Assembly (NCBI GenBank): GCA_022824945.1
Contig: JAJDYX010000018.1
Span: 62,001-126,000, forward strand
Source of the DNA: Candidatus Latescibacterota bacterium
GTDB lineage: Bacteria; Latescibacterota; UBA2968
Reading direction: 5' to 3'
DNA: 64,000 nucleotides
Both the position numbers and the translations under genes were made by a program. The notes beneath the pieces were generated by a model that saw nothing but the letters and a program-made list of their open reading frames with translations, did not search any database and had not been told where the DNA came from. Each line of letters opens with the position of its first letter. The stretch's first letter is position 1. Of this stretch, positions 1-64,000 are shown in pieces.

Positions 1-2
1 TG

Positions 3-227
3 TTCTTATGGCGTCATACCTATGGCATGGGTGAAAGTGGAGACTTCGATACGACAAGTCTGCACCAATTTTTAAGCGTAGAACACAATCTCGTCTGGAC
101 GCATAATCTTTCTAATAGATGGTCTATCCAGATACAATATTGGGGACAACTATATCGCTATACCGAACCGCGTCGTGTGCAAATCGGCATTGATCAACTG
201 AGCGGGTTGATCAACTGGAGGTTTTAA
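3..227 (+). CDS. C-terminal end of a probable outer-membrane beta-barrel protein (partial)
   Basis: The reading frame is open from base 3 to the TAA at 225-227, so the window cuts off the N-terminus; the first internal ATG is at base 27 and need not be the start. The residues alternate aromatic and polar side chains (SIQIQYWGQLYRY) and the protein ends in NWRF. A terminal Phe after an amphipathic strand is the usual C-terminal signature of outer-membrane barrels. The next gene starts 2 bp later, so the two are probably co-transcribed. No family can be named from 75 residues. Confidence 0.6.
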   Translation, partial: FLWRHTYGMGESGDFDTTSLHQFLSVEHNLVWTHNLSNRWSIQIQYWGQLYRYTEPRRVQIGIDQLSGLINWRF

Positions 228-229
228 AC

Positions 230-1249
230 GTGAAGCCCCGCCTGCCAATATCCCTTATTTTATTCCTTTTGTGCATCGGATGTAGCCGAACCATTACCAA
301 TTCTGTTCCAGAAAACACACCCGAAAGTAATTTTGAATACCTCTGGCAAGAATACGACCGTCTCTACGCCGCATTTGAACTCAAAGGCGTTGACTGGGAT
401 TCGGTTTATGCCATCTATCGCCCACAGGTCACATCGCAGACAACGGACGAGGATCTATTTCTTATTATGAGCAATATGCTCGCAATATTTCGGGATGGGC
501 ATGTAAATCTTTACACTCCATTGGGGAATTATTCATACACTGACTGGTGGGATCAATACCCACGCAATTACGACCGCGAACTTTTACGCATCCAATATGG
601 TATCGTGAAACGCACAAATAATCCCATACAATATCGCTTGTTGGATGAGCAAATTGGATATGTGCATATCAGCAGTTTTCTCAATTTTAGTGGTGGCAAT
701 TGGGGGCGTGATATCGAAATTGCCCTGAGAGAAATGGGCAATATACAAGGACTCATTGTCGATGTACGCAACAATGACGGAGGCAATGACCGCAATGCCA
801 AGGATGTTGCTGGCAGATTTACAAATGAAAAGCGATTGTATCGATATGTTCAGTGGCGCAGCGGACCCAATCGCAGCAATTTTACGTCTTTTCTGGCAGG
901 TCACTTTGAACCCAAAGGCGATATCACATTTACCAGACCAATCGTTCTACTCACCAACCGTCGCGTTTTTAGCGCGGCAGAATCCTTTGTGCTTATGATG
1001 CGTACTTTGCCCCATGTTACGGTTGTTGGCGACACAACGGGAGGCGGTTCAGGCAATCCCGTATATCGTGAACTGCCCAATGGCTGGACCTATCGCGTTC
1101 CGCGGTGGTTAGAATTTACCCCCAACTTTGAATCTTTTGAAGGTGTTGGCCTTGCACCCGATGTTTGGGTTTCGACGCCGGACGCGCTTTTGGAAAGTGG
1201 GACGGATCGCATTTTTGAGACAGCGATTGAGATATTGGTAAAAAAATGA
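230..1249 (+). CDS. S41 family (tail-specific protease-like) lipoprotein
   Basis: The 339-residue product begins with a lipoprotein signal (hydrophobic stretch, then LCIGC, Cys18 as lipidation site), so it is probably membrane-anchored and periplasmic-facing. The C-terminal half has the S41 peptidase fold: YVHISSF, LIVDVRNNDGG, then VFSAAESF around residue 248, whose Ser is the expected nucleophile, and GDTTGGGSGNP. The family cleaves proteins or peptides using a Ser with Lys or His. No PDZ domain is evident. The start is GTG at 230, preceded by GGAGG with 8 nt spacing. It follows the barrel gene by 2 bp and converges on the next gene. The substrate is unknown. Confidence 0.85.
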   Translation: MKPRLPISLILFLLCIGCSRTITNSVPENTPESNFEYLWQEYDRLYAAFELKGVDWDSVYAIYRPQVTSQTTDEDLFLIMSNMLAIFRDGHVNLYTPLGNYSYTDWWDQYPRNYDRELLRIQYGIVKRTNNPIQYRLLDEQIGYVHISSFLNFSGGNWGRDIEIALREMGNIQGLIVDVRNNDGGNDRNAKDVAGRFTNEKRLYRYVQWRSGPNRSNFTSFLAGHFEPKGDITFTRPIVLLTNRRVFSAAESFVLMMRTLPHVTVVGDTTGGGSGNPVYRELPNGWTYRVPRWLEFTPNFESFEGVGLAPDVWVSTPDALLESGTDRIFETAIEILVKK

Positions 1250-1254
1250 GGATT

Positions 1255-2370
1255 TTAGGGTGGGGAATCGTTAATCAGACGGCGGACGACTTCGGCGGGG
1301 TCGCCAGTGAGGGTGAGGAGGTCCATTTGTCGTTGCGCCCAGGTGGGTTGGTGAGCCATGTCGAGGACGTGTTTGAGAAAAGGTACGCAATTGAGCTGTT
1401 CGGCCATGGGAAGCAGTTTTTCGACGAGTTCCTCGGTTATTTGTGGTACGGATTTGAGGTCGTGAGAGGTGGAATCGACCAGTTGTGCATTGATGCCGTA
1501 TCGCGAGGCGTGCCATTTGTTTTGACGGATGAGCATGGGGTGGCTGTCGTGTTGATAGATTCCCCGATCGATTTCGTCGGACAGATTGCAAATTAAACAC
1601 TGAATTAGTGCGACCAATCCCAATGTGTCTTCGAGAGTGCCGGGAATGTCGCAAATTCGGACTTCAACGGTGCCAAATGCGTGGTGCGGACGCACGTCCC
1701 ACCAGATTTCTCGGATGGATTCAATATAGCCGGTGTCGATGAGGTGGTTGATTAGCCAGACGTATTCGCTCCAGTTGCGCATTAAGGGGGGCAGCCCAGC
1801 GGTGGGGAGGCCCTCCATTACTTTTGATCGCCACGAGTGCAAGCCCGTAACCCGACCCTCCCAGAATGGGCTGTTGCAAGAAAGAGCCAGCAAGACGGGC
1901 AAATAGCGCAGTATTCGATCGCAGATCATTATGGCTTTGTCGCCGCTGTTGACGCCTACGTGTACGTGGAGGCCAAATGTGACCAGTTGTCGGGCAGTAT
2001 CTTGAAGCATATTGACGAGACCCATGTATCGGTCATTTGGTGTGATTTTTTGTTCGCGCCATGTGGAAAATGGGTGTGTGCCCGACCAGTAGAGTTGGAC
2101 ATTCTCGGCGGCCGCTACGCTGGATAGCGTCTGGAGTTTTGGCTTGAGGTCGGCTTCTACATGGCTGACACTTTCACATATATCGGTGTTGATTTCGACA
2201 TAACACTGCATTAGTTCGGGCTTGATTTTGTCGGCATATTCGTCGGGAATGCGATTGAGTATCGCGGCGTTCTTGCTGCATAAAGCCATGGTGTTGGCAT
2301 CGACCAGAGCCAGTTCTATTTCCACGCCGAGGGTGGGTTGAATACTGGGATTAAATTCAAGTCGGGTCAT
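1255..2370 (-). CDS. Carboxylate-amine ligase, glutamate-cysteine ligase family 2 (YbdK-like)
   Basis: The 371-residue protein shows GCS2-family features: LGVEIELALVD near the N-terminus, where the acidic residues bind metal and ATP, then WSGTHPF, FGLHVHVGV and VEVRICD. Family members join an amine to a carboxylate using ATP; gamma-glutamylcysteine synthesis is one known activity, but many members have unknown substrates. I chose the ATG at 2370 because GGAG lies 6 nt upstream; the frame continues to 2439 without a better site. The start overlaps the end of the M20 amidohydrolase gene by 14 bp, which suggests translational coupling in a two-gene operon. The exact substrate is unknown. Confidence 0.85.
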   Translation of the reverse strand: MTRLEFNPSIQPTLGVEIELALVDANTMALCSKNAAILNRIPDEYADKIKPELMQCYVEINTDICESVSHVEADLKPKLQTLSSVAAAENVQLYWSGTHPFSTWREQKITPNDRYMGLVNMLQDTARQLVTFGLHVHVGVNSGDKAIMICDRILRYLPVLLALSCNSPFWEGRVTGLHSWRSKVMEGLPTAGLPPLMRNWSEYVWLINHLIDTGYIESIREIWWDVRPHHAFGTVEVRICDIPGTLEDTLGLVALIQCLICNLSDEIDRGIYQHDSHPMLIRQNKWHASRYGINAQLVDSTSHDLKSVPQITEELVEKLLPMAEQLNCVPFLKHVLDMAHQPTWAQRQMDLLTLTGDPAEVVRRLINDSPP

Positions 2371-3577
2371 GGCAATCTCCATTCTTTTTTCGCGATGGAT
2401 CGAAATAGTTGACGACGCTGCGCGCGAGTATTTTGGCACCTATGACCAGGGCGCGTTCATCAATGTCGAAGTCGGGTGCATGCAAGGGCGGGGCACCTCC
2501 CCGGGCGGGCAGGCATCCCAGGCGAAACAGGCTGCCGGGCACATGGTCGAGATAATTGGCAAAGTCTTCGCCACCCATGCTCGGTTTGGCAATGGTCTGA
2601 ACGTGTGTTTGGCCCAATAAATCGATGGCGTTTTGGCGGATCAAGTCTGTGAGCACGGGATCGTTATTAACCGATGAGGGACCAGTGATAAAACGAACAT
2701 CAATTTGCGTGTCGGTGAGATTGGCTATGCCATTGGCTATTTTGAGAATGTGGTCCATGGCATGGCTCTGAGAGCTGCCACTGAGGGTGCGAAGGGTGCC
2801 TCGAAGCAGAGCCTGGCCGGGTATGACGTTGGGATTTTCGCCCGCAGAGATATGCCCAATTGATATGACAATCGGGTCGTAGGTATCTACATTGCGAGGC
2901 AATGATTGATAGAGCGCAGTGATGACCTGTGCGGCAGCGATGATGGGGTCTCGCGTTTCCCGGGGGCGCGCGGCATGTCCGCCCCTGCCCTGGATGCAAA
3001 TTTCTATTTCGGCACAATTGGCTGTGAGTACGCCCTGGCGTGTGCCCACAGTACCTGTTGGACGCGAGGGGTCGAGGTGAAGACTGAGCAGGCCACAGAC
3101 GTTTTTGAGGGCGCCAAAGGCGATCATGTCTTTGGCACCGCGGTTGGTTTCTTCAGCAGGTTGAAAGATGGCGCGCCAGTGTACAGGCCAGGGCAATACA
3201 TGATCGCATTCCAGAAGGCCCAGAACAGCACCGAGCACGGTAGCTGTATGACCATCGTGTCCGCAGGCGTGCATCACGCCGGGTACGCGACTGCGGTAGG
3301 GCGCGTTTTTGGCATCTTGTATGCGAAGCGCGTCGATATCGGCTCGCATGCCTATACGCGTTTTTTCCAATGTATTGTCGGCTATAACGCCACAGCCTCT
3401 GGAACCCGTCTGTACATGGCATCCGGTTTGTTGTAACAATTTGACGAGATATTGCGTGGTTTCCACTTCGCGACCACTGGGTTCGGGATACATGTGCAGA
3501 TCGCGGCGGACGCGTACAATTTTTTTGCGTTGTGCGTCAATGGCACGGTCGAGTTTTTGTGTCCATGTATTGGGCAT
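2357..3577 (-). CDS. M20D family amidohydrolase (hippurate / IAA-amino acid hydrolase-like)
   Basis: This 406-residue protein is a zinc-dependent amidohydrolase that would split N-acyl amino acids. It carries the family's metal ligands in order: MRADIDALRI, HACGHDGHT, PAEETNRGAKDMI with the catalytic Glu, HLDP, and GGEDFANYLDHVPG near the C-terminus. The length matches M20D enzymes (about 390-410). There is no signal peptide, so it is cytoplasmic. The ATG at 3577 has no clear Shine-Dalgarno sequence. It is the first gene of a pair with the GCS2-type ligase, so an enzyme that removes an N-acyl group is paired with one that makes an amide bond. The actual substrate cannot be read from the sequence. 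Confidence 0.9.
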   Translation of the reverse strand: MPNTWTQKLDRAIDAQRKKIVRVRRDLHMYPEPSGREVETTQYLVKLLQQTGCHVQTGSRGCGVIADNTLEKTRIGMRADIDALRIQDAKNAPYRSRVPGVMHACGHDGHTATVLGAVLGLLECDHVLPWPVHWRAIFQPAEETNRGAKDMIAFGALKNVCGLLSLHLDPSRPTGTVGTRQGVLTANCAEIEICIQGRGGHAARPRETRDPIIAAAQVITALYQSLPRNVDTYDPIVISIGHISAGENPNVIPGQALLRGTLRTLSGSSQSHAMDHILKIANGIANLTDTQIDVRFITGPSSVNNDPVLTDLIRQNAIDLLGQTHVQTIAKPSMGGEDFANYLDHVPGSLFRLGCLPARGGAPPLHAPDFDIDERALVIGAKILARSVVNYFDPSRKKNGDCHDPT

Positions 3578-3744
3578 ATTTCTAAAAATACTGATAAATT
3601 TTTTTTTGCGCTATAAATTGTTTTAAGTGGTTCGCATGCTTCTGCAATACCTGTTTTCTCTTGACTTCCTGTCGTGTATGGTTGAAATTAGGTCGTCATT
3701 TTTGTAGTAATAGATAACCGTAGATTATTTCTAAGGAGCGTGTT

Positions 3745-3978
3745 ATGTGGCGACGACAAGAATCAAATCGCGATTTTTTTTGGATTGGGGTCGTTGTTGG
3801 ACTTGCTGCCGTTAGCCTCGCCGTTGTGGGATTTTTGCTGGGAACGGAAATGGGGCGAAATACGCGCACGAGATTGGGACAGACTGTTCAACGCGTGCGT
3901 AGCCGCATCAATGGTTCGGCAGAATCCAATGGTTCAACAGAATCTCAGGAATCACCCGCTGAAGAATATATAGATTAA
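3745..3978 (+). CDS. Small single-pass membrane protein, YtxH-like
   Basis: This 77-residue protein has a charged N-terminus (MWRRQESNRD), one hydrophobic helix at about residues 11-33 containing GVVVGLAAVSLAVVGFLLG, and then TEMGRNTRTRLGQTVQRV. A glycine-rich membrane helix followed by an amphipathic basic segment is the layout of YtxH-type proteins. The C-terminus is acidic and Ser/Glu-rich. AAGGAG lies 8 nt before the ATG. A strong terminator hairpin follows at 4040-4079, so this is probably a single-gene transcript. The function is unknown; YtxH proteins are linked to envelope or stress roles in other bacteria. Confidence 0.7.
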   Translation: MWRRQESNRDFFWIGVVVGLAAVSLAVVGFLLGTEMGRNTRTRLGQTVQRVRSRINGSAESNGSTESQESPAEEYID

Positions 3979-4039
3979 AAAGAATCCCGGGTGTGTTTCT
4001 GGATTGAACTACCCGAGTGGTTAACCGATAAGAGGTGAG

Positions 4040-4083
4040 ACGCAAGAAGTAAAACGCGAGGGCGTTTTACTTCTTGCGTTTTT
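4040..4083 (+). terminator. Intrinsic terminator after the YtxH-like gene
   Basis: A perfect 18-bp stem (arms 4040-4057 and 4062-4079) encloses the 4-nt loop gagg and runs into TTTTAT. It ends only 8-12 nt before the start codon of the next gene. Confidence 0.85.
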
Positions 4084-4090
4084 ATATGTG

Positions 4091-4591
4091 ATGAATTTGC
4101 TTTATAAACCCGATGGATATCCCATTTATGCCGTTGTGGAAAATGTTCGTTCACTGTTTAATGTGGGCGCGATTTTTCGCTCGGCAGATGGGGTCAATGC
4201 ATCGGGGGTTTATTTGACGGGATTTACGGGATGTCCCCCGCGCAAGGAGATCAGTCGCGTGGCATTGGGCGCAGAAGAGACGGTGCCCTGGTATTATGAA
4301 CGGGATACGGCAAAGCTGATCGGTGATTTGCGCTCGCAAGGTGTACAGGTGGTTGCGTTAGAGCAAACGCCAGATAGTGTCGATTTTCGAACTTTTTGCT
4401 ATCGCTGGCCGGTGGCTGTGATTTTGGGCCATGAAGTGACGGGTGTGCGTCCTGAGACACTGTGTTTGTGCGATGGTGTTGTTCACATTCCGATGTTGGG
4501 AACAAAAGTGTCTCTAAATGTGTCTGTATCTGCAGGGGTTATGCTTTATGAATTGTTGTCCGTTTTTGAGAGACAACGAGATAGGGAATGA
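4091..4591 (+). CDS. SpoU/TrmH family RNA 2'-O-methyltransferase
   Basis: This 166-residue SPOUT-class methyltransferase has all three family motifs: NVRSLFNVGAIFRSAD (motif 1), VILGHEVTGV (motif 2), and IPMLGTKVSLNVSVSAG with a following MLYELL (motif 3, the knotted S-adenosylmethionine site). Such enzymes 2'-O-methylate tRNA or rRNA riboses. The size is that of a minimal TrmH/TrmL-like domain with no extra RNA-binding domain, so the exact target is open. The frame could also start at the GTG at 4088. No Shine-Dalgarno is visible, because the upstream terminator stem occupies that region, so initiation may be leaderless or weak. Confidence 0.9.
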   Translation: MNLLYKPDGYPIYAVVENVRSLFNVGAIFRSADGVNASGVYLTGFTGCPPRKEISRVALGAEETVPWYYERDTAKLIGDLRSQGVQVVALEQTPDSVDFRTFCYRWPVAVILGHEVTGVRPETLCLCDGVVHIPMLGTKVSLNVSVSAGVMLYELLSVFERQRDRE

Positions 4592-4667
4592 TATACTTGG
4601 CTTGAGGTCCGGGGCTGGGCGGGCTGAAAATGTAGTATAACTGGCTACTTAGAAAGGACGTATCCCA

Positions 4668-5867
4668 ATGAGTTTACGCTTTTGCGCTGTGCTGTGTATG
4701 CTTATGGCCCTGAACGGAGAGGAACTGCGGGCTGAAATGGATGTGTTTTGGGTGGCCAATGGTCCGATGGCATCGGATTTTGATGGCGATGGCGAAGTGA
4801 CGTTTTCCGATTTTTTGCACTTTATCAATAATTTTAATGTGGATTCAGAGGGTGAGAGCTATGATCCTCGTACGGATTTGAATGAGGACGGGGTCACGAA
4901 TTTTAACGATTTTTTGGCATTTAGTGCTGCTTATGGTGAGGCGCAGATCCCTGCTGAACCGAGCGGGGATCGGTATATTATTTATGTGGCGGATTCAGAT
5001 GATAGTTCGGTTATGGCACTGGATTTTGATTCACACCTGATACTCGATTATCTACCCCCTCGAGGTCCGGGTGGCGTGATAGTGTCTGCGGATCAGCAGT
5101 CGATTTATGTGACGGATATATTTGGGTTTTACAAGCTGAATACGCGTCATGAGGTGCAGTTTAGCGTGCCTGTTGAATCGCGGGGTAAAGCGGTGTTGAG
5201 TCTGGATCAGACGCGGGCTTATGTGGCCGATCAGGTACAGGATCTGGTTCGGGTGGTGGATGTGGTGAATGGCGTTACCCTGGATTCTATCCTGGTGGGC
5301 AATCTACCATTTGATGTCGCGCTCGCGCCCGATGGCACAAAGTTGTATGTGGCAAATCGGACCGATCAAAATGTGGCCGTTGTCGATCTGGCAACGATGA
5401 CGGTTACGGCGAGGATAATTATTGGCGATTTTACGGGGGAGATATCAATTACGCAGGATGGGGCGCGTGCTTATGTGACAAATTTGACGCGTGGTGTGAT
5501 TTCTGTTTTGGATCTCAATACCAATCAGGTGGTGGGCGCGCTTCAGATTGATCAGAATGGTTCGTTTGGCGCAGAATTTTCGCCCGATAAAAAGTCATTG
5601 TACGTGAGTGCGCAGGGCGTGTTGTTGGAAATTGATGTAGAGCACAATTTGATTGTTCGCACATTGCGATTGGGGCGTGATTCGACGGTGCTCGGGGTTT
5701 CGCCCGATGGCTCTCGAGCTTATGTTACAACGCTTGTGCAACTTAGCGGGCCGGGACTTACGGTGGTGGATTTGAATGAGTGGAGGATTCTCGGACGGGT
5801 ACGGGGATTCCTTTTCCCGAGGCAGATCGCGTTTCGGGCTGTGCCGAGAAGCACGGATTCTCAGTGA
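4668..5867 (+). CDS. Secreted dockerin-type EF-hand plus YVTN beta-propeller protein
   Basis: A signal peptide (MSLRFCAVLCMLMALNG) starts this 399-residue protein. Residues about 38-85 hold two EF-hand loops, DFDGDGEVTFSDF and DLNEDGVTNFNDF, spaced as in a type I dockerin, which binds calcium. The rest is a run of blades of the YVTN/surface-layer propeller type (SIYVTD, KLYVANRTDQNVAVVD, RAYVTNLTRGVISVLD, SLYVSAQ, RAYVTTL). Dockerins usually sit at the C-terminus; here the module is N-terminal. GAAAGGA lies upstream of the ATG. A terminator follows at 5902. It is probably a cell-surface or extracellular binding protein; the ligand is unknown. Confidence 0.8.
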   Translation: MSLRFCAVLCMLMALNGEELRAEMDVFWVANGPMASDFDGDGEVTFSDFLHFINNFNVDSEGESYDPRTDLNEDGVTNFNDFLAFSAAYGEAQIPAEPSGDRYIIYVADSDDSSVMALDFDSHLILDYLPPRGPGGVIVSADQQSIYVTDIFGFYKLNTRHEVQFSVPVESRGKAVLSLDQTRAYVADQVQDLVRVVDVVNGVTLDSILVGNLPFDVALAPDGTKLYVANRTDQNVAVVDLATMTVTARIIIGDFTGEISITQDGARAYVTNLTRGVISVLDLNTNQVVGALQIDQNGSFGAEFSPDKKSLYVSAQGVLLEIDVEHNLIVRTLRLGRDSTVLGVSPDGSRAYVTTLVQLSGPGLTVVDLNEWRILGRVRGFLFPRQIAFRAVPRSTDSQ

Positions 5868-5901
5868 GGCGAGGGTATGATTTGATCTATGAAGAGACAA
5901 G

Positions 5902-5927
5902 AAGCGACCTTAATGGTCGCTTTTTTT
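5902..5927 (+). terminator. Intrinsic terminator after the propeller gene
   Basis: Perfect 8-bp stem aagcgacc/ggtcgctt with loop ttaat, followed by a run of T. The stop codon of the minus-strand amidotransferase gene lies in the loop, so two convergent genes share this element; the minus-strand side lacks a good U-tract. Confidence 0.85.
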
Positions 5928-6617
5928 ATTTGGTAGCAACAGGTCGAGACATTCTGCCATGAGGATATTGATGCGTTCAAATTCACGTTGATCTGTCAGT
6001 ATTTCGCGGGCGGGCTGAATATAGGGGGCATCGACGATTTCGTGCCCACAGTGATCAATCAATGCCTGTGCGGCGTTGCGCGTTGTTTCCAGGTGGAATT
6101 GCACTGCGAGGATTTGATCGCCTACCGAGAATGCCTGATTCGTGCAGGCACGACTTTTGGCGAGATGAGTCGCGCCAGTGGGGAGGTCATAAGTGTCGCC
6201 ATGCCAGTGAAAAACTTCGCCAGCATTGGAGAGTACCTTTTCTATTAAACTGCTGGGCGCCGCTCGCACGCCCTCAATGGGAAACCAACCGATTTCTTTG
6301 TGGTCATTTGGATAGATCCTGGCACCGAGTACGTCGGCAATGAGTTGGGCTCCCAGGCAGACGCCCAGTATCCGTGTACCGGAATCCATCGCCTGTTTCA
6401 AAAATTTTTTTTCGCGCACGAGCCAGGGATAGTCGTGTTCGTCATAGACGCCCATGGGGCCTCCCATGACGACCAGTAGATCAATTTCATCGGCCGATGG
6501 CAATGCCTCGCTGGCAAAGAGGCGCGTGCGTGAGATTTGAGCGCGACGCGCTTTTGCCCAGGATGCAATGCTGCCGAGGCCCTCGAATGGCACATGCTGG
6601 AGATAGTGCAGGTTCAT
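5910..6617 (-). CDS. Class I glutamine amidotransferase (GMP-synthase-like domain protein)
   Basis: This 235-residue protein is a stand-alone GATase-1 domain. It has VVMGGPMGVYDEHDYPWL, the nucleophile elbow LGVCLGAQLIADVLG with the catalytic Cys, FHWHGDTYDLP, and AVQFHLETT with the catalytic His and Glu. Such proteins hydrolyse glutamine or related gamma-glutamyl compounds. The frame extends to a TTG at 6635, but the ATG at 6617, 4 bp after the oxidoreductase stop, is the better start. It ends the run of genes that begins with guaB; true GuaA is longer and has a synthetase domain, which is absent here. Its physiological partner is unknown. Confidence 0.88.
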   Translation of the reverse strand: MNLHYLQHVPFEGLGSIASWAKARRAQISRTRLFASEALPSADEIDLLVVMGGPMGVYDEHDYPWLVREKKFLKQAMDSGTRILGVCLGAQLIADVLGARIYPNDHKEIGWFPIEGVRAAPSSLIEKVLSNAGEVFHWHGDTYDLPTGATHLAKSRACTNQAFSVGDQILAVQFHLETTRNAAQALIDHCGHEIVDAPYIQPAREILTDQREFERINILMAECLDLLLPNKKSDH

Positions 6618-6621
6618 GATT

Positions 6622-7620
6622 TCAAGAGATGTCAACGGGTTGTTGTGTTTTCATGGACTCGTAAATGGCGTCCATTGTTTTCATATTGCCGATGCTGTTT
6701 TCCGGTGGGATACGGTGCGCTTGCCCGGTGTCGAGGCAATCGCACAGATGGTGGAGTTGATTCAGGAATTGAAAGACGGGTTCAAATTCATGGGTTTCTA
6801 CGCCGTCGCGGGTGTGAACCTCAAGGATTGTAGGCTGGTTTTCGTTGTTCCAGGCGCGTTCTGTTCGCAACATGCCATCGATGCCGGAGATTTCAAAATA
6901 TTGTGAGGAGGCCATTTTGAAGCTAAATGTGAGTTGTGCGGTGACGTGATTGGGAAATTCGTAGATGGCGATAATTGTTTCATCTACTTCTCGGCCAAAT
7001 TCTCCCGTGGCATAGACGCGGATGGGATCGGCGTTGGCTATGAAGCGGGCATGATGGGTATTGTAACAACCCAGATCATAGACTGCGCCACCGCCTTTTT
7101 CTTTGTTGAAACGCCAGTTGAGTTCGGGTTTCCGGCGGTCGTTTGAAACACCAGTGCAAAAGGTGCTGCGAATGTTGCCCAGGGTTCCGATTTTTCCACT
7201 GTCGAGAATTTCTTTGGTTTTGAGATGTAAGGGATGATGGCGAAATTTGAAGGCTTCGGCGAGGAGGATATTATTGGCTTTGGCGCAGGCGACCATTTCT
7301 CGGCATTCTGCAGCGGTTTGTGTGATGGGTTTTTCGCAGATGATGGCGCGGACTTTTTGCGATTTCGCGATTTGATTGCTCAGGCTGGCGTGAAAGCGTC
7401 CCCATGTGCAGATGATGGCGATGTCGAGGTTTTCATTGTCGAGCATCAGGTCGAGATCTGTATAACCTTTTCGGATGTCAAATTCGCCGCGGTATCTCTC
7501 AACTGCTTCGGGCAAGACATCACAGACTGCGACGATTTCTGCGCGGTCAGATTGTGCAGCAGCCCGACCGTGAGCACGCGAGATGCCGCCAGCACCAACA
7601 ATTCCAATGCGATAAGACAT
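6622..7620 (-). CDS. Gfo/Idh/MocA family oxidoreductase
   Basis: This 332-residue NAD(P)-dependent dehydrogenase shows the Rossmann motif GIVGAGGISRAHGRAA at the N-terminus, AVCDVLPEAVERY, and the family signature ICEKPITQTAAECREMV with the conserved Lys near residue 100. The second half is the usual beta-sheet substrate domain. Members oxidise or reduce sugars, inositols or their derivatives. AGGAG lies 6 nt upstream of the ATG. It sits between an SGNH hydrolase (22 bp away) and an amidotransferase (4 bp away), so the three are probably co-transcribed. The substrate is not deducible, though the sugar-rich setting suggests a sugar derivative. Confidence 0.9.
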   Translation of the reverse strand: MSYRIGIVGAGGISRAHGRAAAQSDRAEIVAVCDVLPEAVERYRGEFDIRKGYTDLDLMLDNENLDIAIICTWGRFHASLSNQIAKSQKVRAIICEKPITQTAAECREMVACAKANNILLAEAFKFRHHPLHLKTKEILDSGKIGTLGNIRSTFCTGVSNDRRKPELNWRFNKEKGGGAVYDLGCYNTHHARFIANADPIRVYATGEFGREVDETIIAIYEFPNHVTAQLTFSFKMASSQYFEISGIDGMLRTERAWNNENQPTILEVHTRDGVETHEFEPVFQFLNQLHHLCDCLDTGQAHRIPPENSIGNMKTMDAIYESMKTQQPVDIS

Positions 7621-7642
7621 GTGAGACTCCTAAAAAAGATCC

Positions 7643-8257
7643 TCAGGCCAATGCATCCAATATATGTCGCGCAACAGATTCGGCCAGTATGGCAGAGCCT
7701 TCTTTTGAAAAATGCACGTTGGCGGGGAGTTGTATATCGTCAAGGCGTTCTATAGCATAAGTATAGAGGTCATGTGTGGGAATGCCGTGTGCGTCCATGA
7801 CTTTTTGTGCGATGGCGTTGTATTCAACTTCGTCGCCGGGTTTGCGGATGGATGCGCCTTCGGGAACCGGTGTGGTGGCGCACCAGATTAGTTTGGCTCC
7901 AGTTTGTTCGAGGCGTTTGACTAAGGAGTCGAGGTTTTGTTCGTATTGGTCGGCGGGCACTTGATGTTGGCCCTGCGGGGGATCGACGCGCTCACCCTGT
8001 TCTGTCATATAGACGATGTCGTGTAATCCCCAGTTGAAGTGGATGACATCCCAGGAACCATCGCCGAGCCAGTTTTCGATTTCTTCTATGCCGCGTTTTG
8101 TCGGTCCGCAGTTGGTGAGCGGGCGGTGGAGATTGGCTTTGCCTTTGAGTAATTCGCGCACAGGTAGGGTATAACCGATAGAGATGGAGTCCCCAATGAT
8201 CAGTACGCGGGGTAGGCCAGGGGTGTCTTCAATGGGTTCAAATGCCGGGTTATTCAT
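7643..8257 (-). CDS. SGNH/GDSL-type hydrolase (esterase-like)
   Basis: This 204-residue protein carries the SGNH blocks: [12 protein letters not shown] with the nucleophile Ser near residue 22, [22 protein letters not shown] with the Asn block, and [15 protein letters not shown] where the catalytic His lies. These enzymes remove acetyl or other acyl groups from carbohydrates, lipids or peptides. No signal peptide is present, so it acts in the cytoplasm. AAGGAG precedes the ATG by 6 nt. Placement right after a sulfatase suggests joint removal of ester substituents from a glycan; that is inference. Confidence 0.87.
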
Positions 8258-8280
8258 GTGGTTCTCCTTTTTTATTTTGT

Positions 8281-9939
8281 TCAGGCGTTATGCCAGGCGT
8301 CTTCCCAGGGTGTATCTTCAAGCGATTCTGCGGCGATATCCCGGGGACTGCGTTTGAGCACTTGTTCTTTGTATTTTTCAATACTCAATTTATCGGGCGA
8401 TAAGGTGGTTTCTTTGCTGATGGCACGGGTAAATGCTTCGGCGAAAGTTTCGATGCTGTTTTTTTCATCATCGGGCAAGCGTTTGGGCCAGGGGCCATCG
8501 TTGAGGTTGACCGTGCGGCATTCTTCTTCTGTGGGGATGCGGTCTGGACCGGGATACGAGCGGAGCCTGTCGCCGTCAAACGAATCACTCAGGCCGTGTT
8601 GTCGTTCCCAAGCGATGATTTGGTTGCGAAATTTTGCCGCGAGTGCGGGGTGTTCGGCTATGAGGTTGTGCTGTTCGTGTGGGTCGTTTTCAAGGTCGTA
8701 GAGTTCTTCGATGCCGCCGTGGGCAAAGAAGGCGTATTTGTGTTTCTGATTGCGCGCTGAAATCCAGCGTCCTTTGCCCTTGCCGTAGTCTATTATGGCG
8801 GATTCTCGGGACTCTGCCAGACCTCCACCTGCTGCGCCCAGTAGGTTCGCCCCCGACAATGGGCTGTGTTCTTCTGGATATTGGAGGTCGAGTTCTTCGA
8901 TGAGGGTGGGAAAGAAGTCGAGCAGGCTGACGAGGTCATCGCATTGTTGCCCTGCTCGCGTTTTGCCGGGCCAGCGCAAGAGATATGGAATGCGCACGGA
9001 GGATTCATAAGGGCAGTTTTTTTGCGACAGGCCGTGTTCGCCCATCATTTCACCGTGGTCTGAGACAAAGAGGATGACGGTGTTGTCGGATATGCCGAGG
9101 GTTTCGAGTTCATTCAAAATGCGACCGATGCCGTCGTCAACATGAGTGATGAGGCCATAGTAAAGGGCGCGCAGGCGGCGCAGGCGGTCGGGGTCGCGAT
9201 GGGCTCCGTCCAGACGTCCGCGGCTACCGTAAAAATTGGGGGGCAGGTTTTCGATAGGGCGGTCGGCAAAGGGTGGAATGGGCATATCGGCGGGGTCGTA
9301 CATGTCGTCGTACGGTTCGCAGGGCGCAAAGGGCGGGTGCGGTGATATCCAGGAGCTCCATAGAAAAAAGGGTTGATTGGGGCGGTAGCGCATATGTTCG
9401 CGGAGAAAGTCAATGGACCGGTCGGCGACCCAGGTGTTTTTGTGGTGTTCAACAGGTATGCCACAGGTCTGAGGCTGGAAGAAGAGCAGGTCGCGGATGC
9501 CTTTGGGAAAACGGGTGCGGACGCCGTTTTCTCGCAGATAGCGGAGGTAGTCGTCATTGACCCGGTGATCGATGCATTCTTCCATGGTGAGGAGGTTTCG
9601 GAAGCCGTAGTGCCGACCGTGAAAGTGCATTTTTCCAATGCCCTGCGTCCAGTACCTGGCGCGCAAAAGAAGCGTCATGATGGTGGGGAGTTCGGGTAAG
9701 GGACCAGGTAGCGCACTGTTGTCTGTCCAGTGGTGCCGGGACATTCTGTGACCGGTGATGAAACTCATGCGCGCAGCAACGCAGACGGGGGTGGGTGTGA
9801 CTGCCTGCGCAAAGCGAACACCTGAATCGGCGAGTGCGTCGAGGTTGGGCGTTTGGATTGTTGTATTTCCAGCGCAGCCCAGGGCATCTGCGCGCTGCTG
9901 GTCGGTCATGAGGACGAGAATATTGGGGCGATCAGGCAT
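8281..9939 (-). CDS. Sulfatase (alkaline-phosphatase superfamily), variant CxAxR active site
   Basis: This 552-residue protein begins with [10 protein letters not shown], whose Asp binds the metal ion, and has the active-site element CVAAR at Cys53. The canonical motif is C-x-P-x-R; here Pro is Ala. The Cys should become formylglycine and hydrolyse sulfate or phosphonate esters. [10 protein letters not shown] and [13 protein letters not shown] supply the remaining metal and substrate residues. There is no signal peptide. The open frame extends 87 codons further upstream, into guaB, but that extension has no sulfatase similarity, and the ATG at 9939 is 4 bp after the guaB stop. No strong ribosome-binding site is visible. 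The natural ester is unknown. Confidence 0.88.
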
Positions 9940-9943
9940 GGTA

Positions 9944-11440
<1,497 letters not shown>

Positions 11441-11500
11441 CTATAGTAAAGTCGAGAAAGTCGATGAGGATTATTTTTCCCCTTTAGATAGAATACAAAA

Positions 11501-11530
11501 ATCCCCTTGACGCAGACACATCAAGGGGAT
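11501..11530 (-). terminator. Intrinsic terminator / possible attenuator upstream of guaB
   Basis: On the minus strand a perfect 10-bp stem (arms 11521-11530 and 11501-11510) with a 10-nt loop runs into TTTTTG. It begins directly after the stop codon of the 30-codon ORF and lies about 70 bp before guaB, so it either ends an independent small transcript or attenuates read-through into guaB. Confidence 0.75.
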
Positions 11531-11623
11531 TCAAGCGGCAGGCACAGTTACACACTCCGCTCCGAGGCCTGGCGGAGGTGTAAACCGCCGTTTTTTTCGG
11601 TAAGTGTAAAGTCTCTGGTACAT
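11531..11623 (-). CDS. Small basic 30-residue ORF, leader peptide or small protein
   Basis: A complete ORF runs from the ATG at 11623 to the TGA at 11531-11533. GGAGAAGG sits 2-5 nt before the start. The product starts MYQRLYTYRKKRRF, continues TPPPGLGAECV and ends TVPAA, so it is strongly basic in the first half and proline-rich in the middle. A consensus promoter lies 32 bp upstream and an intrinsic terminator follows the stop codon at once. I recognise no family. It could be a translated small protein, a leader peptide controlling guaB, or part of a structured RNA that only looks like an ORF. Confidence 0.55.
   Translation of the reverse strand: MYQRLYTYRKKRRFTPPPGLGAECVTVPAA
11552..11589 (-). 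other. Two mutually exclusive hairpins inside the small-ORF transcript
   Basis: Arms 11552-11560 and 11572-11581 form a 9-bp stem with one bulged base and an 11-nt loop. Segment 11571-11575 can instead pair with 11585-11589 (ggcgg with ccgcc). The two foldings share 11572-11575, as in an attenuator or switch. Folding was judged by eye. Confidence 0.4.
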
Positions 11624-11654
11624 GACCTTCTCCAAATCGCGATTAGATTTGCCA

Positions 11655-11683
11655 AATATACCGCTTCTCTTTTGTTCTGTCAA
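11655..11683 (-). promoter_or_regulatory. Consensus sigma-70-type promoter of the small ORF
   Basis: On the minus strand TTGACA (11678-11683), a 17-nt spacer and TATATT (11655-11660) match the vegetative consensus in -35, spacing and 5 of 6 positions at -10. The predicted leader before the ATG at 11623 is about 25 nt. Confidence 0.75.
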
Positions 11684-11728
11684 TATGTGTGAAATAGATT
11701 TTATTCACAAGGGTCTCTGGAAAAGGGG

Positions 11729-11757
11729 TTGACACCGGTCTTTACTGCTTATATTTT
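11729..11757 (+). promoter_or_regulatory. Candidate sigma-70-type promoter, plus strand
   Basis: TTGACA (11729-11734), 17-nt spacer, TATTTT (11752-11757). It diverges from the small-ORF promoter and points to the TPR/exbB operon, which would have a leader of over 300 nt. A second candidate lies closer at 11922. Confidence 0.5.
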
Positions 11758-12083
11758 TATTTTTAATTAACTCAAACTTCTAATATTGCTGTTGGTTAAT
11801 TAGTTGTTTTAAATTTTTGAGACCGGGATAATTAACACTCCTCATAACGCATTGTTGCAGTGTTGGATATACCGGGAACTCTACTGATTTGTATTTCGTT
11901 TAATCTAAAGCAGATTTTGGCTTGACAGGGTTTTTTTCATTCATTAGATTCTTCAGCCCTGATGTCTGTAATTGCATTATTTTTCGGTGTGAGCTATATA
12001 TTGTTATTAACAGGGAAGCGGCCTGTCTAAACAATGTGTCGTTTTCTGCGAATTTTTACCACAATATTATGGAGATTGGGATC
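11758..12083 (+). other. AT-rich intergenic leader upstream of the TPR/exbB operon
   Basis: No gene is visible between the small-ORF unit (ending near 11683) and 12084. The stretch is AT-rich, contains the two plus-strand promoter candidates, and has an open frame from 11922 fused to the TPR gene that lacks a start signal. I see no known riboswitch fold. Confidence 0.5.
11922..11950 (+). promoter_or_regulatory. Candidate promoter for the TPR-exbB-exbD-tonB operon
   Basis: TTGACA (11922-11927), 17-nt spacer, TAGATT (11945-11950), leaving a leader of about 127 nt before the TPR start codon at 12084. Confidence 0.6.
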
Positions 12084-13274
12084 ATGATTTTAGATTTGAA
12101 ATTCCGATCTGGTTTTTTGGCTTTGTTGTGTGGGTTTTTTGTTTTGAGTACAGCGTCACTTTGTTTTGCCGAAGAAGGCGAGATCGAGATGACACAGGCG
12201 GATTCTATTAAGAGGGCCGGCCAACATTTGGGTTGGGGTGATCGGTATCTCAAGAGCAAGCAATATGAAGACGCCGAAACACAGTTGCTCAAATCATGGG
12301 GGTTTAATCCCAGAAGAGCAGCAACGGCTCGACGCCTGGGCAAATTGTATAATGAAACAGAAAAATATGAGGATGCTATTCAGTGGTATCAAAAAGCCAT
12401 TGAGCTCGAACCCACGAGCAAGTACACCAAGGGGGCACATTTTGCCTTAGCTGGCATCTATATTATACGAGAACAGCCCGAGAAAGCCATTGGGCATTAT
12501 GAAGCGTTGCTGGCATTTAACCTCGAATCAGAGGAAGAAATTAAATACTATCATGCGTTGGTCAGTTTGAATGTTGAAACTGAAGAGTATGAGATGGCAT
12601 TGGATTATGCCAAAAAGTGGGGTGAATTGGCTCCAGATGATCCCGAAGTGCGGGATATGATTGGTAAATTGCATCTGCGAACAGGCGGCGAGGACGAAGC
12701 TCTGGCCGAAATGGAGAAAGTGCTGGAGCTAAATCCCGATGATTATGCTACGCTGGAAAAATTGGCGGGGATGTATGATCGAAGAGGCGATGATGATAAA
12801 GCCTTTGATGCCTTTGAAAAGTTGTATCAAAATGATGACTCGAGTGTTTTCTTTCTGGAAGAGACCATTAAATTGGGCAAGAGGATAGGAAAATCCAAAA
12901 GCTGGATCGTCAGTCGGCTTGAAATATTACACGCCATGCGGCCCGACAATTTGGCGGTAATCGAAGAATTGGCCGAGTTGACCGGGAGCCTCAAGTGGGT
13001 CAATAAAGGACTTAAACAAGATTCACAAAATGGCAGGTATCCCTATATGATGGGGGATCACTATTTTAACAGGTGGGAAAATTCAAGTGGAAAACAGGAT
13101 TCGATCAATGCCTTGACATGGTACAAAAGGGCATTGAAAGATCCGATGTGGAAAGGCAATGCCACTGCAATGATCCAAACACTTGATCCTCCCCTGACTG
13201 AAGAAGAGAAGAAACGTCGAGAATTTTTTGGAAAAAAGAAAACGGAGGAGGTGGAAACAGAAGGCAAGAAGTAG
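12084..13274 (+). CDS. Periplasmic TPR-repeat protein, first gene of the TonB operon
   Basis: This 396-residue protein has a signal peptide (LALLCGFFVLSTASLCFA) followed by consecutive tetratricopeptide helices from about residue 40 to 240, such as YEDAIQWYQKAIELEP, EDEALAEMEKVLELNP and DDDKAFDAFEKLY. The C-terminus is Lys/Glu-rich (EEEKKRREFFGKKK). TPR proteins scaffold protein contacts. I chose the ATG at 12084 because GGAG lies 9 nt upstream; the frame to 11922 lacks a start signal and would bury the signal peptide. It lies 60 bp before exbB, so it probably works with the TonB complex at the inner membrane. Its partner is unknown. Confidence 0.85.
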   Translation: MILDLKFRSGFLALLCGFFVLSTASLCFAEEGEIEMTQADSIKRAGQHLGWGDRYLKSKQYEDAETQLLKSWGFNPRRAATARRLGKLYNETEKYEDAIQWYQKAIELEPTSKYTKGAHFALAGIYIIREQPEKAIGHYEALLAFNLESEEEIKYYHALVSLNVETEEYEMALDYAKKWGELAPDDPEVRDMIGKLHLRTGGEDEALAEMEKVLELNPDDYATLEKLAGMYDRRGDDDKAFDAFEKLYQNDDSSVFFLEETIKLGKRIGKSKSWIVSRLEILHAMRPDNLAVIEELAELTGSLKWVNKGLKQDSQNGRYPYMMGDHYFNRWENSSGKQDSINALTWYKRALKDPMWKGNATAMIQTLDPPLTEEEKKRREFFGKKKTEEVETEGKK

Positions 13275-13334
13275 AAGGCTCTATGTTGTTAATCCATTTT
13301 TCGCAATTCATAACCTAACTTCGGGAGATGTGGC

Positions 13335-13955
13335 ATGGTTGATCTTTTTATTAAAGGCGGAAACTTTATGTATCCGTTGCTGGTGATGTTGTTTTTTGGT
13401 GTTGTGGTGATGATTGAGCGCTTTTACACGCTTTTTAAGGCGCATATCAATGCCAAAGAGTTCATGGTAGAGCTTCAGGATGCCCTCAAGCAAAATGGGC
13501 CAGAAGGTGCTGCCGAGTTGTGTTCCAATACGCGTGGCCCGGTCGCCACGGTGCTGCACGCAGGTTTGTTGCGTTTAGACCGCGGTATTGAGCATGTGGA
13601 AAAATCGATTGAGGAATCCGGCGCTATCGAAATGGCTTTTCTCGAGCGCGGTCTCGTGTGGCTTTCCACTGTCGCAAACCTGGCACCTCTTGTCGGTTTT
13701 CTGGGCACCGTGTCGGGTATGATCCGGGCGTTTAACGATATTGCCGCTGCTGGCGATGTTGATCCCAGTGTTGTGGCTGGCGGTATTTCTGAAGCTTTGA
13801 TTACAACGGCTTCGGGCCTGGTGGTTGCTATTCCGGTGCAGGCTGCATACAACTTCTTCCTGTCAAAAATTGACAAGATCATCATCGATCTCCAGGAAAG
13901 CTCCAATCAATTTGTCGATGACCTGATTCAGTTGGGCTACGGCAAGGAGGACTAA
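13335..13955 (+). CDS. exbB: MotA/TolQ/ExbB proton-channel family protein
   Basis: This 206-residue inner-membrane protein has three hydrophobic helices: about residues 12-30 (YPLLVMLFFGVVVMIERFY), 110-130 (LVWLSTVANLAPLVGFLGTV) and 150-175 (ITTASGLVVAIPVQAAYNFF). The motifs LAPLVGFLGTVSGMIRAF and GGISEALITTASGLVVAIP are typical of ExbB/TolQ. With ExbD it forms the proton channel that energises TonB. GGGAG precedes the ATG by 7 nt. It lies in the order TPR, exbB, exbD, exbD, tonB with gaps of 3-60 bp. The neighbouring TonB supports ExbB rather than TolQ. Confidence 0.93.
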   Translation: MVDLFIKGGNFMYPLLVMLFFGVVVMIERFYTLFKAHINAKEFMVELQDALKQNGPEGAAELCSNTRGPVATVLHAGLLRLDRGIEHVEKSIEESGAIEMAFLERGLVWLSTVANLAPLVGFLGTVSGMIRAFNDIAAAGDVDPSVVAGGISEALITTASGLVVAIPVQAAYNFFLSKIDKIIIDLQESSNQFVDDLIQLGYGKED

Positions 13956-13958
13956 GAC

Positions 13959-14363
13959 ATGGCCCTTCAGCGACGCGAAAAATCTTCACCTGAAATCCCC
14001 ACCGGATCTATGGCAGATATCGTGTTTTTGTTGCTGGTATTTTTTCTGGTGACAACCACGATGAACCAGGATAAGGGTATTGGTATGCACTTGCCCCCGG
14101 CTGGCGAGTCCAAGAAAATCCAGAAGAAGAACATTTGTAACGTCTGGGTCAATGTCAATGGGGAGATTCTCATCAATTTGGAACAAAGTGTACCGCTGAA
14201 TCTGCTTCGAGCGGATATTGAGCAGCGATTGGCGCAAAATGAGAAGCTGATCGTTTCATTAAAGGCCGACGAAGAAACGCCCTATGAGAAATTTATCGAT
14301 GTGCTCGACGAAATTAAATTATCAGGGGCAGATAAAATTTCGCTCGCCTCGCCCAGTGAGTGA
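13959..14363 (+). CDS. exbD: ExbD/TolR biopolymer transport protein (first copy)
   Basis: This 134-residue protein has a short cytoplasmic N-terminus, then a single membrane helix beginning IPTGSMADIVFLLLVFFLV. The Asp in SMADIVF is the conserved membrane carboxylate used in proton flow. The periplasmic domain follows (LPPAGESKKIQKKNICNVWV). It starts 3 bp after exbB with AGGAGG 8 nt upstream. A second, divergent exbD follows 15 bp later, so the channel could carry two different ExbD subunits. Paired exbD genes next to tonB are common in FCB bacteria. Confidence 0.92.
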   Translation: MALQRREKSSPEIPTGSMADIVFLLLVFFLVTTTMNQDKGIGMHLPPAGESKKIQKKNICNVWVNVNGEILINLEQSVPLNLLRADIEQRLAQNEKLIVSLKADEETPYEKFIDVLDEIKLSGADKISLASPSE

Positions 14364-14378
14364 GTTCAGGAGGTTTTC

Positions 14379-14786
14379 ATGAATTTTAAAAAAAAGGGTG
14401 GTGTCTCACACAGCATTCCAACCGGGTCTATGGCCGACATTACTTTTTTGCTGCTCATTTTCTTTATGGTCTCTACGGTTTTTGTCCGCTACCGCGTGAC
14501 GGGCATTATTATGCCCAAGGCCGAAAAAATCGAAGAGCTTAAGAAACGTCGCCACATCAATTATTTATGGGTTTCTGCTGATCGCAAGATATATATTGAC
14601 GACAAGTTGGCGAATCTCGATCAAGTAGCCGGGATTTTTTACGATCGCCGCGTCAAAGATCCTCGTATGGTTGTGTCACTCAAATGTGACTATCGCGCGC
14701 CTTATGGATTGATCAGCAGAGTGATGGAAGAATTGCGCGAGGCCGATGCGTTGCGCATCAACTTTGCGACTAACCGAGAGGGGTAA
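14379..14786 (+). CDS. exbD: ExbD/TolR biopolymer transport protein (second copy)
   Basis: This 135-residue second ExbD has IPTGSMADITFLLLIFFMV, with the same membrane Asp, and a periplasmic domain containing the basic stretch IEELKKRRHINYLWV. The two ExbD proteins share the membrane segment but differ in the periplasmic part, which argues for distinct roles rather than a recent duplication. AGGAGG lies 5 nt before the ATG. The gene sits 3 bp before tonB. Confidence 0.92.
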   Translation: MNFKKKGGVSHSIPTGSMADITFLLLIFFMVSTVFVRYRVTGIIMPKAEKIEELKKRRHINYLWVSADRKIYIDDKLANLDQVAGIFYDRRVKDPRMVVSLKCDYRAPYGLISRVMEELREADALRINFATNREG

Positions 14787-14789
14787 GCT

Positions 14790-15437
14790 ATGGCAATGAT
14801 TCGGGGAAAAGCACCAGAAGCCGATTTGCGACGAACGTATAATAAGGTTTTTGGATATTGTACGTTGATCACGTTTGTCCTGCATACCGCCGTGGCTGTG
14901 ATTTTTCCAACTTTTGAAGCCTCTGCGAGTGATCGCAAGAAGAAACAGATTATTATTGAAAATGTAGATATTCCAGAAACCCAACAGATCAAGCGTCCGC
15001 CACCGCCGCCGCGGCCTGCTGTGCCAATTGAGACAGAGAGCGACGATGTGCCCGACGATGTGACTATTGAGAGCACAGATCTCGATTTTGACGATGCAAT
15101 GGTCGATATGCCACCGCCACCGCCGCCGGGTTCACAAGAGGAAGAAGAAGAAATTTTCGAGTTTTTCATGGTTGAACAAAAACCAAAAGTCATAAAGCAG
15201 GTCAACCCTAAATATCCGGAAATCGCTCGCAAAGCCGGGTTGACTGGAAAAGTGTTTTTGAAGTTTTTGGTTGATAAGAGTGGTCGGGTAAGCAATGTGT
15301 CTGTTCTCAGAGGTCAAGAAATTTTCCGGCAAGCGGCGATTGATGCTGTTCTGCAATTCAGGTTTGAACCAGCCCAACAAAATGACAAGCCGGTTTCTGT
15401 TTGGATGACACAGCCGATGTCTTTCCGTCTGAATTGA
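14790..15437 (+). CDS. tonB: TonB energy-transducing protein
   Basis: This 215-residue protein has a single N-terminal membrane helix (residues about 24-42, TLITFVLHTAVAVIFPTF), a proline-rich linker with two poly-Pro runs (RPPPPPRP and DMPPPPPPG), and the C-terminal TonB domain: VKQVNPKYPEIARKAGLTG, VFLKFLVDKSGRVSNVSVLRG and FEPAQQNDKPVSVWM. TonB passes inner-membrane proton energy to outer-membrane receptors; the receptor at 60.8-63.8 kb is a plausible client. It ends the operon and is followed by a terminator at 15456. Confidence 0.95.
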   Translation: MAMIRGKAPEADLRRTYNKVFGYCTLITFVLHTAVAVIFPTFEASASDRKKKQIIIENVDIPETQQIKRPPPPPRPAVPIETESDDVPDDVTIESTDLDFDDAMVDMPPPPPPGSQEEEEEIFEFFMVEQKPKVIKQVNPKYPEIARKAGLTGKVFLKFLVDKSGRVSNVSVLRGQEIFRQAAIDAVLQFRFEPAQQNDKPVSVWMTQPMSFRLN

Positions 15438-15455
15438 GGTAGTAGTTTTATGATT

Positions 15456-15492
15456 AAAAGGCCATTGTGCAGGGCGTACAATGGCCTTTTTT
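15456..15492 (+). terminator. Intrinsic terminator of the TPR-exbB-exbD-exbD-tonB operon
   Basis: A 13-bp perfect stem (arms 15456-15468 and 15478-15490) with a 9-nt loop, followed by further T. It separates the TonB operon from the next TPR gene. Confidence 0.88.
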
Positions 15493-15513
15493 GTGTAAAT
15501 ATGTAAACAATAC

Positions 15514-15540
15514 TTGACATATACGCCGAAATTTTACAAT
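15514..15540 (+). promoter_or_regulatory. Candidate promoter of the second TPR gene
   Basis: TTGACA at 15514-15519 with TACAAT at 15535-15540; the 15-nt spacer is shorter than ideal. It falls between the upstream terminator and the gene at 15601. Confidence 0.45.
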
Positions 15541-15600
15541 ATATATTGCCTAATCCGAATTTTAAGTCTTTGTAAAGGTTCAAAATAGAGGAGATTTTCC

Positions 15601-16794
15601 ATGTACACGCGTTCCTTCTTTGCGATGCTTTCATTGTCTGTGCTAATGGCTGGTTCTGCCCTCGCACAGGGAGTGAGCCCCGAATCGGCTGAAAAATACA
15701 ATGCTGGACAGGAATTATTCAAGAAACGACAGTTTCAAAGAGCACTCGTATCCTTTGAAGAGGCTGTAAAGATCGATGGCAAAAATGCGCAGGCATATCG
15801 CGCGATGGGCACGACATATAAAAAGTTGCGCAATTATAAAAAGGCCATTGAAGCTTATCAAATGGCGACTTCAATAAAGTCGGATTATGCAGCCGCTTAT
15901 TTTGAGATGGGCGAATTGCAATTTCAGACCAAAGACTATAAAGGTGCCCAGGCCAGCATACAAAAAGTGATGTCGATTAATCCCAGCTTTGAAGCAGCTA
16001 AAACACGGGAGATATTGAAGAACGCCTATCTTCAAGAGGGCACCACATTGTTCAGGCGGCGCAATTACAAGGATGCTGCGGCTCAGTATGAAAGTGCCAC
16101 GCAAGTCGATCCTTCGGATGCGACCGTATTTTATTATTTGGGATTGGCACATAAAAGTGCGCGCAGTGTAAATGCCGCACGCGAAGCGCTTGAGACTGCT
16201 ATTGAACTGAATCCGAACTATGGCAAAGCCCATCGCGTTTTGGGCGATATCTTCAAGGCGACCGGAAAAAATAGCAGTGCAGCCAGGGCGTACTTAAAGG
16301 CGATTCAAGCTGACGCAAAAGATACGAGGTCTCGCTTGAGCCTGGCTTTGGTCTATCAGGCGATGAAGCAAAATAGCAAAGCGATTTCCGTGCTTTCAAA
16401 AGCGGCACAGGTTGACCCTAAAAATGCAACGGTTCACACAGCACTTGGCAAAGCCTATTCAGATTCCAGACAATACACAAATGCTGTTGCTTCCTACAAA
16501 AGGGCACTGGGCATTAAGAGTACTCCCGAGGTGAACTATCGGATATCTGAGCCTTATTTTGGACTCAAGCAATATCAGAATGCCATCAGGTACGCCAATC
16601 AAGCCCTGTCTTCGTCTAAATGGAGAGTGTCCGCCAATGTCATTCTGGGCGATTGTTATCGAGAGCTTGGTCAAAAAGAAAGAGCGATAGCGCACTACAA
16701 AAAAGGGGCCACTGATCGCCGATACAAGAAATATTGCGAAGACCAGATCGATCGCATTCTCAATCCAATGGGCGGTGGAGAAGAGGCACAGTAA
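15601..16794 (+). CDS. Exported TPR-repeat protein
   Basis: A signal peptide ending LMAGSALAQ starts this 397-residue protein. Nine or so tetratricopeptide repeats then fill residues 30-385, for example FQRALVSFEEAVKIDGKN, YKKAIEAYQMATSIKSDY and YTNAVASYKRALGI. It is a periplasmic scaffold of helical hairpins. GAGGAG lies upstream of the ATG. The gene has its own promoter candidate and its own terminator, so it is transcribed apart from the TonB operon although it resembles the TPR protein there. It may belong to the same envelope machinery; the partner is unknown. Confidence 0.85.
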   Translation: MYTRSFFAMLSLSVLMAGSALAQGVSPESAEKYNAGQELFKKRQFQRALVSFEEAVKIDGKNAQAYRAMGTTYKKLRNYKKAIEAYQMATSIKSDYAAAYFEMGELQFQTKDYKGAQASIQKVMSINPSFEAAKTREILKNAYLQEGTTLFRRRNYKDAAAQYESATQVDPSDATVFYYLGLAHKSARSVNAAREALETAIELNPNYGKAHRVLGDIFKATGKNSSAARAYLKAIQADAKDTRSRLSLALVYQAMKQNSKAISVLSKAAQVDPKNATVHTALGKAYSDSRQYTNAVASYKRALGIKSTPEVNYRISEPYFGLKQYQNAIRYANQALSSSKWRVSANVILGDCYRELGQKERAIAHYKKGATDRRYKKYCEDQIDRILNPMGGGEEAQ

Positions 16795-16821
16795 GTCGTG
16801 CAGTGACTTGTGTTAAAAATG

Positions 16822-16852
16822 AAAAGGGACTCTTTTGAGTCCCTTTTTTTTT
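16822..16852 (+). terminator. Intrinsic terminator after the second TPR gene
   Basis: An 11-bp perfect stem (arms 16822-16832 and 16837-16847), loop tttt, then eight or more T. The ribosome-binding site of the next gene follows right after the T-run. Confidence 0.9.
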
Positions 16853-16869
16853 AGGAGAATCCTCTTTTT

Positions 16870-18021
16870 GTGAAAAAAGACACTTTTTTGTATATCAATG
16901 CCTTTTTAATGGATTGTTGTTTTTCCATTGTAGGCGTTTGCGTGCCATTGCACGCTCTGCATTTTGGTGCGACTTATGACGATCTCGGGCACATCAATGC
17001 CTGGGGAGCATTGGCTTATACTCTGACCAGTCTCGTGTCGGGCCGTCTTGCAGATCGCATGGGTTATCGCCTTGTTATGACTATTGGGTGTGTTTTTCTC
17101 GCGCTGGCATTTGTGGGATATATCGGTGTCAATCGCATCTGGCACTTTGTTTTGCTTTCTGTGCTTATGGCAGTTGCCATTGCACATTATTGGCCCCCGA
17201 TGCAAGCCTATCTTGGGCGTGGGAAATCGCGGGATATGCTGTTACCCGCGTTGGGGCGATTCAATGTGGCGTGGACATTGGGTGTGTGTATTGGTCCGGC
17301 CGCAGGTGGTGAGTTGTTTGAATTTCACCCTTTTAGCGGATTTATTCTGAGTGGTTTTTTGGTCGTTTTGTTATTTGCCGGTTTGCTCTTTGTTCCGATT
17401 GTAGAATCGGATCCTGATGTTGTAAATAGACGGTCAGTTGCCGCAACGTCGGGACATTTTTTGCCGCTTGCATTACTGGCCAATTTTGCAACGTTTTTTG
17501 CTATTGGTCTTGTGCGCGCGCTGTTTCCAAAGTTGGCGACAGACCTCGACATTTCACCGAGTTTGCTGGGGTATTTGCTCGCGCTGATCGCTTTGACCCA
17601 ACTTGCGGTTTTTTATTTTATGTCGCGGACGGATAGATGGCAATTTCGCATGTCACCCATTATTTTTGCTCAGCTTTTGGCCGCTTTTGGTCTCGGTTTG
17701 ATCGGGATAGGTACACAGCCGATTGTTTTTGCATGTGGTTTTTTGCTGTTGGGCGGGCTTATTGGGGTGACGTTTACAGCGAGTATTTTTTATAGTTTAT
17801 ACGCCGAAGGTCCAGGAGGTCGTCGCACGGGTGTTCACGAAGCGATTGTGGGGAGTGGATTTTTATTTGGTCCCCTTCTCGGCGGTTTTGTTGCCGAGCA
17901 TTTCAATGCGCGATTGCCCTATTTGATGGGTAGTATGGTTATTCTGGTGACGATAGGTATTCAGTTGTTTATCCATAAAGTGAAAGCGCCCAGAGGGTTT
18001 GTGCCACAGGCGGGCGATTAG
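16870..18021 (+). CDS. Major facilitator superfamily transporter
   Basis: This 383-residue inner-membrane protein has about 12 hydrophobic helices. The MFS motif A is visible between helices 2 and 3: GRLADRMGYRLVMT. The first helices read DCCFSIVGVCVPLHALHFG and the second half begins near residue 195 with FLPLALLANFATFFAIGLV. The start is GTG at 16870, with AGGAG about 12 nt upstream just behind the terminator's T-run. It precedes the endonuclease gene. The substrate cannot be told; drug or sugar export are the common roles for this size. Confidence 0.85.
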   Translation: MKKDTFLYINAFLMDCCFSIVGVCVPLHALHFGATYDDLGHINAWGALAYTLTSLVSGRLADRMGYRLVMTIGCVFLALAFVGYIGVNRIWHFVLLSVLMAVAIAHYWPPMQAYLGRGKSRDMLLPALGRFNVAWTLGVCIGPAAGGELFEFHPFSGFILSGFLVVLLFAGLLFVPIVESDPDVVNRRSVAATSGHFLPLALLANFATFFAIGLVRALFPKLATDLDISPSLLGYLLALIALTQLAVFYFMSRTDRWQFRMSPIIFAQLLAAFGLGLIGIGTQPIVFACGFLLLGGLIGVTFTASIFYSLYAEGPGGRRTGVHEAIVGSGFLFGPLLGGFVAEHFNARLPYLMGSMVILVTIGIQLFIHKVKAPRGFVPQAGD

Positions 18022-18040
18022 TTTTCAATTTGTGTGGAGG

Positions 18041-18691
18041 ATGAATTTGAAAAAGCGTTTTAGTAAAGCTGAGAAAGCCGAAAAAATTGCCGAAATTTTG
18101 GACGAATTGTATCCCGATCCCGAAGCTTCGCTGAGACACGGGAGCGCTTATACCCTGCTGGTCGCTGTGTTGTTGTCGGCGCAGTGTACCGATGTGCGGG
18201 TCAATCAGGTGACGCCGGTTTTATTTGCGAGAGCAGATACACCGGAGAAAATGGTTGCGCTGTCGGTTGAAGAAATCGAAGGTATTATCCGTCCGTGCGG
18301 ATTGGCGCCTCGCAAAGCGCAGGCGATTTTCGATTTGTCTCATATTTTGCTGGATAAGCACGATGGCGAGGTGCCCCAATCTTATGAAGATTTGGAAGCA
18401 TTGCCCGGTGTGGGACACAAGACCGCGTCGGTGGTGATGGCTCAGGCTTTTGGCGTGCCGGCATTTCCCGTGGATACGCATATTCACCGTCTCGCCTATC
18501 GATGGGGGTTGTCCAATGGCAAAAATGTGGTGCAGACCGAGCGCGATTTGAAACGCATTTTTCCCGCAGAAATTTGGAATAAGCTGCATTTGCAGATTAT
18601 CTTTTTTGGACGAGAATATTGTCCGGCGAGGGGGCATGATTTCCATCAATGTCGCATTTGCGGTGTGTATGGACGCAGGAGTTTATTGTGA
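18041..18691 (+). CDS. nth: Endonuclease III, DNA glycosylase/AP lyase
   Basis: This 216-residue base-excision repair enzyme removes oxidised pyrimidines and nicks abasic sites. It has the helix-hairpin-helix LPGVGHKTASVVMAQAFG with the catalytic Lys, and VDTHIHRLAYRWG with the catalytic Asp. The C-terminal iron-sulfur region is odd: one Cys in FGREYC, then CRIC, then the chain stops with no fourth Cys. GGAGG abuts the ATG at 18041; the in-frame TTG at 18047 has ideal 6-nt spacing and may be the real start. It slightly follows the MFS gene (19 bp). Confidence 0.9.
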   Translation: MNLKKRFSKAEKAEKIAEILDELYPDPEASLRHGSAYTLLVAVLLSAQCTDVRVNQVTPVLFARADTPEKMVALSVEEIEGIIRPCGLAPRKAQAIFDLSHILLDKHDGEVPQSYEDLEALPGVGHKTASVVMAQAFGVPAFPVDTHIHRLAYRWGLSNGKNVVQTERDLKRIFPAEIWNKLHLQIIFFGREYCPARGHDFHQCRICGVYGRRSLL

Positions 18692-18707
18692 GATATAGGA
18701 GGTGGAA

Positions 18708-19847
18708 GTGAAGATTCGAGCGATTTCGATTTCGGTGTTTGAGTTGCCTGCCAATACGGGGCGGTTTAGGATGGAACAAACCGGTCGTGGTGCCCGTAAG
18801 CGATGGGCAAAGCGGGGTGCGGGTAAGTCGGCAGAGCATGTACACGTTTTGCATGTAAAGACAGACGAAGACATCGAAGGGGTATGTACAGTGGGGGATG
18901 CGCGGTACACGACGATGCGTCCTGAAGATCTGGAGCAATTGCGGTTGCTGGCGATTGGCGAAGATCCTTTTGATCGCGAACGACTCGCGCAAAAATTACA
19001 CAAAGCAACGCGCGGCATGTTCACGCGACCCGGCTGGTTTGGCGCTTTTGACAATTGTTTGTGGGATATTGCTGGCAAGGTTGCGGGGCTGCCCGTTCAC
19101 AGTCTGATTGGTCGGGCGCGGTCTCGTTGTGCGGCTTATTACAATTTTAGAAGTGGTTCAAAAGAAGAGGCTGTAGCCGATGCAACGCAGGCAGTGGAAC
19201 GGGGTTTTTGGGCTGTAAAAGATCACTTTGGGGGTACGGCAGATGAAAATATCGCGTGTTTTCACGCTGTGCGCGATGCGGTTGGAGATGATGTCGATAT
19301 TTTGCACGATGCCGCAGGATGTGATTATACGTTGCAAGATGCGATTCGAGTGGGTAAGACTCTGGAGGCGTTGCGGTTTGGTTGGTTTGAAGAGCCTCTG
19401 GCAGACCGAGATCAAAAGAGCTTGCAGCGTTTGTGCGCTGCGCTGGATATTCCCATTTTGGCTCCTGAGACTTTGATGCATGATGTGGATTTGAGTGCGC
19501 AATGGATTATTTCTGGAGCAACCGATGCCTTGCGCGCCAATGCGCGGCTGGGTACAACTCCGACGTTGAAGCTGGCACATTTGACGGAGATGCACGGCGC
19601 AAATATTGAATTTAACGGACCGGGTGGGTTGTTTGGGCTGGTGCATGCACATCTGGTTTGTGCTATATCGAATACGAGTTATTACGAGTTTTTCCCAGGT
19701 GGCTCCCGGGATGTGCGCGGTCGGGAGATTGGATTGCTCAATCCACCCCTGCCCGAGAATGGCTATATTACACCGCCCAATAATCCCGGATGGGGTGCCG
19801 AATGGGATTGGGAGTTTTTTGAGAAGAAGCGGATTGAAGAATTGTAA
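18708..19847 (+). CDS. Enolase-superfamily enzyme (mandelate racemase / muconate lactonizing type)
   Basis: This 379-residue sugar-acid dehydratase or racemase has an alpha/beta capping domain and a barrel with the metal ligands in order: DILHDAAG (Asp), FEEPLAD (Glu), and APETLMHD (Glu). A Lys acid/base lies in FWAVKDHFGG. The barrel ends with TLKLAHLTEMHG. Family members act on carboxylated sugars such as galactarate or gluconate. The GTG at 18708 has AGGAGG 5 nt upstream; an earlier GTG at 18702 overlaps that site and is unlikely. A sulfatase gene follows after 25 bp, so both may serve breakdown of sulfated uronic sugars. Confidence 0.9.
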   Translation: MKIRAISISVFELPANTGRFRMEQTGRGARKRWAKRGAGKSAEHVHVLHVKTDEDIEGVCTVGDARYTTMRPEDLEQLRLLAIGEDPFDRERLAQKLHKATRGMFTRPGWFGAFDNCLWDIAGKVAGLPVHSLIGRARSRCAAYYNFRSGSKEEAVADATQAVERGFWAVKDHFGGTADENIACFHAVRDAVGDDVDILHDAAGCDYTLQDAIRVGKTLEALRFGWFEEPLADRDQKSLQRLCAALDIPILAPETLMHDVDLSAQWIISGATDALRANARLGTTPTLKLAHLTEMHGANIEFNGPGGLFGLVHAHLVCAISNTSYYEFFPGGSRDVRGREIGLLNPPLPENGYITPPNNPGWGAEWDWEFFEKKRIEEL

Positions 19848-19872
19848 AAAGCAACTACTGAAAGGAGATTTT

Positions 19873-21117
19873 ATGGCTTCTGATAAACCGAATATTATTC
19901 TGATTTTGTCCGATGATTTGGGATATGAATGCCTGGGGTGTTATGGGGGAGAATCGTATCAGACGCCCGTGCTGGATGGTTTGAGCAAGGAGGGGATGCG
20001 TTTTGACCATGCGTATGTTCTGCCGTTGTGTACGCCGACACGGTTACAGTTGATGACGGGTAAATACAATTTTCGCAATTGGAGAGCTTTTGGCGTGATG
20101 GATCCCCAGGAGCGCACTTTTGGGCATTTGATGAAAGCGGCTGGGTACAAAACGTGTATTTCGGGTAAATGGCAGATGTATAGCTATAATCCGCCGGATT
20201 TTGAACCCGAGTGGCGCGGCAAGGGGCAATTGGCGGAGGATTCGGGTTTTGACGAGTATTGCTTGTGGCATACCGAACACACGGAGGATAAGGGATCGCG
20301 ATATGCCGATCCGGTGATTCAGCAAAATGGGGAGTATTTGGAGGATATAGAGGGCAAGTACGGTCCGGATATTTATACGGCTTATATTTGTGATTATATC
20401 GAGCGGCATAAGGATGAGCCGTTTTTTGTGTATTATCCCATGGCGCTGACGCACGGTCCGTTTGAACCCACGCCCCATAGTGAAATATGGTCTGAGAATC
20501 GACACGATAGCGGGGTGAAGTATTTTAAAGATATGGTTGAGTATATGGATGTGGTGATTGGACGGATTGTGGATAAATTGGATGAGCTTGGGCTTAGAGA
20601 AAATACTTTGCTTTTGTTTATAGGCGATAATGGTTCACCTCGTCAGGTGACTTCTATGATCAATGGTCGCGAGTTCCAGGGGGGAAAGGGCCTTTCGACT
20701 GATGCGGGTACGCGGGTGCCATTTGTTGCGAGTTGGCCGGGTACGATTCCGCCGGGGTCTGTGTGTGATGATTTGATCGATTGTAGCGATTTTGTACCGT
20801 TGATGATGGATATGGCTGGCACGCCTTTGCCCGAGGATGATGTGTTCGATGGGGTGTCATTTTTGCCGCAGTTAAAGGGCGAGACAGGAACGCCGCGCGA
20901 GTGGATTTTTGCCCATCACGATCCCCTGCCCGGATGGGGTAAGGAGGGCTATTACTTAAAGCGATGGGCACAGGATAAACGCTGGAAGCTCTACGATACG
21001 GGCGATTTGTACGATGTTGTAGCAGATGAGTTGGAAGAACACCCAGTCGTGGATGGAGGCGCAGAAGCAGAGGATGCGCGACAAAAATTGCAGCCCGTGC
21101 TGGATCAGATGAAGTAG
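19873..21117 (+). CDS. Sulfatase (CTPTR type)
   Basis: This 414-residue sulfatase starts NIILILSDDLGYE, where the two Asp bind metal, and carries CTPTR at Cys53, the residue to be converted to formylglycine. Further family elements are ISGKWQMY and LLFIGDNGSP, which has DNG instead of the more common DHG. The ATG at 19873 has AAAGGAG 5 nt upstream; the open frame runs back to 19606, but that part only overlaps the enolase-type gene. It lacks a signal peptide, so it works in the cytoplasm unless exported otherwise. It probably forms an operon with the upstream dehydratase-like gene. Confidence 0.9.
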   Translation: MASDKPNIILILSDDLGYECLGCYGGESYQTPVLDGLSKEGMRFDHAYVLPLCTPTRLQLMTGKYNFRNWRAFGVMDPQERTFGHLMKAAGYKTCISGKWQMYSYNPPDFEPEWRGKGQLAEDSGFDEYCLWHTEHTEDKGSRYADPVIQQNGEYLEDIEGKYGPDIYTAYICDYIERHKDEPFFVYYPMALTHGPFEPTPHSEIWSENRHDSGVKYFKDMVEYMDVVIGRIVDKLDELGLRENTLLLFIGDNGSPRQVTSMINGREFQGGKGLSTDAGTRVPFVASWPGTIPPGSVCDDLIDCSDFVPLMMDMAGTPLPEDDVFDGVSFLPQLKGETGTPREWIFAHHDPLPGWGKEGYYLKRWAQDKRWKLYDTGDLYDVVADELEEHPVVDGGAEAEDARQKLQPVLDQMK

Positions 21118-21208
21118 CAGGTGTGTTGCACATTTTGTTCTGTGCGAGATGGCTTTTGTGAATAGATCGTTCAATACTTGTTTGCTTTGATGTGACGTAA
21201 ATAATTTT

Positions 21209-21229
21209 AAAACAATAAGTTATTGTTTT
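21209..21229. promoter_or_regulatory. Perfect 21-bp palindrome, operator-like
   Basis: Arms 21209-21218 (aaaacaataa) and 21220-21229 (ttattgtttt) are perfectly complementary around a single G. With a 1-nt centre and no T-tract it looks like a dimeric repressor site rather than a terminator. It lies 73 bp before the YifB/ComM gene. Confidence 0.45.
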
Positions 21230-21249
21230 GAGTAGTTCTGGCACACTCT

Positions 21250-21291
21250 TTGCCTGATTTTAACTTCTTTCAGTTGGTTCCTTTCAGGCAA
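21250..21291 (+). promoter_or_regulatory. Hairpin abutting the comM/yifB ribosome-binding site
   Basis: Eight-bp arms ttgcctga (21250-21257) and tcaggcaa (21284-21291) flank a 26-nt loop; the right arm ends on the first base of AGGAGG (21291-21296), so the stem could mask translation start. Confidence 0.4.
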
Positions 21292-21301
21292 GGAGGTTTT
21301 G

Positions 21302-22840
21302 ATGACTGCGCGTGTGTTGAGTTGTGCAACGCTGGGTATTGATGCGTATATCGTGCATATTGAGGCGGATATCTCGCGTCGGCTTCCCGCATTTTCAGTG
21401 GTGGGTTTGCCCGATAGTGCTGTGAAGGAAAGCCGGGACCGGGTGATGGCTGCGATTAAAAATGCCGGGCGAGCATTTCCAAATAATCGGATTACGGTGA
21501 ATTTGGCGCCAGCAGATATCCGAAAGGAAGGCTCGGCATTTGATTTGCCGATTGCTATAGGCATTATTGCCGCGATGGGCGATTCAATTTCACCCGAGAA
21601 GTTGTCGCAATATCTCATTTTAGGCGAGTTGGCTTTAGATGGCACGGTGCGGCCCGTACGCGGTGCGATGTCAATGGCTGTGGAAGCCAAAAAGGCGGGT
21701 TTAAAAGGGTTGCTCGTCCCGGTGGAGAATGCGCGAGAGGCGGCGATTACAGGCGGGTTAGATGTTTTGCCGGTGCGCGATTTGAGCGAGGCACTGGATT
21801 TTTTCGAGGGGTACTGCGATATCATGCCCTTTGAAATCAATAGCAATGCGATTTTTCGGCAGGCGCGGGTGCATCGGGTGGATTTTAAGGATGTGCGCGG
21901 GCAAGAGCATGCAAAGCGCGCGCTGGAGGTGGCGGCGGCAGGCGCGCATAACGCGATTCTCATGGGGCCTCCCGGATCGGGTAAGACGATGCTTGCCAGA
22001 CGATTGCCGACCATTTTACCCGATCTGACTCTGGATGAAGCCCTTCAGACGACAAAAATTCACTCAGTGGCGGGGTTGCTGCCGCCCGATACGGCACTGG
22101 TGGCGATAAGGCCGTTTCGCTCGCCGCATCACACGATTTCAGATGCGGGATTGATCGGTGGCGGTTCCTATCCCCGGCCCGGAGAGGTGTCGCTGGCACA
22201 TCACGGGGTGCTGTTTTTGGATGAGCTTCCCGAGTTTAAGAAACAGGTCCTGGAGTCTCTTCGACAACCCGTTGAGGACAGTTTTGTGACGATTGCACGG
22301 GCGGCGATGTCGCTTTCGTATCCCGCGCGGTTTATGCTCGTTTGCGCTATGAATCCGTGTCCCTGTGGGTATTTGGGCGATCCACACCACGAGTGTATTT
22401 GTTCGCCACCTGTGGTGCAGCGCTATGTCAATCGGATCTCGGGACCGTTGATGGATCGCATTGATATTCACGTAGAAGCTCCGGCTGTGCAGTATGAAGA
22501 ATTGGCCAATGAACCCGCTGGCGAGTCTTCAGCAGAGGTTCGCAGGCGCGTGCAAGGCGCGCGGCAAATACAGTTGGACCGGTTTGCGGATTATAGAGAT
22601 TTGTTTAGCAATGCGCACATGGGGTCGCGCGAGATTCGGATGTTTTGCAAAATAGATGATAGGAGCGAGGAGTTGTTGCGGATGGCGATTACGCGATTGG
22701 GGCTTTCGGCGCGGGCTTATGATCGAATCCTGAAGGCGAGCCGCACGATAGCAGATCTGGAGGGGGAGGAGGATATCCAATCGCGCCATGTTGCCGAGGC
22801 GATTCAATACCGCAGTCTGGATAGAAGGTTGTGGGAGTAA
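21302..22840 (+). CDS. comM: YifB/ComM family Mg-chelatase-like AAA+ ATPase
   Basis: This 512-residue protein has the family's N-terminal Lon-protease-like fold (residues 1-170), a Walker A motif GPPGSGKTMLARRL near residue 220, Walker B VLFLDELPEF, and the C-terminal CNPCPCGYLG-type Cys cluster seen here as MNPCPCGYLGDPHHECIC, probably zinc-binding. ComM-type proteins are helicases that promote branch migration of transformed DNA in other bacteria. The ATG at 21302 has AGGAGG 5 nt upstream. Full length for the family. A palindrome and a hairpin lie in its leader. Confidence 0.93.
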   Translation: MTARVLSCATLGIDAYIVHIEADISRRLPAFSVVGLPDSAVKESRDRVMAAIKNAGRAFPNNRITVNLAPADIRKEGSAFDLPIAIGIIAAMGDSISPEKLSQYLILGELALDGTVRPVRGAMSMAVEAKKAGLKGLLVPVENAREAAITGGLDVLPVRDLSEALDFFEGYCDIMPFEINSNAIFRQARVHRVDFKDVRGQEHAKRALEVAAAGAHNAILMGPPGSGKTMLARRLPTILPDLTLDEALQTTKIHSVAGLLPPDTALVAIRPFRSPHHTISDAGLIGGGSYPRPGEVSLAHHGVLFLDELPEFKKQVLESLRQPVEDSFVTIARAAMSLSYPARFMLVCAMNPCPCGYLGDPHHECICSPPVVQRYVNRISGPLMDRIDIHVEAPAVQYEELANEPAGESSAEVRRRVQGARQIQLDRFADYRDLFSNAHMGSREIRMFCKIDDRSEELLRMAITRLGLSARAYDRILKASRTIADLEGEEDIQSRHVAEAIQYRSLDRRLWE

Positions 22841-22877
22841 TATCACAATTGTAAAACTATGTCCAGGACGGTATATT

Positions 22878-23198
22878 ATGACATTCCTCGAAACATCTGT
22901 ATTTACGCGTTGCGTTCAAAATATACTGACCGACGATAGTTATCACCGCCTGCAACTTCTGTTGATACATCGCCCCGATACGGGCGTTGTTATTCCCGGT
23001 AGTGGTGGTTTGAGAAAGATGCGGTGGTCTTCGCCAGGGCACGGCAAGCGCGGTGGCGTTCGCATCATTTACTATTGGGCAGTGAAGGAGCAGCAAATTT
23101 TGATGCTTTTGATGTATTCAAAAAGTGAGCGAGATGATCTGACGTCGGCGCAGCTCCGAGCTTTAAGACGCGTTGTTGAGCAGGAGTATCCAACATGA
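22878..23198 (+). CDS. RelE/HigB-like toxin of a type II toxin-antitoxin pair
   Basis: This 106-residue protein matches the RelE/HigB-like fold: it opens MTFLETSVFTRCVQNIL, then has IPGSGGLRKMRWSSPG, GKRGGVRIIYYW and LLMYSKSERDDLT. Such toxins cut mRNA, usually at the ribosome. The frame continues upstream into comM, but the ATG at 22878 fits the family start. It overlaps the antitoxin gene by 4 bp (ATGA), with the toxin first, the order found in HigBA and NadS-type pairs. The basic residues in RGGVRIIYYW are the likely RNA-contact site. Confidence 0.85.
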   Translation: MTFLETSVFTRCVQNILTDDSYHRLQLLLIHRPDTGVVIPGSGGLRKMRWSSPGHGKRGGVRIIYYWAVKEQQILMLLMYSKSERDDLTSAQLRALRRVVEQEYPT

Positions 23199-23536
23199 AA
23201 AAAGAACTGTTTGATGATTTACTCCAAAGTGTGCGTGAGGGGGGTGCTATTATGCGCGGTGAGATGGCACCGAGTCGCGTATTTGATTTTATGCCTTTGG
23301 ATGTCAAAGCCATTCGCAAAAGGCTTAACAAATCTCAACATGAATTTGCACTCATGGTCGGCGTGAGTACGTCAACGCTACAAGATTGGGAAAAAGAATG
23401 TTGCATTCCTCAGGGGCCTGCCCGTGCAGTATTAAAAATTTTGGAAAAGAATCCTCAAGAGTTTGCCGAGGTATTAGAGGCGTACAGAAAATCTCTGGTA
23501 GGGGATCTTCAGGTTTCGTCCAGTCAACAGGGTTAA
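23195..23536 (+). CDS. XRE-family antitoxin (HigA/NadS-like)
   Basis: This 113-residue protein has a Cro/C1-type helix-turn-helix at about residues 47-80: IRKRLNKSQHEFALMVGVST followed by STLQDWEKECCIPQGPA. The N-terminus (LFDDLLQSVREGGAIMRGE) is the usual NadS-type toxin-contact arm. It would neutralise the adjacent RelE-like toxin and repress the pair's promoter. AGGAG lies 8 nt before the ATG, inside the toxin gene. A terminator follows. Confidence 0.88.
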   Translation: MKKELFDDLLQSVREGGAIMRGEMAPSRVFDFMPLDVKAIRKRLNKSQHEFALMVGVSTSTLQDWEKECCIPQGPARAVLKILEKNPQEFAEVLEAYRKSLVGDLQVSSSQQG

Positions 23537-23566
23537 ATTTATCCTGAGCATGCAGATCTCTAAACA

Positions 23567-23602
23567 AAAAGCGGAGCATTGACAAGTGCTTCGTTTTTTT
23601 TT
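23567..23602 (+). terminator. Intrinsic terminator after the toxin-antitoxin pair
   Basis: Arms 23567-23578 and 23587-23598 form a 12-bp stem with two G-T pairs and an 8-nt loop, followed by T. The next gene starts 12 bp later. Confidence 0.75.
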
Positions 23603-23613
23603 AGGCTTGCAAT

Positions 23614-25782
23614 ATGAAACGCGACGCAAAAAAAATTGTGATAAGAGGTATAAAGGGCGAGGTGTGTATTCGGCGGATGGCGCATGGGTTTCCGCATATC
23701 TCGGCGGGGGATGAAGGGGATCGGTATTACGGTCTGGGTTATGCCCATGGCCGGGATCGGCAGATGCATATGTGGTTGCTCAAGCTCATTGGGCGCGGGA
23801 ATGCGTCGGCATATCTGAAAGCGGATGAGAATTTGATTGAGGCAGATCGGTTTATGCGCTGGCTCAATATAGCGGGTGATGCAGATCGGGAGGCGCGGCA
23901 TTTGTCGCCAGAATTGCAAGCGGTTCTGGATGCGTATTGCAAGGGGGTGAATCAGGCGGTTCGCGCAACGGGAACGCCTTTTGAATTTAAGCTGATGGGG
24001 TATCGACCGGATGAATGGACGCCAGCAGATGCACTGCTGATGGTCAAGCTGATCGGGTTTGTGGGGCTTTCACAAGTGCAGGGCGATATGGAGAAGTTGA
24101 TTGTTCAGTTGATTCAAAAGGGTGTGGATATCGAGCAGTTGAAGGCGCTTTTTCCGGCGATTCGGGACGATGTATCGGAAGAGTACATTGATCTGATAAA
24201 GAAGGTGCATCTGGTGCGTCCGATGATTCCATCTTATGTGGTTTGGCGCGATTTGTTACCCGATTTTTCCGCGAGCAATAATTGGGCTGTCCGTCCGTCA
24301 AAGACGGCATCTGGATGGGCGATGTTGTGCGGGGATCCGCATCTGCAATTGCAATTGCCTTCGGTGTGGTATCCTGCGGTTCTGTCTGGGGATCAGGACT
24401 ATTTGATGGGCGCGACGCTGCCGGGATTGCCGGTTGTGGCTATGGGACGGTCACCTCATCTGTCGTGGGCAGCGACTTATGGTACTGCCGATGTGTGTGA
24501 TTATTTTGTGGAGGAGGTGAGGGATGGTAAGTACAGATGCGGGGATAAATGGATTCCGCTGCGCGTGCGGGAAGAGGTTATTCGGTCCAAAAATCGGGAT
24601 CCGATAGGGTTGCGCGTTTGCGAGACGGACCGCGGTTTGTTGGAGGGCGAGGTCAATGAGGATGGGTATTACCTGTGTTATGCGTGGACGGGTAAGCAGC
24701 AAAAGGGGACGGGTGCGGATTCGCTGGATTGTGTTCTGCGAATTACGAGATCAAAAGGCGTTGAAGAGGCGCGGGATTATTTTGCGGGGTTGACGTTTGG
24801 ACCGTTTAATTGGGTGTTTGCAGATCGGGCGGGGAATATTGGCTATCAACTCGGTGGGCTGGTGCCCAAACAACCTGAAGGTTCATCGGGTTTGCTTCCG
24901 TATTTGGGGTGGGATGAGAAACAGAATTGGGATGGGATGGTCGATCCAAAATTGTATCCACGTGCGATGAATCCGGAATGCGATTTTATTGTGACGGCAA
25001 ATCAGGATCTCAATTTTATGGGGCAAACTGATCCAATGAAATTGTCCATTTCGTCTTATCGCGCGGATCGAATTTGCGAGATGTTGCGGGAAAAGGATGA
25101 CCTGACCGTAGAAGATATGAAGCGGATTCACTACGACCTCCACGCGCTTCAGGCCAGGGAGTTGATGGCAGTTATACGTCCGTTATTACCCGCATCGGAG
25201 AACGGGAATATATTGCGGGATTGGGATTTGTGCTATGATGCGGATTCTCTGGGGGCGACGCTTTTTGAGCGCGTTTATCGCGAACTCGTTTTGCTCGTCT
25301 TTGGGGATAGTGGTTTGGGGCGCGAGGTGACGGCGCATTTGCTGGATGGTACGACGCTGTTCAGCGTTCTGCATGGATATTTTGATCGCATTCTTTTGAG
25401 CGAAGCGTCGGTCTGGTTTGGAGATCAGTCGCGCGAGAGCCTATATCAAATGGCGATTGAGCGCGGTTTAAGGGATAAAGCCGTGCCGCACGGCGAGGTG
25501 AGTAAGGTTTATATTGAGCATATTTTTTTCAGGGGGAAGTTGCCAAGGGTTTTGGGATTTGATTATTCGCTTGCAAATATTGGGAGTCGGTCAACGGTTT
25601 CTCAGGCTGGCGTGTTCAAAGGTGGCGCACTTGCACCTACTTTTCGAATGATTTGCGATTTTGGAGAGGATGTGTTGCACACAAATGTTGCAGGGGGTGC
25701 TTCAGATCGACGTTTTTCCAGATATTATACGTCGGGGTTGGATGCATGGGCGCAGGGTGGTTACGAGGTTTTAGGACCATAA
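23614..25782 (+). CDS. Penicillin acylase family protein (Ntn hydrolase), no visible signal peptide
   Basis: This 722-residue protein belongs to the S45 N-terminal-nucleophile amidases, which split amide bonds in beta-lactams, acyl-homoserine lactones or other acyl amines. The alpha-chain part has HGFPHISAGDEGDRYYGLGY; the self-processing site is FSASNNWAVRPSKTASGWAM, where the Ser before NNWAV becomes the new beta-chain N-terminus. Later landmarks are GDPHLQLQLPSVWY and ANQDLNF. Most members are exported, but this one starts MKRDAKKIVIRGIKGEV with no hydrophobic leader and a start context without a clear ribosome-binding site. The substrate is unknown. Confidence 0.88.
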   Translation: MKRDAKKIVIRGIKGEVCIRRMAHGFPHISAGDEGDRYYGLGYAHGRDRQMHMWLLKLIGRGNASAYLKADENLIEADRFMRWLNIAGDADREARHLSPELQAVLDAYCKGVNQAVRATGTPFEFKLMGYRPDEWTPADALLMVKLIGFVGLSQVQGDMEKLIVQLIQKGVDIEQLKALFPAIRDDVSEEYIDLIKKVHLVRPMIPSYVVWRDLLPDFSASNNWAVRPSKTASGWAMLCGDPHLQLQLPSVWYPAVLSGDQDYLMGATLPGLPVVAMGRSPHLSWAATYGTADVCDYFVEEVRDGKYRCGDKWIPLRVREEVIRSKNRDPIGLRVCETDRGLLEGEVNEDGYYLCYAWTGKQQKGTGADSLDCVLRITRSKGVEEARDYFAGLTFGPFNWVFADRAGNIGYQLGGLVPKQPEGSSGLLPYLGWDEKQNWDGMVDPKLYPRAMNPECDFIVTANQDLNFMGQTDPMKLSISSYRADRICEMLREKDDLTVEDMKRIHYDLHALQARELMAVIRPLLPASENGNILRDWDLCYDADSLGATLFERVYRELVLLVFGDSGLGREVTAHLLDGTTLFSVLHGYFDRILLSEASVWFGDQSRESLYQMAIERGLRDKAVPHGEVSKVYIEHIFFRGKLPRVLGFDYSLANIGSRSTVSQAGVFKGGALAPTFRMICDFGEDVLHTNVAGGASDRRFSRYYTSGLDAWAQGGYEVLGP

Positions 25783-25793
25783 GGAACTGACCG

Positions 25794-27170
25794 CTACGAA
25801 CGGGCCGCCCTGTTAATGCCTTTGATTTTTTGATTTGCTTTGGCGCGTTGATCGATTTCTTCAGGGTTGACGATGTTGTGGAGGTCGGCGCGAAGGTCAG
25901 AGAGGATGTCGGCACAGGTGGGGTCGTCGGCGCGATTCTCGGTTTCATCGGGGTCGTTGGCGACGTTGAATAATTGGTCGGGGAGGCCGACGTAGTGGAT
26001 GTATTTCCAGTCGCCTTTTTTGATCATGAAGCCGCCAGTTAGCGCACCCTGGGCGTGGTATTCGCTGAAGATGGGGCGGTCGGGGAAGGGATGACCGAGG
26101 ATGGCGGGGCGGAGGCTGCTGCCGGGTAGTGGCGCGGGGTCCTGTTCGGCGAGGTCGAGAAGGGTGGGGAGGATGTCGATGAGGTTGGCTCCTGCGGCGA
26201 CTCGCTGGTTGCTCTCGGCGTTTGGATGGCGAATGATCATGGGGACGCGTACGGAGTGTTCGTAGAAACATTGTTTTTGCCATATACCGTGGTGTCCGCC
26301 CATTTCGCCGTGGTCGCTGACGTAGATGACGACGGTGTTGTCGCGTAAGGGTGAGTTATCGACTATGTCGAGCAAGCGACCGATGAGGTCGTCCGTGAAA
26401 GAGATGAGGCCGTAGTAAGCAGCGGTTGCAGTGGTGGAGATGTCGTCGGGCAGGGGTTCTTCGTTGCGCAGCCAGTGGCGGAGTTGCTGGATAGAGGGGT
26501 GCTGGGTTTCGCAGGGTTCTGTTCTCGTTTGTGGCAAGATGACGCGGTCGGGATAGTAGCGGTCGAAGTATTCCCGCGGACACAGGAGTGGGAAGTGGGG
26601 GTTCATGAAGCCGGTGTAGAGGAAGAAGGGACGGTCGGGGTATTGCGCGCGAGATTTGAGGAAGCGTTCGGAGAGGTCGGTGGCTGTGCTGTCGTAGTCG
26701 ATTTGCCAGTTTTCTCCGGGACCGCATTCGGTGACGTGGCTGTTGCTCCCACGCTGGTTATCGGGTGTGCGCGAGGGGGCACCCATACTCCAGTGTTTCC
26801 ATTTTTCGGCGTCGTCCATGAGTCGCACGCCAAAGCCGTGCAGGCGTTCGGGACCTATGAAGTGGGTGCGGCCGCAGACTGCGGTTTCATAGCCAGCGGC
26901 TTCGAGGTAGCTGCCCATTGTGGGGATTGTTCCCGCGAGGGGTGAGCCGTTGTCATAGGTGCCGATCTGGTGGACGTATTGTCCGGTCATAAAGGACATG
27001 CGCGCCGGTACGCATATCGGACAGGCGGTATAGGCATTGTCAAAGGTGGTGCCTTCGGATGCGAGGCGATCCAGGTGTGGTGTTTCGATATGGGGATGTC
27101 CGTAACAGCCGGTGACTGCGGGGTCGTGTTCGTCGCTCATGATGAGCAAGATGTTGGGTCGCTGGTTCAT
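25794..27170 (-). CDS. Sulfatase (CVPAR type), last gene of the sulfatase operon
   Basis: This 458-residue sulfatase begins NILLIMSDEHDP with metal ligands and has CVPAR at Cys53. The usual GKxH motif reads CGRTHFIG, with Arg replacing Lys, and the second metal site is VSDHGEMGGHHGI. No signal peptide is seen. AGGA lies upstream of the ATG. It is 46 bp downstream of the D-glutamate-cyclase-like gene and ends convergent with the penicillin-acylase-like gene, 11 bp apart. Like its neighbours it may act on a sulfated sugar or a similar sulfate/phosphonate ester. Confidence 0.88.
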   Translation of the reverse strand: MNQRPNILLIMSDEHDPAVTGCYGHPHIETPHLDRLASEGTTFDNAYTACPICVPARMSFMTGQYVHQIGTYDNGSPLAGTIPTMGSYLEAAGYETAVCGRTHFIGPERLHGFGVRLMDDAEKWKHWSMGAPSRTPDNQRGSNSHVTECGPGENWQIDYDSTATDLSERFLKSRAQYPDRPFFLYTGFMNPHFPLLCPREYFDRYYPDRVILPQTRTEPCETQHPSIQQLRHWLRNEEPLPDDISTTATAAYYGLISFTDDLIGRLLDIVDNSPLRDNTVVIYVSDHGEMGGHHGIWQKQCFYEHSVRVPMIIRHPNAESNQRVAAGANLIDILPTLLDLAEQDPAPLPGSSLRPAILGHPFPDRPIFSEYHAQGALTGGFMIKKGDWKYIHYVGLPDQLFNVANDPDETENRADDPTCADILSDLRADLHNIVNPEEIDQRAKANQKIKGINRAARS

Positions 27171-27216
27171 GCTAATATTTTCCTATAACGGTGTTTTTGT
27201 TTTATGAGTTGATATT

Positions 27217-27984
27217 TCAGGCCTGGTACAGGCTCTCTGTCGGGATGTCGGTGATCATTGCGTGGCCAGGAGTGTAGGATATCATGAATGGGAGCCTGGC
27301 CTGCTCGGCGACAATGCGGGGTGTGATGCCGCAAGCCCAATACAAGCGGTCCGTTCCTTCGGGTACTTCAAACGTGTGACCGTCCATGTTGACGTTCAGT
27401 TCTTCGATGCCAAGTTCGTCCGCATTGTTTTTTCCGATTGGAGCGCCGTGACACCCGGGGAAGTGGCTGGTGAACTCCCATACATCGTCGATCACAGCCG
27501 GGTCGAATGAGCGGATGGTGACGGCCATGTTGCCCGAGAAGGGTCCGACTGTTTCGCACGGGAGCGACGTGAGTTGGATGGTCGGTCCGAATGCGGCGGG
27601 GTAGCCTTTCTCGGTCAGGAGGCCGTCGAAGGAGACGCTCGATCCGATCAGAAAGGTAACGGTTCGGTCGTCGAACAGATCTACGATGTCCTGTCGCTGT
27701 TCGGTGACTTCGCCATCGCGTACGATGTCGTATGACCCCAGGTCGGTTCGGATGTCGAGGGCGCGTGCATACTCGGGGCAGTCCGTCTGACCGGGTTCCA
27801 TTTTAGCGATTAGCGGGCAGGGTTTCGGGTTGGCGCGACAGAATGCCTCGAAATCGTCGGCGTAGTCTGTGTCCAGAAAGGCGACGTTGACGCACAGGTA
27901 GCCGGGCAGGGCTCGGGATGCGAAACTTTCGAGTTCGTTGGCTCTGCAAGCGAGTCTGACGTCTAACGGTGTTTTGAATTTCAT
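27217..27984 (-). CDS. D-glutamate cyclase-like / putative hydro-lyase (DUF1445, YcsI family)
   Basis: This 255-residue protein resembles the DUF1445 family, which includes YcsI and the mitochondrial D-glutamate cyclase. Visible conserved stretches are LPGYLCVNVAFLD, DIVDLFDDRTVTFLIGSS with VSFDGLL, MAVTIRSF, HGAPIG and SYTPGHAMITDIP. The family is thought to work as lyases/cyclases on small acids such as D-glutamate. GGAGGG lies upstream of the ATG. It is embedded between sulfatases, with 31 bp and 46 bp gaps, which is unexpected for an amino-acid enzyme; an undescribed link to sulfated amino sugars or acids is possible but unproven. Confidence 0.8.
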   Translation of the reverse strand: MKFKTPLDVRLACRANELESFASRALPGYLCVNVAFLDTDYADDFEAFCRANPKPCPLIAKMEPGQTDCPEYARALDIRTDLGSYDIVRDGEVTEQRQDIVDLFDDRTVTFLIGSSVSFDGLLTEKGYPAAFGPTIQLTSLPCETVGPFSGNMAVTIRSFDPAVIDDVWEFTSHFPGCHGAPIGKNNADELGIEELNVNMDGHTFEVPEGTDRLYWACGITPRIVAEQARLPFMISYTPGHAMITDIPTESLYQA

Positions 27985-28015
27985 GTTGCGCCCTCCATTG
28001 AAACGCTGGCTCGTG

Positions 28016-29446
28016 TTAATACCTTCCGATGCGCTGGGGACCGGGGTCGGCGCATATAATGGTGTGGTCGAAATTTTGTTTTGTGAGTTGGTATTTCAGA
28101 TCTGCGTGGGATGGGTCTTCCCAGAGGTTGTGAAATTCATCGGGGTCTTCTTGTAGATCGTAGAGTTCGCCATAGTCGGCATCGTGGTAAACGACGAGTT
28201 TGTAGCGGTCGTTGCGAAACATCGTCGCCCAACAGGGTTTGTGTTTTTCCGAGGCATGAGGGGCGAATTTATCGACGACGTCGTAGTATTCACAGCGCAC
28301 GAATTCGTGGTGCGCGTGTCCGGGATGTTCGCCCGTGAGTATGGGGATGAGGGATTTGCCGTGTGTCCATTCGAGAGGGATGCCAGCGAGGTCGGCGAGA
28401 GTGGGCGCAATGTCTAAGAGCGCGATGAGGCCGTCGGCGCGTTGGCCCTGCAGAAAGGTGCCGGGCCAGGAGATGATGAGGGGAACCCGCACGAGGGCTT
28501 CGTAGAAGCGACAACCTTTGCCGGTGAGGCCGTGATCGCCGAGCATTTCGCCGTGGTCACTCGTGAAGATGACGACGGTGTTTTCGCGTTGGCCCGTGCG
28601 CTCAAGTGCATCGAGCATGCGGCCGACGTTTTCGTCGATGAGGGCGATCATGCCGTAGTAAGACGCTTTGTTGTGTTGTTCGCGGTCCCCGGGTGGGTTG
28701 CCTTCCTTGTCAGCAAAAAAGCGTTTGAGTCGCGTTTGTGTTTGCAGGTCGTTTTCGCAAAATAGCGGTGGTGGCAAGTCGGCTGGATTGTATTTGTGCG
28801 TGTCGGGCGCGTCAAAAGGTCCGTGCGGGTCAAAGGGGTTGACGCTCATGAGATAGGGGCCGTCGTGGGGGGATTCGATAAATTCAATGGCGCGATCCGC
28901 ACACCAGGTGGTCTGGTGGTGTTGGGGATTCATGTCGGGGCGATAGGTGCCATACGTACCGTCTTTTTTTCTTTGAAAGACGTCGCCGAGGTCTATGCCC
29001 TGTTCGGTGATCCAGTCGGTGTACTGGTTGCCAATTCCGATGCCCTGATTGTGTGAGTGGCTATACCAGAATTTGCGATATCCGTCGTCAACGCGTTGTT
29101 CTTCGCCGTTCCAGGCAGAGGCGAGGTGGAGTTTGCCCGATAAACCGCAATCGTATCCGGCATCGGCGAGGCGTTTGGTGATGAGTTGTACGCGTTCATT
29201 TGCCGGGAAATAGGCATTGCCATTGCGATTGCCGTGTACGGTGCTGGGATATAGCCCGGTGAGAAAGCTGGAGCGACTGGGCGTGCATATCGCGCTCTGG
29301 CAGTGGGCGTGTGTGAATGCTACGCCTTCAGCGCAGAGGCGGTCGAGGTTGGGCGTTTGGATGTGTTCATTGCCGAGGGCATGGATGGTGTCGTAGCGTT
29401 GTTGATCGGTGCAGATCCAGAGGATATTGGGGCGTTTTGATGTCAA
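28016..29446 (-). CDS. Sulfatase (CTPSR type), TTG start
   Basis: This 476-residue sulfatase begins NILWICTDQQRYDT, has CTPSR at Cys54, LSGKLHLAS for the Lys/His pair and TSDHGEMLGDHGL for the second metal site, a complete set. The long cap region contains NRNGNAYFPAN and WCADRAIEF. The start is a TTG at 29446 supported by GAGGAG 8 nt upstream, which itself overlaps the stop of the preceding sulfatase gene, so the two are translated in sequence. No signal peptide is visible, so the protein is probably cytoplasmic. Confidence 0.9.
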   Translation of the reverse strand: MTSKRPNILWICTDQQRYDTIHALGNEHIQTPNLDRLCAEGVAFTHAHCQSAICTPSRSSFLTGLYPSTVHGNRNGNAYFPANERVQLITKRLADAGYDCGLSGKLHLASAWNGEEQRVDDGYRKFWYSHSHNQGIGIGNQYTDWITEQGIDLGDVFQRKKDGTYGTYRPDMNPQHHQTTWCADRAIEFIESPHDGPYLMSVNPFDPHGPFDAPDTHKYNPADLPPPLFCENDLQTQTRLKRFFADKEGNPPGDREQHNKASYYGMIALIDENVGRMLDALERTGQRENTVVIFTSDHGEMLGDHGLTGKGCRFYEALVRVPLIISWPGTFLQGQRADGLIALLDIAPTLADLAGIPLEWTHGKSLIPILTGEHPGHAHHEFVRCEYYDVVDKFAPHASEKHKPCWATMFRNDRYKLVVYHDADYGELYDLQEDPDEFHNLWEDPSHADLKYQLTKQNFDHTIICADPGPQRIGRY

Positions 29447-29458
29447 TGGGTGATCTCC

Positions 29459-30880
29459 TCAATCGCGCGCGCCTCTGATGACGCGGCCATTGTCGATCCA
29501 GTGATCGCGGTAAAAGGTAATGGGTTCAAAGGTGTCGTTTAGTGCGTTCATGCGCGTCCGAATCTTGTCGCGGTAATGCTGGATTGTTCTGGCGTGGTCA
29601 GGGCTGCTGGCGAGATTGTGCAATTGAAGCGGGTCTTCGCAGTGATTGTAGAGGGATTCTCGATGTTTTTCAATGGCATAGGTATATTGTTTGTCGCGCA
29701 AAGCACGCCATTCAAAGCCGTCGTCCCAATCGACACTGGGACCCATGCCCTGTAAGAATGCGGCTTCGGGTTCTTTTCCACGCTGACCAAATGCGCAATG
29801 CGAAAGGTCAAATCCATCGATACCATCGGGGATATCGACGTCTATAAGTGAGAGCAGCGTGGGCATGATATCGGGTGTGTTGAGGCAGGCATCGCTTTCG
29901 GATTTGGGTGCGATGCGGTTGGGCCAGCGCATGAGAAAGGGGACGCGAGCGGCTTCTTCATAGTAGATGTTTTTCTGAACGCGACCGTGTGCGCCAAACA
30001 TTTCGCCGTGGTCTGATGTGAAGACGACGAGGGTATCGTGCGCGAGGTTGAATCTGTCTATCGCGTCTAAAATTCGGCCCACGTTCCAGTCGAGGTTGGC
30101 AGTCATAGCGGCATAGATTCTTTGCCATTCAACGAGGTTGGGTTTGACGGATTTCATCCACCAATCGCGGTCGTACCATGCGTGCCAGTATTCTCCCGAT
30201 CCGTCCCGGTAATTTGGCGGCAGATCAAAGGCCATGTCTTTGAAGTGCATACCCCATTCTTCGGGGACGTTGTCCCAGTTCCAGGGCTGGTGAGGTGTGC
30301 CATAAGAGACGAAGAGGGCGAAGGGGTCTGGATTTTCGCTCGCGTTTTCGAGATAGGAGATGGCGAGGTCGGTCATGGCATCGGGTTCATAGGCAGGTAT
30401 GTCGATGCGTTCAAATTTGTCTTCGTAATAAAATCCCTTGTAATAGCTGTGGTTGAAGTTGTAGGCTGCCCAATAGTGGTCAAATCCCAATCGGTCTGGG
30501 CCTGGGGGCACGAATTGATTGGCGGGATTCTTGTGAAAATCTCCGGCCTGTTTATAAACTTTGCCTTCGGTTGCGTAAATGTGCCATTTGCCGATGTAGG
30601 CACAATTCACGCCGTTCCGCGTCAATGTGCCGGCAAGCGTTGGCAGATCGGTGCGGGCGCCTAATTCGTTCATGACGTAGCCATTGGTGGTGGGATAACA
30701 GCCCGTAAAGAGGGATGCGCGATGCGGGCTGCACACGGGATAGACCGAGGTGGCGTTGACAAAGTTGATGCCTTCATAAGATAGGCGGTCGATATTGGGG
30801 GTGTGGGCGCGGTTGTCGCCCATATAGCCACAGGATTGCGGGCGGAGTTGATCGGCGAAGATGTAGAGCAGGTTGGGCAT
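29459..30880 (-). CDS. Sulfatase (CSPHR type)
   Basis: This 473-residue sulfatase starts MPNLLYIFADQLRPQ, with the metal Asp in FADQ, and has CSPHR at Cys50, a valid C-x-P-x-R site. IGKWHIYA carries the Lys and His, and TSDHGEMFGAHGR the second metal site. There is no signal peptide. The start codon is ATG at 30880, 3 bp after the isomerase stop, with no clear ribosome-binding site, so translation may depend on coupling. It is the second gene of the isomerase-led operon. Confidence 0.9.
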   Translation of the reverse strand: MPNLLYIFADQLRPQSCGYMGDNRAHTPNIDRLSYEGINFVNATSVYPVCSPHRASLFTGCYPTTNGYVMNELGARTDLPTLAGTLTRNGVNCAYIGKWHIYATEGKVYKQAGDFHKNPANQFVPPGPDRLGFDHYWAAYNFNHSYYKGFYYEDKFERIDIPAYEPDAMTDLAISYLENASENPDPFALFVSYGTPHQPWNWDNVPEEWGMHFKDMAFDLPPNYRDGSGEYWHAWYDRDWWMKSVKPNLVEWQRIYAAMTANLDWNVGRILDAIDRFNLAHDTLVVFTSDHGEMFGAHGRVQKNIYYEEAARVPFLMRWPNRIAPKSESDACLNTPDIMPTLLSLIDVDIPDGIDGFDLSHCAFGQRGKEPEAAFLQGMGPSVDWDDGFEWRALRDKQYTYAIEKHRESLYNHCEDPLQLHNLASSPDHARTIQHYRDKIRTRMNALNDTFEPITFYRDHWIDNGRVIRGARD

Positions 30881-30883
30881 AGA

Positions 30884-31720
30884 TTACGCGCTTTCGTGTT
30901 CTGCTCGCATTGCGTTGAAGAATCGCACATCGATCCGCGCCAGGTCAATTACGGTTTCTATCGGCTCGCCGCTGTATTCGCTGTGGAAGCTCACGGGGCC
31001 TTCAAAGTTCAATCGGTCCAGTGTTTTTACGACTGCGGGCCAATCGCCAAATCCCTGTCCCAGTCGCATTGTTCCGCCCGTGGGCGTGCCCTGTACGGTT
31101 CGTCCCAGAGGTCGCTGGCGAATCAGGTCTTTGAATGCCAGGACCGAGAGGTACCCGCGCACGATATCCAGTGCCATTTCTATGGGTTCGCCACATATCG
31201 ACAGGTGTCCCGGGTCGGAAAACACGCCGATGTGCTCGGGGTTGAATCCCTTGACCACGTTCATGACGGCACACGAATTTAATCCCATTGATTTGCCCGA
31301 GTGGTTGTGTACTACGGTTTTTACGCCGTGTTTTTCCGATAATTTCTCAAAGCCTTCCATCCAGCCACGGATTTCATCCAACTGATCCCAATAGTGTTTC
31401 GCATCCGACCAGTGCCAGTAGCCCAGTTTCACATGCGCCACGCCGGCTTCGCCCAGTGCGCCGTAATAACGCTCGGTGTAATCCATATCCGGGCGATTAA
31501 AATCACCGGGAGCTGTTACGAGTGGAATGCACAGGCCCGCTGCTTCAAACTGTTTGGCGGCTTCGGGCAGTGCTTTGTCGATATTGTCTGGGTTTACCGG
31601 ATATCCTTCTCGCACACACAAATCCGCGCCCTGTACGCCTACAGATTGAAGTGACTCAATAATTTCGGAAACGTCCAGGCCTTCGAGGTGCTTCGTGAAC
31701 ATGATGTACGTGAGCTTCAT
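30884..31720 (-). CDS. Sugar phosphate isomerase/epimerase (xylose-isomerase-like TIM barrel), head of the sulfatase operon
   Basis: This 278-residue TIM-barrel protein has the AP_endonuc_2-type layout: KLTYIMFTKHLEG, GVQGADLCVREG, VKLGYWHW, TVVHNHSGKSMGL, HIGVFSDPGHLSICG, LAFKDLIRQRP, LGQGFGDWPAVVKTL and VSFHSEY. The acidic and His residues in these strands bind a divalent metal. Members isomerise or epimerise sugars or remove water from inosose. The ATG at 31720 has AAAGGA upstream; the longer frame to 31792 lacks one. It leads four genes with gaps of 3-46 bp, so its product and the sulfatases probably act in one pathway. Confidence 0.87.
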   Translation of the reverse strand: MKLTYIMFTKHLEGLDVSEIIESLQSVGVQGADLCVREGYPVNPDNIDKALPEAAKQFEAAGLCIPLVTAPGDFNRPDMDYTERYYGALGEAGVAHVKLGYWHWSDAKHYWDQLDEIRGWMEGFEKLSEKHGVKTVVHNHSGKSMGLNSCAVMNVVKGFNPEHIGVFSDPGHLSICGEPIEMALDIVRGYLSVLAFKDLIRQRPLGRTVQGTPTGGTMRLGQGFGDWPAVVKTLDRLNFEGPVSFHSEYSGEPIETVIDLARIDVRFFNAMRAEHESA

Positions 31721-31814
31721 TTTCTTTCCTTTCTCTGGTGTCGTTTGTATTTGTGAGCACTTCAGGATACGCAATTGTGCGTCGAAAATCAATGGTGAGT
31801 TGAAAGCTCAAATC

Positions 31815-31842
31815 TTGACATGCTGTGAAAAATGTATATATT
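31815..31842 (+). promoter_or_regulatory. Candidate promoter of the DUF4143 ATPase gene
   Basis: TTGACA (31815-31820), 16-nt spacer and TATATT (31837-31842), 41 bp before the start codon. Confidence 0.6.
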
Positions 31843-31882
31843 GTCGTCAAATTGTTGTGAAAAATGACGATAAGGTAGTCAA

Positions 31883-33034
31883 ATGACAATTCCACGTATT
31901 TTTGAGGCACCTAAAAAAAGCTTTTTTCTTTTGGGTCCACGCGGTGTTGGAAAAAGCACGTATTTGCGAATCGCTTTTCCCAATGCTTACGTCATCAATT
32001 TGCTCGCCGAAGATATTTACCAGCGTCTGCTTGCAAATCCGGGCCTCCTATCTGCCGAACTTCGGGCTGTGCCCGGCGACCGCTGGGTGGTTTTAGACGA
32101 AATACAGAGATTGCCTGCGTTGCTCAATGAAGTACACCGTTTTATTGAGGAAAAGGGTCTGCGTTTTGTGTTATGCGGATCGAGTGCGAGAAAGCTCAAA
32201 CGGGCAGGTGTCAATCTGCTTGCCGGTCGTGCCCTGTATCGCGCAATGCACCCCTTTATTCCCGAGGAATTGGGAGAGCGATTCGCACTCAACGATGCTT
32301 TGCAACACGGTTTGTTACCCATTGTATGGGATTCAGAGGATAGAGCAGAGACGCTGACTGCCTATACACAGATGTATCTCAAAGAAGAGATTCAAGCTGA
32401 GGCTCTGGTGCGCAACCTTCCGGGATTCGCGCGTTTTCTGCCGATTGCAGCGCTTTTTCACGGGCAAACCCTGAATGTGGCCAATATTGCGAGAGAAGCT
32501 CAGGTTGCACGCACGACTGTGACGGGTTATCTGGATATCCTGGAGGAAACGCTTCTCTGCTTTCAACTTCCGGCTTATGAAACCAGATTGCGCGTGCGCG
32601 AACGCAAATTGCCCAAATGGTACTGGTGTGATCCCGGTATTGTGCGCGCTATGAAAAGGGTTACGACGTCCCCAACACCGGAGGAACGCGGTGCTCTGTT
32701 CGAAGGGCTGATTGCACAGTTGATTCGATCCTACAAAGACTATCGCAATTTGTGTGACGAATACTTCTACTGGGCAACAGCTGCACAGACTCAAACAGAA
32801 GTCGATTTTCTGCTCAAACGCGCGGGAGAATTTGTCGCAATTGAGGTCAAGTCCGGTGGCACATTTTCAGAAGCATGGTGCAAGGGATTGAGAGCGCTGT
32901 CCGACCTGAAGGGTTTGTGCAGACGCATTGTCGTCTATCCCGAAGGGCCTGAATTGCAAACTACAGATGGTATTGAGATTCTTCCTTTTTCACAGTTTTC
33001 CGACCTGTTGGCCACCGATGCCTTGTGGCCCTGA
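31883..33034 (+). CDS. AAA-type ATPase with C-terminal DUF4143
   Basis: This 383-residue protein has Walker A GPRGVGKSTYL (residues about 18-28), Walker B WVVLDEIQRLPALL, and LCGSSARKLKRAGVNLLAGRA, the signature of the ATP-binding/DUF4143 family. The C-terminus contains EVDFLLKRAGEFVAIEVKSG, a D/E...ExK pattern typical of a PD-(D/E)xK nuclease-like fold. Such proteins are found scattered in many genomes, often as mobile or toxin-like elements; their role is unknown. A good promoter precedes it. It ends 21 bp before the RND gene, where a membrane-fusion partner would be expected. Confidence 0.85.
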   Translation: MTIPRIFEAPKKSFFLLGPRGVGKSTYLRIAFPNAYVINLLAEDIYQRLLANPGLLSAELRAVPGDRWVVLDEIQRLPALLNEVHRFIEEKGLRFVLCGSSARKLKRAGVNLLAGRALYRAMHPFIPEELGERFALNDALQHGLLPIVWDSEDRAETLTAYTQMYLKEEIQAEALVRNLPGFARFLPIAALFHGQTLNVANIAREAQVARTTVTGYLDILEETLLCFQLPAYETRLRVRERKLPKWYWCDPGIVRAMKRVTTSPTPEERGALFEGLIAQLIRSYKDYRNLCDEYFYWATAAQTQTEVDFLLKRAGEFVAIEVKSGGTFSEAWCKGLRALSDLKGLCRRIVVYPEGPELQTTDGIEILPFSQFSDLLATDALWP

Positions 33035-33055
33035 TCGCTAAATGAAAAATAAGCC

Positions 33056-36000
33056 ATGAAACTCAGTCGCTTTGCCATTTTTAAACCCATCAGTACAATT
33101 ATGATCGCACTTAGTCTCGTGGTGATGGGTTTTATTTCCCTGTTCAAGTTGCCGCTCGAATATTTGCCCAGCGTCACGTTTCCGGTCCTTTTTGTGTCTA
33201 TCCGGTATCCCTCTTCGTCCCCTGAGGAAATTGAACGGTTTATCACGCGACCAGTTGAAGAGATATTGGGCACTATGCCCGGCATTGAAAATATGGGATC
33301 CACATCCAATGAGTCTTCTTCGACCATTCGCCTGGAATTTGCAATGGATGCGGATATGGATCTCGTCGGTATTCATTTGCGCGACAGGCTCGATCAGGTT
33401 CGCGCAGATTTGCCCGATGACGTGGATTATATTGGGATTAAAAGTTTCGATACCGAAGATATTCCGGCTCTCGAATATACTGTTTCGTGGCTCGGTGAAG
33501 ATCCAGAGGATCTCCTCGTGGTTTATAACCAGCGCCTGTTGCCGCGATTGCAGCGGCTCGATGGCGTGGCGAGTGTTGAATTGAGGGGGTTACAGCAGAA
33601 AGATCTCCTCGTCGAGGTCGATCAGCGTGCTCTGATCGCGCACAAATTGGATTTTCGCACGATTAATCGCGCGCTTCGCAGAAATAATATCAATATCTCG
33701 GCGGGTTATGTCACCGATGGCGACAGGCGATTCGCTGTGCGAAGTGTGGGCGAGTTTGAGACCGTTGACCAGATTCGCAATCTGCCCATTCGCCCAAATC
33801 TGGCACTGTCCGATGTCGCATCGGTTACTTACGATTATCCCCCCGCTCGTCGATTTGATCGCCTCGATGGCATCCCTTCTCTTTATCTTTCTGTGCATAA
33901 GTCTTCAACTGCAAATATGGTCGATGTTTGCAAGCGCGCCCGCGAAGAACTCGTCCGCATCAATGAAGAGGTCGGCAACGATAATCTTCGAATGCTTCTG
34001 GTTCGAGACCAGTCAACAGCTGTTATTGCCAGTATAACCAGCCTCAGCCAATCGGCGATTATGGGCGGTCTCTTAGCCGTTATTGCCATTTTCGTTTTTC
34101 TCCGCAACTTCCGCAGTACGCTTATCATTGGCTCCGCCATTCCAATTAGCGCGCTCACGGTGTTTCTCATGATGTATTTTCTGCGGCAATCGGGTACTGA
34201 TATCACTTTGAATTTGATTTCGATGATGGGTCTGATGGTTGCTATTGGGATGCTCGTGGATCCCGCAGTTGTGGCTCTGGAGAATATTTTCCGCAAATGT
34301 TTTGATGAGGGTCAGGATGCCACACAGGCAGCGCTTGAGGGCAGCGAGGAAATTGGTCTCCCGGTTCTGGCTGCTACGCTTACTACTGTGTGTGTATTTG
34401 TTCCGGTCATTTTTGTGGCTGATTCGAGTACTTCGCTCTTTATGCGGCAATTCTCTGTGACAGTTGTCGTGTCTGTTATTGCGTCGTTTTGTGTCGCGCT
34501 TTCCCTGATCCCGTTGGCTGCATCTCGCGCTTTCAATACAGGTGGTCAAACTTTCGATCGCATTCTCAAAAGTATTTTGGTGCTCGCGGCCATTGTCGGG
34601 GTGGGCGCGTATATATATTATACGGATTTTAGTAAGATTGATTACGCTGGTTTGTGGGACACAATTACGAGTACTATCGCTGCTCTGCCTTTGTTTGCCA
34701 AAATTGGTTTTCCCGCGGCAATTGCACTGACGATTTTTCTGTATTTTCGTTACCGCGCTATTGGTGCCAAAGCCTTTTATGCGAGGGTGGTCGCCAATAC
34801 TTTGCACTATCGCTGGGCAACGCTATCCGTTGCATGCGTTCTTCTCTTTTTGGGGAACCACATCTACGGCAAAATAGAACAAGAACCCTTCCGCTATCAA
34901 CCCACCCGCGCGATCAGATTGACAGTGGAGATGCCTCGTACGTACGACTTGGAGCAGGCGAGTAATACGTTCAAAATAGCCGAAGATATGCTCATTCCTA
35001 TGAAAGAAGAACTCGACATAGAGGCGATTGCGACGAAGTTCAATACGGGTAATCGCCAGGGAAAGAGAAATGCACTTTTGACTATTTATCTCACGCCTGC
35101 AGAAGAGAGCAAGTTGACGACAGACGAGGTTCAGCACAGGATCATCGCGCTTCTTCCAAAGGATATTCCCGGTGTGCGTTTCAGATCTCGCGGGGGCAAG
35201 TCAGGCGGGACTGCGGGGGTGGGTGTTGAACTCAAAGGGCGGAAGCAGGAAATCCTGGAGGTTCTGGCCGAGGATATTGAAATGAGTATGCAAGGGATGC
35301 CCGGCGTTCACGAGATCGAGACCAGCCTTGAGACGGGTATGGAAGAGATCCGCGTGGTTGTAAATCGCGAACGGGCGCAGCGGTATGGCATTTCTCCGCG
35401 CGATATTGCTACGAATATCGCTTCGGCACTCGGGTCGCGCGGAGCTTCACACTTCAAAACACCCGAGGGCGAAATCGATATTACCGTTCAACTCCGCGAA
35501 GAAGATCGCGCTACTCTCGAGCAGATCAAAACAACGGCGTTTGAAAGCGATAAGGGCGGTATGGTCACTTTCTCGAGTTTGGCGGATTTTAATCTCATAC
35601 AAGGACCCAATGCCATTTCGCGCGAAGATCGTATGCCCACGCTAACTGTTTTTGCCAATACAGAGCAAAAAGCAGTATTCAGCGTGGGACAGATTATGAA
35701 AGCGCGCATGGAAGATGTGCCCTTGCCCAAAGGATATACCTATCAGATGGACCGCCGCTTCACGTCTATGAATGCAGAACAGGATCAGGATTTTGAGACG
35801 ATGATTTTTGCGCTGATTCTCATTTATATTATTATGGCTTCGCTCTTTGAGTCCTACGTTCATCCGCTCACCATTATGTTCTGCATTTTCTTTGCTTTCA
35901 TCGGCGTGGCACTCGGTCTCTACACTTTCAAGATCGCTATGGATAGCAATGCGAAGTACGGCCTTCTGGTACTTTTTGGCATTGTGGTGAATAATGGCAT

Positions 36001-36325
36001 TGTCCTGGTCGATCATATCAACAGGTACCGAAAACAGGGGCTTGTTCGCCGCGATGCCATTATCCGCGGTGGGCAAGACCGCTTGCGCCCGATTATGATG
36101 ACGGCCACGACCACCATCATTGGCCTGATGCCGCTGGTTATTCCAATGCTTTTTGGCCATGCCGAAGGCACAGCCCGCCGCTGGGGTCCCATCGGTCTGG
36201 TCGTCGTATCGGGATTGTCCATTTCAACAATTCTGACGCTTGTTCTCCTGCCTACCATGTATTCCCTGATGGATGACCTCTCCCAATTTACCAAACGCGT
36301 TGTCGCAGTGGCTCGTGCGCGGTAG
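33056..36325 (+). CDS. RND-family efflux transporter (HAE/AcrB-like), variant proton relay
   Basis: This 1089-residue inner-membrane pump has the RND halves: IFKPISTIMIALSLVVMGF at the N-terminus and porter domains containing SVTFPVLFVSIRYPSSSPEE. The helix-4 motif reads GMLVDPAVVALEN; AcrB has LVDDAIVVVEN, so the second Asp is Pro here. Helix 10 has FGIVVNNGIVLVDHINRYR with Asn instead of Lys. Two extra hydrophobic segments (residues about 500-521 and 547-567) lie between the halves, making the protein longer than usual. No fusion protein or outer-membrane channel is adjacent. The start lacks a clear ribosome-binding site. Confidence 0.92.
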   Translation: MKLSRFAIFKPISTIMIALSLVVMGFISLFKLPLEYLPSVTFPVLFVSIRYPSSSPEEIERFITRPVEEILGTMPGIENMGSTSNESSSTIRLEFAMDADMDLVGIHLRDRLDQVRADLPDDVDYIGIKSFDTEDIPALEYTVSWLGEDPEDLLVVYNQRLLPRLQRLDGVASVELRGLQQKDLLVEVDQRALIAHKLDFRTINRALRRNNINISAGYVTDGDRRFAVRSVGEFETVDQIRNLPIRPNLALSDVASVTYDYPPARRFDRLDGIPSLYLSVHKSSTANMVDVCKRAREELVRINEEVGNDNLRMLLVRDQSTAVIASITSLSQSAIMGGLLAVIAIFVFLRNFRSTLIIGSAIPISALTVFLMMYFLRQSGTDITLNLISMMGLMVAIGMLVDPAVVALENIFRKCFDEGQDATQAALEGSEEIGLPVLAATLTTVCVFVPVIFVADSSTSLFMRQFSVTVVVSVIASFCVALSLIPLAASRAFNTGGQTFDRILKSILVLAAIVGVGAYIYYTDFSKIDYAGLWDTITSTIAALPLFAKIGFPAAIALTIFLYFRYRAIGAKAFYARVVANTLHYRWATLSVACVLLFLGNHIYGKIEQEPFRYQPTRAIRLTVEMPRTYDLEQASNTFKIAEDMLIPMKEELDIEAIATKFNTGNRQGKRNALLTIYLTPAEESKLTTDEVQHRIIALLPKDIPGVRFRSRGGKSGGTAGVGVELKGRKQEILEVLAEDIEMSMQGMPGVHEIETSLETGMEEIRVVVNRERAQRYGISPRDIATNIASALGSRGASHFKTPEGEIDITVQLREEDRATLEQIKTTAFESDKGGMVTFSSLADFNLIQGPNAISREDRMPTLTVFANTEQKAVFSVGQIMKARMEDVPLPKGYTYQMDRRFTSMNAEQDQDFETMIFALILIYIIMASLFESYVHPLTIMFCIFFAFIGVALGLYTFKIAMDSNAKYGLLVLFGIVVNNGIVLVDHINRYRKQGLVRRDAIIRGGQDRLRPIMMTATTTIIGLMPLVIPMLFGHAEGTARRWGPIGLVVVSGLSISTILTLVLLPTMYSLMDDLSQFTKRVVAVARAR

Positions 36326-36328
36326 AAT

Positions 36329-36658
36329 TCACAGCCCAATCTCCTCCTTGATCAGGGTCCACGCTTTTCCTCCGCCAGCGTCCAATTCCCGTTCTGCCTC
36401 AGCAATGTCTTCTATGACTTCTGGCTCTAAATTGAGCAAAGCAGTTTCACGCCATTCGGCGAGAAAAGTCGAAAGTTCCGCGGCATCTTTTTCCTTTTTT
36501 GATATCTGTGTTATCAGGGTGAGCAATTTTGCGAAAAACTCGACAAGCTCCTCGGTTTCCAACCACTTGAGCCAATCAAAGGATTTGGAAGTCGCTATAG
36601 ATTTGACGAGTAATTGGTCATCCAGAAGGTGTCCAACGACAAGTTTGGGATTTTTCAT
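36329..36658 (-). CDS. Hypothetical helical protein, 109 residues
   Basis: This protein is not recognised. It is predicted to be almost all helix and acidic overall, with FAKLLTLITQISKKEKDAAELS in the middle and EPEVIEDIAEAEREL near the end. GGAGG lies 5 nt before the ATG, so it is probably a real gene. It converges on the RND transporter gene, 3 bp apart. A perfect palindrome at 36793-36817 lies upstream of its start and could be its operator. Confidence 0.65.
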   Translation of the reverse strand: MKNPKLVVGHLLDDQLLVKSIATSKSFDWLKWLETEELVEFFAKLLTLITQISKKEKDAAELSTFLAEWRETALLNLEPEVIEDIAEAERELDAGGGKAWTLIKEEIGL

Positions 36659-36792
36659 CTAAACCTCCGTCATATCGCAGAATACGTTTCTTTTATACAT
36701 AACTCTATCCGGAGTCACATGCTGATAGGGTACACACCGAAACGGGTCAAGTCCATTCTGTAGTCCATTTTCTTTTTTATGGTTTATCTCCA

Positions 36793-36817
36793 ATTTCTTA
36801 CACGTTGTGTAAGAAAT
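36793..36817. promoter_or_regulatory. Perfect inverted repeat, operator-like
   Basis: Arms 36793-36803 (atttcttacac) and 36807-36817 (gtgtaagaaat) with a 3-nt centre are perfect 11-bp complements. There is no U-tract on either strand, so it reads as a dimeric regulator site upstream of the 109-residue gene. Confidence 0.5.
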
Positions 36818-36907
36818 CTGATCTTTCTCTAAGTAGGTTATAACAACACCACGTCCTCTGCACTATCTCCAACCCCTAATCCGCGTCCTCCGCGTAATCT
36901 GATTCAT

Positions 36908-36996
36908 CCGCGATCCAGACAGTTTCCGCCTCACCAACATAATATACCCAGATTTTGAAAGAGTAGTCTTGCCTTTTTCAAATCCCGTCTTATTTT
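36908..36996 (+). repeat. Long direct repeat, copy 1
   Basis: This 89-bp copy matches 42196-42284 at the same length. The last 58 bp (36939-36996) are identical; the first 31 bp differ at several positions. Both copies lie upstream of plus-strand genes (37090 and 42318). Inside the core, gattttgaaa and tttcaaatc can form an imperfect hairpin. Confidence 0.85.
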
Positions 36997-37089
36997 ACAT
37001 AAAATCTCAAGTGCAGCAAAAACATCGTTTTGACGTTGTAAATCACCTTATCGATTTGATATCGATATCCATATTTCGGAGGGAAGAAG

Positions 37090-38217
37090 ATGAATCCACT
37101 CGAAGAACGTTTGAACCAATTAGAGATGCGCGTTACGCGCTACCGCAATCTCAATATCCTGCTGTGTCTTCTGCTGGTGACCATTGTCTCGGTTGCTGCA
37201 ACGGATGGCATGTCACCATTTAAGGCGAAATCAGTCTCTGAACCCCTCACAATGCCTGAAGGCAATGTCGGGGTTCCCGATTTGCCGAATGAAGATATAC
37301 CTGTTGCGATTCCAGATGCATATAGAGCGGAAAAAATAGTAGCACAGACACAAGGTGTAATTCGTACGAGGAGATTGGAAATTGTAAATGAAGCTGGAGA
37401 GGTGGTTGTTAAACTGGTGGCCAGTGCCAATGGCAATGGTCTCATCTTGGTCAATTCTTCCGAAGGTAAGCGACAGACTTATATTGGATCGTCAGCCTCA
37501 AACGGCGACGGATTAGTAAATATCAATTCAGCGGAAGAAAAAAGGCTTATTAGCTTGGGGGCAAATCCTGAGACGGGAGATGGAACTATCTGGATAAGCA
37601 ATAGAAATGAAGAGAATTTGATTTGGTTGAGTACGACCGAGAGTTCTGGTCGGTTAAGAATAGCCAAAACTGGAAATGAAAATTTGGTGTATCTGGGGGC
37701 AAGTACTTTGGGTAATGGACTTTTGAGTCTGAGTAATAAATCGGGAAAAGATATGGTGTCTATATTGGCAGGGGATATTTCTGGTCATCTGTCACTACGA
37801 AATAACAACGACAAGATGATTGCTTATTTGGGAACGGATATTGGCGGAGGAGGAGGATTGCAAATCAACTCCAAAACAGGTACAGAACTCATTAGAGCCG
37901 GTTCAAACACAAATGATGATGGGGTACTCAGAGTAAGCAATAGCTATGGCACCTTCGGCGTTTGGATCGTTGGCGCAAACGAACATGGATACGTAGGGAT
38001 ACAGGACGCTCAGGAGAGGCTCCTTGCGGAAATGGCAGCGACAGCAGACGGTAATGGACTTGTTCGTACGCTGTCACCAGAGGGTATTACGACCTGGTCG
38101 AGCAATACTGTTCAAGTCAACACGGGTTCACTCTTAAAGGGTGATATGGACAATGATGGCGATATTGATGGCGATGATTTTCTCATTTTTTCTGAAAACT
38201 TCGGCAAAAAACGGTGA
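37090..38217 (+). CDS. Coiled-coil membrane-anchored repeat protein with C-terminal half-dockerin
   Basis: This 375-residue protein begins with a coiled-coil-like stretch (EERLNQLEMRVTRYRN) and one hydrophobic helix at about residues 20-36. Residues about 115-340 are 22-26-residue repeats with a GxGxLxxxNxxGKxxVxLG pattern (GNGLILVNSSEGKRQTYIG, GNGLLSLSNKSGKDMVSIL), likely beta-strands of a solenoid. The last 25 residues hold one EF-hand loop, DMDNDGDIDGDDFLIFSENFG, half of a dockerin. GGAGGGAAGAAG precedes the ATG. The next gene starts 3 bp later and also ends in a dockerin, so they may be co-transcribed. Function unknown. Confidence 0.7.
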   Translation: MNPLEERLNQLEMRVTRYRNLNILLCLLLVTIVSVAATDGMSPFKAKSVSEPLTMPEGNVGVPDLPNEDIPVAIPDAYRAEKIVAQTQGVIRTRRLEIVNEAGEVVVKLVASANGNGLILVNSSEGKRQTYIGSSASNGDGLVNINSAEEKRLISLGANPETGDGTIWISNRNEENLIWLSTTESSGRLRIAKTGNENLVYLGASTLGNGLLSLSNKSGKDMVSILAGDISGHLSLRNNNDKMIAYLGTDIGGGGGLQINSKTGTELIRAGSNTNDDGVLRVSNSYGTFGVWIVGANEHGYVGIQDAQERLLAEMAATADGNGLVRTLSPEGITTWSSNTVQVNTGSLLKGDMDNDGDIDGDDFLIFSENFGKKR

Positions 38218-38220
38218 GCA

Positions 38221-41109
38221 ATGTTTGTCTATCTGAAATTTTGGGGAGAACGCTTGGTTCTCTCTGTGCTCATTCTGCTATTTCATGATGCTGTGGTTTT
38301 TGGCGCGGCTCCAATTGAGTACGAAAAGGTAGATCACCCGCCGAAGTTGGAGGGCGTGTTGGCTCGAATTCAAAAGAATTGGATGGCGCAAAAGCGGGCA
38401 CTGGCCAAGGCGACGGCACGACAATATGGTGCAGCAGATATTGATGGCGAAAATATCACGGTCGTATTGGAGCCTCTCTATGGGAGGCTTTCAGAAAGTA
38501 TTGATTTTGGGGCGTTGTCCAGTTTGGGCGTCAGGATTGTTGCACAATCGCAGCATTTGGTTGAGGTGTCTGCACCCATAACCGCACTTGTAAAGTTGAC
38601 ACAGGTGGATGGCGTGCAATTTGTGCGATTGCCCATAGAGCCAAAACCTCTCGTTGTCAGCGAGGGCGTGGAACGCATCAAGGCATCAGTTTATTCAAAT
38701 AGAGGATTTACAGGACGGGGCATAAAGGTTGGGGTCATTGATCTCGGTTTTGTCGGGGCTCCGTCACTGCAAAATCAAGGAGAATTACCCAATTTATCTC
38801 ATCGGGATTTTACAGGAGAAGGGCTTTTTCAACAAGGTCATCTTTCCGAAAGCGCGAGGGTGCATGGATCGGCCTGTGCTGAAATTGTTCACGATATTGC
38901 CCCGCATGCTGAAATTTATCTCTATAAGGTAGGCAATATTGTCAGTTTGGAAAACGCTAAGGACGCGGCAATTCAAGAAGGACTGGACATTGTCACTGTA
39001 TCTTTGTCATGGCGTTGGGGTACAGGCTTTGGGGATGGAACAGGTCTTGCGAGTGAAATTGTAGATGATGCTTTTCAGAATAATGTGTTGTGGGTGAATT
39101 CAGCGGGAAATTATGCCCAACGCCAAATCTCTGCGCTATTAAACGACCCGGATGACACTGGATATCACAACTTTGATAGAGGAGGTGAAATCGTCAACTT
39201 AAAAAATGTCCAGGTAGGAGATGAAGTAGAAGCATGGTTGACATGGAATGAATGGCCCCTCACGTCTCATGACTACGATCTTTTACTCGTAAAAATCAAG
39301 GCAGATGGCAGTACCGAGATTATTGAGCACGCAGATACCAAACAACTTCAGTCACGCCCTGTAGAACATCTCGTTTATACCATTCGAGAATCGGGAACTT
39401 ATGGTTTTGCTATTTGGCGCGCACCCGACGCCAAAGTTACCCTTTTCAAATTGATCAGTGAAAACCACGATCTCGATGGGCCTGTATCCATTAGAGGGTC
39501 AGTGGGAATACCGGGGGACGCGCGCGGTGCGTTGACTGTTGGAGCATTGTATCATCGGTGGTGGACAACAGGACCTATTGAGAGTTACAGTTCTCAAGGT
39601 CCTACATTTGATGGGCGAATTAAACCCGATTTGGTTGCGCCTGCTGGTGTTTCCACCGTAAGCTACGGCTCCTCGGGGTACTATGGAACATCTGCGGCGG
39701 CGCCCCATGTCGCCGGGGCGGCAGCACTCTTAAAATCAGCCAATCCCGTCTATTATAATGCACGAAGGCTGAAGGACGCACTTACGCAATCTGCGGTCGA
39801 TATGGGGGTTGCTGGACAGGATAATGTCTATGGCTATGGGCGGTTAGAGTTGTCTTTGCTTCCAGTTGGCACACCTGTTATGAATCTTTCGCGCACTGAA
39901 CTCAATTTTGGTGCGGTCTTATTGGGGTCATCTCAAACTCTTAATCTTGGGATTGTCAATACGGGTCAGGCGTCGCTGGTTATTACAAATATCCTGTTGC
40001 CATCCAGTGATTACAGTCTTTCTCAATCTTCTTATGCTGTAGCACCGGGTCGTAGCAGACAGATTTCTGTCACTTTTTCTCCGCAAAGTGTAGGCGATAA
40101 ATCTGGCAATATGACTATTTTGAGCAATTTACCTCAGGCCACTGTGACACTGCGAGCACAAGGTGTTCAACAACCCATTGTTCTCGTTCCGCAAATATCT
40201 GTCAATTCTTCTCAGCGCGATTTTGGCAGTGTTGAAGTTGGCAGTTCAAAGTCTATGACTGTGACTGTCACAAATTTTGGAGACGCTTCCCTGTCGATTA
40301 CTGATATTATTGCTAGCGATGAGCAGGTGAGCGTTACGCCCAAACAATTTGTGATTCCCGCAAAGCAAAACGGCTTTTTTACGCTTCGTTTTGAGCCAAA
40401 TAGGGTAGGGGATTTGGCAGGGCGTGTGACCATTTATAGTAATGATTCCAAAACACCTGCTGTCAGTTTCCCGGTTGCTGGAAAGGGGCTTCAACCTCAA
40501 ACTACTTCCTTTACATTATCTCTTGTAACAAATGCGTCTGAAAATCAGGGTGTGTATGTCACGCCTTCGGATGGTGTGATTGCTATTGAAATTCACGGGC
40601 AGCAGGTTGTGGATGCAATAGGATTTCGCGCTTTGTTTGATTTTGATGCACCATTGTTGGCTTACGAAGGTTTTGATATTGGAGATGGTATTCCAAATGG
40701 ACATTCGCCAGGGCCTTATTATCCGGTCAATCCTTCTTCTGTTGAAGTGATGGCAGCGTCATTTGGCGGAAAAATTGCACGGGAGTCCGTGAGGCTCGGG
40801 ACGATACGTTTTCGCGTTTCGGATACGTTTCAGACAGGTCAAATACGACTGCGGTATGCACGTATTCGACGGTCTGAAAAGTTTGAATCCTTTGCCAATC
40901 CTGTGGTCTTAAGGTTTGCGCAACAGGGGGCACTGAGATCAGATTTTGATGGCGATGGCTCGGTGGGGATAAGTGATTTCCTTCTTTTTACTTCTCATTT
41001 TGGTTACGCGGTTGGCGACGCAAACTACGATGTACGATATGATCTGGATGGTGATGGGCAGATTGGTATTGGAGATTTTTTGATCTTCACACAGGATTTT
41101 GGGCAGTAA
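38221..41109 (+). CDS. S8 subtilisin-like protease with HYDIN-type, cohesin-like and dockerin modules
   Basis: This 962-residue secreted protein has a signal peptide, then an S8 protease domain with the triad Asp in VGVIDLGFV, His in HGSACAEIV, and Ser in GTSAAAPHVAGAAALLK. Two Ig-like repeats follow (FGAVLLGSSQTLNLGIVNTG, FGSVEVGSSKSMTVTVTNFG), of the choice-of-anchor-D/ASH type. A cohesin-like module follows around residues 760-895 (VYVTPSDGVIAIEIHGQQV, GFRALFDFDAPLLAYEGF), and the end is a two-loop dockerin (DFDGDGSVGISDFLLF, DLDGDGQIGIGDFLIF). It could be a self-assembling or surface-attached protease. The target is unknown. Confidence 0.88.
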   Translation: MFVYLKFWGERLVLSVLILLFHDAVVFGAAPIEYEKVDHPPKLEGVLARIQKNWMAQKRALAKATARQYGAADIDGENITVVLEPLYGRLSESIDFGALSSLGVRIVAQSQHLVEVSAPITALVKLTQVDGVQFVRLPIEPKPLVVSEGVERIKASVYSNRGFTGRGIKVGVIDLGFVGAPSLQNQGELPNLSHRDFTGEGLFQQGHLSESARVHGSACAEIVHDIAPHAEIYLYKVGNIVSLENAKDAAIQEGLDIVTVSLSWRWGTGFGDGTGLASEIVDDAFQNNVLWVNSAGNYAQRQISALLNDPDDTGYHNFDRGGEIVNLKNVQVGDEVEAWLTWNEWPLTSHDYDLLLVKIKADGSTEIIEHADTKQLQSRPVEHLVYTIRESGTYGFAIWRAPDAKVTLFKLISENHDLDGPVSIRGSVGIPGDARGALTVGALYHRWWTTGPIESYSSQGPTFDGRIKPDLVAPAGVSTVSYGSSGYYGTSAAAPHVAGAAALLKSANPVYYNARRLKDALTQSAVDMGVAGQDNVYGYGRLELSLLPVGTPVMNLSRTELNFGAVLLGSSQTLNLGIVNTGQASLVITNILLPSSDYSLSQSSYAVAPGRSRQISVTFSPQSVGDKSGNMTILSNLPQATVTLRAQGVQQPIVLVPQISVNSSQRDFGSVEVGSSKSMTVTVTNFGDASLSITDIIASDEQVSVTPKQFVIPAKQNGFFTLRFEPNRVGDLAGRVTIYSNDSKTPAVSFPVAGKGLQPQTTSFTLSLVTNASENQGVYVTPSDGVIAIEIHGQQVVDAIGFRALFDFDAPLLAYEGFDIGDGIPNGHSPGPYYPVNPSSVEVMAASFGGKIARESVRLGTIRFRVSDTFQTGQIRLRYARIRRSEKFESFANPVVLRFAQQGALRSDFDGDGSVGISDFLLFTSHFGYAVGDANYDVRYDLDGDGQIGIGDFLIFTQDFGQ

Positions 41110-41129
41110 AGAGAGTCTCATATAAATGT

Positions 41130-41167
41130 AAAAGGGCTTGCGATTCGATCTCGCAAGTCCTTTTCTG
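41130..41167 (+). terminator. Intrinsic terminator after the subtilisin gene
   Basis: Arms 41130-41143 and 41151-41164 form a 14-bp stem with one G-T pair and a 7-nt loop, then TTTTCT. It could serve the convergent minus-strand genes too. Confidence 0.8.
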
Positions 41168-41190
41168 TGCCATGTGTTTATGAGCTATAC

Positions 41191-41409
41191 CTATTGTGCA
41201 GATGCCAACATCTCACCAACGGTATCGGGCAGGTCAATACCATGAAAGCGGTGGTCGCCCAAAGCGTAATCTTCACCACTTTCATCAATGATGCGAATAT
41301 AGCCATGAGCAGAGGCTTCGTCATCGGAAATGATGCGATAAACCTTACCCATTTCGAGAGACGCCTCGTATCCCTCGTTATTGATGCAGAGGGCAAATTG
41401 GTGTGTCAT
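41191..41409 (-). CDS. Small conserved protein of the zinc-finger/DUF4258 trio
   Basis: This 72-residue protein has FALCINNEGYEASLEMGKVY, then YRIISDDEASAHGYIRIIDE and SGEDYALG. Related small proteins with this opening occur in cyanobacteria and other phyla next to YgiT-type zinc fingers, from memory. The function is unknown; a DNA- or protein-binding accessory is plausible. The ATG at 41409 is preferred; a TTG at 41442 would overlap the zinc-finger gene and lacks a ribosome-binding site. It is the last gene of a three-gene minus-strand run. Confidence 0.6.
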   Translation of the reverse strand: MTHQFALCINNEGYEASLEMGKVYRIISDDEASAHGYIRIIDESGEDYALGDHRFHGIDLPDTVGEMLASAQ

Positions 41410-41429
41410 GTTCTTTTTTTCACTGCCGT

Positions 41430-41690
41430 TTAGACTTGGCAAAGGTCCGTGAAGTGCTCTAAGGGAATCTGAACTTCCTTGCTCGCTTTCTGACCCTGGA
41501 CATGGAGTTCGTTGAATCGTTTTTCAATATCCCTCAATACCTGACCTTCAAAATATTGCTCGCCGCAATACGCGCATTGGAGACAGGGTACATCATCCAC
41601 GATAAGAAATTTGCCATCGTGCCGGTAAATGTATTGCGTTTGGCGAGGCTGGAGATCTTTATGACCACAGAAAGCGCATCCTGTTTTCAT
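41430..41690 (-). CDS. YgiT-type zinc-finger protein
   Basis: This 86-residue protein carries CAFCGHKDL and CLQCAYCGEQYFEG, a C-x2-C plus C-x2-C zinc ribbon like the N-terminal domain of MqsA/YgiT antitoxins. After it comes an amphipathic tail (RDIEKRFNELHVQGQKASKE). It starts in an ATGA overlap (4 bp) with the DUF4258 gene, so they form a pair that resembles a toxin-antitoxin module. It would act as the zinc-dependent partner or regulator; this is inferred from context. Confidence 0.8.
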   Translation of the reverse strand: MKTGCAFCGHKDLQPRQTQYIYRHDGKFLIVDDVPCLQCAYCGEQYFEGQVLRDIEKRFNELHVQGQKASKEVQIPLEHFTDLCQV

Positions 41691-41998
41691 TCTGAACCTC
41701 GTTCATAAGGGGTTGTGAATTTTGGTGGCGTTGGAATATAGACGGTAATAATGACCACGCGGTTCTCAATTTCGCCACACACTATATGCAGAGGCTTGCC
41801 CTGTGTCGTGAAACCTGCTATCAGGCAACTTTCCCCTCTGCCCGTGTCTTCGTACTGCTCAAGAATTCGTCCCGTCAGCAGAGCTTCTTCTACTTCAGCA
41901 ATGGTCAGGTTGTCGTTTTGTCTTTCCTGATCGCCATGTCTCGAAAAGTAGTAATCACCATCTTTGATTTTGCTTTTTATCCAGACTATATCAAACAT
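41687..41998 (-). CDS. DUF4258 domain protein, probable toxin-like partner
   Basis: This 103-residue protein has the DUF4258 layout: YYFSRHGDQERQNDNLTIAEV, EEALLTGRILEQYEDTGRG, then LIAGFTTQGKPLHIVCGEI. The fold is related to RelE-type toxins and this gene heads the YgiT zinc-finger pair. The His and Arg in FSRHGDQER are the conserved polar patch. It has a run-up with no clear ribosome-binding site, and its upstream region contains the CRISPR-like relic. Confidence 0.8.
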   Translation of the reverse strand: MFDIVWIKSKIKDGDYYFSRHGDQERQNDNLTIAEVEEALLTGRILEQYEDTGRGESCLIAGFTTQGKPLHIVCGEIENRVVIITVYIPTPPKFTTPYERGSE

Positions 41999-42009
41999 TT
42001 TTATTTTGT

Positions 42010-42165
42010 TTTGACCCTGTCCCCGTATAGGGAACGACTAAAAACAACAGTCGTCTCTCTTATTTCTGAGATGTTTCAATCCCGCTTCGGTGTAGGAAGT
42101 GACTCAAAATATATGGTATATGCTGGTATCGGTCAAAGTTTCAATCCACGCCCCCATGAGACGAC
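42010..42165. CRISPR. Relict CRISPR-like array, three degenerate repeats, two spacers
   Basis: Three units share GTTT at one end and GAC at the other: 42010-42040 (31 bp), 42073-42103 (31 bp) and 42138-42165 (28 bp). They are separated by 32-bp and 34-bp non-repeated stretches, the spacing of a type I array. The second and third begin GTTTCAATCC, as in reverse-complemented type I-C repeats ending GGATTGAAAC. Units 1 and 2 match at 19 of 31 positions; the differences are nearly all transitions. No cas gene is in the window. It may be a decayed array or unrelated repeats. Confidence 0.4.
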
Positions 42166-42195
42166 CCGTTGTACACCGCTCCCAGACCAGTTCCT

Positions 42196-42284
42196 CCGCG
42201 ACTCAGACAGTTTCCACTTTGCTGATATAATATACCCAGATTTTGAAAGAGTAGTCTTGCCTTTTTCAAATCCCGTCTTATTTT
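42196..42284 (+). repeat. Long direct repeat, copy 2
   Basis: This copy pairs with 36908-36996; the 58 bp at 42227-42284 are identical to 36939-36996. Weak similarity extends beyond the core (tattttggtaaaac versus tattttacataaaa). It lies 33 bp upstream of the DUF6785-like gene. Confidence 0.85.
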
Positions 42285-42317
42285 GGTAAAACTTTAAGCG
42301 CAGGATTTTGGGCAGTC

Positions 42318-44306
42318 TTGAAAGTTAAAAAAGGGTTGAGTTTGAAAAGTACGATTCTATCAAAAGTGACGCGGCGGTCGCTTGTAATTGGTCTGATCAT
42401 GGCGGCGTGGGTCAATTTTTGGCCTGTGTACGCGAGTCTGGTGTTGCATTCCACACGCGCCGATCACGCGCATTTGTCCGTGGCTTTGCTCATTCCGTAT
42501 TTGTTTTTGCTGGTGGGCAATCTGTTTCTGGGACGGCGCAGCTTGTCGCCGTCTGAGTTGCTGATCGTGTGTTGCATAGGCATAGTGGCTGCGTGTATGC
42601 AGGGGGAGTGGTTGTCGAATTATTTGCTCGAAGCGCTCACTATGCCGCATTATTTTGCGTCGGCAGAGAACCGATGGGGCGAGTTGTTGTTGCCTCATTT
42701 GCCGGGGTGGGCTGTGGTAAATGATCGCACGGCTGTGACGCATTTTTACGAGGGATTGCCGCCTGGGGAGGGGTTTCCGTGGCGTTTGTGGATTGCCCCG
42801 CTGTTCTGGTGGGGCACTTTTTTGGGTGCTATACTGGGTGTAAATCTCTGCTTGAGCGTGATTTTGCGAAAGCAGTGGGTGGCGCACGAGCGGCTGGCAT
42901 TTCCCGTGGCGCGCGCGCTTTTGGAACTGACGGGTGTGTCTGGGACGCGCGGCACGCTTTCATCGCTGGTGCGGTCGCGATTTTTTCTGGTGGGATTTGC
43001 GGTCACCTTTCTGCTTATTTGCTGGTTTATGCTCACCTGGTTTTATGTGGCTGTGCCGCCGCCGCCCATTTTGAGTGGGAATTTTGCGTCTAAAGTGTTG
43101 CCGCTTGCGCGGGGTTTTCCGCCTTTTCAGTTGCGGTTCAGTCTTTTGACACTGGTGTTTGGGTATTTCACGAATCTGGAAGTGCTGTTTTCAATCTGGT
43201 TTTTTCATGTGCTGGCTATTGTGCAGGCGGGGGTGTTTAATCGCTTTGGTCTGGAAGTGGGGAGTGTGGATCCGTGGGGGTCTTTTCACGCGGCGGTGGG
43301 GTGGCAGAGTTTTGGGGGAATGATCGTTTTTGTCGGCTGGGGGCTGTGGATTGCGCGGTCGCATTTGCGGGATGTTTTTCGCAAAGCGTTCTGGGGCGAT
43401 GATCGCGTGGATGATACTGGGGAATTGATGTCGTACCGGACCTCTGTGTGGATGATGCTGGGCTGTTCTGCATATCTTTTGTTGTGGTTGAAAAGCGCGG
43501 GCATGGCCTGGGCACCCATTTTGGCATTTTATTTTGCCACGCTGGTCTTGTATTTGGGATTGGCGCGGATTATGGTGGAGAGCGGGCTTATTTTTTTGCG
43601 GGGACCGATCACGGCGCAGGCTTTTACCTGGCATTTGTTCGGCGTTTTGGGCATGGGGCCGGGCAGTGCGGTGATTTTGACGCTGACCAATGCGTTTGCA
43701 TGCGATGCCAAGACGTTTGCGATGACGCCTATGGCGCATGTGCCGAGGTTGGGTATGGCGATAAATAGCCAGTTGCGCAAAGTACTCGCGCCGGGCGTGA
43801 TGTTGGGGGCGTTGATTGGGACTGTGACAGCGGTGGGGTTTATTTTGTATTACGGCTATTATGTGATGGGAAGTTATAATTTTGGGACTGTGAGTTTTCG
43901 GGGCATTGGGGCGCTGAATCTGGCGGGGTTTAACCAACTCGCCGTGGGGCGCATTCAAGCCGGGACAATGGGCACGAGTTGGGATCGCATTGGTTTTTTG
44001 GGGATTGGTGCCGCATTTACGGGATTGTTGTTTTTTTTGCGGTATCGGTTTCCGGGTTTTCCGCTTCATCCGATTGGGTTTACGATTTCAGCTTCTGCAC
44101 CGCTTCGCAATACGACGCTGACGATTTTCATGGTTTGGGCATTGAAGACGATTGTTTTGCGGCTTGGTGGATTGGAGCGCTATCGCAAGTTGACACCGCT
44201 TTTTCTGGGGATGATGGTTGCTTATATGGCGGGTACGGCAATCGGCGTTGTTGTGGATTGGATCTGGTTCCGCGGGCAGGGGCACATGATCCATGTCGCG
44301 TGGTGA
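42318..44306 (+). CDS. Large polytopic membrane protein, DUF6785-like (first paralogue)
   Basis: This 662-residue protein has about 14-16 hydrophobic segments from residue 20 to the C-terminus. It resembles the second protein at 53.5 kb: FWWGTFLGAILGVNLCLSV versus FWWGTVSIALFIAGVCLCM, then an ERLAFPVARALLEL-type stretch, FGYFTNLEVLFSIWF, and a C-terminus ending GHMIHVAW. The ER-L-x-F/Y-P pattern recalls oligopeptide-transporter (OPT) proteins. The family is typical of sulfatase-rich, glycan-degrading bacteria. The start is a TTG at 42318 with no visible ribosome-binding site, so it is uncertain. A transport role is likely; the cargo is unknown. Confidence 0.8.
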   Translation: MKVKKGLSLKSTILSKVTRRSLVIGLIMAAWVNFWPVYASLVLHSTRADHAHLSVALLIPYLFLLVGNLFLGRRSLSPSELLIVCCIGIVAACMQGEWLSNYLLEALTMPHYFASAENRWGELLLPHLPGWAVVNDRTAVTHFYEGLPPGEGFPWRLWIAPLFWWGTFLGAILGVNLCLSVILRKQWVAHERLAFPVARALLELTGVSGTRGTLSSLVRSRFFLVGFAVTFLLICWFMLTWFYVAVPPPPILSGNFASKVLPLARGFPPFQLRFSLLTLVFGYFTNLEVLFSIWFFHVLAIVQAGVFNRFGLEVGSVDPWGSFHAAVGWQSFGGMIVFVGWGLWIARSHLRDVFRKAFWGDDRVDDTGELMSYRTSVWMMLGCSAYLLLWLKSAGMAWAPILAFYFATLVLYLGLARIMVESGLIFLRGPITAQAFTWHLFGVLGMGPGSAVILTLTNAFACDAKTFAMTPMAHVPRLGMAINSQLRKVLAPGVMLGALIGTVTAVGFILYYGYYVMGSYNFGTVSFRGIGALNLAGFNQLAVGRIQAGTMGTSWDRIGFLGIGAAFTGLLFFLRYRFPGFPLHPIGFTISASAPLRNTTLTIFMVWALKTIVLRLGGLERYRKLTPLFLGMMVAYMAGTAIGVVVDWIWFRGQGHMIHVAW

Positions 44307-44312
44307 GTGGGC

Positions 44313-45272
44313 CTACTTTGCTCTTATCTGCTGGTATAAATTTGGAATTGTCTCCCGGTGGTCGCCCTGAATATAATAGCTTTCGCCGCCGTCTCGCACG
44401 GTGCGGACGAGGATGGTTTTGAAGGGGCGGTAGTAATAACGGGGATCGGTTTTGGGGGCTTCGGTGTCGAGGTCGTCGCCGAGGGGGATGAGGTCGAAGA
44501 CTGCTGTGGTAAATCTGGCGATGCTGCGACCTTCCTGCCGGGCGACATTGCGGGCCATGGCGAGGGCTTTGAGATAGACTTCGGGACCCATGATGGCCGT
44601 ACCGATGTTGAGCAGGACGCCGCCTTCGAGGTGGGTGATGGATTCTGTGAAAATTAAGAAGTCGGTGTAGGTGCTTGAGCCAATCGCGGCACCGTCGCAG
44701 TTGGGGTGTTCGTGAACGATGTCATAACCGATGCTGACGTGTGTGGTGATGGGGATATTGAGTCGGACAGCAGCGGCAAAAATGCTGATGTCTTTGTGCG
44801 GGTAATTGCTTTCGAGGATGTCGTGTCCGACTGCTTCGCCCAGTCCTATGCCTTTTTGTGCCGCTGTTTGGGCAATGAGGTTGAGATCGCCTGTTTCTGT
44901 CCACAGTCCAAATTCTCCGGTGCGGATATATTTGCCCACGCTTTCGGTGGTTGCGCCGATGCGGGCAAATTCGTAGTCGTGAATGGCACAGGCGCCATTG
45001 CCCGCAATATGGGTGATGAGGCCGCGTTCCATCAGGTCGATGAGATAGCGCGCGGCGCCAGCGCGAATGACGTGTGCGCCGATCATGAAGATGACTGCGC
45101 GATTGTTTTGTCTGGCGCGCACGATTCGCTCTGCGACAATGGGCAGGTTGGGGTTGTCAAAGGGCGGTATTGGCGCGTTGAGGTCGGGGATCTGATCGAC
45201 AGAGAGGTCGTGTTCTCGCTGGTTGAGCGGCCGGAGTTTGAGTTTGGAGCGGTCGAAGGTTTTGTAGGGCAT
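44313..45272 (-). CDS. Conserved enzyme-like protein of unknown function
   Basis: This 319-residue protein has FMIGAHVIRAGAARYLIDLM, then MERGLITHIAGNGACAIHDYE and EFARIGATTESV; later come HVSIGYDIVHEHPNCDGAA and HLEGGVLLNIGTAIMGPE. From memory, a similar protein occurs in other Gram-negative bacteria near lipopolysaccharide-core genes (MGAHVIKxG, MNGAGAIHDFE); it is sometimes labelled deoxyhypusine-synthase-like, but the DHS active-site Lys pattern is not obvious. A Rossmann-like nucleotide-binding fold is likely. The ATG at 45272 has no clear ribosome-binding site. It ends the minus-strand run and converges on the DUF6785 gene. Confidence 0.7.
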   Translation of the reverse strand: MPYKTFDRSKLKLRPLNQREHDLSVDQIPDLNAPIPPFDNPNLPIVAERIVRARQNNRAVIFMIGAHVIRAGAARYLIDLMERGLITHIAGNGACAIHDYEFARIGATTESVGKYIRTGEFGLWTETGDLNLIAQTAAQKGIGLGEAVGHDILESNYPHKDISIFAAAVRLNIPITTHVSIGYDIVHEHPNCDGAAIGSSTYTDFLIFTESITHLEGGVLLNIGTAIMGPEVYLKALAMARNVARQEGRSIARFTTAVFDLIPLGDDLDTEAPKTDPRYYYRPFKTILVRTVRDGGESYYIQGDHRETIPNLYQQIRAK

Positions 45273-45283
45273 GTTTGGGATTT

Positions 45284-46006
45284 CTAAATGTATTGGTATT
45301 CTTTCATCGCGGGATGTAAAAATTCAAAATCATGGACGCCGTCATCGGTTTTCCACCTGCCCACGGAATCGGGGCGCACGATTACTTTGCCCAATGGAAA
45401 TCCGAGAAATTCCTCTACCTTCGCAAATGTCTCATCCTGATTTAATATCGCATCCTCAAATCGCACGGTGATGCAGTGTTTGGGCACGGGCGTGGATTTC
45501 ATGATTTCATACTGATACAACCAGGAGATCGCCCGCCGCTTGCGCAAATCATCCGTGTGCGGATATTGAATATCGAAGTCGCGCAAATCATCTGTTTTGT
45601 GTCCACTCAAAATACAATCGCGCGGGTCGCGTACCCAGTGAATGTATTTTGCATCGGGAAACATGCGCACGATCCATGGATAGACCAGTGTGGTTTCGGG
45701 TAATTTCCATCCGTAGTTCTCGTAGCGTTTTCTGGGGGGAAGCACGTCTTGCAAATAGGTTTCGACGAGGTGGATAAATTCGGGATCGATGTCCATGGTG
45801 TGCAGGTCATCAAAATCCCACGATAGGCCGCCATTCCATTTTACGTATTTTGCCATTACACGGCACGCATCATAAAGCGCCTGGGGAGGCATTTTATCGC
45901 CCGATGCATTGATCAAGCGGCCCATGTACATACCGCTGGCATAGAGTGTGTGCGAGATTAACCGCGTGCCCGAATGTCCGCGTCCGATGACTGTGATTAA
46001 CGACAA
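45284..46006 (-). CDS. Sulfotransferase family protein, TTG start
   Basis: This 240-residue protein has the PAPS-binding 5'-phosphosulfate loop GRGHSGTRLISHTL near the N-terminus and the 3'-phosphate motif YIHWVRDPRDCILSGHKTDD. It would move sulfate from PAPS to a sugar or other acceptor, the reverse chemistry of the neighbouring sulfatases. The start is TTG at 46006, with AAGGAGG 7 nt upstream. It follows the isomerase gene by 12 bp and precedes the unknown enzyme at 44313 by 11 bp. No membrane helix is visible, so it is cytoplasmic. Confidence 0.85.
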   Translation of the reverse strand: MSLITVIGRGHSGTRLISHTLYASGMYMGRLINASGDKMPPQALYDACRVMAKYVKWNGGLSWDFDDLHTMDIDPEFIHLVETYLQDVLPPRKRYENYGWKLPETTLVYPWIVRMFPDAKYIHWVRDPRDCILSGHKTDDLRDFDIQYPHTDDLRKRRAISWLYQYEIMKSTPVPKHCITVRFEDAILNQDETFAKVEEFLGFPLGKVIVRPDSVGRWKTDDGVHDFEFLHPAMKEYQYI

Positions 46007-46018
46007 GGTTTTTCCTCC

Positions 46019-46816
46019 TTAAAGTTTTTGTTCAAACTCATTTTTGATGCGAATTTTGTCGGCTGCATTTCCAAAGCCCAGGCTGAACCATCCTTCGTAG
46101 CCCATGGCGTTTAAGCGTTTGAAAAGCGCGTCAAAGTCGATGGTTCCTTCCCCGGGTACCAGGTGTATTTCATAATCGCCATTGTTGTCATTGACGCGTA
46201 CCTGGCCGATGTTATCTACGCCAAATGCGTCGAGAAATCCCGCCCAGCCTTCGGGCACGAGATGTCCGTGCGCGATGTTGAAAGCCCACTTGAAGTGATC
46301 GGATTGAATGGTATCAAAAAACCACTTTGTCTCTTCGACGTTGTGCGGCAAATAGTGAATTTCAGCGTGTTCGGGTTCCAAATTGTGGTTTTCAAAATAG
46401 ATCGCTACATCGGTTTTTTCCGCTCGGTGTACCAGTCGTTTCATGCGTTCTATGGCAGCATCGCGGCGAGGACCTGTATCGCCAAAATGATAGCCCCCAT
46501 GGCCGACGACCCAGCCACACCCCAACCGAACCGCGAGGTCAAAATTGGCGTTCACATAGTCATCGACTGCTTCGGATAAAATTGGGACATATTCGGCATT
46601 GTTAATGGCGGAAGAGGGATGTACGCCGATTTGCACTGCGTGTTTTTCGCACAGATCGCGAATGCGTTTTACGCGCGTATTGTCAAAAGAAGCGAGATTA
46701 TTTGGGGGCGTATCAGCCTGAAAGTCGATATAGCGAAATCCATTTTCTGCACCCCATACAATGCCTTCTTCAAGGGGTGTATTTTTGTCCATGTTGTATC
46801 CAAATCGCCCGCTCAT
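46019..46816 (-). CDS. Sugar phosphate isomerase/epimerase (TIM barrel)
   Basis: This 265-residue TIM-barrel protein has the AP_endonuc_2-like pattern: FRYIDFQADTPPNN, QIGVHPSSAINN, GCGWVVGHGGYHFG, DVAIYFENHNLEP, KWAFNIAHGHLVPEG, GQVRVNDNNGDYEIHLVPGEG and EGWFSLGFG. The Glu in FENHN, His in HGH and Glu in PGEG are the expected metal ligands. It belongs with isomerases and epimerases of small sugars. The ATG at 46816 has GGAG 6 nt upstream; another ATG at 46828 overlaps it. Confidence 0.87.
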   Translation of the reverse strand: MSGRFGYNMDKNTPLEEGIVWGAENGFRYIDFQADTPPNNLASFDNTRVKRIRDLCEKHAVQIGVHPSSAINNAEYVPILSEAVDDYVNANFDLAVRLGCGWVVGHGGYHFGDTGPRRDAAIERMKRLVHRAEKTDVAIYFENHNLEPEHAEIHYLPHNVEETKWFFDTIQSDHFKWAFNIAHGHLVPEGWAGFLDAFGVDNIGQVRVNDNNGDYEIHLVPGEGTIDFDALFKRLNAMGYEGWFSLGFGNAADKIRIKNEFEQKL

Positions 46817-46842
46817 TATTATCTCCATACAGTTGATTGTGA

Positions 46843-47355
46843 CTATGGATGAATGTCAATTGGCGTTCCGTCTTTTACAGAAGTCCAGATTTCATCCATG
46901 GCTTCATTCGATACGGCAATACATCCATCTGTCCAATCGCGTCCCAAAAACCAGTACCGATTCCACAGCGATGCCGATTTACCCGTTGGGTATCCGTGAA
47001 CCATGATGGCACCGCCTGGATTTACACCAAGGGAGTCTGCGCGTTGTTTGTCGGCTTTGTTTGGATAGGATATGTGAAGAGATAGATAGTATTTGCTGTT
47101 GGGGTTGCGCCAGTCCAATATGTAGCGGCCTTCTGGCGTCCGTGAGTCGCCTTCTCGTGTTTTATGGCCCTCAGGCGATTTGCCCAGTGCAATTGGATAC
47201 TGTTTGAGCACGCTATCGCCCTGGCACAATTGCAATATGCGCTTTTTTTTGTACACGACTACGCGATCTACATTGGGTATTTGCTCACCTGAAACGGGCA
47301 TTGCAAAAAGGAAAATGATAAATACGGTGAATAGTTTCCGATGAAAAAAAATCAT
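46843..47355 (-). CDS. L,D-transpeptidase (YkuD domain), exported
   Basis: This 170-residue protein has a signal peptide (LFTVFIIFLFAMPVSGE) and a YkuD catalytic domain. The active-site region reads GAIMVHGYPTG and then DWTDGCIAVSNEAMDEIW, with the catalytic Cys in DGCIAV and the His in HGYP. It cross-links or modifies peptidoglycan in the periplasm. Its start codon overlaps the stop of the serine-hydrolase gene by one base (TAATG), so the two are translationally coupled. No LysM or other wall-binding domain is present. Confidence 0.9.
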   Translation of the reverse strand: MIFFHRKLFTVFIIFLFAMPVSGEQIPNVDRVVVYKKKRILQLCQGDSVLKQYPIALGKSPEGHKTREGDSRTPEGRYILDWRNPNSKYYLSLHISYPNKADKQRADSLGVNPGGAIMVHGYPTGKSASLWNRYWFLGRDWTDGCIAVSNEAMDEIWTSVKDGTPIDIHP

Positions 47356-48554
47356 TACTCAGTCAGTGCCTGGTACACCAGTGTCTTAAATTCAGCGCGA
47401 ATGCGATAGTAATTTGCGGGCATAAATTGCGTGAGCAATAATCCGACGAGTTCTTCTTCATAATCGATCCAGAACGCAGTTGTTGCCGCGCCACCCCAGC
47501 GAAATGTGCCCACACTGCCGGGACCACCGGTGGCAGCATCGAGCAAGATCGCGCCTCCCAATCCAAAACCTTCACCCGACAGATTTGCCAGTCCCAGAGA
47601 GATGGGCATCAATTCATCGGGCAAGTGGTTCATCGTCATCAGTTCGACGGTTTTGCGCCCCAATAGCCGTACGCCTTGAAATACGCCCCCATTGAGCATC
47701 ATGTGGCAGAAGCGGATGTAATCAGAGGCTGTGGAGACCAATCCGCCGCCACCGGAAAAGAATTTTTGCGGACTGGAAAATTTGCTGGTCGCCGGGTCGT
47801 CAATTACTCGAATCCCACCTTCTTGTGCCGGGCCGTAATTTGTTGCAAACCGATGGCCCTGTCCCTCGCGCACCCAAAATTCCGTGTCTTCCATGCCGAG
47901 GGGATCTAAAATTTGCTCTCTGAAAAACGCATCGAGAGACATGCCGGAGATAACTTCGACAAAATGCCCGAGTACATCGGTCGATACGCTGTAGCGCCAG
48001 GCCGTGCCCGGTTGATTCGCCAGAGGTAGTGTTGCCAGTGTTTGTACCATTTCTTTTGTCGAGTGGTCTGGCCGATTAATTTTTGCCTGATTATACATTT
48101 GTTCGACGGGCGAATTGCCCATAAAGCCATACGTCAGCCCCGATGTGTGGGTCATCAAATGGCGAATCGTGATTTCTCGTTCCAGGTCCTCTGGGGGCAT
48201 GCCTGTACCGGCGAAGACTTGTACATCTTTTAATTCTGGAATAAAATCCGATACGGGATCGTCCAGTTGAAAAAGTCCCTCTTCAAAGAGCATCATGGCC
48301 GCGACAGTTGTGATGGGCTTGGTCATTGAATAAATCCGAAAGATCGTATCGCGCGTTGTGGGTACTTTTGTGTCTTGCGTTCCAAAACATGAAAAATGCG
48401 CGATTTTGCCCTGCCGACAAACCATCGTTATAATGCTGACGAGTTTGTCTTCGTCGATATAGCGTTGCATCAGGTGATTGATGCGGTGCAAGCGCGTAGC
48501 TGATAGTCCCACATCTTCTGGTGCAACGGTGGGAAGTCCTGGATCACTATTCAA
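47355..48554 (-). CDS. Serine hydrolase, beta-lactamase class C / EstB family, TTG start
   Basis: This 399-residue protein has the S-x-x-K motif FRIYSMTKPITTVAAMM with the nucleophile Ser, and a second motif YSVSTDVLGH in the position of Y-x-N. It matches the EstB/penicillin-binding-like serine hydrolases that cut esters, D-peptides or beta-lactams. No signal peptide is visible. The TTG start at 48554 has AAAGGAG 6 nt upstream. It is coupled to the L,D-transpeptidase gene, which hints at a cell-wall peptide role. Confidence 0.88.
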   Translation of the reverse strand: MNSDPGLPTVAPEDVGLSATRLHRINHLMQRYIDEDKLVSIITMVCRQGKIAHFSCFGTQDTKVPTTRDTIFRIYSMTKPITTVAAMMLFEEGLFQLDDPVSDFIPELKDVQVFAGTGMPPEDLEREITIRHLMTHTSGLTYGFMGNSPVEQMYNQAKINRPDHSTKEMVQTLATLPLANQPGTAWRYSVSTDVLGHFVEVISGMSLDAFFREQILDPLGMEDTEFWVREGQGHRFATNYGPAQEGGIRVIDDPATSKFSSPQKFFSGGGGLVSTASDYIRFCHMMLNGGVFQGVRLLGRKTVELMTMNHLPDELMPISLGLANLSGEGFGLGGAILLDAATGGPGSVGTFRWGGAATTAFWIDYEEELVGLLLTQFMPANYYRIRAEFKTLVYQALTE

Positions 48555-48589
48555 GATTTACTCCTTTCGACTAAAGTGTATATCGCTTT

Positions 48590-49738
48590 TCAATTCAGCC
48601 CGGACACCAGATCTGGCGGTATGGACGCGACGTGAATTTGGGGCTGTCCGCTCAGGTCGGATGTGAACACCAGCCACCGCATATCCGGAGAGGCGTAGGC
48701 GTGCGGATGCGCTTTTTTGACGAGAATTGAGGTGCGAGCGTCGCATACGACCGCATTTTTTCCCGTCTGGATGGATCCCAGTATGAGCTTGCCGGACCCC
48801 TGCCAGTCGTCGGCAAAAAAGTACTGGCCACACGGAGATGTCCCCAGGTGGTTAAACCGGTGCCCGCGCGAGACGACCCGGGGCGGTCCTCCGGCTTTTA
48901 CCCCCAGCAGATTGCCCTTTTCTGGGGTGTAGTCGCCTTCTGCAAAATACCATTCTTCGGGGCTGTGTAGCCCCCGGGCGTTTGGGGCACGGACCGTGAG
49001 CAATATCTCGTTGGTTCCCGCAATCCAGGCCTCGTGTCCCACGATGCTGGGTGTATAAGGTTCCCCCACCTGCAACCGCGTCACCTTTCCGCTCGGGATG
49101 TCCAGGAGAAATTCCGTGGCACCCTGCTTCCCGAAAATTACCGCCCTGGTACCGTCGGGCAGCACTTTGCACCCCCGGTTGTGCTGCACCATAATTTGCT
49201 TGCCCCAGGTGGGTTCGAACTGGGTGTGTGGGTTGCAAATATCCGGATCGGTGTGGATGAGATCCCGCGTACCGGTCTTCAAATCCAGAAGTTCGATCCC
49301 GAACATCTGGGGTTCCAGGCTGAGGGTCACGCCGTAGGCATAGTAGCGCTCGTCGGGAGATACTGTGTCCATCCCCCGGTGCTGAAAATCTTCGGGAAAT
49401 TCGAAAATCATCTCCCATTCGCCCGTGGCGAGATCAACCCGCCGCAGTTCCAGGCATTTCCCCTCCCGAACGTGGCGGTAGTAAAAGATCCCGGTATGGC
49501 TCATTCCCGGTGCCCGCAGCCCCTGTCCTATAACCTCGGACTTCCAGGTCCCGAATTCGCAGGTCACATATTCGGTATCGTTCGGGCCGGGTTTCGGATT
49601 TTGCCGTTCGTACACAAAAACCCGGGAGTCCGCCGAGCAATAGGGCTGTTCGCAGTAAATATTGGATTTTTCGAGTGGGTCATCGGTAATTTGATAGACG
49701 ACAGCGCCATTGGCCTCTTCTTCAAGTGTTTTAGCCAT
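48590..49738 (-). CDS. Oligogalacturonate lyase-like beta-propeller protein (PL22-like)
   Basis: This 382-residue protein has no signal peptide. Beta-propeller blades are visible: YCSADSRVFVYERQNPKPG, DTVSPDERYYAYGVTLS, ELLDLKTGTRDLIHTDP, QFEPTWGKQIMVQHNRG and YASPDMRWLVFTSDLSGQP. The set resembles oligogalacturonate lyases, which degrade short unsaturated uronides in the cytoplasm with a metal bound by His residues. The ATG at 49738 has AAGGAG 7 nt upstream; the longer frame to 49831 lies in the sulfatase gene. It sits right after a Tat sulfatase, which fits breakdown of sulfated uronic oligosaccharides. Confidence 0.78.
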   Translation of the reverse strand: MAKTLEEEANGAVVYQITDDPLEKSNIYCEQPYCSADSRVFVYERQNPKPGPNDTEYVTCEFGTWKSEVIGQGLRAPGMSHTGIFYYRHVREGKCLELRRVDLATGEWEMIFEFPEDFQHRGMDTVSPDERYYAYGVTLSLEPQMFGIELLDLKTGTRDLIHTDPDICNPHTQFEPTWGKQIMVQHNRGCKVLPDGTRAVIFGKQGATEFLLDIPSGKVTRLQVGEPYTPSIVGHEAWIAGTNEILLTVRAPNARGLHSPEEWYFAEGDYTPEKGNLLGVKAGGPPRVVSRGHRFNHLGTSPCGQYFFADDWQGSGKLILGSIQTGKNAVVCDARTSILVKKAHPHAYASPDMRWLVFTSDLSGQPQIHVASIPPDLVSGLN

Positions 49739-49764
49739 AGCTGGTCTCCTTTTTGATTGGGAGA

Positions 49765-51156
49765 TTACCCTTTGCGCCACCAGACGTTGGCATATTTGAG
49801 ATCTGGCGCAACGACGAGTTGGCGTTCCCATTCAATAAGACGTTCCCGGTGTTCTTTTAAAACAGATGCGTACTGTGGATCGGCTGACAGATTGCGAGTT
49901 TCACCGGGGTCTTCCCGCATGTCGAAAAGCTGATCGACTTCGTCTTTAGCATAGGCTATGTATTTGTAGCGACTGGTACGCACCATACGCCCCCGGTTGC
50001 TGTTGGACTCGCAGACGACGGCGTCATCCCAGGCTGGATCGGGTTTTGTCAACAGAGGGCGGAGGCTGCGACCACGCATGATTTCGGGTAGTGGAACGCC
50101 CGCGAAGTCGCATACCGTTGGGAAGATGTCCATCCCTGTGATGAGGTGTGAGGTATCGGTCTGGTTTTGCGGCAGGTGGCCCGGCCAGGAGATAATGAAG
50201 GGGACCGCCAGCGCTTCTTCGTAGAGCGAGCTTTTGCGTACGGTTTGATGATGGCCCATGCCTTCGCCATGGTCGGATGTGAAAATGACGACGGTATCGT
50301 TGAGATGGTCCGTGTCTTCCAGTGCCTGGAGAATGCGACCGATTTCGGCATCGACCATTTCGACATGGCGATAATAGCTCCACCGATAGTAACGCCACTG
50401 CATTTCGTCCCAGTTGCCTTTGGGGGGATCGCGTCGCTGACGGTTGCGCTTTACATAGTCGGGTTCTCGCGGGTCGTATTCAAAGTTGTCGGGCAACGGC
50501 GGTAGTTCGGGTTCAAGCTCTGCGTAGCGAAGCTGGTCGGGTGGGTAGGTGTTGATGCGCAGCCACTCGCAGATATCGTGGGGTTGGAGAAATGAGGCGA
50601 CCATGAAAAAGGGGTGATCAGATGTGCGATTGTGCAGATAGGTCTCACAGGCGCGCGAAGACGATGTGTCGCAAACATTGCCTTGTCCGCCGATGCCGGT
50701 GTTTATGACGTTGAATCCGGGTATAAAGTGCGTAAATCCCTCGGGAACGTGCCACTTGCCGGAATAAATCGTTTCGTAATCGGAATGCTGTGAAAGCCAC
50801 TGTCCGAGGTTGGGGATGTCTTCGCGGAGGGGGCGACCGTTGACTGGTACACCCGCTTCGGAGGACGTGCGTCCGGAGAAAATACAGCTTCGCGAAGGGC
50901 CACAAACCGGGTTGCCGCAATAAGATTGGGTGAAAAGTGTCCCTCGATTTTTCAGCTTGTCCAGTGCAGGCGTTTGGATATGAGAACAGTCTGCGGCGGA
51001 AATGGTGTCGAGGTGTTGCTGGTCTGTAAGAATCAATACAATATTGGGCATTGAAGGGGCCTCGGCGGCAAAGATGCGATTTTCCCGAGCTGTGAGCGCC
51101 AGTGCGGTGCCTCCGCTGATTTTCATGAAATCCCGACGGTTGATGGGTTCAAGCAT
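49765..51156 (-). CDS. Sulfatase with twin-arginine signal (CGPSR type)
   Basis: This 463-residue sulfatase has a Tat signal (NRRDFMKISGGTALALT), the only obvious export signal among the sulfatases here. The mature part starts NIVLILTDQQHLD and has CGPSR at Cys85, YSGKWHVP and TSDHGEGMGHHQT. Tat export fits a protein that must be folded and formylglycine-modified before leaving the cytoplasm. The ATG at 51156 has GGAGG 8 nt upstream; an earlier GTG at 51165 overlaps that site. Its start overlaps the preceding unknown gene by 8 bp, so they are coupled. It would desulfate sugars in the periplasm. Confidence 0.92.
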   Translation of the reverse strand: MLEPINRRDFMKISGGTALALTARENRIFAAEAPSMPNIVLILTDQQHLDTISAADCSHIQTPALDKLKNRGTLFTQSYCGNPVCGPSRSCIFSGRTSSEAGVPVNGRPLREDIPNLGQWLSQHSDYETIYSGKWHVPEGFTHFIPGFNVINTGIGGQGNVCDTSSSRACETYLHNRTSDHPFFMVASFLQPHDICEWLRINTYPPDQLRYAELEPELPPLPDNFEYDPREPDYVKRNRQRRDPPKGNWDEMQWRYYRWSYYRHVEMVDAEIGRILQALEDTDHLNDTVVIFTSDHGEGMGHHQTVRKSSLYEEALAVPFIISWPGHLPQNQTDTSHLITGMDIFPTVCDFAGVPLPEIMRGRSLRPLLTKPDPAWDDAVVCESNSNRGRMVRTSRYKYIAYAKDEVDQLFDMREDPGETRNLSADPQYASVLKEHRERLIEWERQLVVAPDLKYANVWWRKG

Positions 51157-51976
51157 CGCGATCACCTCCCGCGTATTTCCTGTGACGGCGCTTAAATGCG
51201 CGTGTTCCCCGAGTTTTCTGATGTGTTAAACGCCCTTCGGCATCGTCTGATAGGATGTAAGTGCGTGCGCCAGTGGTGACCATCTGGAGACGATGGCGAT
51301 CATCGAGCCAGTATTCATACGGCAACACACCGTGGCCGATCTGATGAAACCATTGCAGGGAAGGCCGGTTGTCCGCACGGGTGTACAGGCCGCGATAAGA
51401 CAGACGTTGATTGTATTTGTGTACGCTTAACCCTTCGAGGATATCGACGACAAGCGATGTTGAGGATTTGAACGGTAATCGCTGCACTGCTTCAAATAAG
51501 CACCAATCTGCGGTGATTGGGTTGACACCCGAAGCGATGCGCGTTCTGTTGTTGATCGTGATTTCCGCGGTCGTACCGTTGGCTTTTCCCGTTTCTTCCA
51601 GTGCTTGCGGATCACTTTGATTGGGGGCTGTGAATTGATTGGATAGCCGCCAGGAAACAGGGCTTGCAGCGAGGTCTTTCCGACAGATGATTTCTGCGGC
51701 GTACTTGTGTAGTCTGTGTTCGTCGTTGACGATTTCTCGATCGACCTGCAGGCGGAAGGTGTCGTCTGTATCGGGGGATTTCGAGAGGCGCAGAAGACCG
51801 ATGTCTTCATTGCCATCTTCCCGATAACCATGACAGGTCATGATGCGATAGGTATTGGTCCACTGACCATTTGGGTCAAAGTGTGCGGGTGTTTCTGGAA
51901 ATCCCTGAAGCAAATTCATGTCGCCCAGAAGATCGGGTACTAAGGGGTATCCGACAATAGTGCGTTTTTTTGCCAT
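51149..51976 (-). CDS. Hypothetical protein of the polysaccharide locus, 275 residues
   Basis: I do not recognise this protein. It has no signal peptide and looks beta-rich, with WTNTYRIMTCHGYRED, DDTFRLQVDREIVNDEHRL, YEYWLDDRHRLQMVTTG and a very basic tail (RGTRAFKRRHRKYAGG). GAGGAG lies 8 nt before the ATG. It overlaps the Tat-sulfatase gene by 8 bp and follows the agarase-like gene by 12 bp, so it belongs to the same operon and probably acts on the same glycan or its product. A lipocalin-like or sugar-binding barrel fold would be a guess. Confidence 0.6.
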   Translation of the reverse strand: MAKKRTIVGYPLVPDLLGDMNLLQGFPETPAHFDPNGQWTNTYRIMTCHGYREDGNEDIGLLRLSKSPDTDDTFRLQVDREIVNDEHRLHKYAAEIICRKDLAASPVSWRLSNQFTAPNQSDPQALEETGKANGTTAEITINNRTRIASGVNPITADWCLFEAVQRLPFKSSTSLVVDILEGLSVHKYNQRLSYRGLYTRADNRPSLQWFHQIGHGVLPYEYWLDDRHRLQMVTTGARTYILSDDAEGRLTHQKTRGTRAFKRRHRKYAGGDRDA

Positions 51977-51988
51977 AGGACATACTCC

Positions 51989-53449
51989 TCAATTTTTAGA
52001 AGTGCGACTATCAAAGTAGGATATTAGGGGATAAATCTGAGCGTTAATTTCTTTTGCTTTATCCACAAGATCTACAAAAGGCTCATATCGGATGCTTAAA
52101 AAACCCTTATTGGATCCGTTGGGCAAATCTTTTGTATCGCGATAAGTATGCCAGAACCAGCCGATACAGAATTTGGATTCCAGTAGTCCCAGAGTGAAGT
52201 TCTGATAAAATCGTCCGCGATCAGCCTGAGACTTGACCACGCCACCTGCTCCATCTGTATTTTTATATCCGGAATCCTCTCCTTTTACATACCACTCACT
52301 AATGATAAATGGTTTATCCCCAGACCAGGTGTTCCAATTTTTTAATTCCGATGTTCTGGGTGTCCAACGGTGATAATAATTTACCGAAATGACATCGGCA
52401 TATTCGCCTAAAGCTTCAAATACTGGCTTGAGGCGAATGGCCTGCCCATGCAACCGCGATCCCAAAAAGAGATGATTGGGGTCGCGGTTCTTGAGTACTT
52501 TAGATACAATGCTAAAATATAATCTGGCAATATACCCCAGAAATTTTTTCTGCTCATCAGAGGTCACACTTGATTTGAGCGTATCGATGTTGATATTTTG
52601 CGACTGAAGGTTTCTCTCTTTTTTTATCCATTCAAATGCCTTTTTAAAGTTGATATTCGATTGCTCCAGGCTGAGATACCGGGTCAAGGCATCCTCTCGC
52701 CAGGGAAGTTCATTATCTACAAAATATCCCAACAGTGTCGGGTCGTGAATCATCTCATCTGTTATTTTTTCTTTTACTCGATCTCTGCAAAATGCTTCAA
52801 ACTCAGGATCAAAAATCGGGATACAGTGATTTGGGAACTGCATGTTGTTTGCATTTGATTTTGCCCCATATCGCGTGCCAAAAGGATACATCATATAAAT
52901 GACAGTTGTCCATGCCTGCGGTCTGTTGTGTTGTGTGTTTAAAAGTAAAGGATCACTCCAGGTACCAACCACATTGAATCTGTTTGTTCTCAAAAAATCA
53001 ACGGTCTCATAAGCCCAGGTCTCGGGTTTTCCCCATCGGTGTTCAAAAACAGGTGGCGCTGTCACGCTCTTGTCTTTTGCTGCGCCCCACCGGATGGAAT
53101 TGAGTGCTGTGCAAAAAAACAGATATCCATCGGGGTCCACAAACCACCAGCGATTATCTATCTTCTGGATGCGAAAAAATCCTGTGCTCTCAATTTTTCG
53201 ATCTGCCCACCCGCCATAAGGACTGAGTTGTACCTCAGATTGGGATGTATAGTCGGGTAGCATACTCAAAAGACGTGTTGCATGTGGTCGATAAGATCCA
53301 AATATGCGGTTCCCTCTATAAAGCCGCATCCGCATATCCACCATCACATGCTGATTGGGATCGTCTTCCCAGGATTGAGCATGTAGATCTGTCACACTAC
53401 CCAATATCAATATTCCAATCAGAACCATACAGGTAACAATTTCACTCAT
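51989..53449 (-). CDS. Exported glycoside hydrolase, beta-agarase-like clan A
   Basis: This 486-residue protein has a signal peptide (MVLIGILILGSVTDLHAQ). WWFVDPDGYLFFCTALNS resembles agarase N-terminal modules. The putative acid/base is in LLGYFVDNELPW and the nucleophile in KPFIISEWYVKGED, the two glutamates of clan GH-A. VISVNYYHRW and CIGWFWHTYRD are typical barrel strands. Family members cleave beta-linked galactans or related polymers. GGAG precedes the ATG by 8 nt. It would act in the periplasm or outside, before uptake by the TonB receptor. Confidence 0.82.
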   Translation of the reverse strand: MSEIVTCMVLIGILILGSVTDLHAQSWEDDPNQHVMVDMRMRLYRGNRIFGSYRPHATRLLSMLPDYTSQSEVQLSPYGGWADRKIESTGFFRIQKIDNRWWFVDPDGYLFFCTALNSIRWGAAKDKSVTAPPVFEHRWGKPETWAYETVDFLRTNRFNVVGTWSDPLLLNTQHNRPQAWTTVIYMMYPFGTRYGAKSNANNMQFPNHCIPIFDPEFEAFCRDRVKEKITDEMIHDPTLLGYFVDNELPWREDALTRYLSLEQSNINFKKAFEWIKKERNLQSQNINIDTLKSSVTSDEQKKFLGYIARLYFSIVSKVLKNRDPNHLFLGSRLHGQAIRLKPVFEALGEYADVISVNYYHRWTPRTSELKNWNTWSGDKPFIISEWYVKGEDSGYKNTDGAGGVVKSQADRGRFYQNFTLGLLESKFCIGWFWHTYRDTKDLPNGSNKGFLSIRYEPFVDLVDKAKEINAQIYPLISYFDSRTSKN

Positions 53450-53535
53450 GCAGTTGTCTCCAGATGGAATACAGATTACTCAAGATGTTTCAATTTAGCT
53501 TCTTATACTAAAAAATCAAGGCTAAGCGGATATCT

Positions 53536-55557
53536 CTACCAGGTATGGATCCAGTGACCCCCCTCGGGAAACCAGATGAGGTCAACGATGGAGGAGGCGA
53601 CGATGCCAGCGACATACCCCACCGTGATACCGATAAAGAAAGGGGCGGCGCGGCGGTAGAGCGCGATCCCTCCGATGCGTAGCAGGATGAGTTTCGCTGC
53701 CCAGGTGAGGAATAGCGAAAAGGAATAGAATCGCAGGCCTCGTGTGTCTTGAAAGACCAACCCGAGCGGGTGAATTGGCCACCAGGGAAGACGGTTGCGC
53801 AGGAGAAGGAGGAGACCTGCCTCGAGGCCCCCGATCAGCCAGACGATCATTTTGCTGGGATCGAAGACAGTGCGATCGACGTGAAGGATGTCTGATCGCA
53901 TCGCATTGTAGGAACCAACGGGACCTGCGCTCGAGCTGAATGGCGCAAGGTGAAGGTTCTGTCCGCCGTAATGATAGGCGATATAGATGATAGAGACGAA
54001 TGAGGCGGCTATACCGACGACAAAGGCCAGCAAAGCCAGGTTAGGGAGGCGGGAAGATGTTCTGGTCTGTCCGCCGAGAAGCTTGAAGTGGTGGGGTAGT
54101 GCGGGCCACGCCGGTACGCGAGCGTTACCAAAGAAACCGCAGGAGTTCACCAATCCGATTCCGACGAGGTCTTTCCGGTCCAGATGCGCTGTGCCGACAA
54201 AGCTTGTCAGCAACTCTCCGCCTTTGGCTCCGTAGGGATTGGTGGTGGGGGAAAAGAGGTGGGTGAATCCGGTGGCAGCGGTGAATTTGGCCACAGTGAA
54301 GTAGGCAATATAGAGCAGGAGTGTGTGAAACACAGCAATCGGATAGGCCATGCCAATGGCGTGCATCCACCCGATGATGTAAATTGTGGCGGCAAAAAAC
54401 GCGATCAATACAGCGCGATAGCGTCTCTCATCACCCGCTATGCGGTTACCAGTGCGCGCCGACTGCCATACCTGGTGGAGATGCTCCCGTGTCGCCCAGA
54501 CCGACCATATTACGAGCAGTACCATAGCGCCGTGGCTTTCGATCTCGATGATCTGTTCGGGTCGGGCCTGCTGGCCCGCCATGCCGACAGAGAAGCCCGT
54601 CCGGTTCATCATGCCCAGTTTCAGGGTGGCGAGAAGTCGGATAAACCAGAAACTGAACAGAATATCGAGATCGCAGAAGTAGGTGAGTCCTACGACAGAA
54701 GGCAGAATGCGAATGGGGATGAACGGGTAGCCTTTGGCAATCTCTATCTGTTTGCTTCCGATGCCGCCATAGATGCCCAGAGGCGGTAGTTCGTGGAGGA
54801 AATAGCCCGCGATATTGTATAGAATGACGCCGAACACAGCGAAGAATCCCGCCCAGAAGATCTTTTTTTTGAAGATGGCAGGCACGCGGTCGCGTCCGTC
54901 GAACCCCGAAGTCAGGTAGATAGCGAACTGCCCGAGAGGATATGTCAGGCGCTCGGCGTCCTCCCATTGTCGCTGGAAGAGCATGCAGAGGCAGACTCCC
55001 GCGATAAACAGGGCAATGGATACGGTCCCCCACCAGAACATGGGTTTGATCCACCCGATCCAGGGTATCGCCATACCCGGAGAAAGACCGTCGAAGAAAG
55101 GTCGAATGACGCCTGTATCCGTATCTGTAAACGCCCACCAGGGAATAGCGCTGAAAAGGACCTCTTGCCACTGGTTTTCGGGAGACGCGTAATAGGTCGG
55201 GGTCGAGACGATAGTGGACCAGTAGGCTGCCCAGCCTTCAAGGGCAATGCCGGAAGAGATCCAGGACATACAGTAGATGACCAGAAGTTCTCTGCCGCTG
55301 AGGGCGGCGGAAGGAAAGAAGGCTTTCAGAACGATATTTACAAAGAGCCAGAGGAAGAAAGGTATCAGCATCGCCATGGGATATTGTGACTTTACCAGGG
55401 CGGAAGATCCCATGACCAGGCCTGCGTGATTGGTATAGATGTGCAGGGCAACGATGGTGACCACACCCAAGAAGACAGAGCGAGGCGTGATGAGAGCTAG
55501 CCTGGAGGTTTCGACGTTTTCTGTCGGATTTATCCCCGGTGTATCCAGTGATGACAT
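53536..55557 (-). CDS. Large polytopic membrane protein, DUF6785-like (second paralogue)
   Basis: This 673-residue integral membrane protein is related to the protein at 42318: shared features are MAMLIPFFLWLFVNIVLKAF, an FSAIPWWAF/FDGLSPG block, FWWGTVSIALF, ERLTYPLGQFAIYLTSG, LTYFCDLDILFSFWF and an end reading LIWFPEGGHWIHTW. It has about 14-16 hydrophobic segments. The ATG at 55557 has GGGA 7 nt upstream and gives a length close to the paralogue; another ATG at 55593 and the open frame to 55803 are unlikely. It follows a heparinase-like lyase gene directly, which suggests oligosaccharide import into the cytoplasm. Confidence 0.82.
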   Translation of the reverse strand: MSSLDTPGINPTENVETSRLALITPRSVFLGVVTIVALHIYTNHAGLVMGSSALVKSQYPMAMLIPFFLWLFVNIVLKAFFPSAALSGRELLVIYCMSWISSGIALEGWAAYWSTIVSTPTYYASPENQWQEVLFSAIPWWAFTDTDTGVIRPFFDGLSPGMAIPWIGWIKPMFWWGTVSIALFIAGVCLCMLFQRQWEDAERLTYPLGQFAIYLTSGFDGRDRVPAIFKKKIFWAGFFAVFGVILYNIAGYFLHELPPLGIYGGIGSKQIEIAKGYPFIPIRILPSVVGLTYFCDLDILFSFWFIRLLATLKLGMMNRTGFSVGMAGQQARPEQIIEIESHGAMVLLVIWSVWATREHLHQVWQSARTGNRIAGDERRYRAVLIAFFAATIYIIGWMHAIGMAYPIAVFHTLLLYIAYFTVAKFTAATGFTHLFSPTTNPYGAKGGELLTSFVGTAHLDRKDLVGIGLVNSCGFFGNARVPAWPALPHHFKLLGGQTRTSSRLPNLALLAFVVGIAASFVSIIYIAYHYGGQNLHLAPFSSSAGPVGSYNAMRSDILHVDRTVFDPSKMIVWLIGGLEAGLLLLLRNRLPWWPIHPLGLVFQDTRGLRFYSFSLFLTWAAKLILLRIGGIALYRRAAPFFIGITVGYVAGIVASSIVDLIWFPEGGHWIHTW

Positions 55558-55621
55558 CCATAATTCCCGTTGGCTGGATCGATGCGTACCCATCAGACGA
55601 TGAACGAGTTGCTGGTGAGTC

Positions 55622-57649
55622 TCAATCTTTCGACCAGGTGAAATCCCCTTCTTCCAGGACGGCGAGGTCGGGCACTCCCCGATGTACTTCCAATGCCGTC
55701 CGGAAGATGCGCGATTTGCCCTTTGCTCTGAGGAGAATTGTGCCTTTGCCATCTGGAATGGGGTTGCCGGGGGTCTGCGCCGATGTGATTTCGAAGGGAC
55801 CATCGGAAACGGCGAGCAGGCGCAGCCAAATCCGATCGGAAATTCGCCAATCTACGCAGAGAGTTCCGTCTGTGGAAGTGGTCTGGCGATTCCTGAGCCA
55901 GGCAAACACGCCGTAGTATGACAGAGGCGGGAAATCGAGGTCATCGATAACATTTGATGGACGAACAATCATGTCGCCTTTAGCATGAAATACCCACGCG
56001 TACCGGTGGATGGTATCGGATGTGCAGCGATCTTCGATCCATATACAGGGTGGTCCGAACCGGATGCGGCGTTCCAATTCCACACCCTCGTAAGCATCTT
56101 CGAGTACGGCAGATGCCAGTCGAGGATCTATTTCACGGAATTCCAGCCGGGCCTTTTCCACTGGCTGCTGATTCTGCTCATCTACCATCAGGGTGTTATG
56201 CGACAATGTGCTTCTGTAATAGGCATGGATGTCGCTGACAGCATAGCCCGCGGTGCCGAGGTCGGACGCGATTTGTACTCCGAGGGCCCTGAGATCGATA
56301 GACAGCTTATCGGGATGGTCGTGACCGGCTCCGTGCGCACCTCCTTTGAACAAAAGATAGAAAGGACCTTCGGCTGTGTCTTCCCGGAAGATGCCGAAGC
56401 CCATGGCCGAAAGATGGGTGGATTCCTGCGACAGCGGATCTGCATCGATCTCGTCAGGACCGAAGGCGAGTGCGGTCAGGCTGTTGCGGGGGATACCTCG
56501 CTTGTATATGGCACTGAGCGTTTCTGCGAACAGATCGCCGCCGAGTTGTCCAGCAGCGTATTCGTAAACGTGTCTGTAGATGGCCAGAGAACGTGAACCG
56601 GGCGATCCCAGGTCGCCTACGCATGGCAAGTCGAGATGCTGATCGCACATGTGTACGGGTGCTTCGAACAGCTTTTCAAAACGCGTCTGGATATCCTGGG
56701 TCACCTGACCTTGCTGGCGAAGCATTTCAAACACAGTGATCATGGGACAGACCGAGTAGAAATGGTAGAACATAGTCCCTTCAAACCAGAATCCATCCAC
56801 TTTGCCTTCCGAGTCGGTTCTCAATCCGTCGGTAAGTAGCGCAGATAGGCCTCCACGGTCACCGCCCAGACCCATTGAAAGCCAGTCTTCATGGCCGGTC
56901 GCCTCGCCGGAGAGAGCCAGGCACGCACCCACGTAACAGGTCATGTTGTGCGCGCCTGTACGTTCGAAAAATTGGATCTGCGAAGGCATCCCGGCCTCAA
57001 AGATCCCTTCGCGGATGGTTTGGTGGTCGGTGCTGGAATACACCTCGCTGTCGCGCGTCCAGGAGTAAGCATTAGCTATTAGAGCCAGTACCTGGGCATC
57101 GTAGAGCGGCTGGAAATAGAGAGCGTCACCGTGGTTCCCTTCGCGGAGATCTTCCCGGGTGAAGAACTGGGCTGCCAGACGCATCCCTTCGGCTATCCAA
57201 CTGGCATAGCATTCATCTCCGGTGAGGCCGTAGAGCAGTCCCAGGCTGCGCATAAGGCGATAGGTGCGTTCGTGGGTGAGCAGTGTCCAGGCCCGGTGTT
57301 GGACTTCACTTTCGTGGAGTGATTGGTCTGTGGGATCCAGAAAACGATGTGGGCTCTGGGGGTCATAGAGCAGGTGCTCGGCAGTGGTGTGCGAGTAGAA
57401 GTCGTGGCGCCACCCTATCCGTTCTTCGGGTAGCTGCGGTGGTTTTTTGAGTACAATCCTGGCTTCTTCTTGCATCTGTGAGAGGGAATCGGCGGCCCAT
57501 TGCAGTGTATCTATTTTTCTGCGGATCTCTTTTAGGCGTTCTGCGCCAAAGAAAATTGTCGGCCAGACATCCTCGATGACCATACCCGAGTCATAGGGCG
57601 ATAATGTGTAGGGCCATTGAAAGGAGGCGGTGGTATTGTCCCAGGTCAA
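55622..57649 (-). CDS. Heparinase II/III-like polysaccharide lyase, no signal peptide
   Basis: This 675-residue protein has an alginate-lyase-like helical N-terminal part (EERIGWRHDFYSHTTAEHLL, YRLMRSLGLLYGLTGDE, GNHGDALYFQPLYDAQVLAL) and a heparinase II/III C-terminal beta domain with GAHGAGHDHPDKLSIDLRAL, then IASDLGTAGYAVSDIHAYYR and STLSHNTLMVDEQNQQP. These enzymes cleave uronic-acid-containing chains by beta-elimination. It overlaps the PorV gene by 4 bp (TTGA) and starts with TTG at 57649. No signal peptide is visible, so it probably acts on imported oligosaccharides. Confidence 0.88.
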   Translation of the reverse strand: MTWDNTTASFQWPYTLSPYDSGMVIEDVWPTIFFGAERLKEIRRKIDTLQWAADSLSQMQEEARIVLKKPPQLPEERIGWRHDFYSHTTAEHLLYDPQSPHRFLDPTDQSLHESEVQHRAWTLLTHERTYRLMRSLGLLYGLTGDECYASWIAEGMRLAAQFFTREDLREGNHGDALYFQPLYDAQVLALIANAYSWTRDSEVYSSTDHQTIREGIFEAGMPSQIQFFERTGAHNMTCYVGACLALSGEATGHEDWLSMGLGGDRGGLSALLTDGLRTDSEGKVDGFWFEGTMFYHFYSVCPMITVFEMLRQQGQVTQDIQTRFEKLFEAPVHMCDQHLDLPCVGDLGSPGSRSLAIYRHVYEYAAGQLGGDLFAETLSAIYKRGIPRNSLTALAFGPDEIDADPLSQESTHLSAMGFGIFREDTAEGPFYLLFKGGAHGAGHDHPDKLSIDLRALGVQIASDLGTAGYAVSDIHAYYRSTLSHNTLMVDEQNQQPVEKARLEFREIDPRLASAVLEDAYEGVELERRIRFGPPCIWIEDRCTSDTIHRYAWVFHAKGDMIVRPSNVIDDLDFPPLSYYGVFAWLRNRQTTSTDGTLCVDWRISDRIWLRLLAVSDGPFEITSAQTPGNPIPDGKGTILLRAKGKSRIFRTALEVHRGVPDLAVLEEGDFTWSKD

Positions 57650-58629
57650 AATGCAATTCCCACTGAAAACCGGCTCACATTGGCGAAAAACTCGTTCCTG
57701 GTAAAGGAATAATCGATCAGGACCTGCCTCGCGCCGATACGTTGCTTTATGCCAGCTCCCGCGGTCAGGCTTTCCATGTCGTGATTAAACTTGTAGCCAA
57801 CCCGGAGTGCCAGCATCTCCTGAAACCAGTATTCTCCGCCCAGATAAATCCGCTCGCTGAAATCGCGCGGGTGGATGGCGTCAAATGCCAGCGATAGAGA
57901 GTGTGAGGGGGAGTCAAAGAGTTCCATTGCAGCGCCGATATGGAACGTCAGGGGAAGCTGAAAACCGATTTTCTGGTATTCGATTTCTGGCGAGAAGTTC
58001 CGAATGTAGATCCCCAGTCTCAGGCTCCTCAACCCGGTGTAGTAGATGGTCCCAAACGTGAAGTTTACCGCATTCGCTTTGTTATCAACGGCCACGTTGG
58101 ATGTCCCCGCGGGTGAGATTATGCTTGAGCCCAGGTGCTCGGACACATACTTGATCTGACCCCCGATGAAGAACTTGTTTGTCAACTGCTTGGAATAAGC
58201 AAGTCCCGCAAAATAGGCCCCCACATCGATGCTTCCCGTCTCGGTAAATCCCTTCTCGTTTCCGGCGACCTGCGTCCCGATCAATTCACCGTAATCGACA
58301 GCGCCGAAATTCACTGCAAAAACCCCGTGAGATGCCTTGTAGGCAGTCCCCAGTGCCGTATAGTTGATGTCCGCGATCCACTGGACTCGGTGTGCGGCCA
58401 TCTGGATCTTAGAGTCCATGCGGGCCATGCCGGCCGGATTGTAGAACATAGCATCGGCGCCGTCACCTACCATCGAATACGCTCCGCCCATTGCCTCCGC
58501 CCGCGCACTGAGACCAATCTTCAGAAATTGAAACCCCGTCTGAGCCAGTTTCTTCTTCTGTGCCTCGGCAGGTGTAACCAGGCATATAAACATCAACAGT
58601 ATTAGAGTTAAACAGATACATTTTTTCAT
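57646..58629 (-). CDS. PorV/PorQ family outer-membrane barrel protein
   Basis: This 327-residue protein has a signal peptide (CLTLILLMFICLVTPAEAQ) and the PorV/PorQ opening: FLKIGLSARAEAMGGAY, then DGADAMFYNPAGMARMD. It ends in SVGIAF with a C-terminal Phe, as outer-membrane barrels do. PorV-type proteins belong to the type IX secretion system or carry hydrophobic molecules across the outer membrane. The ATG at 58629 has AAGGAG 7 nt upstream; the frame to 58683 is only a low-complexity extension. It lies 28 bp after the CTD-containing protein gene and before the lyase gene. Confidence 0.9.
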   Translation of the reverse strand: MKKCICLTLILLMFICLVTPAEAQKKKLAQTGFQFLKIGLSARAEAMGGAYSMVGDGADAMFYNPAGMARMDSKIQMAAHRVQWIADINYTALGTAYKASHGVFAVNFGAVDYGELIGTQVAGNEKGFTETGSIDVGAYFAGLAYSKQLTNKFFIGGQIKYVSEHLGSSIISPAGTSNVAVDNKANAVNFTFGTIYYTGLRSLRLGIYIRNFSPEIEYQKIGFQLPLTFHIGAAMELFDSPSHSLSLAFDAIHPRDFSERIYLGGEYWFQEMLALRVGYKFNHDMESLTAGAGIKQRIGARQVLIDYSFTRNEFFANVSRFSVGIAF

Positions 58630-58657
58630 TGTATTTCTCCTTCTCCGGGACCGTCGA

Positions 58658-60793
58658 TTACCTGACGATGACGAATTTGACAAAGCTGGATTCTCCGCTT
58701 GGCGTCTCTACATGCGCGATATAGACGCCGCTGACAACGATCTGCCTGGTTTCGGTCGTCAAATCGCTCCAGGGTTCATCCCCCGAACCGTCCGTGTGTT
58801 CCAGGACTTTGATCAGGTCTCCACTTATAGTGAAGATACGGATTGTACATTCTGGCGGCAGCCCTGCGAACAGGATCTTGTCATTTTCTCCTGGGAACTG
58901 TAGGCCTGCCTCTGCTGCCGTAATATTGTAGGGATTGGGCACGACTCTGATATCGGCCAATGTATTCCCTGGTGCCCGTGTCAGAGAGACCGGTTCCGTG
59001 GTTCGGTTATACAGGATGCCGCTTTCGACGCTCTCGCCGGGTCGAAGTCCATTCTCGATGCCGGGCTGATTCTGCGACCCATCGTCAAACGCTGTGACGG
59101 CGTAATAATAAGAAACGCCCCGCTGGGCGGTGATGTCGTCAAACGAGTGGGCGATGTTTCCGGGAGACTCGTGGATCATCGTGAACGTCGTGTCGGGACT
59201 CCCAACCGCTCGATAAACCCTGTATCCGGCAAAGTCGGACGCGGATTCGGATTCGGATCCCCACAAAATCTGGACCCTATCGGGACGCCCCCATACCTCA
59301 ATGGACGGCGGTGGCGGAGCCTTGGGGACGTTGTAATTGTGTTGTACGGCCCACTCCGCGTTGTGGATGTTCTGGAACAGAGAGTCCTTACCCGTGGCGA
59401 CCCAGTTGTCTTTGGCGCGATCAACGGCTGTCGGAATGAGATCCGGGAACGCCTGGCCCACGGGCGGAATTTTGTCTTCGCCTTCCCAGGTCAGTGTTCC
59501 GTTTTTCCATCTTCGTCCGATATCCCACCTCATCTCGCGGGAGATAGAGCCGCCGACAACGGCGAATACCACCCGGAAATCATCACCGGCCTTCATCTCG
59601 TCGAACGGTCCCAGAGACATATAGATGGCCCCGCGTCCCTTCGTCGCATCTTGTACCCATTTGATCTTTCGCTCATCCATTCGCGACTGGTAGCGCACAC
59701 GGCCCTCGGCGGGAACGTTAAGGCCGAAGTAGTAAGCCTTCTGGCCCTCCACCAGTTCGGGAAAACCGTAGTGGAAGGAGCTATATTCCAGTTCGGTCAC
59801 CGTTGGATCGTTCTGGTCATGCTGTTGGGCGGTGGTGTATTTCTGCAGTCCGGATGCAAACACATGCGGCTGTTCTCGGTCGTCGGTAGGGTCGTCAACA
59901 GATTTGTCAACGTGTAGAATGGCGATGCCAACGTAGGATGGCTCTTTGATAAACCCCGTGGTAGGATCGGGATTTCCGAAGGTGTCGTATTGCTGGCCCC
60001 TGTTCCAGGCGGGATAATTGTAGGCGACCCGCAGCGAATCGCCTTCCTGTTCGCCATACGTTGTGCTCCATCCGAAATTCCCCATATCCTGATTCACCCA
60101 TGCAGCGAGGGCAAAATATACGCCATTCAGGGTCTGGGCGGGCAGATCCACCTGTATCCCGGACGGGGTCAGGTACTGGCCTGTGGTATTCTTAAAAGTC
60201 CAGTCATAAAGCACATAGTCGTCGTGGTTGACCTGCGAAAAAACGAACACCTTCTGATGGATCGTGATCCCGACCGAGGTTCGAATCCAGGATTCGATTA
60301 ACTGATCAGCGCCTTTTCCCCCACTCGAATCGATATAGTCTGGGTTGACTTCATCCCCTTCCAATGGAAAGAAGGGCTGGATGGGGGCGCCTTGAACGGA
60401 TATAGATGGAGGCTGGAACCTCACATACCTTCTAATCGTAAACCCATCCACATCGACGGGCATATTGTCAAAGGCCTCTTCACCGTTATAGACACTCGTA
60501 CCGCTGGTCTTGAAGCCCCAGGTGGCACCCTTCTCATCGGTCCAGTCCCTAACCGCAACCCTCCACGCGATATTCTCCATGAATCGGTTTCCATTGTAGT
60601 AGAATTGCCGATATGATCCAAGCGGCCTGGACATATCGCCGGAATCGAAAATGGCGCTCCACATTCGCCCGATTCTCACCCACTTGAACACATCTGCCCG
60701 GGCAGTATTGTCGAAGATCAGGAAGGCAATCAATCCAAAAACGATCGCCACCAGTGCCTTCGGGATCCTTATCCTTTTCACTGAATATTTCAT
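58658..60793 (-). CDS. Secreted protein with fibronectin-III-like domain and type IX-style C-terminal domain
   Basis: This 711-residue protein has a signal peptide (LVAIVFGLIAFLIFDNTARA). The N-terminal 480 residues are a large unrecognised beta-rich domain. A fibronectin-III-like domain follows (SIEVWGRPDRVQILWGSESE, GYRVYRAVGSPDTTF). The end is a FlgD/type IX-like sorting domain (IRVVPNPYNITAAEAG, CTIRIFTISGDLIKVL, SGVYIAHVETPSG, SSFVKFVIVR). It may bind the glycan at the cell surface in place of SusD and could be a client of the neighbouring PorV protein. AAGGA lies upstream of the ATG. No catalytic motif was identified. Confidence 0.82.
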   Translation of the reverse strand: MKYSVKRIRIPKALVAIVFGLIAFLIFDNTARADVFKWVRIGRMWSAIFDSGDMSRPLGSYRQFYYNGNRFMENIAWRVAVRDWTDEKGATWGFKTSGTSVYNGEEAFDNMPVDVDGFTIRRYVRFQPPSISVQGAPIQPFFPLEGDEVNPDYIDSSGGKGADQLIESWIRTSVGITIHQKVFVFSQVNHDDYVLYDWTFKNTTGQYLTPSGIQVDLPAQTLNGVYFALAAWVNQDMGNFGWSTTYGEQEGDSLRVAYNYPAWNRGQQYDTFGNPDPTTGFIKEPSYVGIAILHVDKSVDDPTDDREQPHVFASGLQKYTTAQQHDQNDPTVTELEYSSFHYGFPELVEGQKAYYFGLNVPAEGRVRYQSRMDERKIKWVQDATKGRGAIYMSLGPFDEMKAGDDFRVVFAVVGGSISREMRWDIGRRWKNGTLTWEGEDKIPPVGQAFPDLIPTAVDRAKDNWVATGKDSLFQNIHNAEWAVQHNYNVPKAPPPPSIEVWGRPDRVQILWGSESESASDFAGYRVYRAVGSPDTTFTMIHESPGNIAHSFDDITAQRGVSYYYAVTAFDDGSQNQPGIENGLRPGESVESGILYNRTTEPVSLTRAPGNTLADIRVVPNPYNITAAEAGLQFPGENDKILFAGLPPECTIRIFTISGDLIKVLEHTDGSGDEPWSDLTTETRQIVVSGVYIAHVETPSGESSFVKFVIVR

Positions 60794-60834
60794 GGCTTTT
60801 CCTTCCTCTTAACTGTCAGACACAGAACAGTTTT

Positions 60835-63798
60835 TTAAAAACTCATCTTGATTCCGAAGAAGATATCCCTCGGAGGCAAGAAGGTCGCGCTTTCTGCATT
60901 CGGCATTATGATATGGCTGTCCTCTCCCCCGATGGCCCCCATCCTGTCGTTCCCCACCGGATTTTCATAGGCTGGAGATTCGGGCAGGTTCAAGGATGTC
61001 ATATAGTCCTCCCTGTCGGAGGTGCTGACAAACCCCGCGCTCCCATTGAAGTGTTTCTGGTTGAACAGATTCGTAATATCCACAAACAGGCCGACATCTA
61101 CCCCTCTCGCCGCGAAGTCCTTGGATATCCGCGCGTTCCAGTTTGAGTAGTTCTCCCACTGGAGGTTGTTCTGGATACCTGGAATCTGGTTTGGATTGTA
61201 GGTGATCCAGCCCCCGGCTCTCCAGTTGTAGAAGAGGCTGAATCGAAATCTCTCCAGCGGCTTGAATCCGGCCACTTCTGGTCCGGAATCCGGGGGCACC
61301 AGGAGCATCACATTCGCCCGGAATGAGGGCCGGGTTTTAGGCCTGCTCTGGTATGGGTCCTGCAGGCCAAAAAGCCTGTGTTGAACCGGGTCCTCGTAGT
61401 AGTTCCGACGCCCGATAAACCCACTGGTCAGGACCATATAGTTGTAGTTCGCCCATCCTGTGAACCACTGCCCCACGCTTTTATCCACTCTGATTTCGAA
61501 ACCTCTGATGTCCGCGTAGTTGTTGTTTTCAATGGTGGTATAGACCACGCTTCCATCTACATTGTTGTAGGTGACATTGCCAGCCTGATCGGCGACATCC
61601 TTATAGTATCCGGCCAGATGAATGAGCACCGTATTGAACAGATTGTGGTCGTACCCCAGTTCATAAGCGATGGTTCGTTCCCACTCTGTGCTCGGGTTGC
61701 CCAGATAGGTTATCTTGCCCGGAAAACTCCTTCGGACGCCGTAGTAATGCTCTGTTCTGGGTATGCTGTAGAAGTGACCGTAGTTGAAATAAATTTTCGA
61801 ATTCACTGTGATGGGGTGCGATACGCCCAGCCGTGGGCTGAATTTGAGGTGGCTCTCGGCTGGCTCCGTGGGAACGACTTCCTCAAAGTCATCCTGGTAT
61901 TTCGCCGTCAGGAATTTGGAATAGCGATCCACCGAATACCAGTCTGTGGCGGGCGTGGCGTAATCCATACGAATCCCAATATTCGCGATCATGCCCTCCA
62001 CCTCCAGCTTGTCCTGGGCGTACGCGCTGAACCGTTTGGGGATCTTTTCGTACGTGTTGATCCAGGTGTAGGGTGTGATGCCCGGATTGTAGATGGCATT
62101 CCAGATGGCCATGTCGTTATAGACGTAGTGAAATCCCGCTTTGGCCTGATTGTAACGGCCGATCTGGCTGGTGATATCCGCCCGGATATTTGTGGTCGTA
62201 ATAATCGAGCTATCACGAGCCGTAGAAAGATGCATGCCCATACGCATTCCGTCCTGGGCTTCAATTGAATCAAACCACAAACCCAGCGGCGCTTCATCTA
62301 CCATCATTGGACCGAACTGGTATTGCAGCGTGCGGTCCCTGATGGGCAGAGCAGTTGTACGGTACTCGGATTCCATCCGATCTACCCTGAGGTTATAGAA
62401 AGTAGATCTGCCCAGCGTGTGTGTGAGTACGAAACCCAACGAGGTCCTATTGAGGCTGAACAGAGAAAACCTGGATGGTGTATAGATCGTTGCGCCGCTA
62501 TAGCTGGTCGCGTCCGCCAGTGCCTCGATGGCGTTGTCGTAATAGAGCCCTGTGTTGCCGTCTGCGACCGACTCGATATTGCTGTATCCTCCGACAACAG
62601 TGAGTTTCATTGATGGGATGATATTCACAATCAGCTTCAGCGTCGAGTTGTCTTCCCGATGGTTGTCCCTTGACATCGGATAGGGATAGACATTGATATC
62701 CGTACGGTGTGATGCAAAGAAGCTCAGCTTCCTGCTGCCGGGAATCAGCGGTCCGCCGATACTCGCGTCTCCAATATGGTCTGCTTTGTCCCCATCCTTT
62801 AAAGGGCGCGGTCCTCCTTCGGCGAATTTTCTGAACATAAATAGCTGCTGGGCCTCTTGGGGCGACATGTCATTTGAGGGATCGTCATCTTCTGTATATC
62901 GCCTGGATATCTCATTCCAGCCTACAAATTGCCTTTCCTGTAGCTGGGTTTCCTCGTCCCACTTGCCCGTACCTTCAAAGGCGACCTCAGGATCGAGAAA
63001 AGCCCGCAGATAGTAGTTATCTGCGCTATACCAGGAGGGCCCGAAATGCTTTTTGGCAGGTGGGCTGTACCGATAATCAACCGACCCGTGGTAACGGTCC
63101 TGGGCAGATTTTGTGATCACGTTGATCACACCTGATCTCACATTCCCGTATTCTGCATTGAATCCACCGGTGATAATCGAGATCTCCTGCACGGCACTCA
63201 GGTTGAGGGAGGTCAGCGCGGGTCTGTTCACCCGTTCATCCACCATCAGGATACCATCCACCATCATCGCGACCTGATTCTGTCCACCCCCTCGGACCAC
63301 CATATTCTCGATTCCCGGCTGCGTGTTCAGGAACTGCTCGACCTTCACAATCGCAGGGATCTCTCTCACCAGCTCACCCTGGGCGATTACTTCGCTGGCG
63401 GAAACGTCCATCTGGACCACTTCCTTTTCTGCCATTACTGTGATCTCCTGCCCCTCTATACTACTAACCTGCAATGAGAAGTTGACAGGAACCGTACGTC
63501 GTCCCTGCACCAGCACGTCCGTTTTGCTCACAGTCGTGTATCCGACCATGGATGCCCGCACCACATGCTTGCCCGGTGAAACGTTCAGGATGTTGTAAAC
63601 GCCTTCCGCATCGGTTGAAGCCCCCAGTGATGTACCTTCGATGATCACGTTCGCTCCCGGTAGGGGATCTCCGGTCTGCGCGTCTGTGACGACACCGCGG
63701 ACCTTACCTGTCTCTTGAGCAAACAGGTCTCCCTGCACAAGGAAGAGGGAAAGCGCAATGCTGAGTAGCGGTAGAAAACACCTTCTTATCTGTTCCAT
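60835..63798 (-). CDS. TonB-dependent outer-membrane receptor with carboxypeptidase-regulatory-like N-domain
   Basis: This 987-residue receptor has a signal peptide (LLSIALSLFLVQGDLFAQ), a CarboxypepD-regulatory-like domain (KVRGVVTDAQTGDPLPGANV, SLGASTDAEGVYNILNVSPG), a plug domain with VVRGGGQNQVAMMVDGILM and GFNAEYGNVRSGVINVITKS, and a 22-strand barrel that ends in PPRDIFFGIKMSF. It imports a ligand across the outer membrane with TonB energy. No SusD gene follows; instead the CTD/FN3 protein and PorV do. GAGGAG lies upstream of the ATG. It heads the carbohydrate operon. The gene is full length; the leader extends past the window's last gene. Confidence 0.94.
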   Translation of the reverse strand: MEQIRRCFLPLLSIALSLFLVQGDLFAQETGKVRGVVTDAQTGDPLPGANVIIEGTSLGASTDAEGVYNILNVSPGKHVVRASMVGYTTVSKTDVLVQGRRTVPVNFSLQVSSIEGQEITVMAEKEVVQMDVSASEVIAQGELVREIPAIVKVEQFLNTQPGIENMVVRGGGQNQVAMMVDGILMVDERVNRPALTSLNLSAVQEISIITGGFNAEYGNVRSGVINVITKSAQDRYHGSVDYRYSPPAKKHFGPSWYSADNYYLRAFLDPEVAFEGTGKWDEETQLQERQFVGWNEISRRYTEDDDPSNDMSPQEAQQLFMFRKFAEGGPRPLKDGDKADHIGDASIGGPLIPGSRKLSFFASHRTDINVYPYPMSRDNHREDNSTLKLIVNIIPSMKLTVVGGYSNIESVADGNTGLYYDNAIEALADATSYSGATIYTPSRFSLFSLNRTSLGFVLTHTLGRSTFYNLRVDRMESEYRTTALPIRDRTLQYQFGPMMVDEAPLGLWFDSIEAQDGMRMGMHLSTARDSSIITTTNIRADITSQIGRYNQAKAGFHYVYNDMAIWNAIYNPGITPYTWINTYEKIPKRFSAYAQDKLEVEGMIANIGIRMDYATPATDWYSVDRYSKFLTAKYQDDFEEVVPTEPAESHLKFSPRLGVSHPITVNSKIYFNYGHFYSIPRTEHYYGVRRSFPGKITYLGNPSTEWERTIAYELGYDHNLFNTVLIHLAGYYKDVADQAGNVTYNNVDGSVVYTTIENNNYADIRGFEIRVDKSVGQWFTGWANYNYMVLTSGFIGRRNYYEDPVQHRLFGLQDPYQSRPKTRPSFRANVMLLVPPDSGPEVAGFKPLERFRFSLFYNWRAGGWITYNPNQIPGIQNNLQWENYSNWNARISKDFAARGVDVGLFVDITNLFNQKHFNGSAGFVSTSDREDYMTSLNLPESPAYENPVGNDRMGAIGGEDSHIIMPNAESATFLPPRDIFFGIKMSF

Positions 63799-64000
63799 AT
63801 TTCTCTCCTCTTTTTTAACCTGTGATACAACGTATTAAATTTTATAGCATTTACCTCCTTTCTACCGAAAGACCCGATGATGTATCTTCTAACCGGGACA
63901 AGGGGTCACCGGTGGGCAAATTTTGTTGCTGAAATTATTTGAGAAAAGCGGATAAAATAAGTTTTTCTAAAAAATATGCCAAATTAAATTTATTTTTTTT
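63799..64000 (-). promoter_or_regulatory. Leader/promoter region of the receptor operon
   Basis: On the minus strand the region has an AT-rich end near 63960-64000, then a GC-rich, possibly structured stretch, a ctttc/gaaag hairpin next to AAAGGAGG at 63852-63862, and the three-codon ORF ATG-CTA-TAA. The receptor's own GAGGAG is nearer the start. No consensus -35/-10 pair was found, and no known riboswitch is recognised. Confidence 0.4.

Follow-up and report, generated by a model that had tools for sequence, protein, structure and literature searches.

The closest described systems are the SusCD loci of Bacteroidota, the type IX secretion system (T9SS) with its attachment machinery of PorV, PorZ and PorU, and the OPT family of transporters, whose members of known substrate transport oligopeptides or metal chelates. 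Searches for glycan uptake loci routinely rely on SusD, and phyla lacking it are then taken to have none. In characterised T9SS, PorV binds type A C-terminal sorting domains (CTDs), and in Bacteroidota it shuttles or anchors T9SS cargo (PMC11205867). The xylan locus of Rhodothermus marinus contains a TonB receptor gene followed by one for a CTD-bearing hypothetical protein (Rmar_1070-1071), which are not discussed as a pair or unit in the paper describing them and which share the locus with a classical SusCD pair (PMC6987092). For Latescibacterota, the published analyses found by open-access text search (PMC4454575 and PMC12993501) make no mention of SusCD or type IX secretion, and a search of the same kind found no paper on DUF6785. 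Here we analyse a window of 64,000 nucleotides (bases 62001-126000 of contig 15) from the 5.49 Mb genome of a Candidatus Latescibacterota bacterium, in which SusC-SusD has probably been replaced by an outer-membrane uptake triad with a T9SS-delivered, PorV-held partner, linked here to a glycan-degrading set.

Results

The window contains a minus-strand run in the order TonB receptor, CTD protein, PorV, lyase, DUF6785 protein, GH50-like enzyme, a protein of no recognised family and sulfatase. The triad consists of a TonB-dependent receptor of 987 residues (60835-63798; Pfam PF13715/PF13620/PF07715), laid out as signal peptide, CarboxypepD_reg-like N-terminal domain, plug and barrel; a CTD surface protein of 711 residues (58658-60793); and a PorV-family outer-membrane protein of 327 residues (57646-58629), a dedicated paralogue scoring 195 bits against the PorV/PorQ family model NF033709 (curated cut-off 90). 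These are followed on the same strand by a heparinase II/III-fold lyase (55622-57649), a DUF6785/DUF6784 membrane protein that is a predicted OPT-fold transporter (53536-55557; PF20581, 287 bits), an exported GH50-like glycosidase of 486 residues (51989-53449), a 275-residue protein without signal peptide and with no Pfam or NCBIfam match (51149-51976), a sulfatase with predicted Tat export (49765-51156) and a beta-propeller (48590-49738). Start sites were improved for PorV (58629), DUF6785 (55557) and the propeller (49738). N-terminal signals, assigned by eye, were seen on the receptor, CTD protein, PorV and GH50-like enzyme, and none on the lyase or the propeller. The genes described in the sequence-only reading are all present, on the minus strand and tightly packed, its longest gap of 86 bp is that at 53450-53535, and its assignment of export signals to the glycosidase and sulfatase, and of none to the lyase and propeller, agrees with ours. 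The range that it named also holds genes for a beta-lactamase, a YkuD protein and a TIM-barrel protein (46019-48554) that it did not list. Elsewhere in the window are a second DUF6785 gene just outside the cluster (42318-44306, plus strand), a resident found in every congener examined, and a subtilase with DUF1573 and HYDIN/ASH-type Ig domains (38221-41109).

The lyase carries the heparinase II/III C-terminal domain (PF07940, 78.9 bits) and matches PL17 structures (E ~1e-12). In alignment it retains N201, Y258, H413 and H415 of Alg17c, with Met at the position of H202 and the loop of Y450 absent. The catalytic residues of Alg17c include N201, H202, Y258 and Y450; because H202 and Y450 are missing, the residue pattern of PL17 oligoalginate lyases is incomplete and that label cannot be read off, and the search for a PL family ended without a possible assignment. 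Outside the genus, the lyase has its nearest homologue in G018 (67%), where it lies away from any triad, and lyase and triad are therefore separable. Residues 58-480 of the GH50-like enzyme align to 5t3b (phmmer against PDB chains, E 8.5e-55), with further matches to the beta-agarases 4bq2, 6xj9 and 5z6p, these entries being GH50 structures; the acid and nucleophile regions 'GYFVDNE' and 'IISEWYVKGED' are aligned, as in GH50. The sulfatase (PF00884, 161 bits) has the C-x-P-S-R formylglycine motif and a Tat motif, RRDFMK, scoring 20.4 bits with Pfam TAT, just under the cut-off of 22.7, and its nearest structures are 3b5q and the 2-O glycosaminoglycan sulfatase 5g2t. The propeller matches the oligogalacturonate lyase (OGL) family weakly (PF14583, 22 bits against a cut-off of 30; 3pe7).

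No SusD-family gene was found in the locus, including beside the receptor, which bears out the earlier claim of a SusD-less locus, and the receptor itself falls below the SusC/RagA cut-off (TIGR04056, 50 bits against 368). A single SusD locus occurs elsewhere in the genome (C14:149043); its one SusD-like gene and the receptor of that gene (C14:149046-153273) are retained in most genomes of the genus. SusD is nearly absent across the phylum, being present in 13 of 64 Latescibacterota genomes at one copy each, and PorV-family genes occur in all 64 (4-29 copies). The T9SS translocon SprA is encoded on contig C28, over cut-off at 648 bits with neighbours in frame, and the CTD protein has the two marks of T9SS cargo, a signal peptide (by eye) and a C-terminal sorting domain. 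The idea that PorU is missing, and that CTD proteins stay on PorV for that reason, was rejected in that form on finding a C25 peptidase of 1906 aa at C8:48818. This sole C25 peptidase (PorU-like; C8:48818-49888) lies in the 1906-aa frame with a weak CTD and adjoins no PorV, unlike in other Latescibacterota families, where a shorter C25 gene adjoins PorV; the pair was apparently lost in this order.

To place the CTD protein structurally, an AlphaFold model (pLDDT 84.3) was compared by Foldseek, giving matches to the GH94 N-terminal domain, FN3 and PorZ (5m11). Judged from aligned lengths and known domain layouts, the GH94 matches, to cellobiose phosphorylases, lie over the N-terminal sandwich and PorZ toward the C-terminus, with FN3 pairs also matched; the layout reads signal peptide, GH94-like beta-sandwich, helical linker, FN3 and type IX CTD. 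The GH94-like match covers a single domain (TM ~0.2 of the whole) and is one of fold only, because Pfam even at relaxed E-value gave no GH94-type domain. A PorZ-CTD model (HMM) matches 30 of 56 homologues at their end and the window protein itself at only 19.6 bits, and none of the 56 has a SusD-family match in Pfam or NCBIfam. The CTD protein is thus predicted to combine a GH94-like beta-sandwich, FN3 and a PorZ-like CTD, unlike SusD.

Genome searches starting from the receptor, from the CTD protein and from the PorV family converged on the same places, and gene calling around the matches identified 14 cassettes with receptor, CTD protein and PorV in fixed order. The CTD profile alone found 15 strong places, every one beside a TonB receptor, before scores fell from 92 to 24 bits; these are the 14 cassettes and one at receptor C46:185886. 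At this last site (C46:185304-186518) the order is reversed, the CTD protein being upstream of the receptor, and PorV is absent. Distance matrices of the 14 receptors, CTD proteins and PorVs agree (Mantel r 0.84-0.88, p 5e-5). The earlier proposal that the CTD protein is the surface partner of the receptor is supported by this one-to-one genome-wide linkage and co-evolution, together with the predicted beta-sandwich related to the GH94 N-terminal domain. A conserved outer-membrane beta-barrel protein of approximately 236 aa is encoded directly upstream of 8 of the 14 triads (L071:8192-8890, L072:9573-10283, L074:9168-9941, L075:9285-10016, L076:18707-19426, L077:17037-17750, L078:7357-8175 and L079:9015-9725), and is a possible fourth component. 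Several triads adjoin no recognised glycan genes, so glycan import may not hold as their general role.

A scan of public genomes with the receptor alignment as query yielded 77 loci in KSB1, Neomarinimicrobiota, Ignavibacteria, Calditrichota, Rhodothermales and others. The CTD protein comes next after the receptor in 89 of the 90 foreign receptors with enough sequence, and since the loci were selected by receptor only, their neighbouring genes are an independent finding. PorV then follows the CTD protein in 54 of 66 foreign pairs (39 immediately); the other 12 have no PorV within 2.2 kb, suggesting that PorV may be shared. Candidatus Latescibacterota isolate 277c_43 has a receptor that shares 96% identity with the one in the window. 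The architecture, which had seemed undescribed, is wider than supposed, with the triad reaching several FCB-group phyla and extending beyond glycan loci.

The AlphaFold model of the DUF6785 protein (pLDDT 80.5) is that of a helical membrane protein whose only significant fold match in the PDB is the OPT transporter YS1 of barley (7wsr; Foldseek E 1.1e-7, TM 0.61/0.67). A Pfam scan gave no OPT family match, and a DUF6785 profile search against solved chains found no chain. There are 40 DUF6785 genes in the genome; 13 of them have a triad within 10 kb (2.6 expected, p 8e-7), and 10 of the 14 triads have a DUF6785 gene within that distance. The suggestion that DUF6785 mediates import gains support from the predicted OPT fold.

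Comparison of gene order with relatives showed the order kept in congener G037 at 92-96% amino-acid identity, although there GH50 and DUF6785 are separated by one additional gene and two more adjoin the propeller. In G030 the order is kept in part, from receptor through DUF6785 up to its contig end. The full-cluster order is known from these close relatives only. The gene run is not due to chance, because its order is conserved in G037 and G030 and the triad recurs 14 times. Three of 11 genus genomes carry the cluster (the window genome, G030 and G037), and an empty site in G029, G031 and G035 consists of the propeller, a mandelate-racemase-type gene, tRNA-Val and a gene that is presumably rplS, identified, like trmD, by its sequence. 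The propeller occurs without the cluster in G029, G031 and G033-G036; being present at empty sites, it is a resident gene, as are those to its left. It does not, as had been proposed, belong to the acquired pathway, for it lies beside the same beta-lactamase and a mandelate-racemase-type gene in cluster-free congeners. In G037 the mandelate-racemase-type gene is intact between GH50 and DUF6785. In the window this mandelate-racemase/muconate-lactonizing-type (dehydratase-like) gene is gone, and alignment with G037, G029 and G031 identifies the 86-bp gap as the scar of its deletion, with about 60 bp of upstream leader left. A tRNA-Val(tac) lies next to the island just outside the window (64111-64187; L003), and truncated tRNA-Val copies ending in the anticodon loop occur in G037 (2014246 and 2025611) and G030. 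Those in G037 flank a second triad and DUF6785 gene, as expected of integration at a tRNA. A left att copy of the tRNA was looked for in the window and none was found. The tRNA-Val site occupied by the island is an integration hotspot.

Discussion

In the mechanism that we favour, the CTD protein would be exported by the type IX secretion system and passed to, or kept by, its own PorV paralogue on the cell surface, where ligand caught by the beta-sandwich and FN3 domains of the CTD protein would go to the receptor for TonB-driven uptake. The exported GH50-like enzyme and sulfatase would cut and desulfate the glycan outside the cytoplasm, DUF6785 with its predicted OPT fold is the best candidate for moving the product over the inner membrane, and the lyase, having no leader, would complete degradation in the cytoplasm. 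The cluster was acquired at the tRNA-Val hotspot beside resident sugar-acid-type genes. We infer the formation of a complex by the triad, its ligand, the direction of transport and the substrate. A bolder version, to which we give slightly less than an even chance, holds that the triad is a widespread three-component alternative to SusCD in the FCB group, with a T9SS-secreted lid or binder on its own PorV, and that DUF6785 forms, in Latescibacterota, a new branch of the OPT fold that transports glycans.

The same genes could be read otherwise. The CTD protein and PorV might form a general display unit for an adhesin or enzyme, the receptor importing an unrelated metal chelate or vitamin and the operon reflecting co-regulation only; the shuttling and anchoring of T9SS cargo by PorV in Bacteroidota (PMC11205867) and the reading of TonB receptors of the phylum as importers of vitamin B12 and iron (PMC4454575) agree with this. 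We consider this unlikely, given that in this genome the CTD subtype always lies beside a TonB receptor, that in nearly all foreign loci the CTD protein comes directly after the receptor even where PorV is lacking, and that the distance matrices agree strongly. Import of peptides or glycopeptides, with the sugar enzymes as chance neighbours, draws on the fold match of DUF6785 to YS1, from a family known for oligopeptides and metal chelates, and on an M60 peptidase near another triad. It appears somewhat less likely again, for this locus combines its triad with a heparinase-fold lyase, a GH50-like enzyme and a sulfatase, and sulfatases also lie downstream of triads C35 and C34. A strongly diverged SusD, in an ordinary SusCD locus, is suggested by the position of the CTD protein directly after a receptor with a CarboxypepD_reg-like N-terminal domain, and is nevertheless very improbable: the model of the CTD protein shows a beta-sandwich, FN3 and CTD in place of the helical TPR fold of SusD, and its homologues are likewise free of SusD-family matches.

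The uptake triad, as we read it, ties TonB import directly to type IX secretion and provides a signature by which nutrient uptake can be searched for in Latescibacterota, KSB1, Neomarinimicrobiota, Ignavibacteria and Calditrichota. It may be a widespread way of cell-surface feeding and, as judged from open-access text, one that may so far be unnamed. Its linkage to DUF6785 also offers a testable substrate class for this domain of unknown function.

Compared with the SusCD loci of Bacteroidota, the triad likewise has a CarboxypepD_reg-like receptor beside the gene for an exported partner, many paralogous sets per genome and, at this locus, linked glycan-active enzymes (GH50-like, sulfatase and heparinase-fold lyase), whereas the partner is a T9SS CTD protein of another fold with a dedicated PorV, and the receptor scores below the SusC/RagA threshold. 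It resembles SusCD by position, multiplicity and enzyme linkage, yet has no SusD-family gene next to the receptor. With the type IX attachment machinery it shares the PorV family, a PorZ-like CTD and the SprA translocon, and differs in having one PorV paralogue and a private CTD class per receptor instead of one PorV for all cargo. DUF6785 resembles the OPT family (YS1/YSL) in its predicted fold, which matches barley YS1, and is set apart by the lack of a sequence-profile match to solved chains and by its linkage to sulfatases and glycosidases. The R. marinus locus is alike in gene arrangement, in that a gene for a CTD-bearing protein follows a receptor gene among glycan genes, and unlike in its classical SusCD pair.
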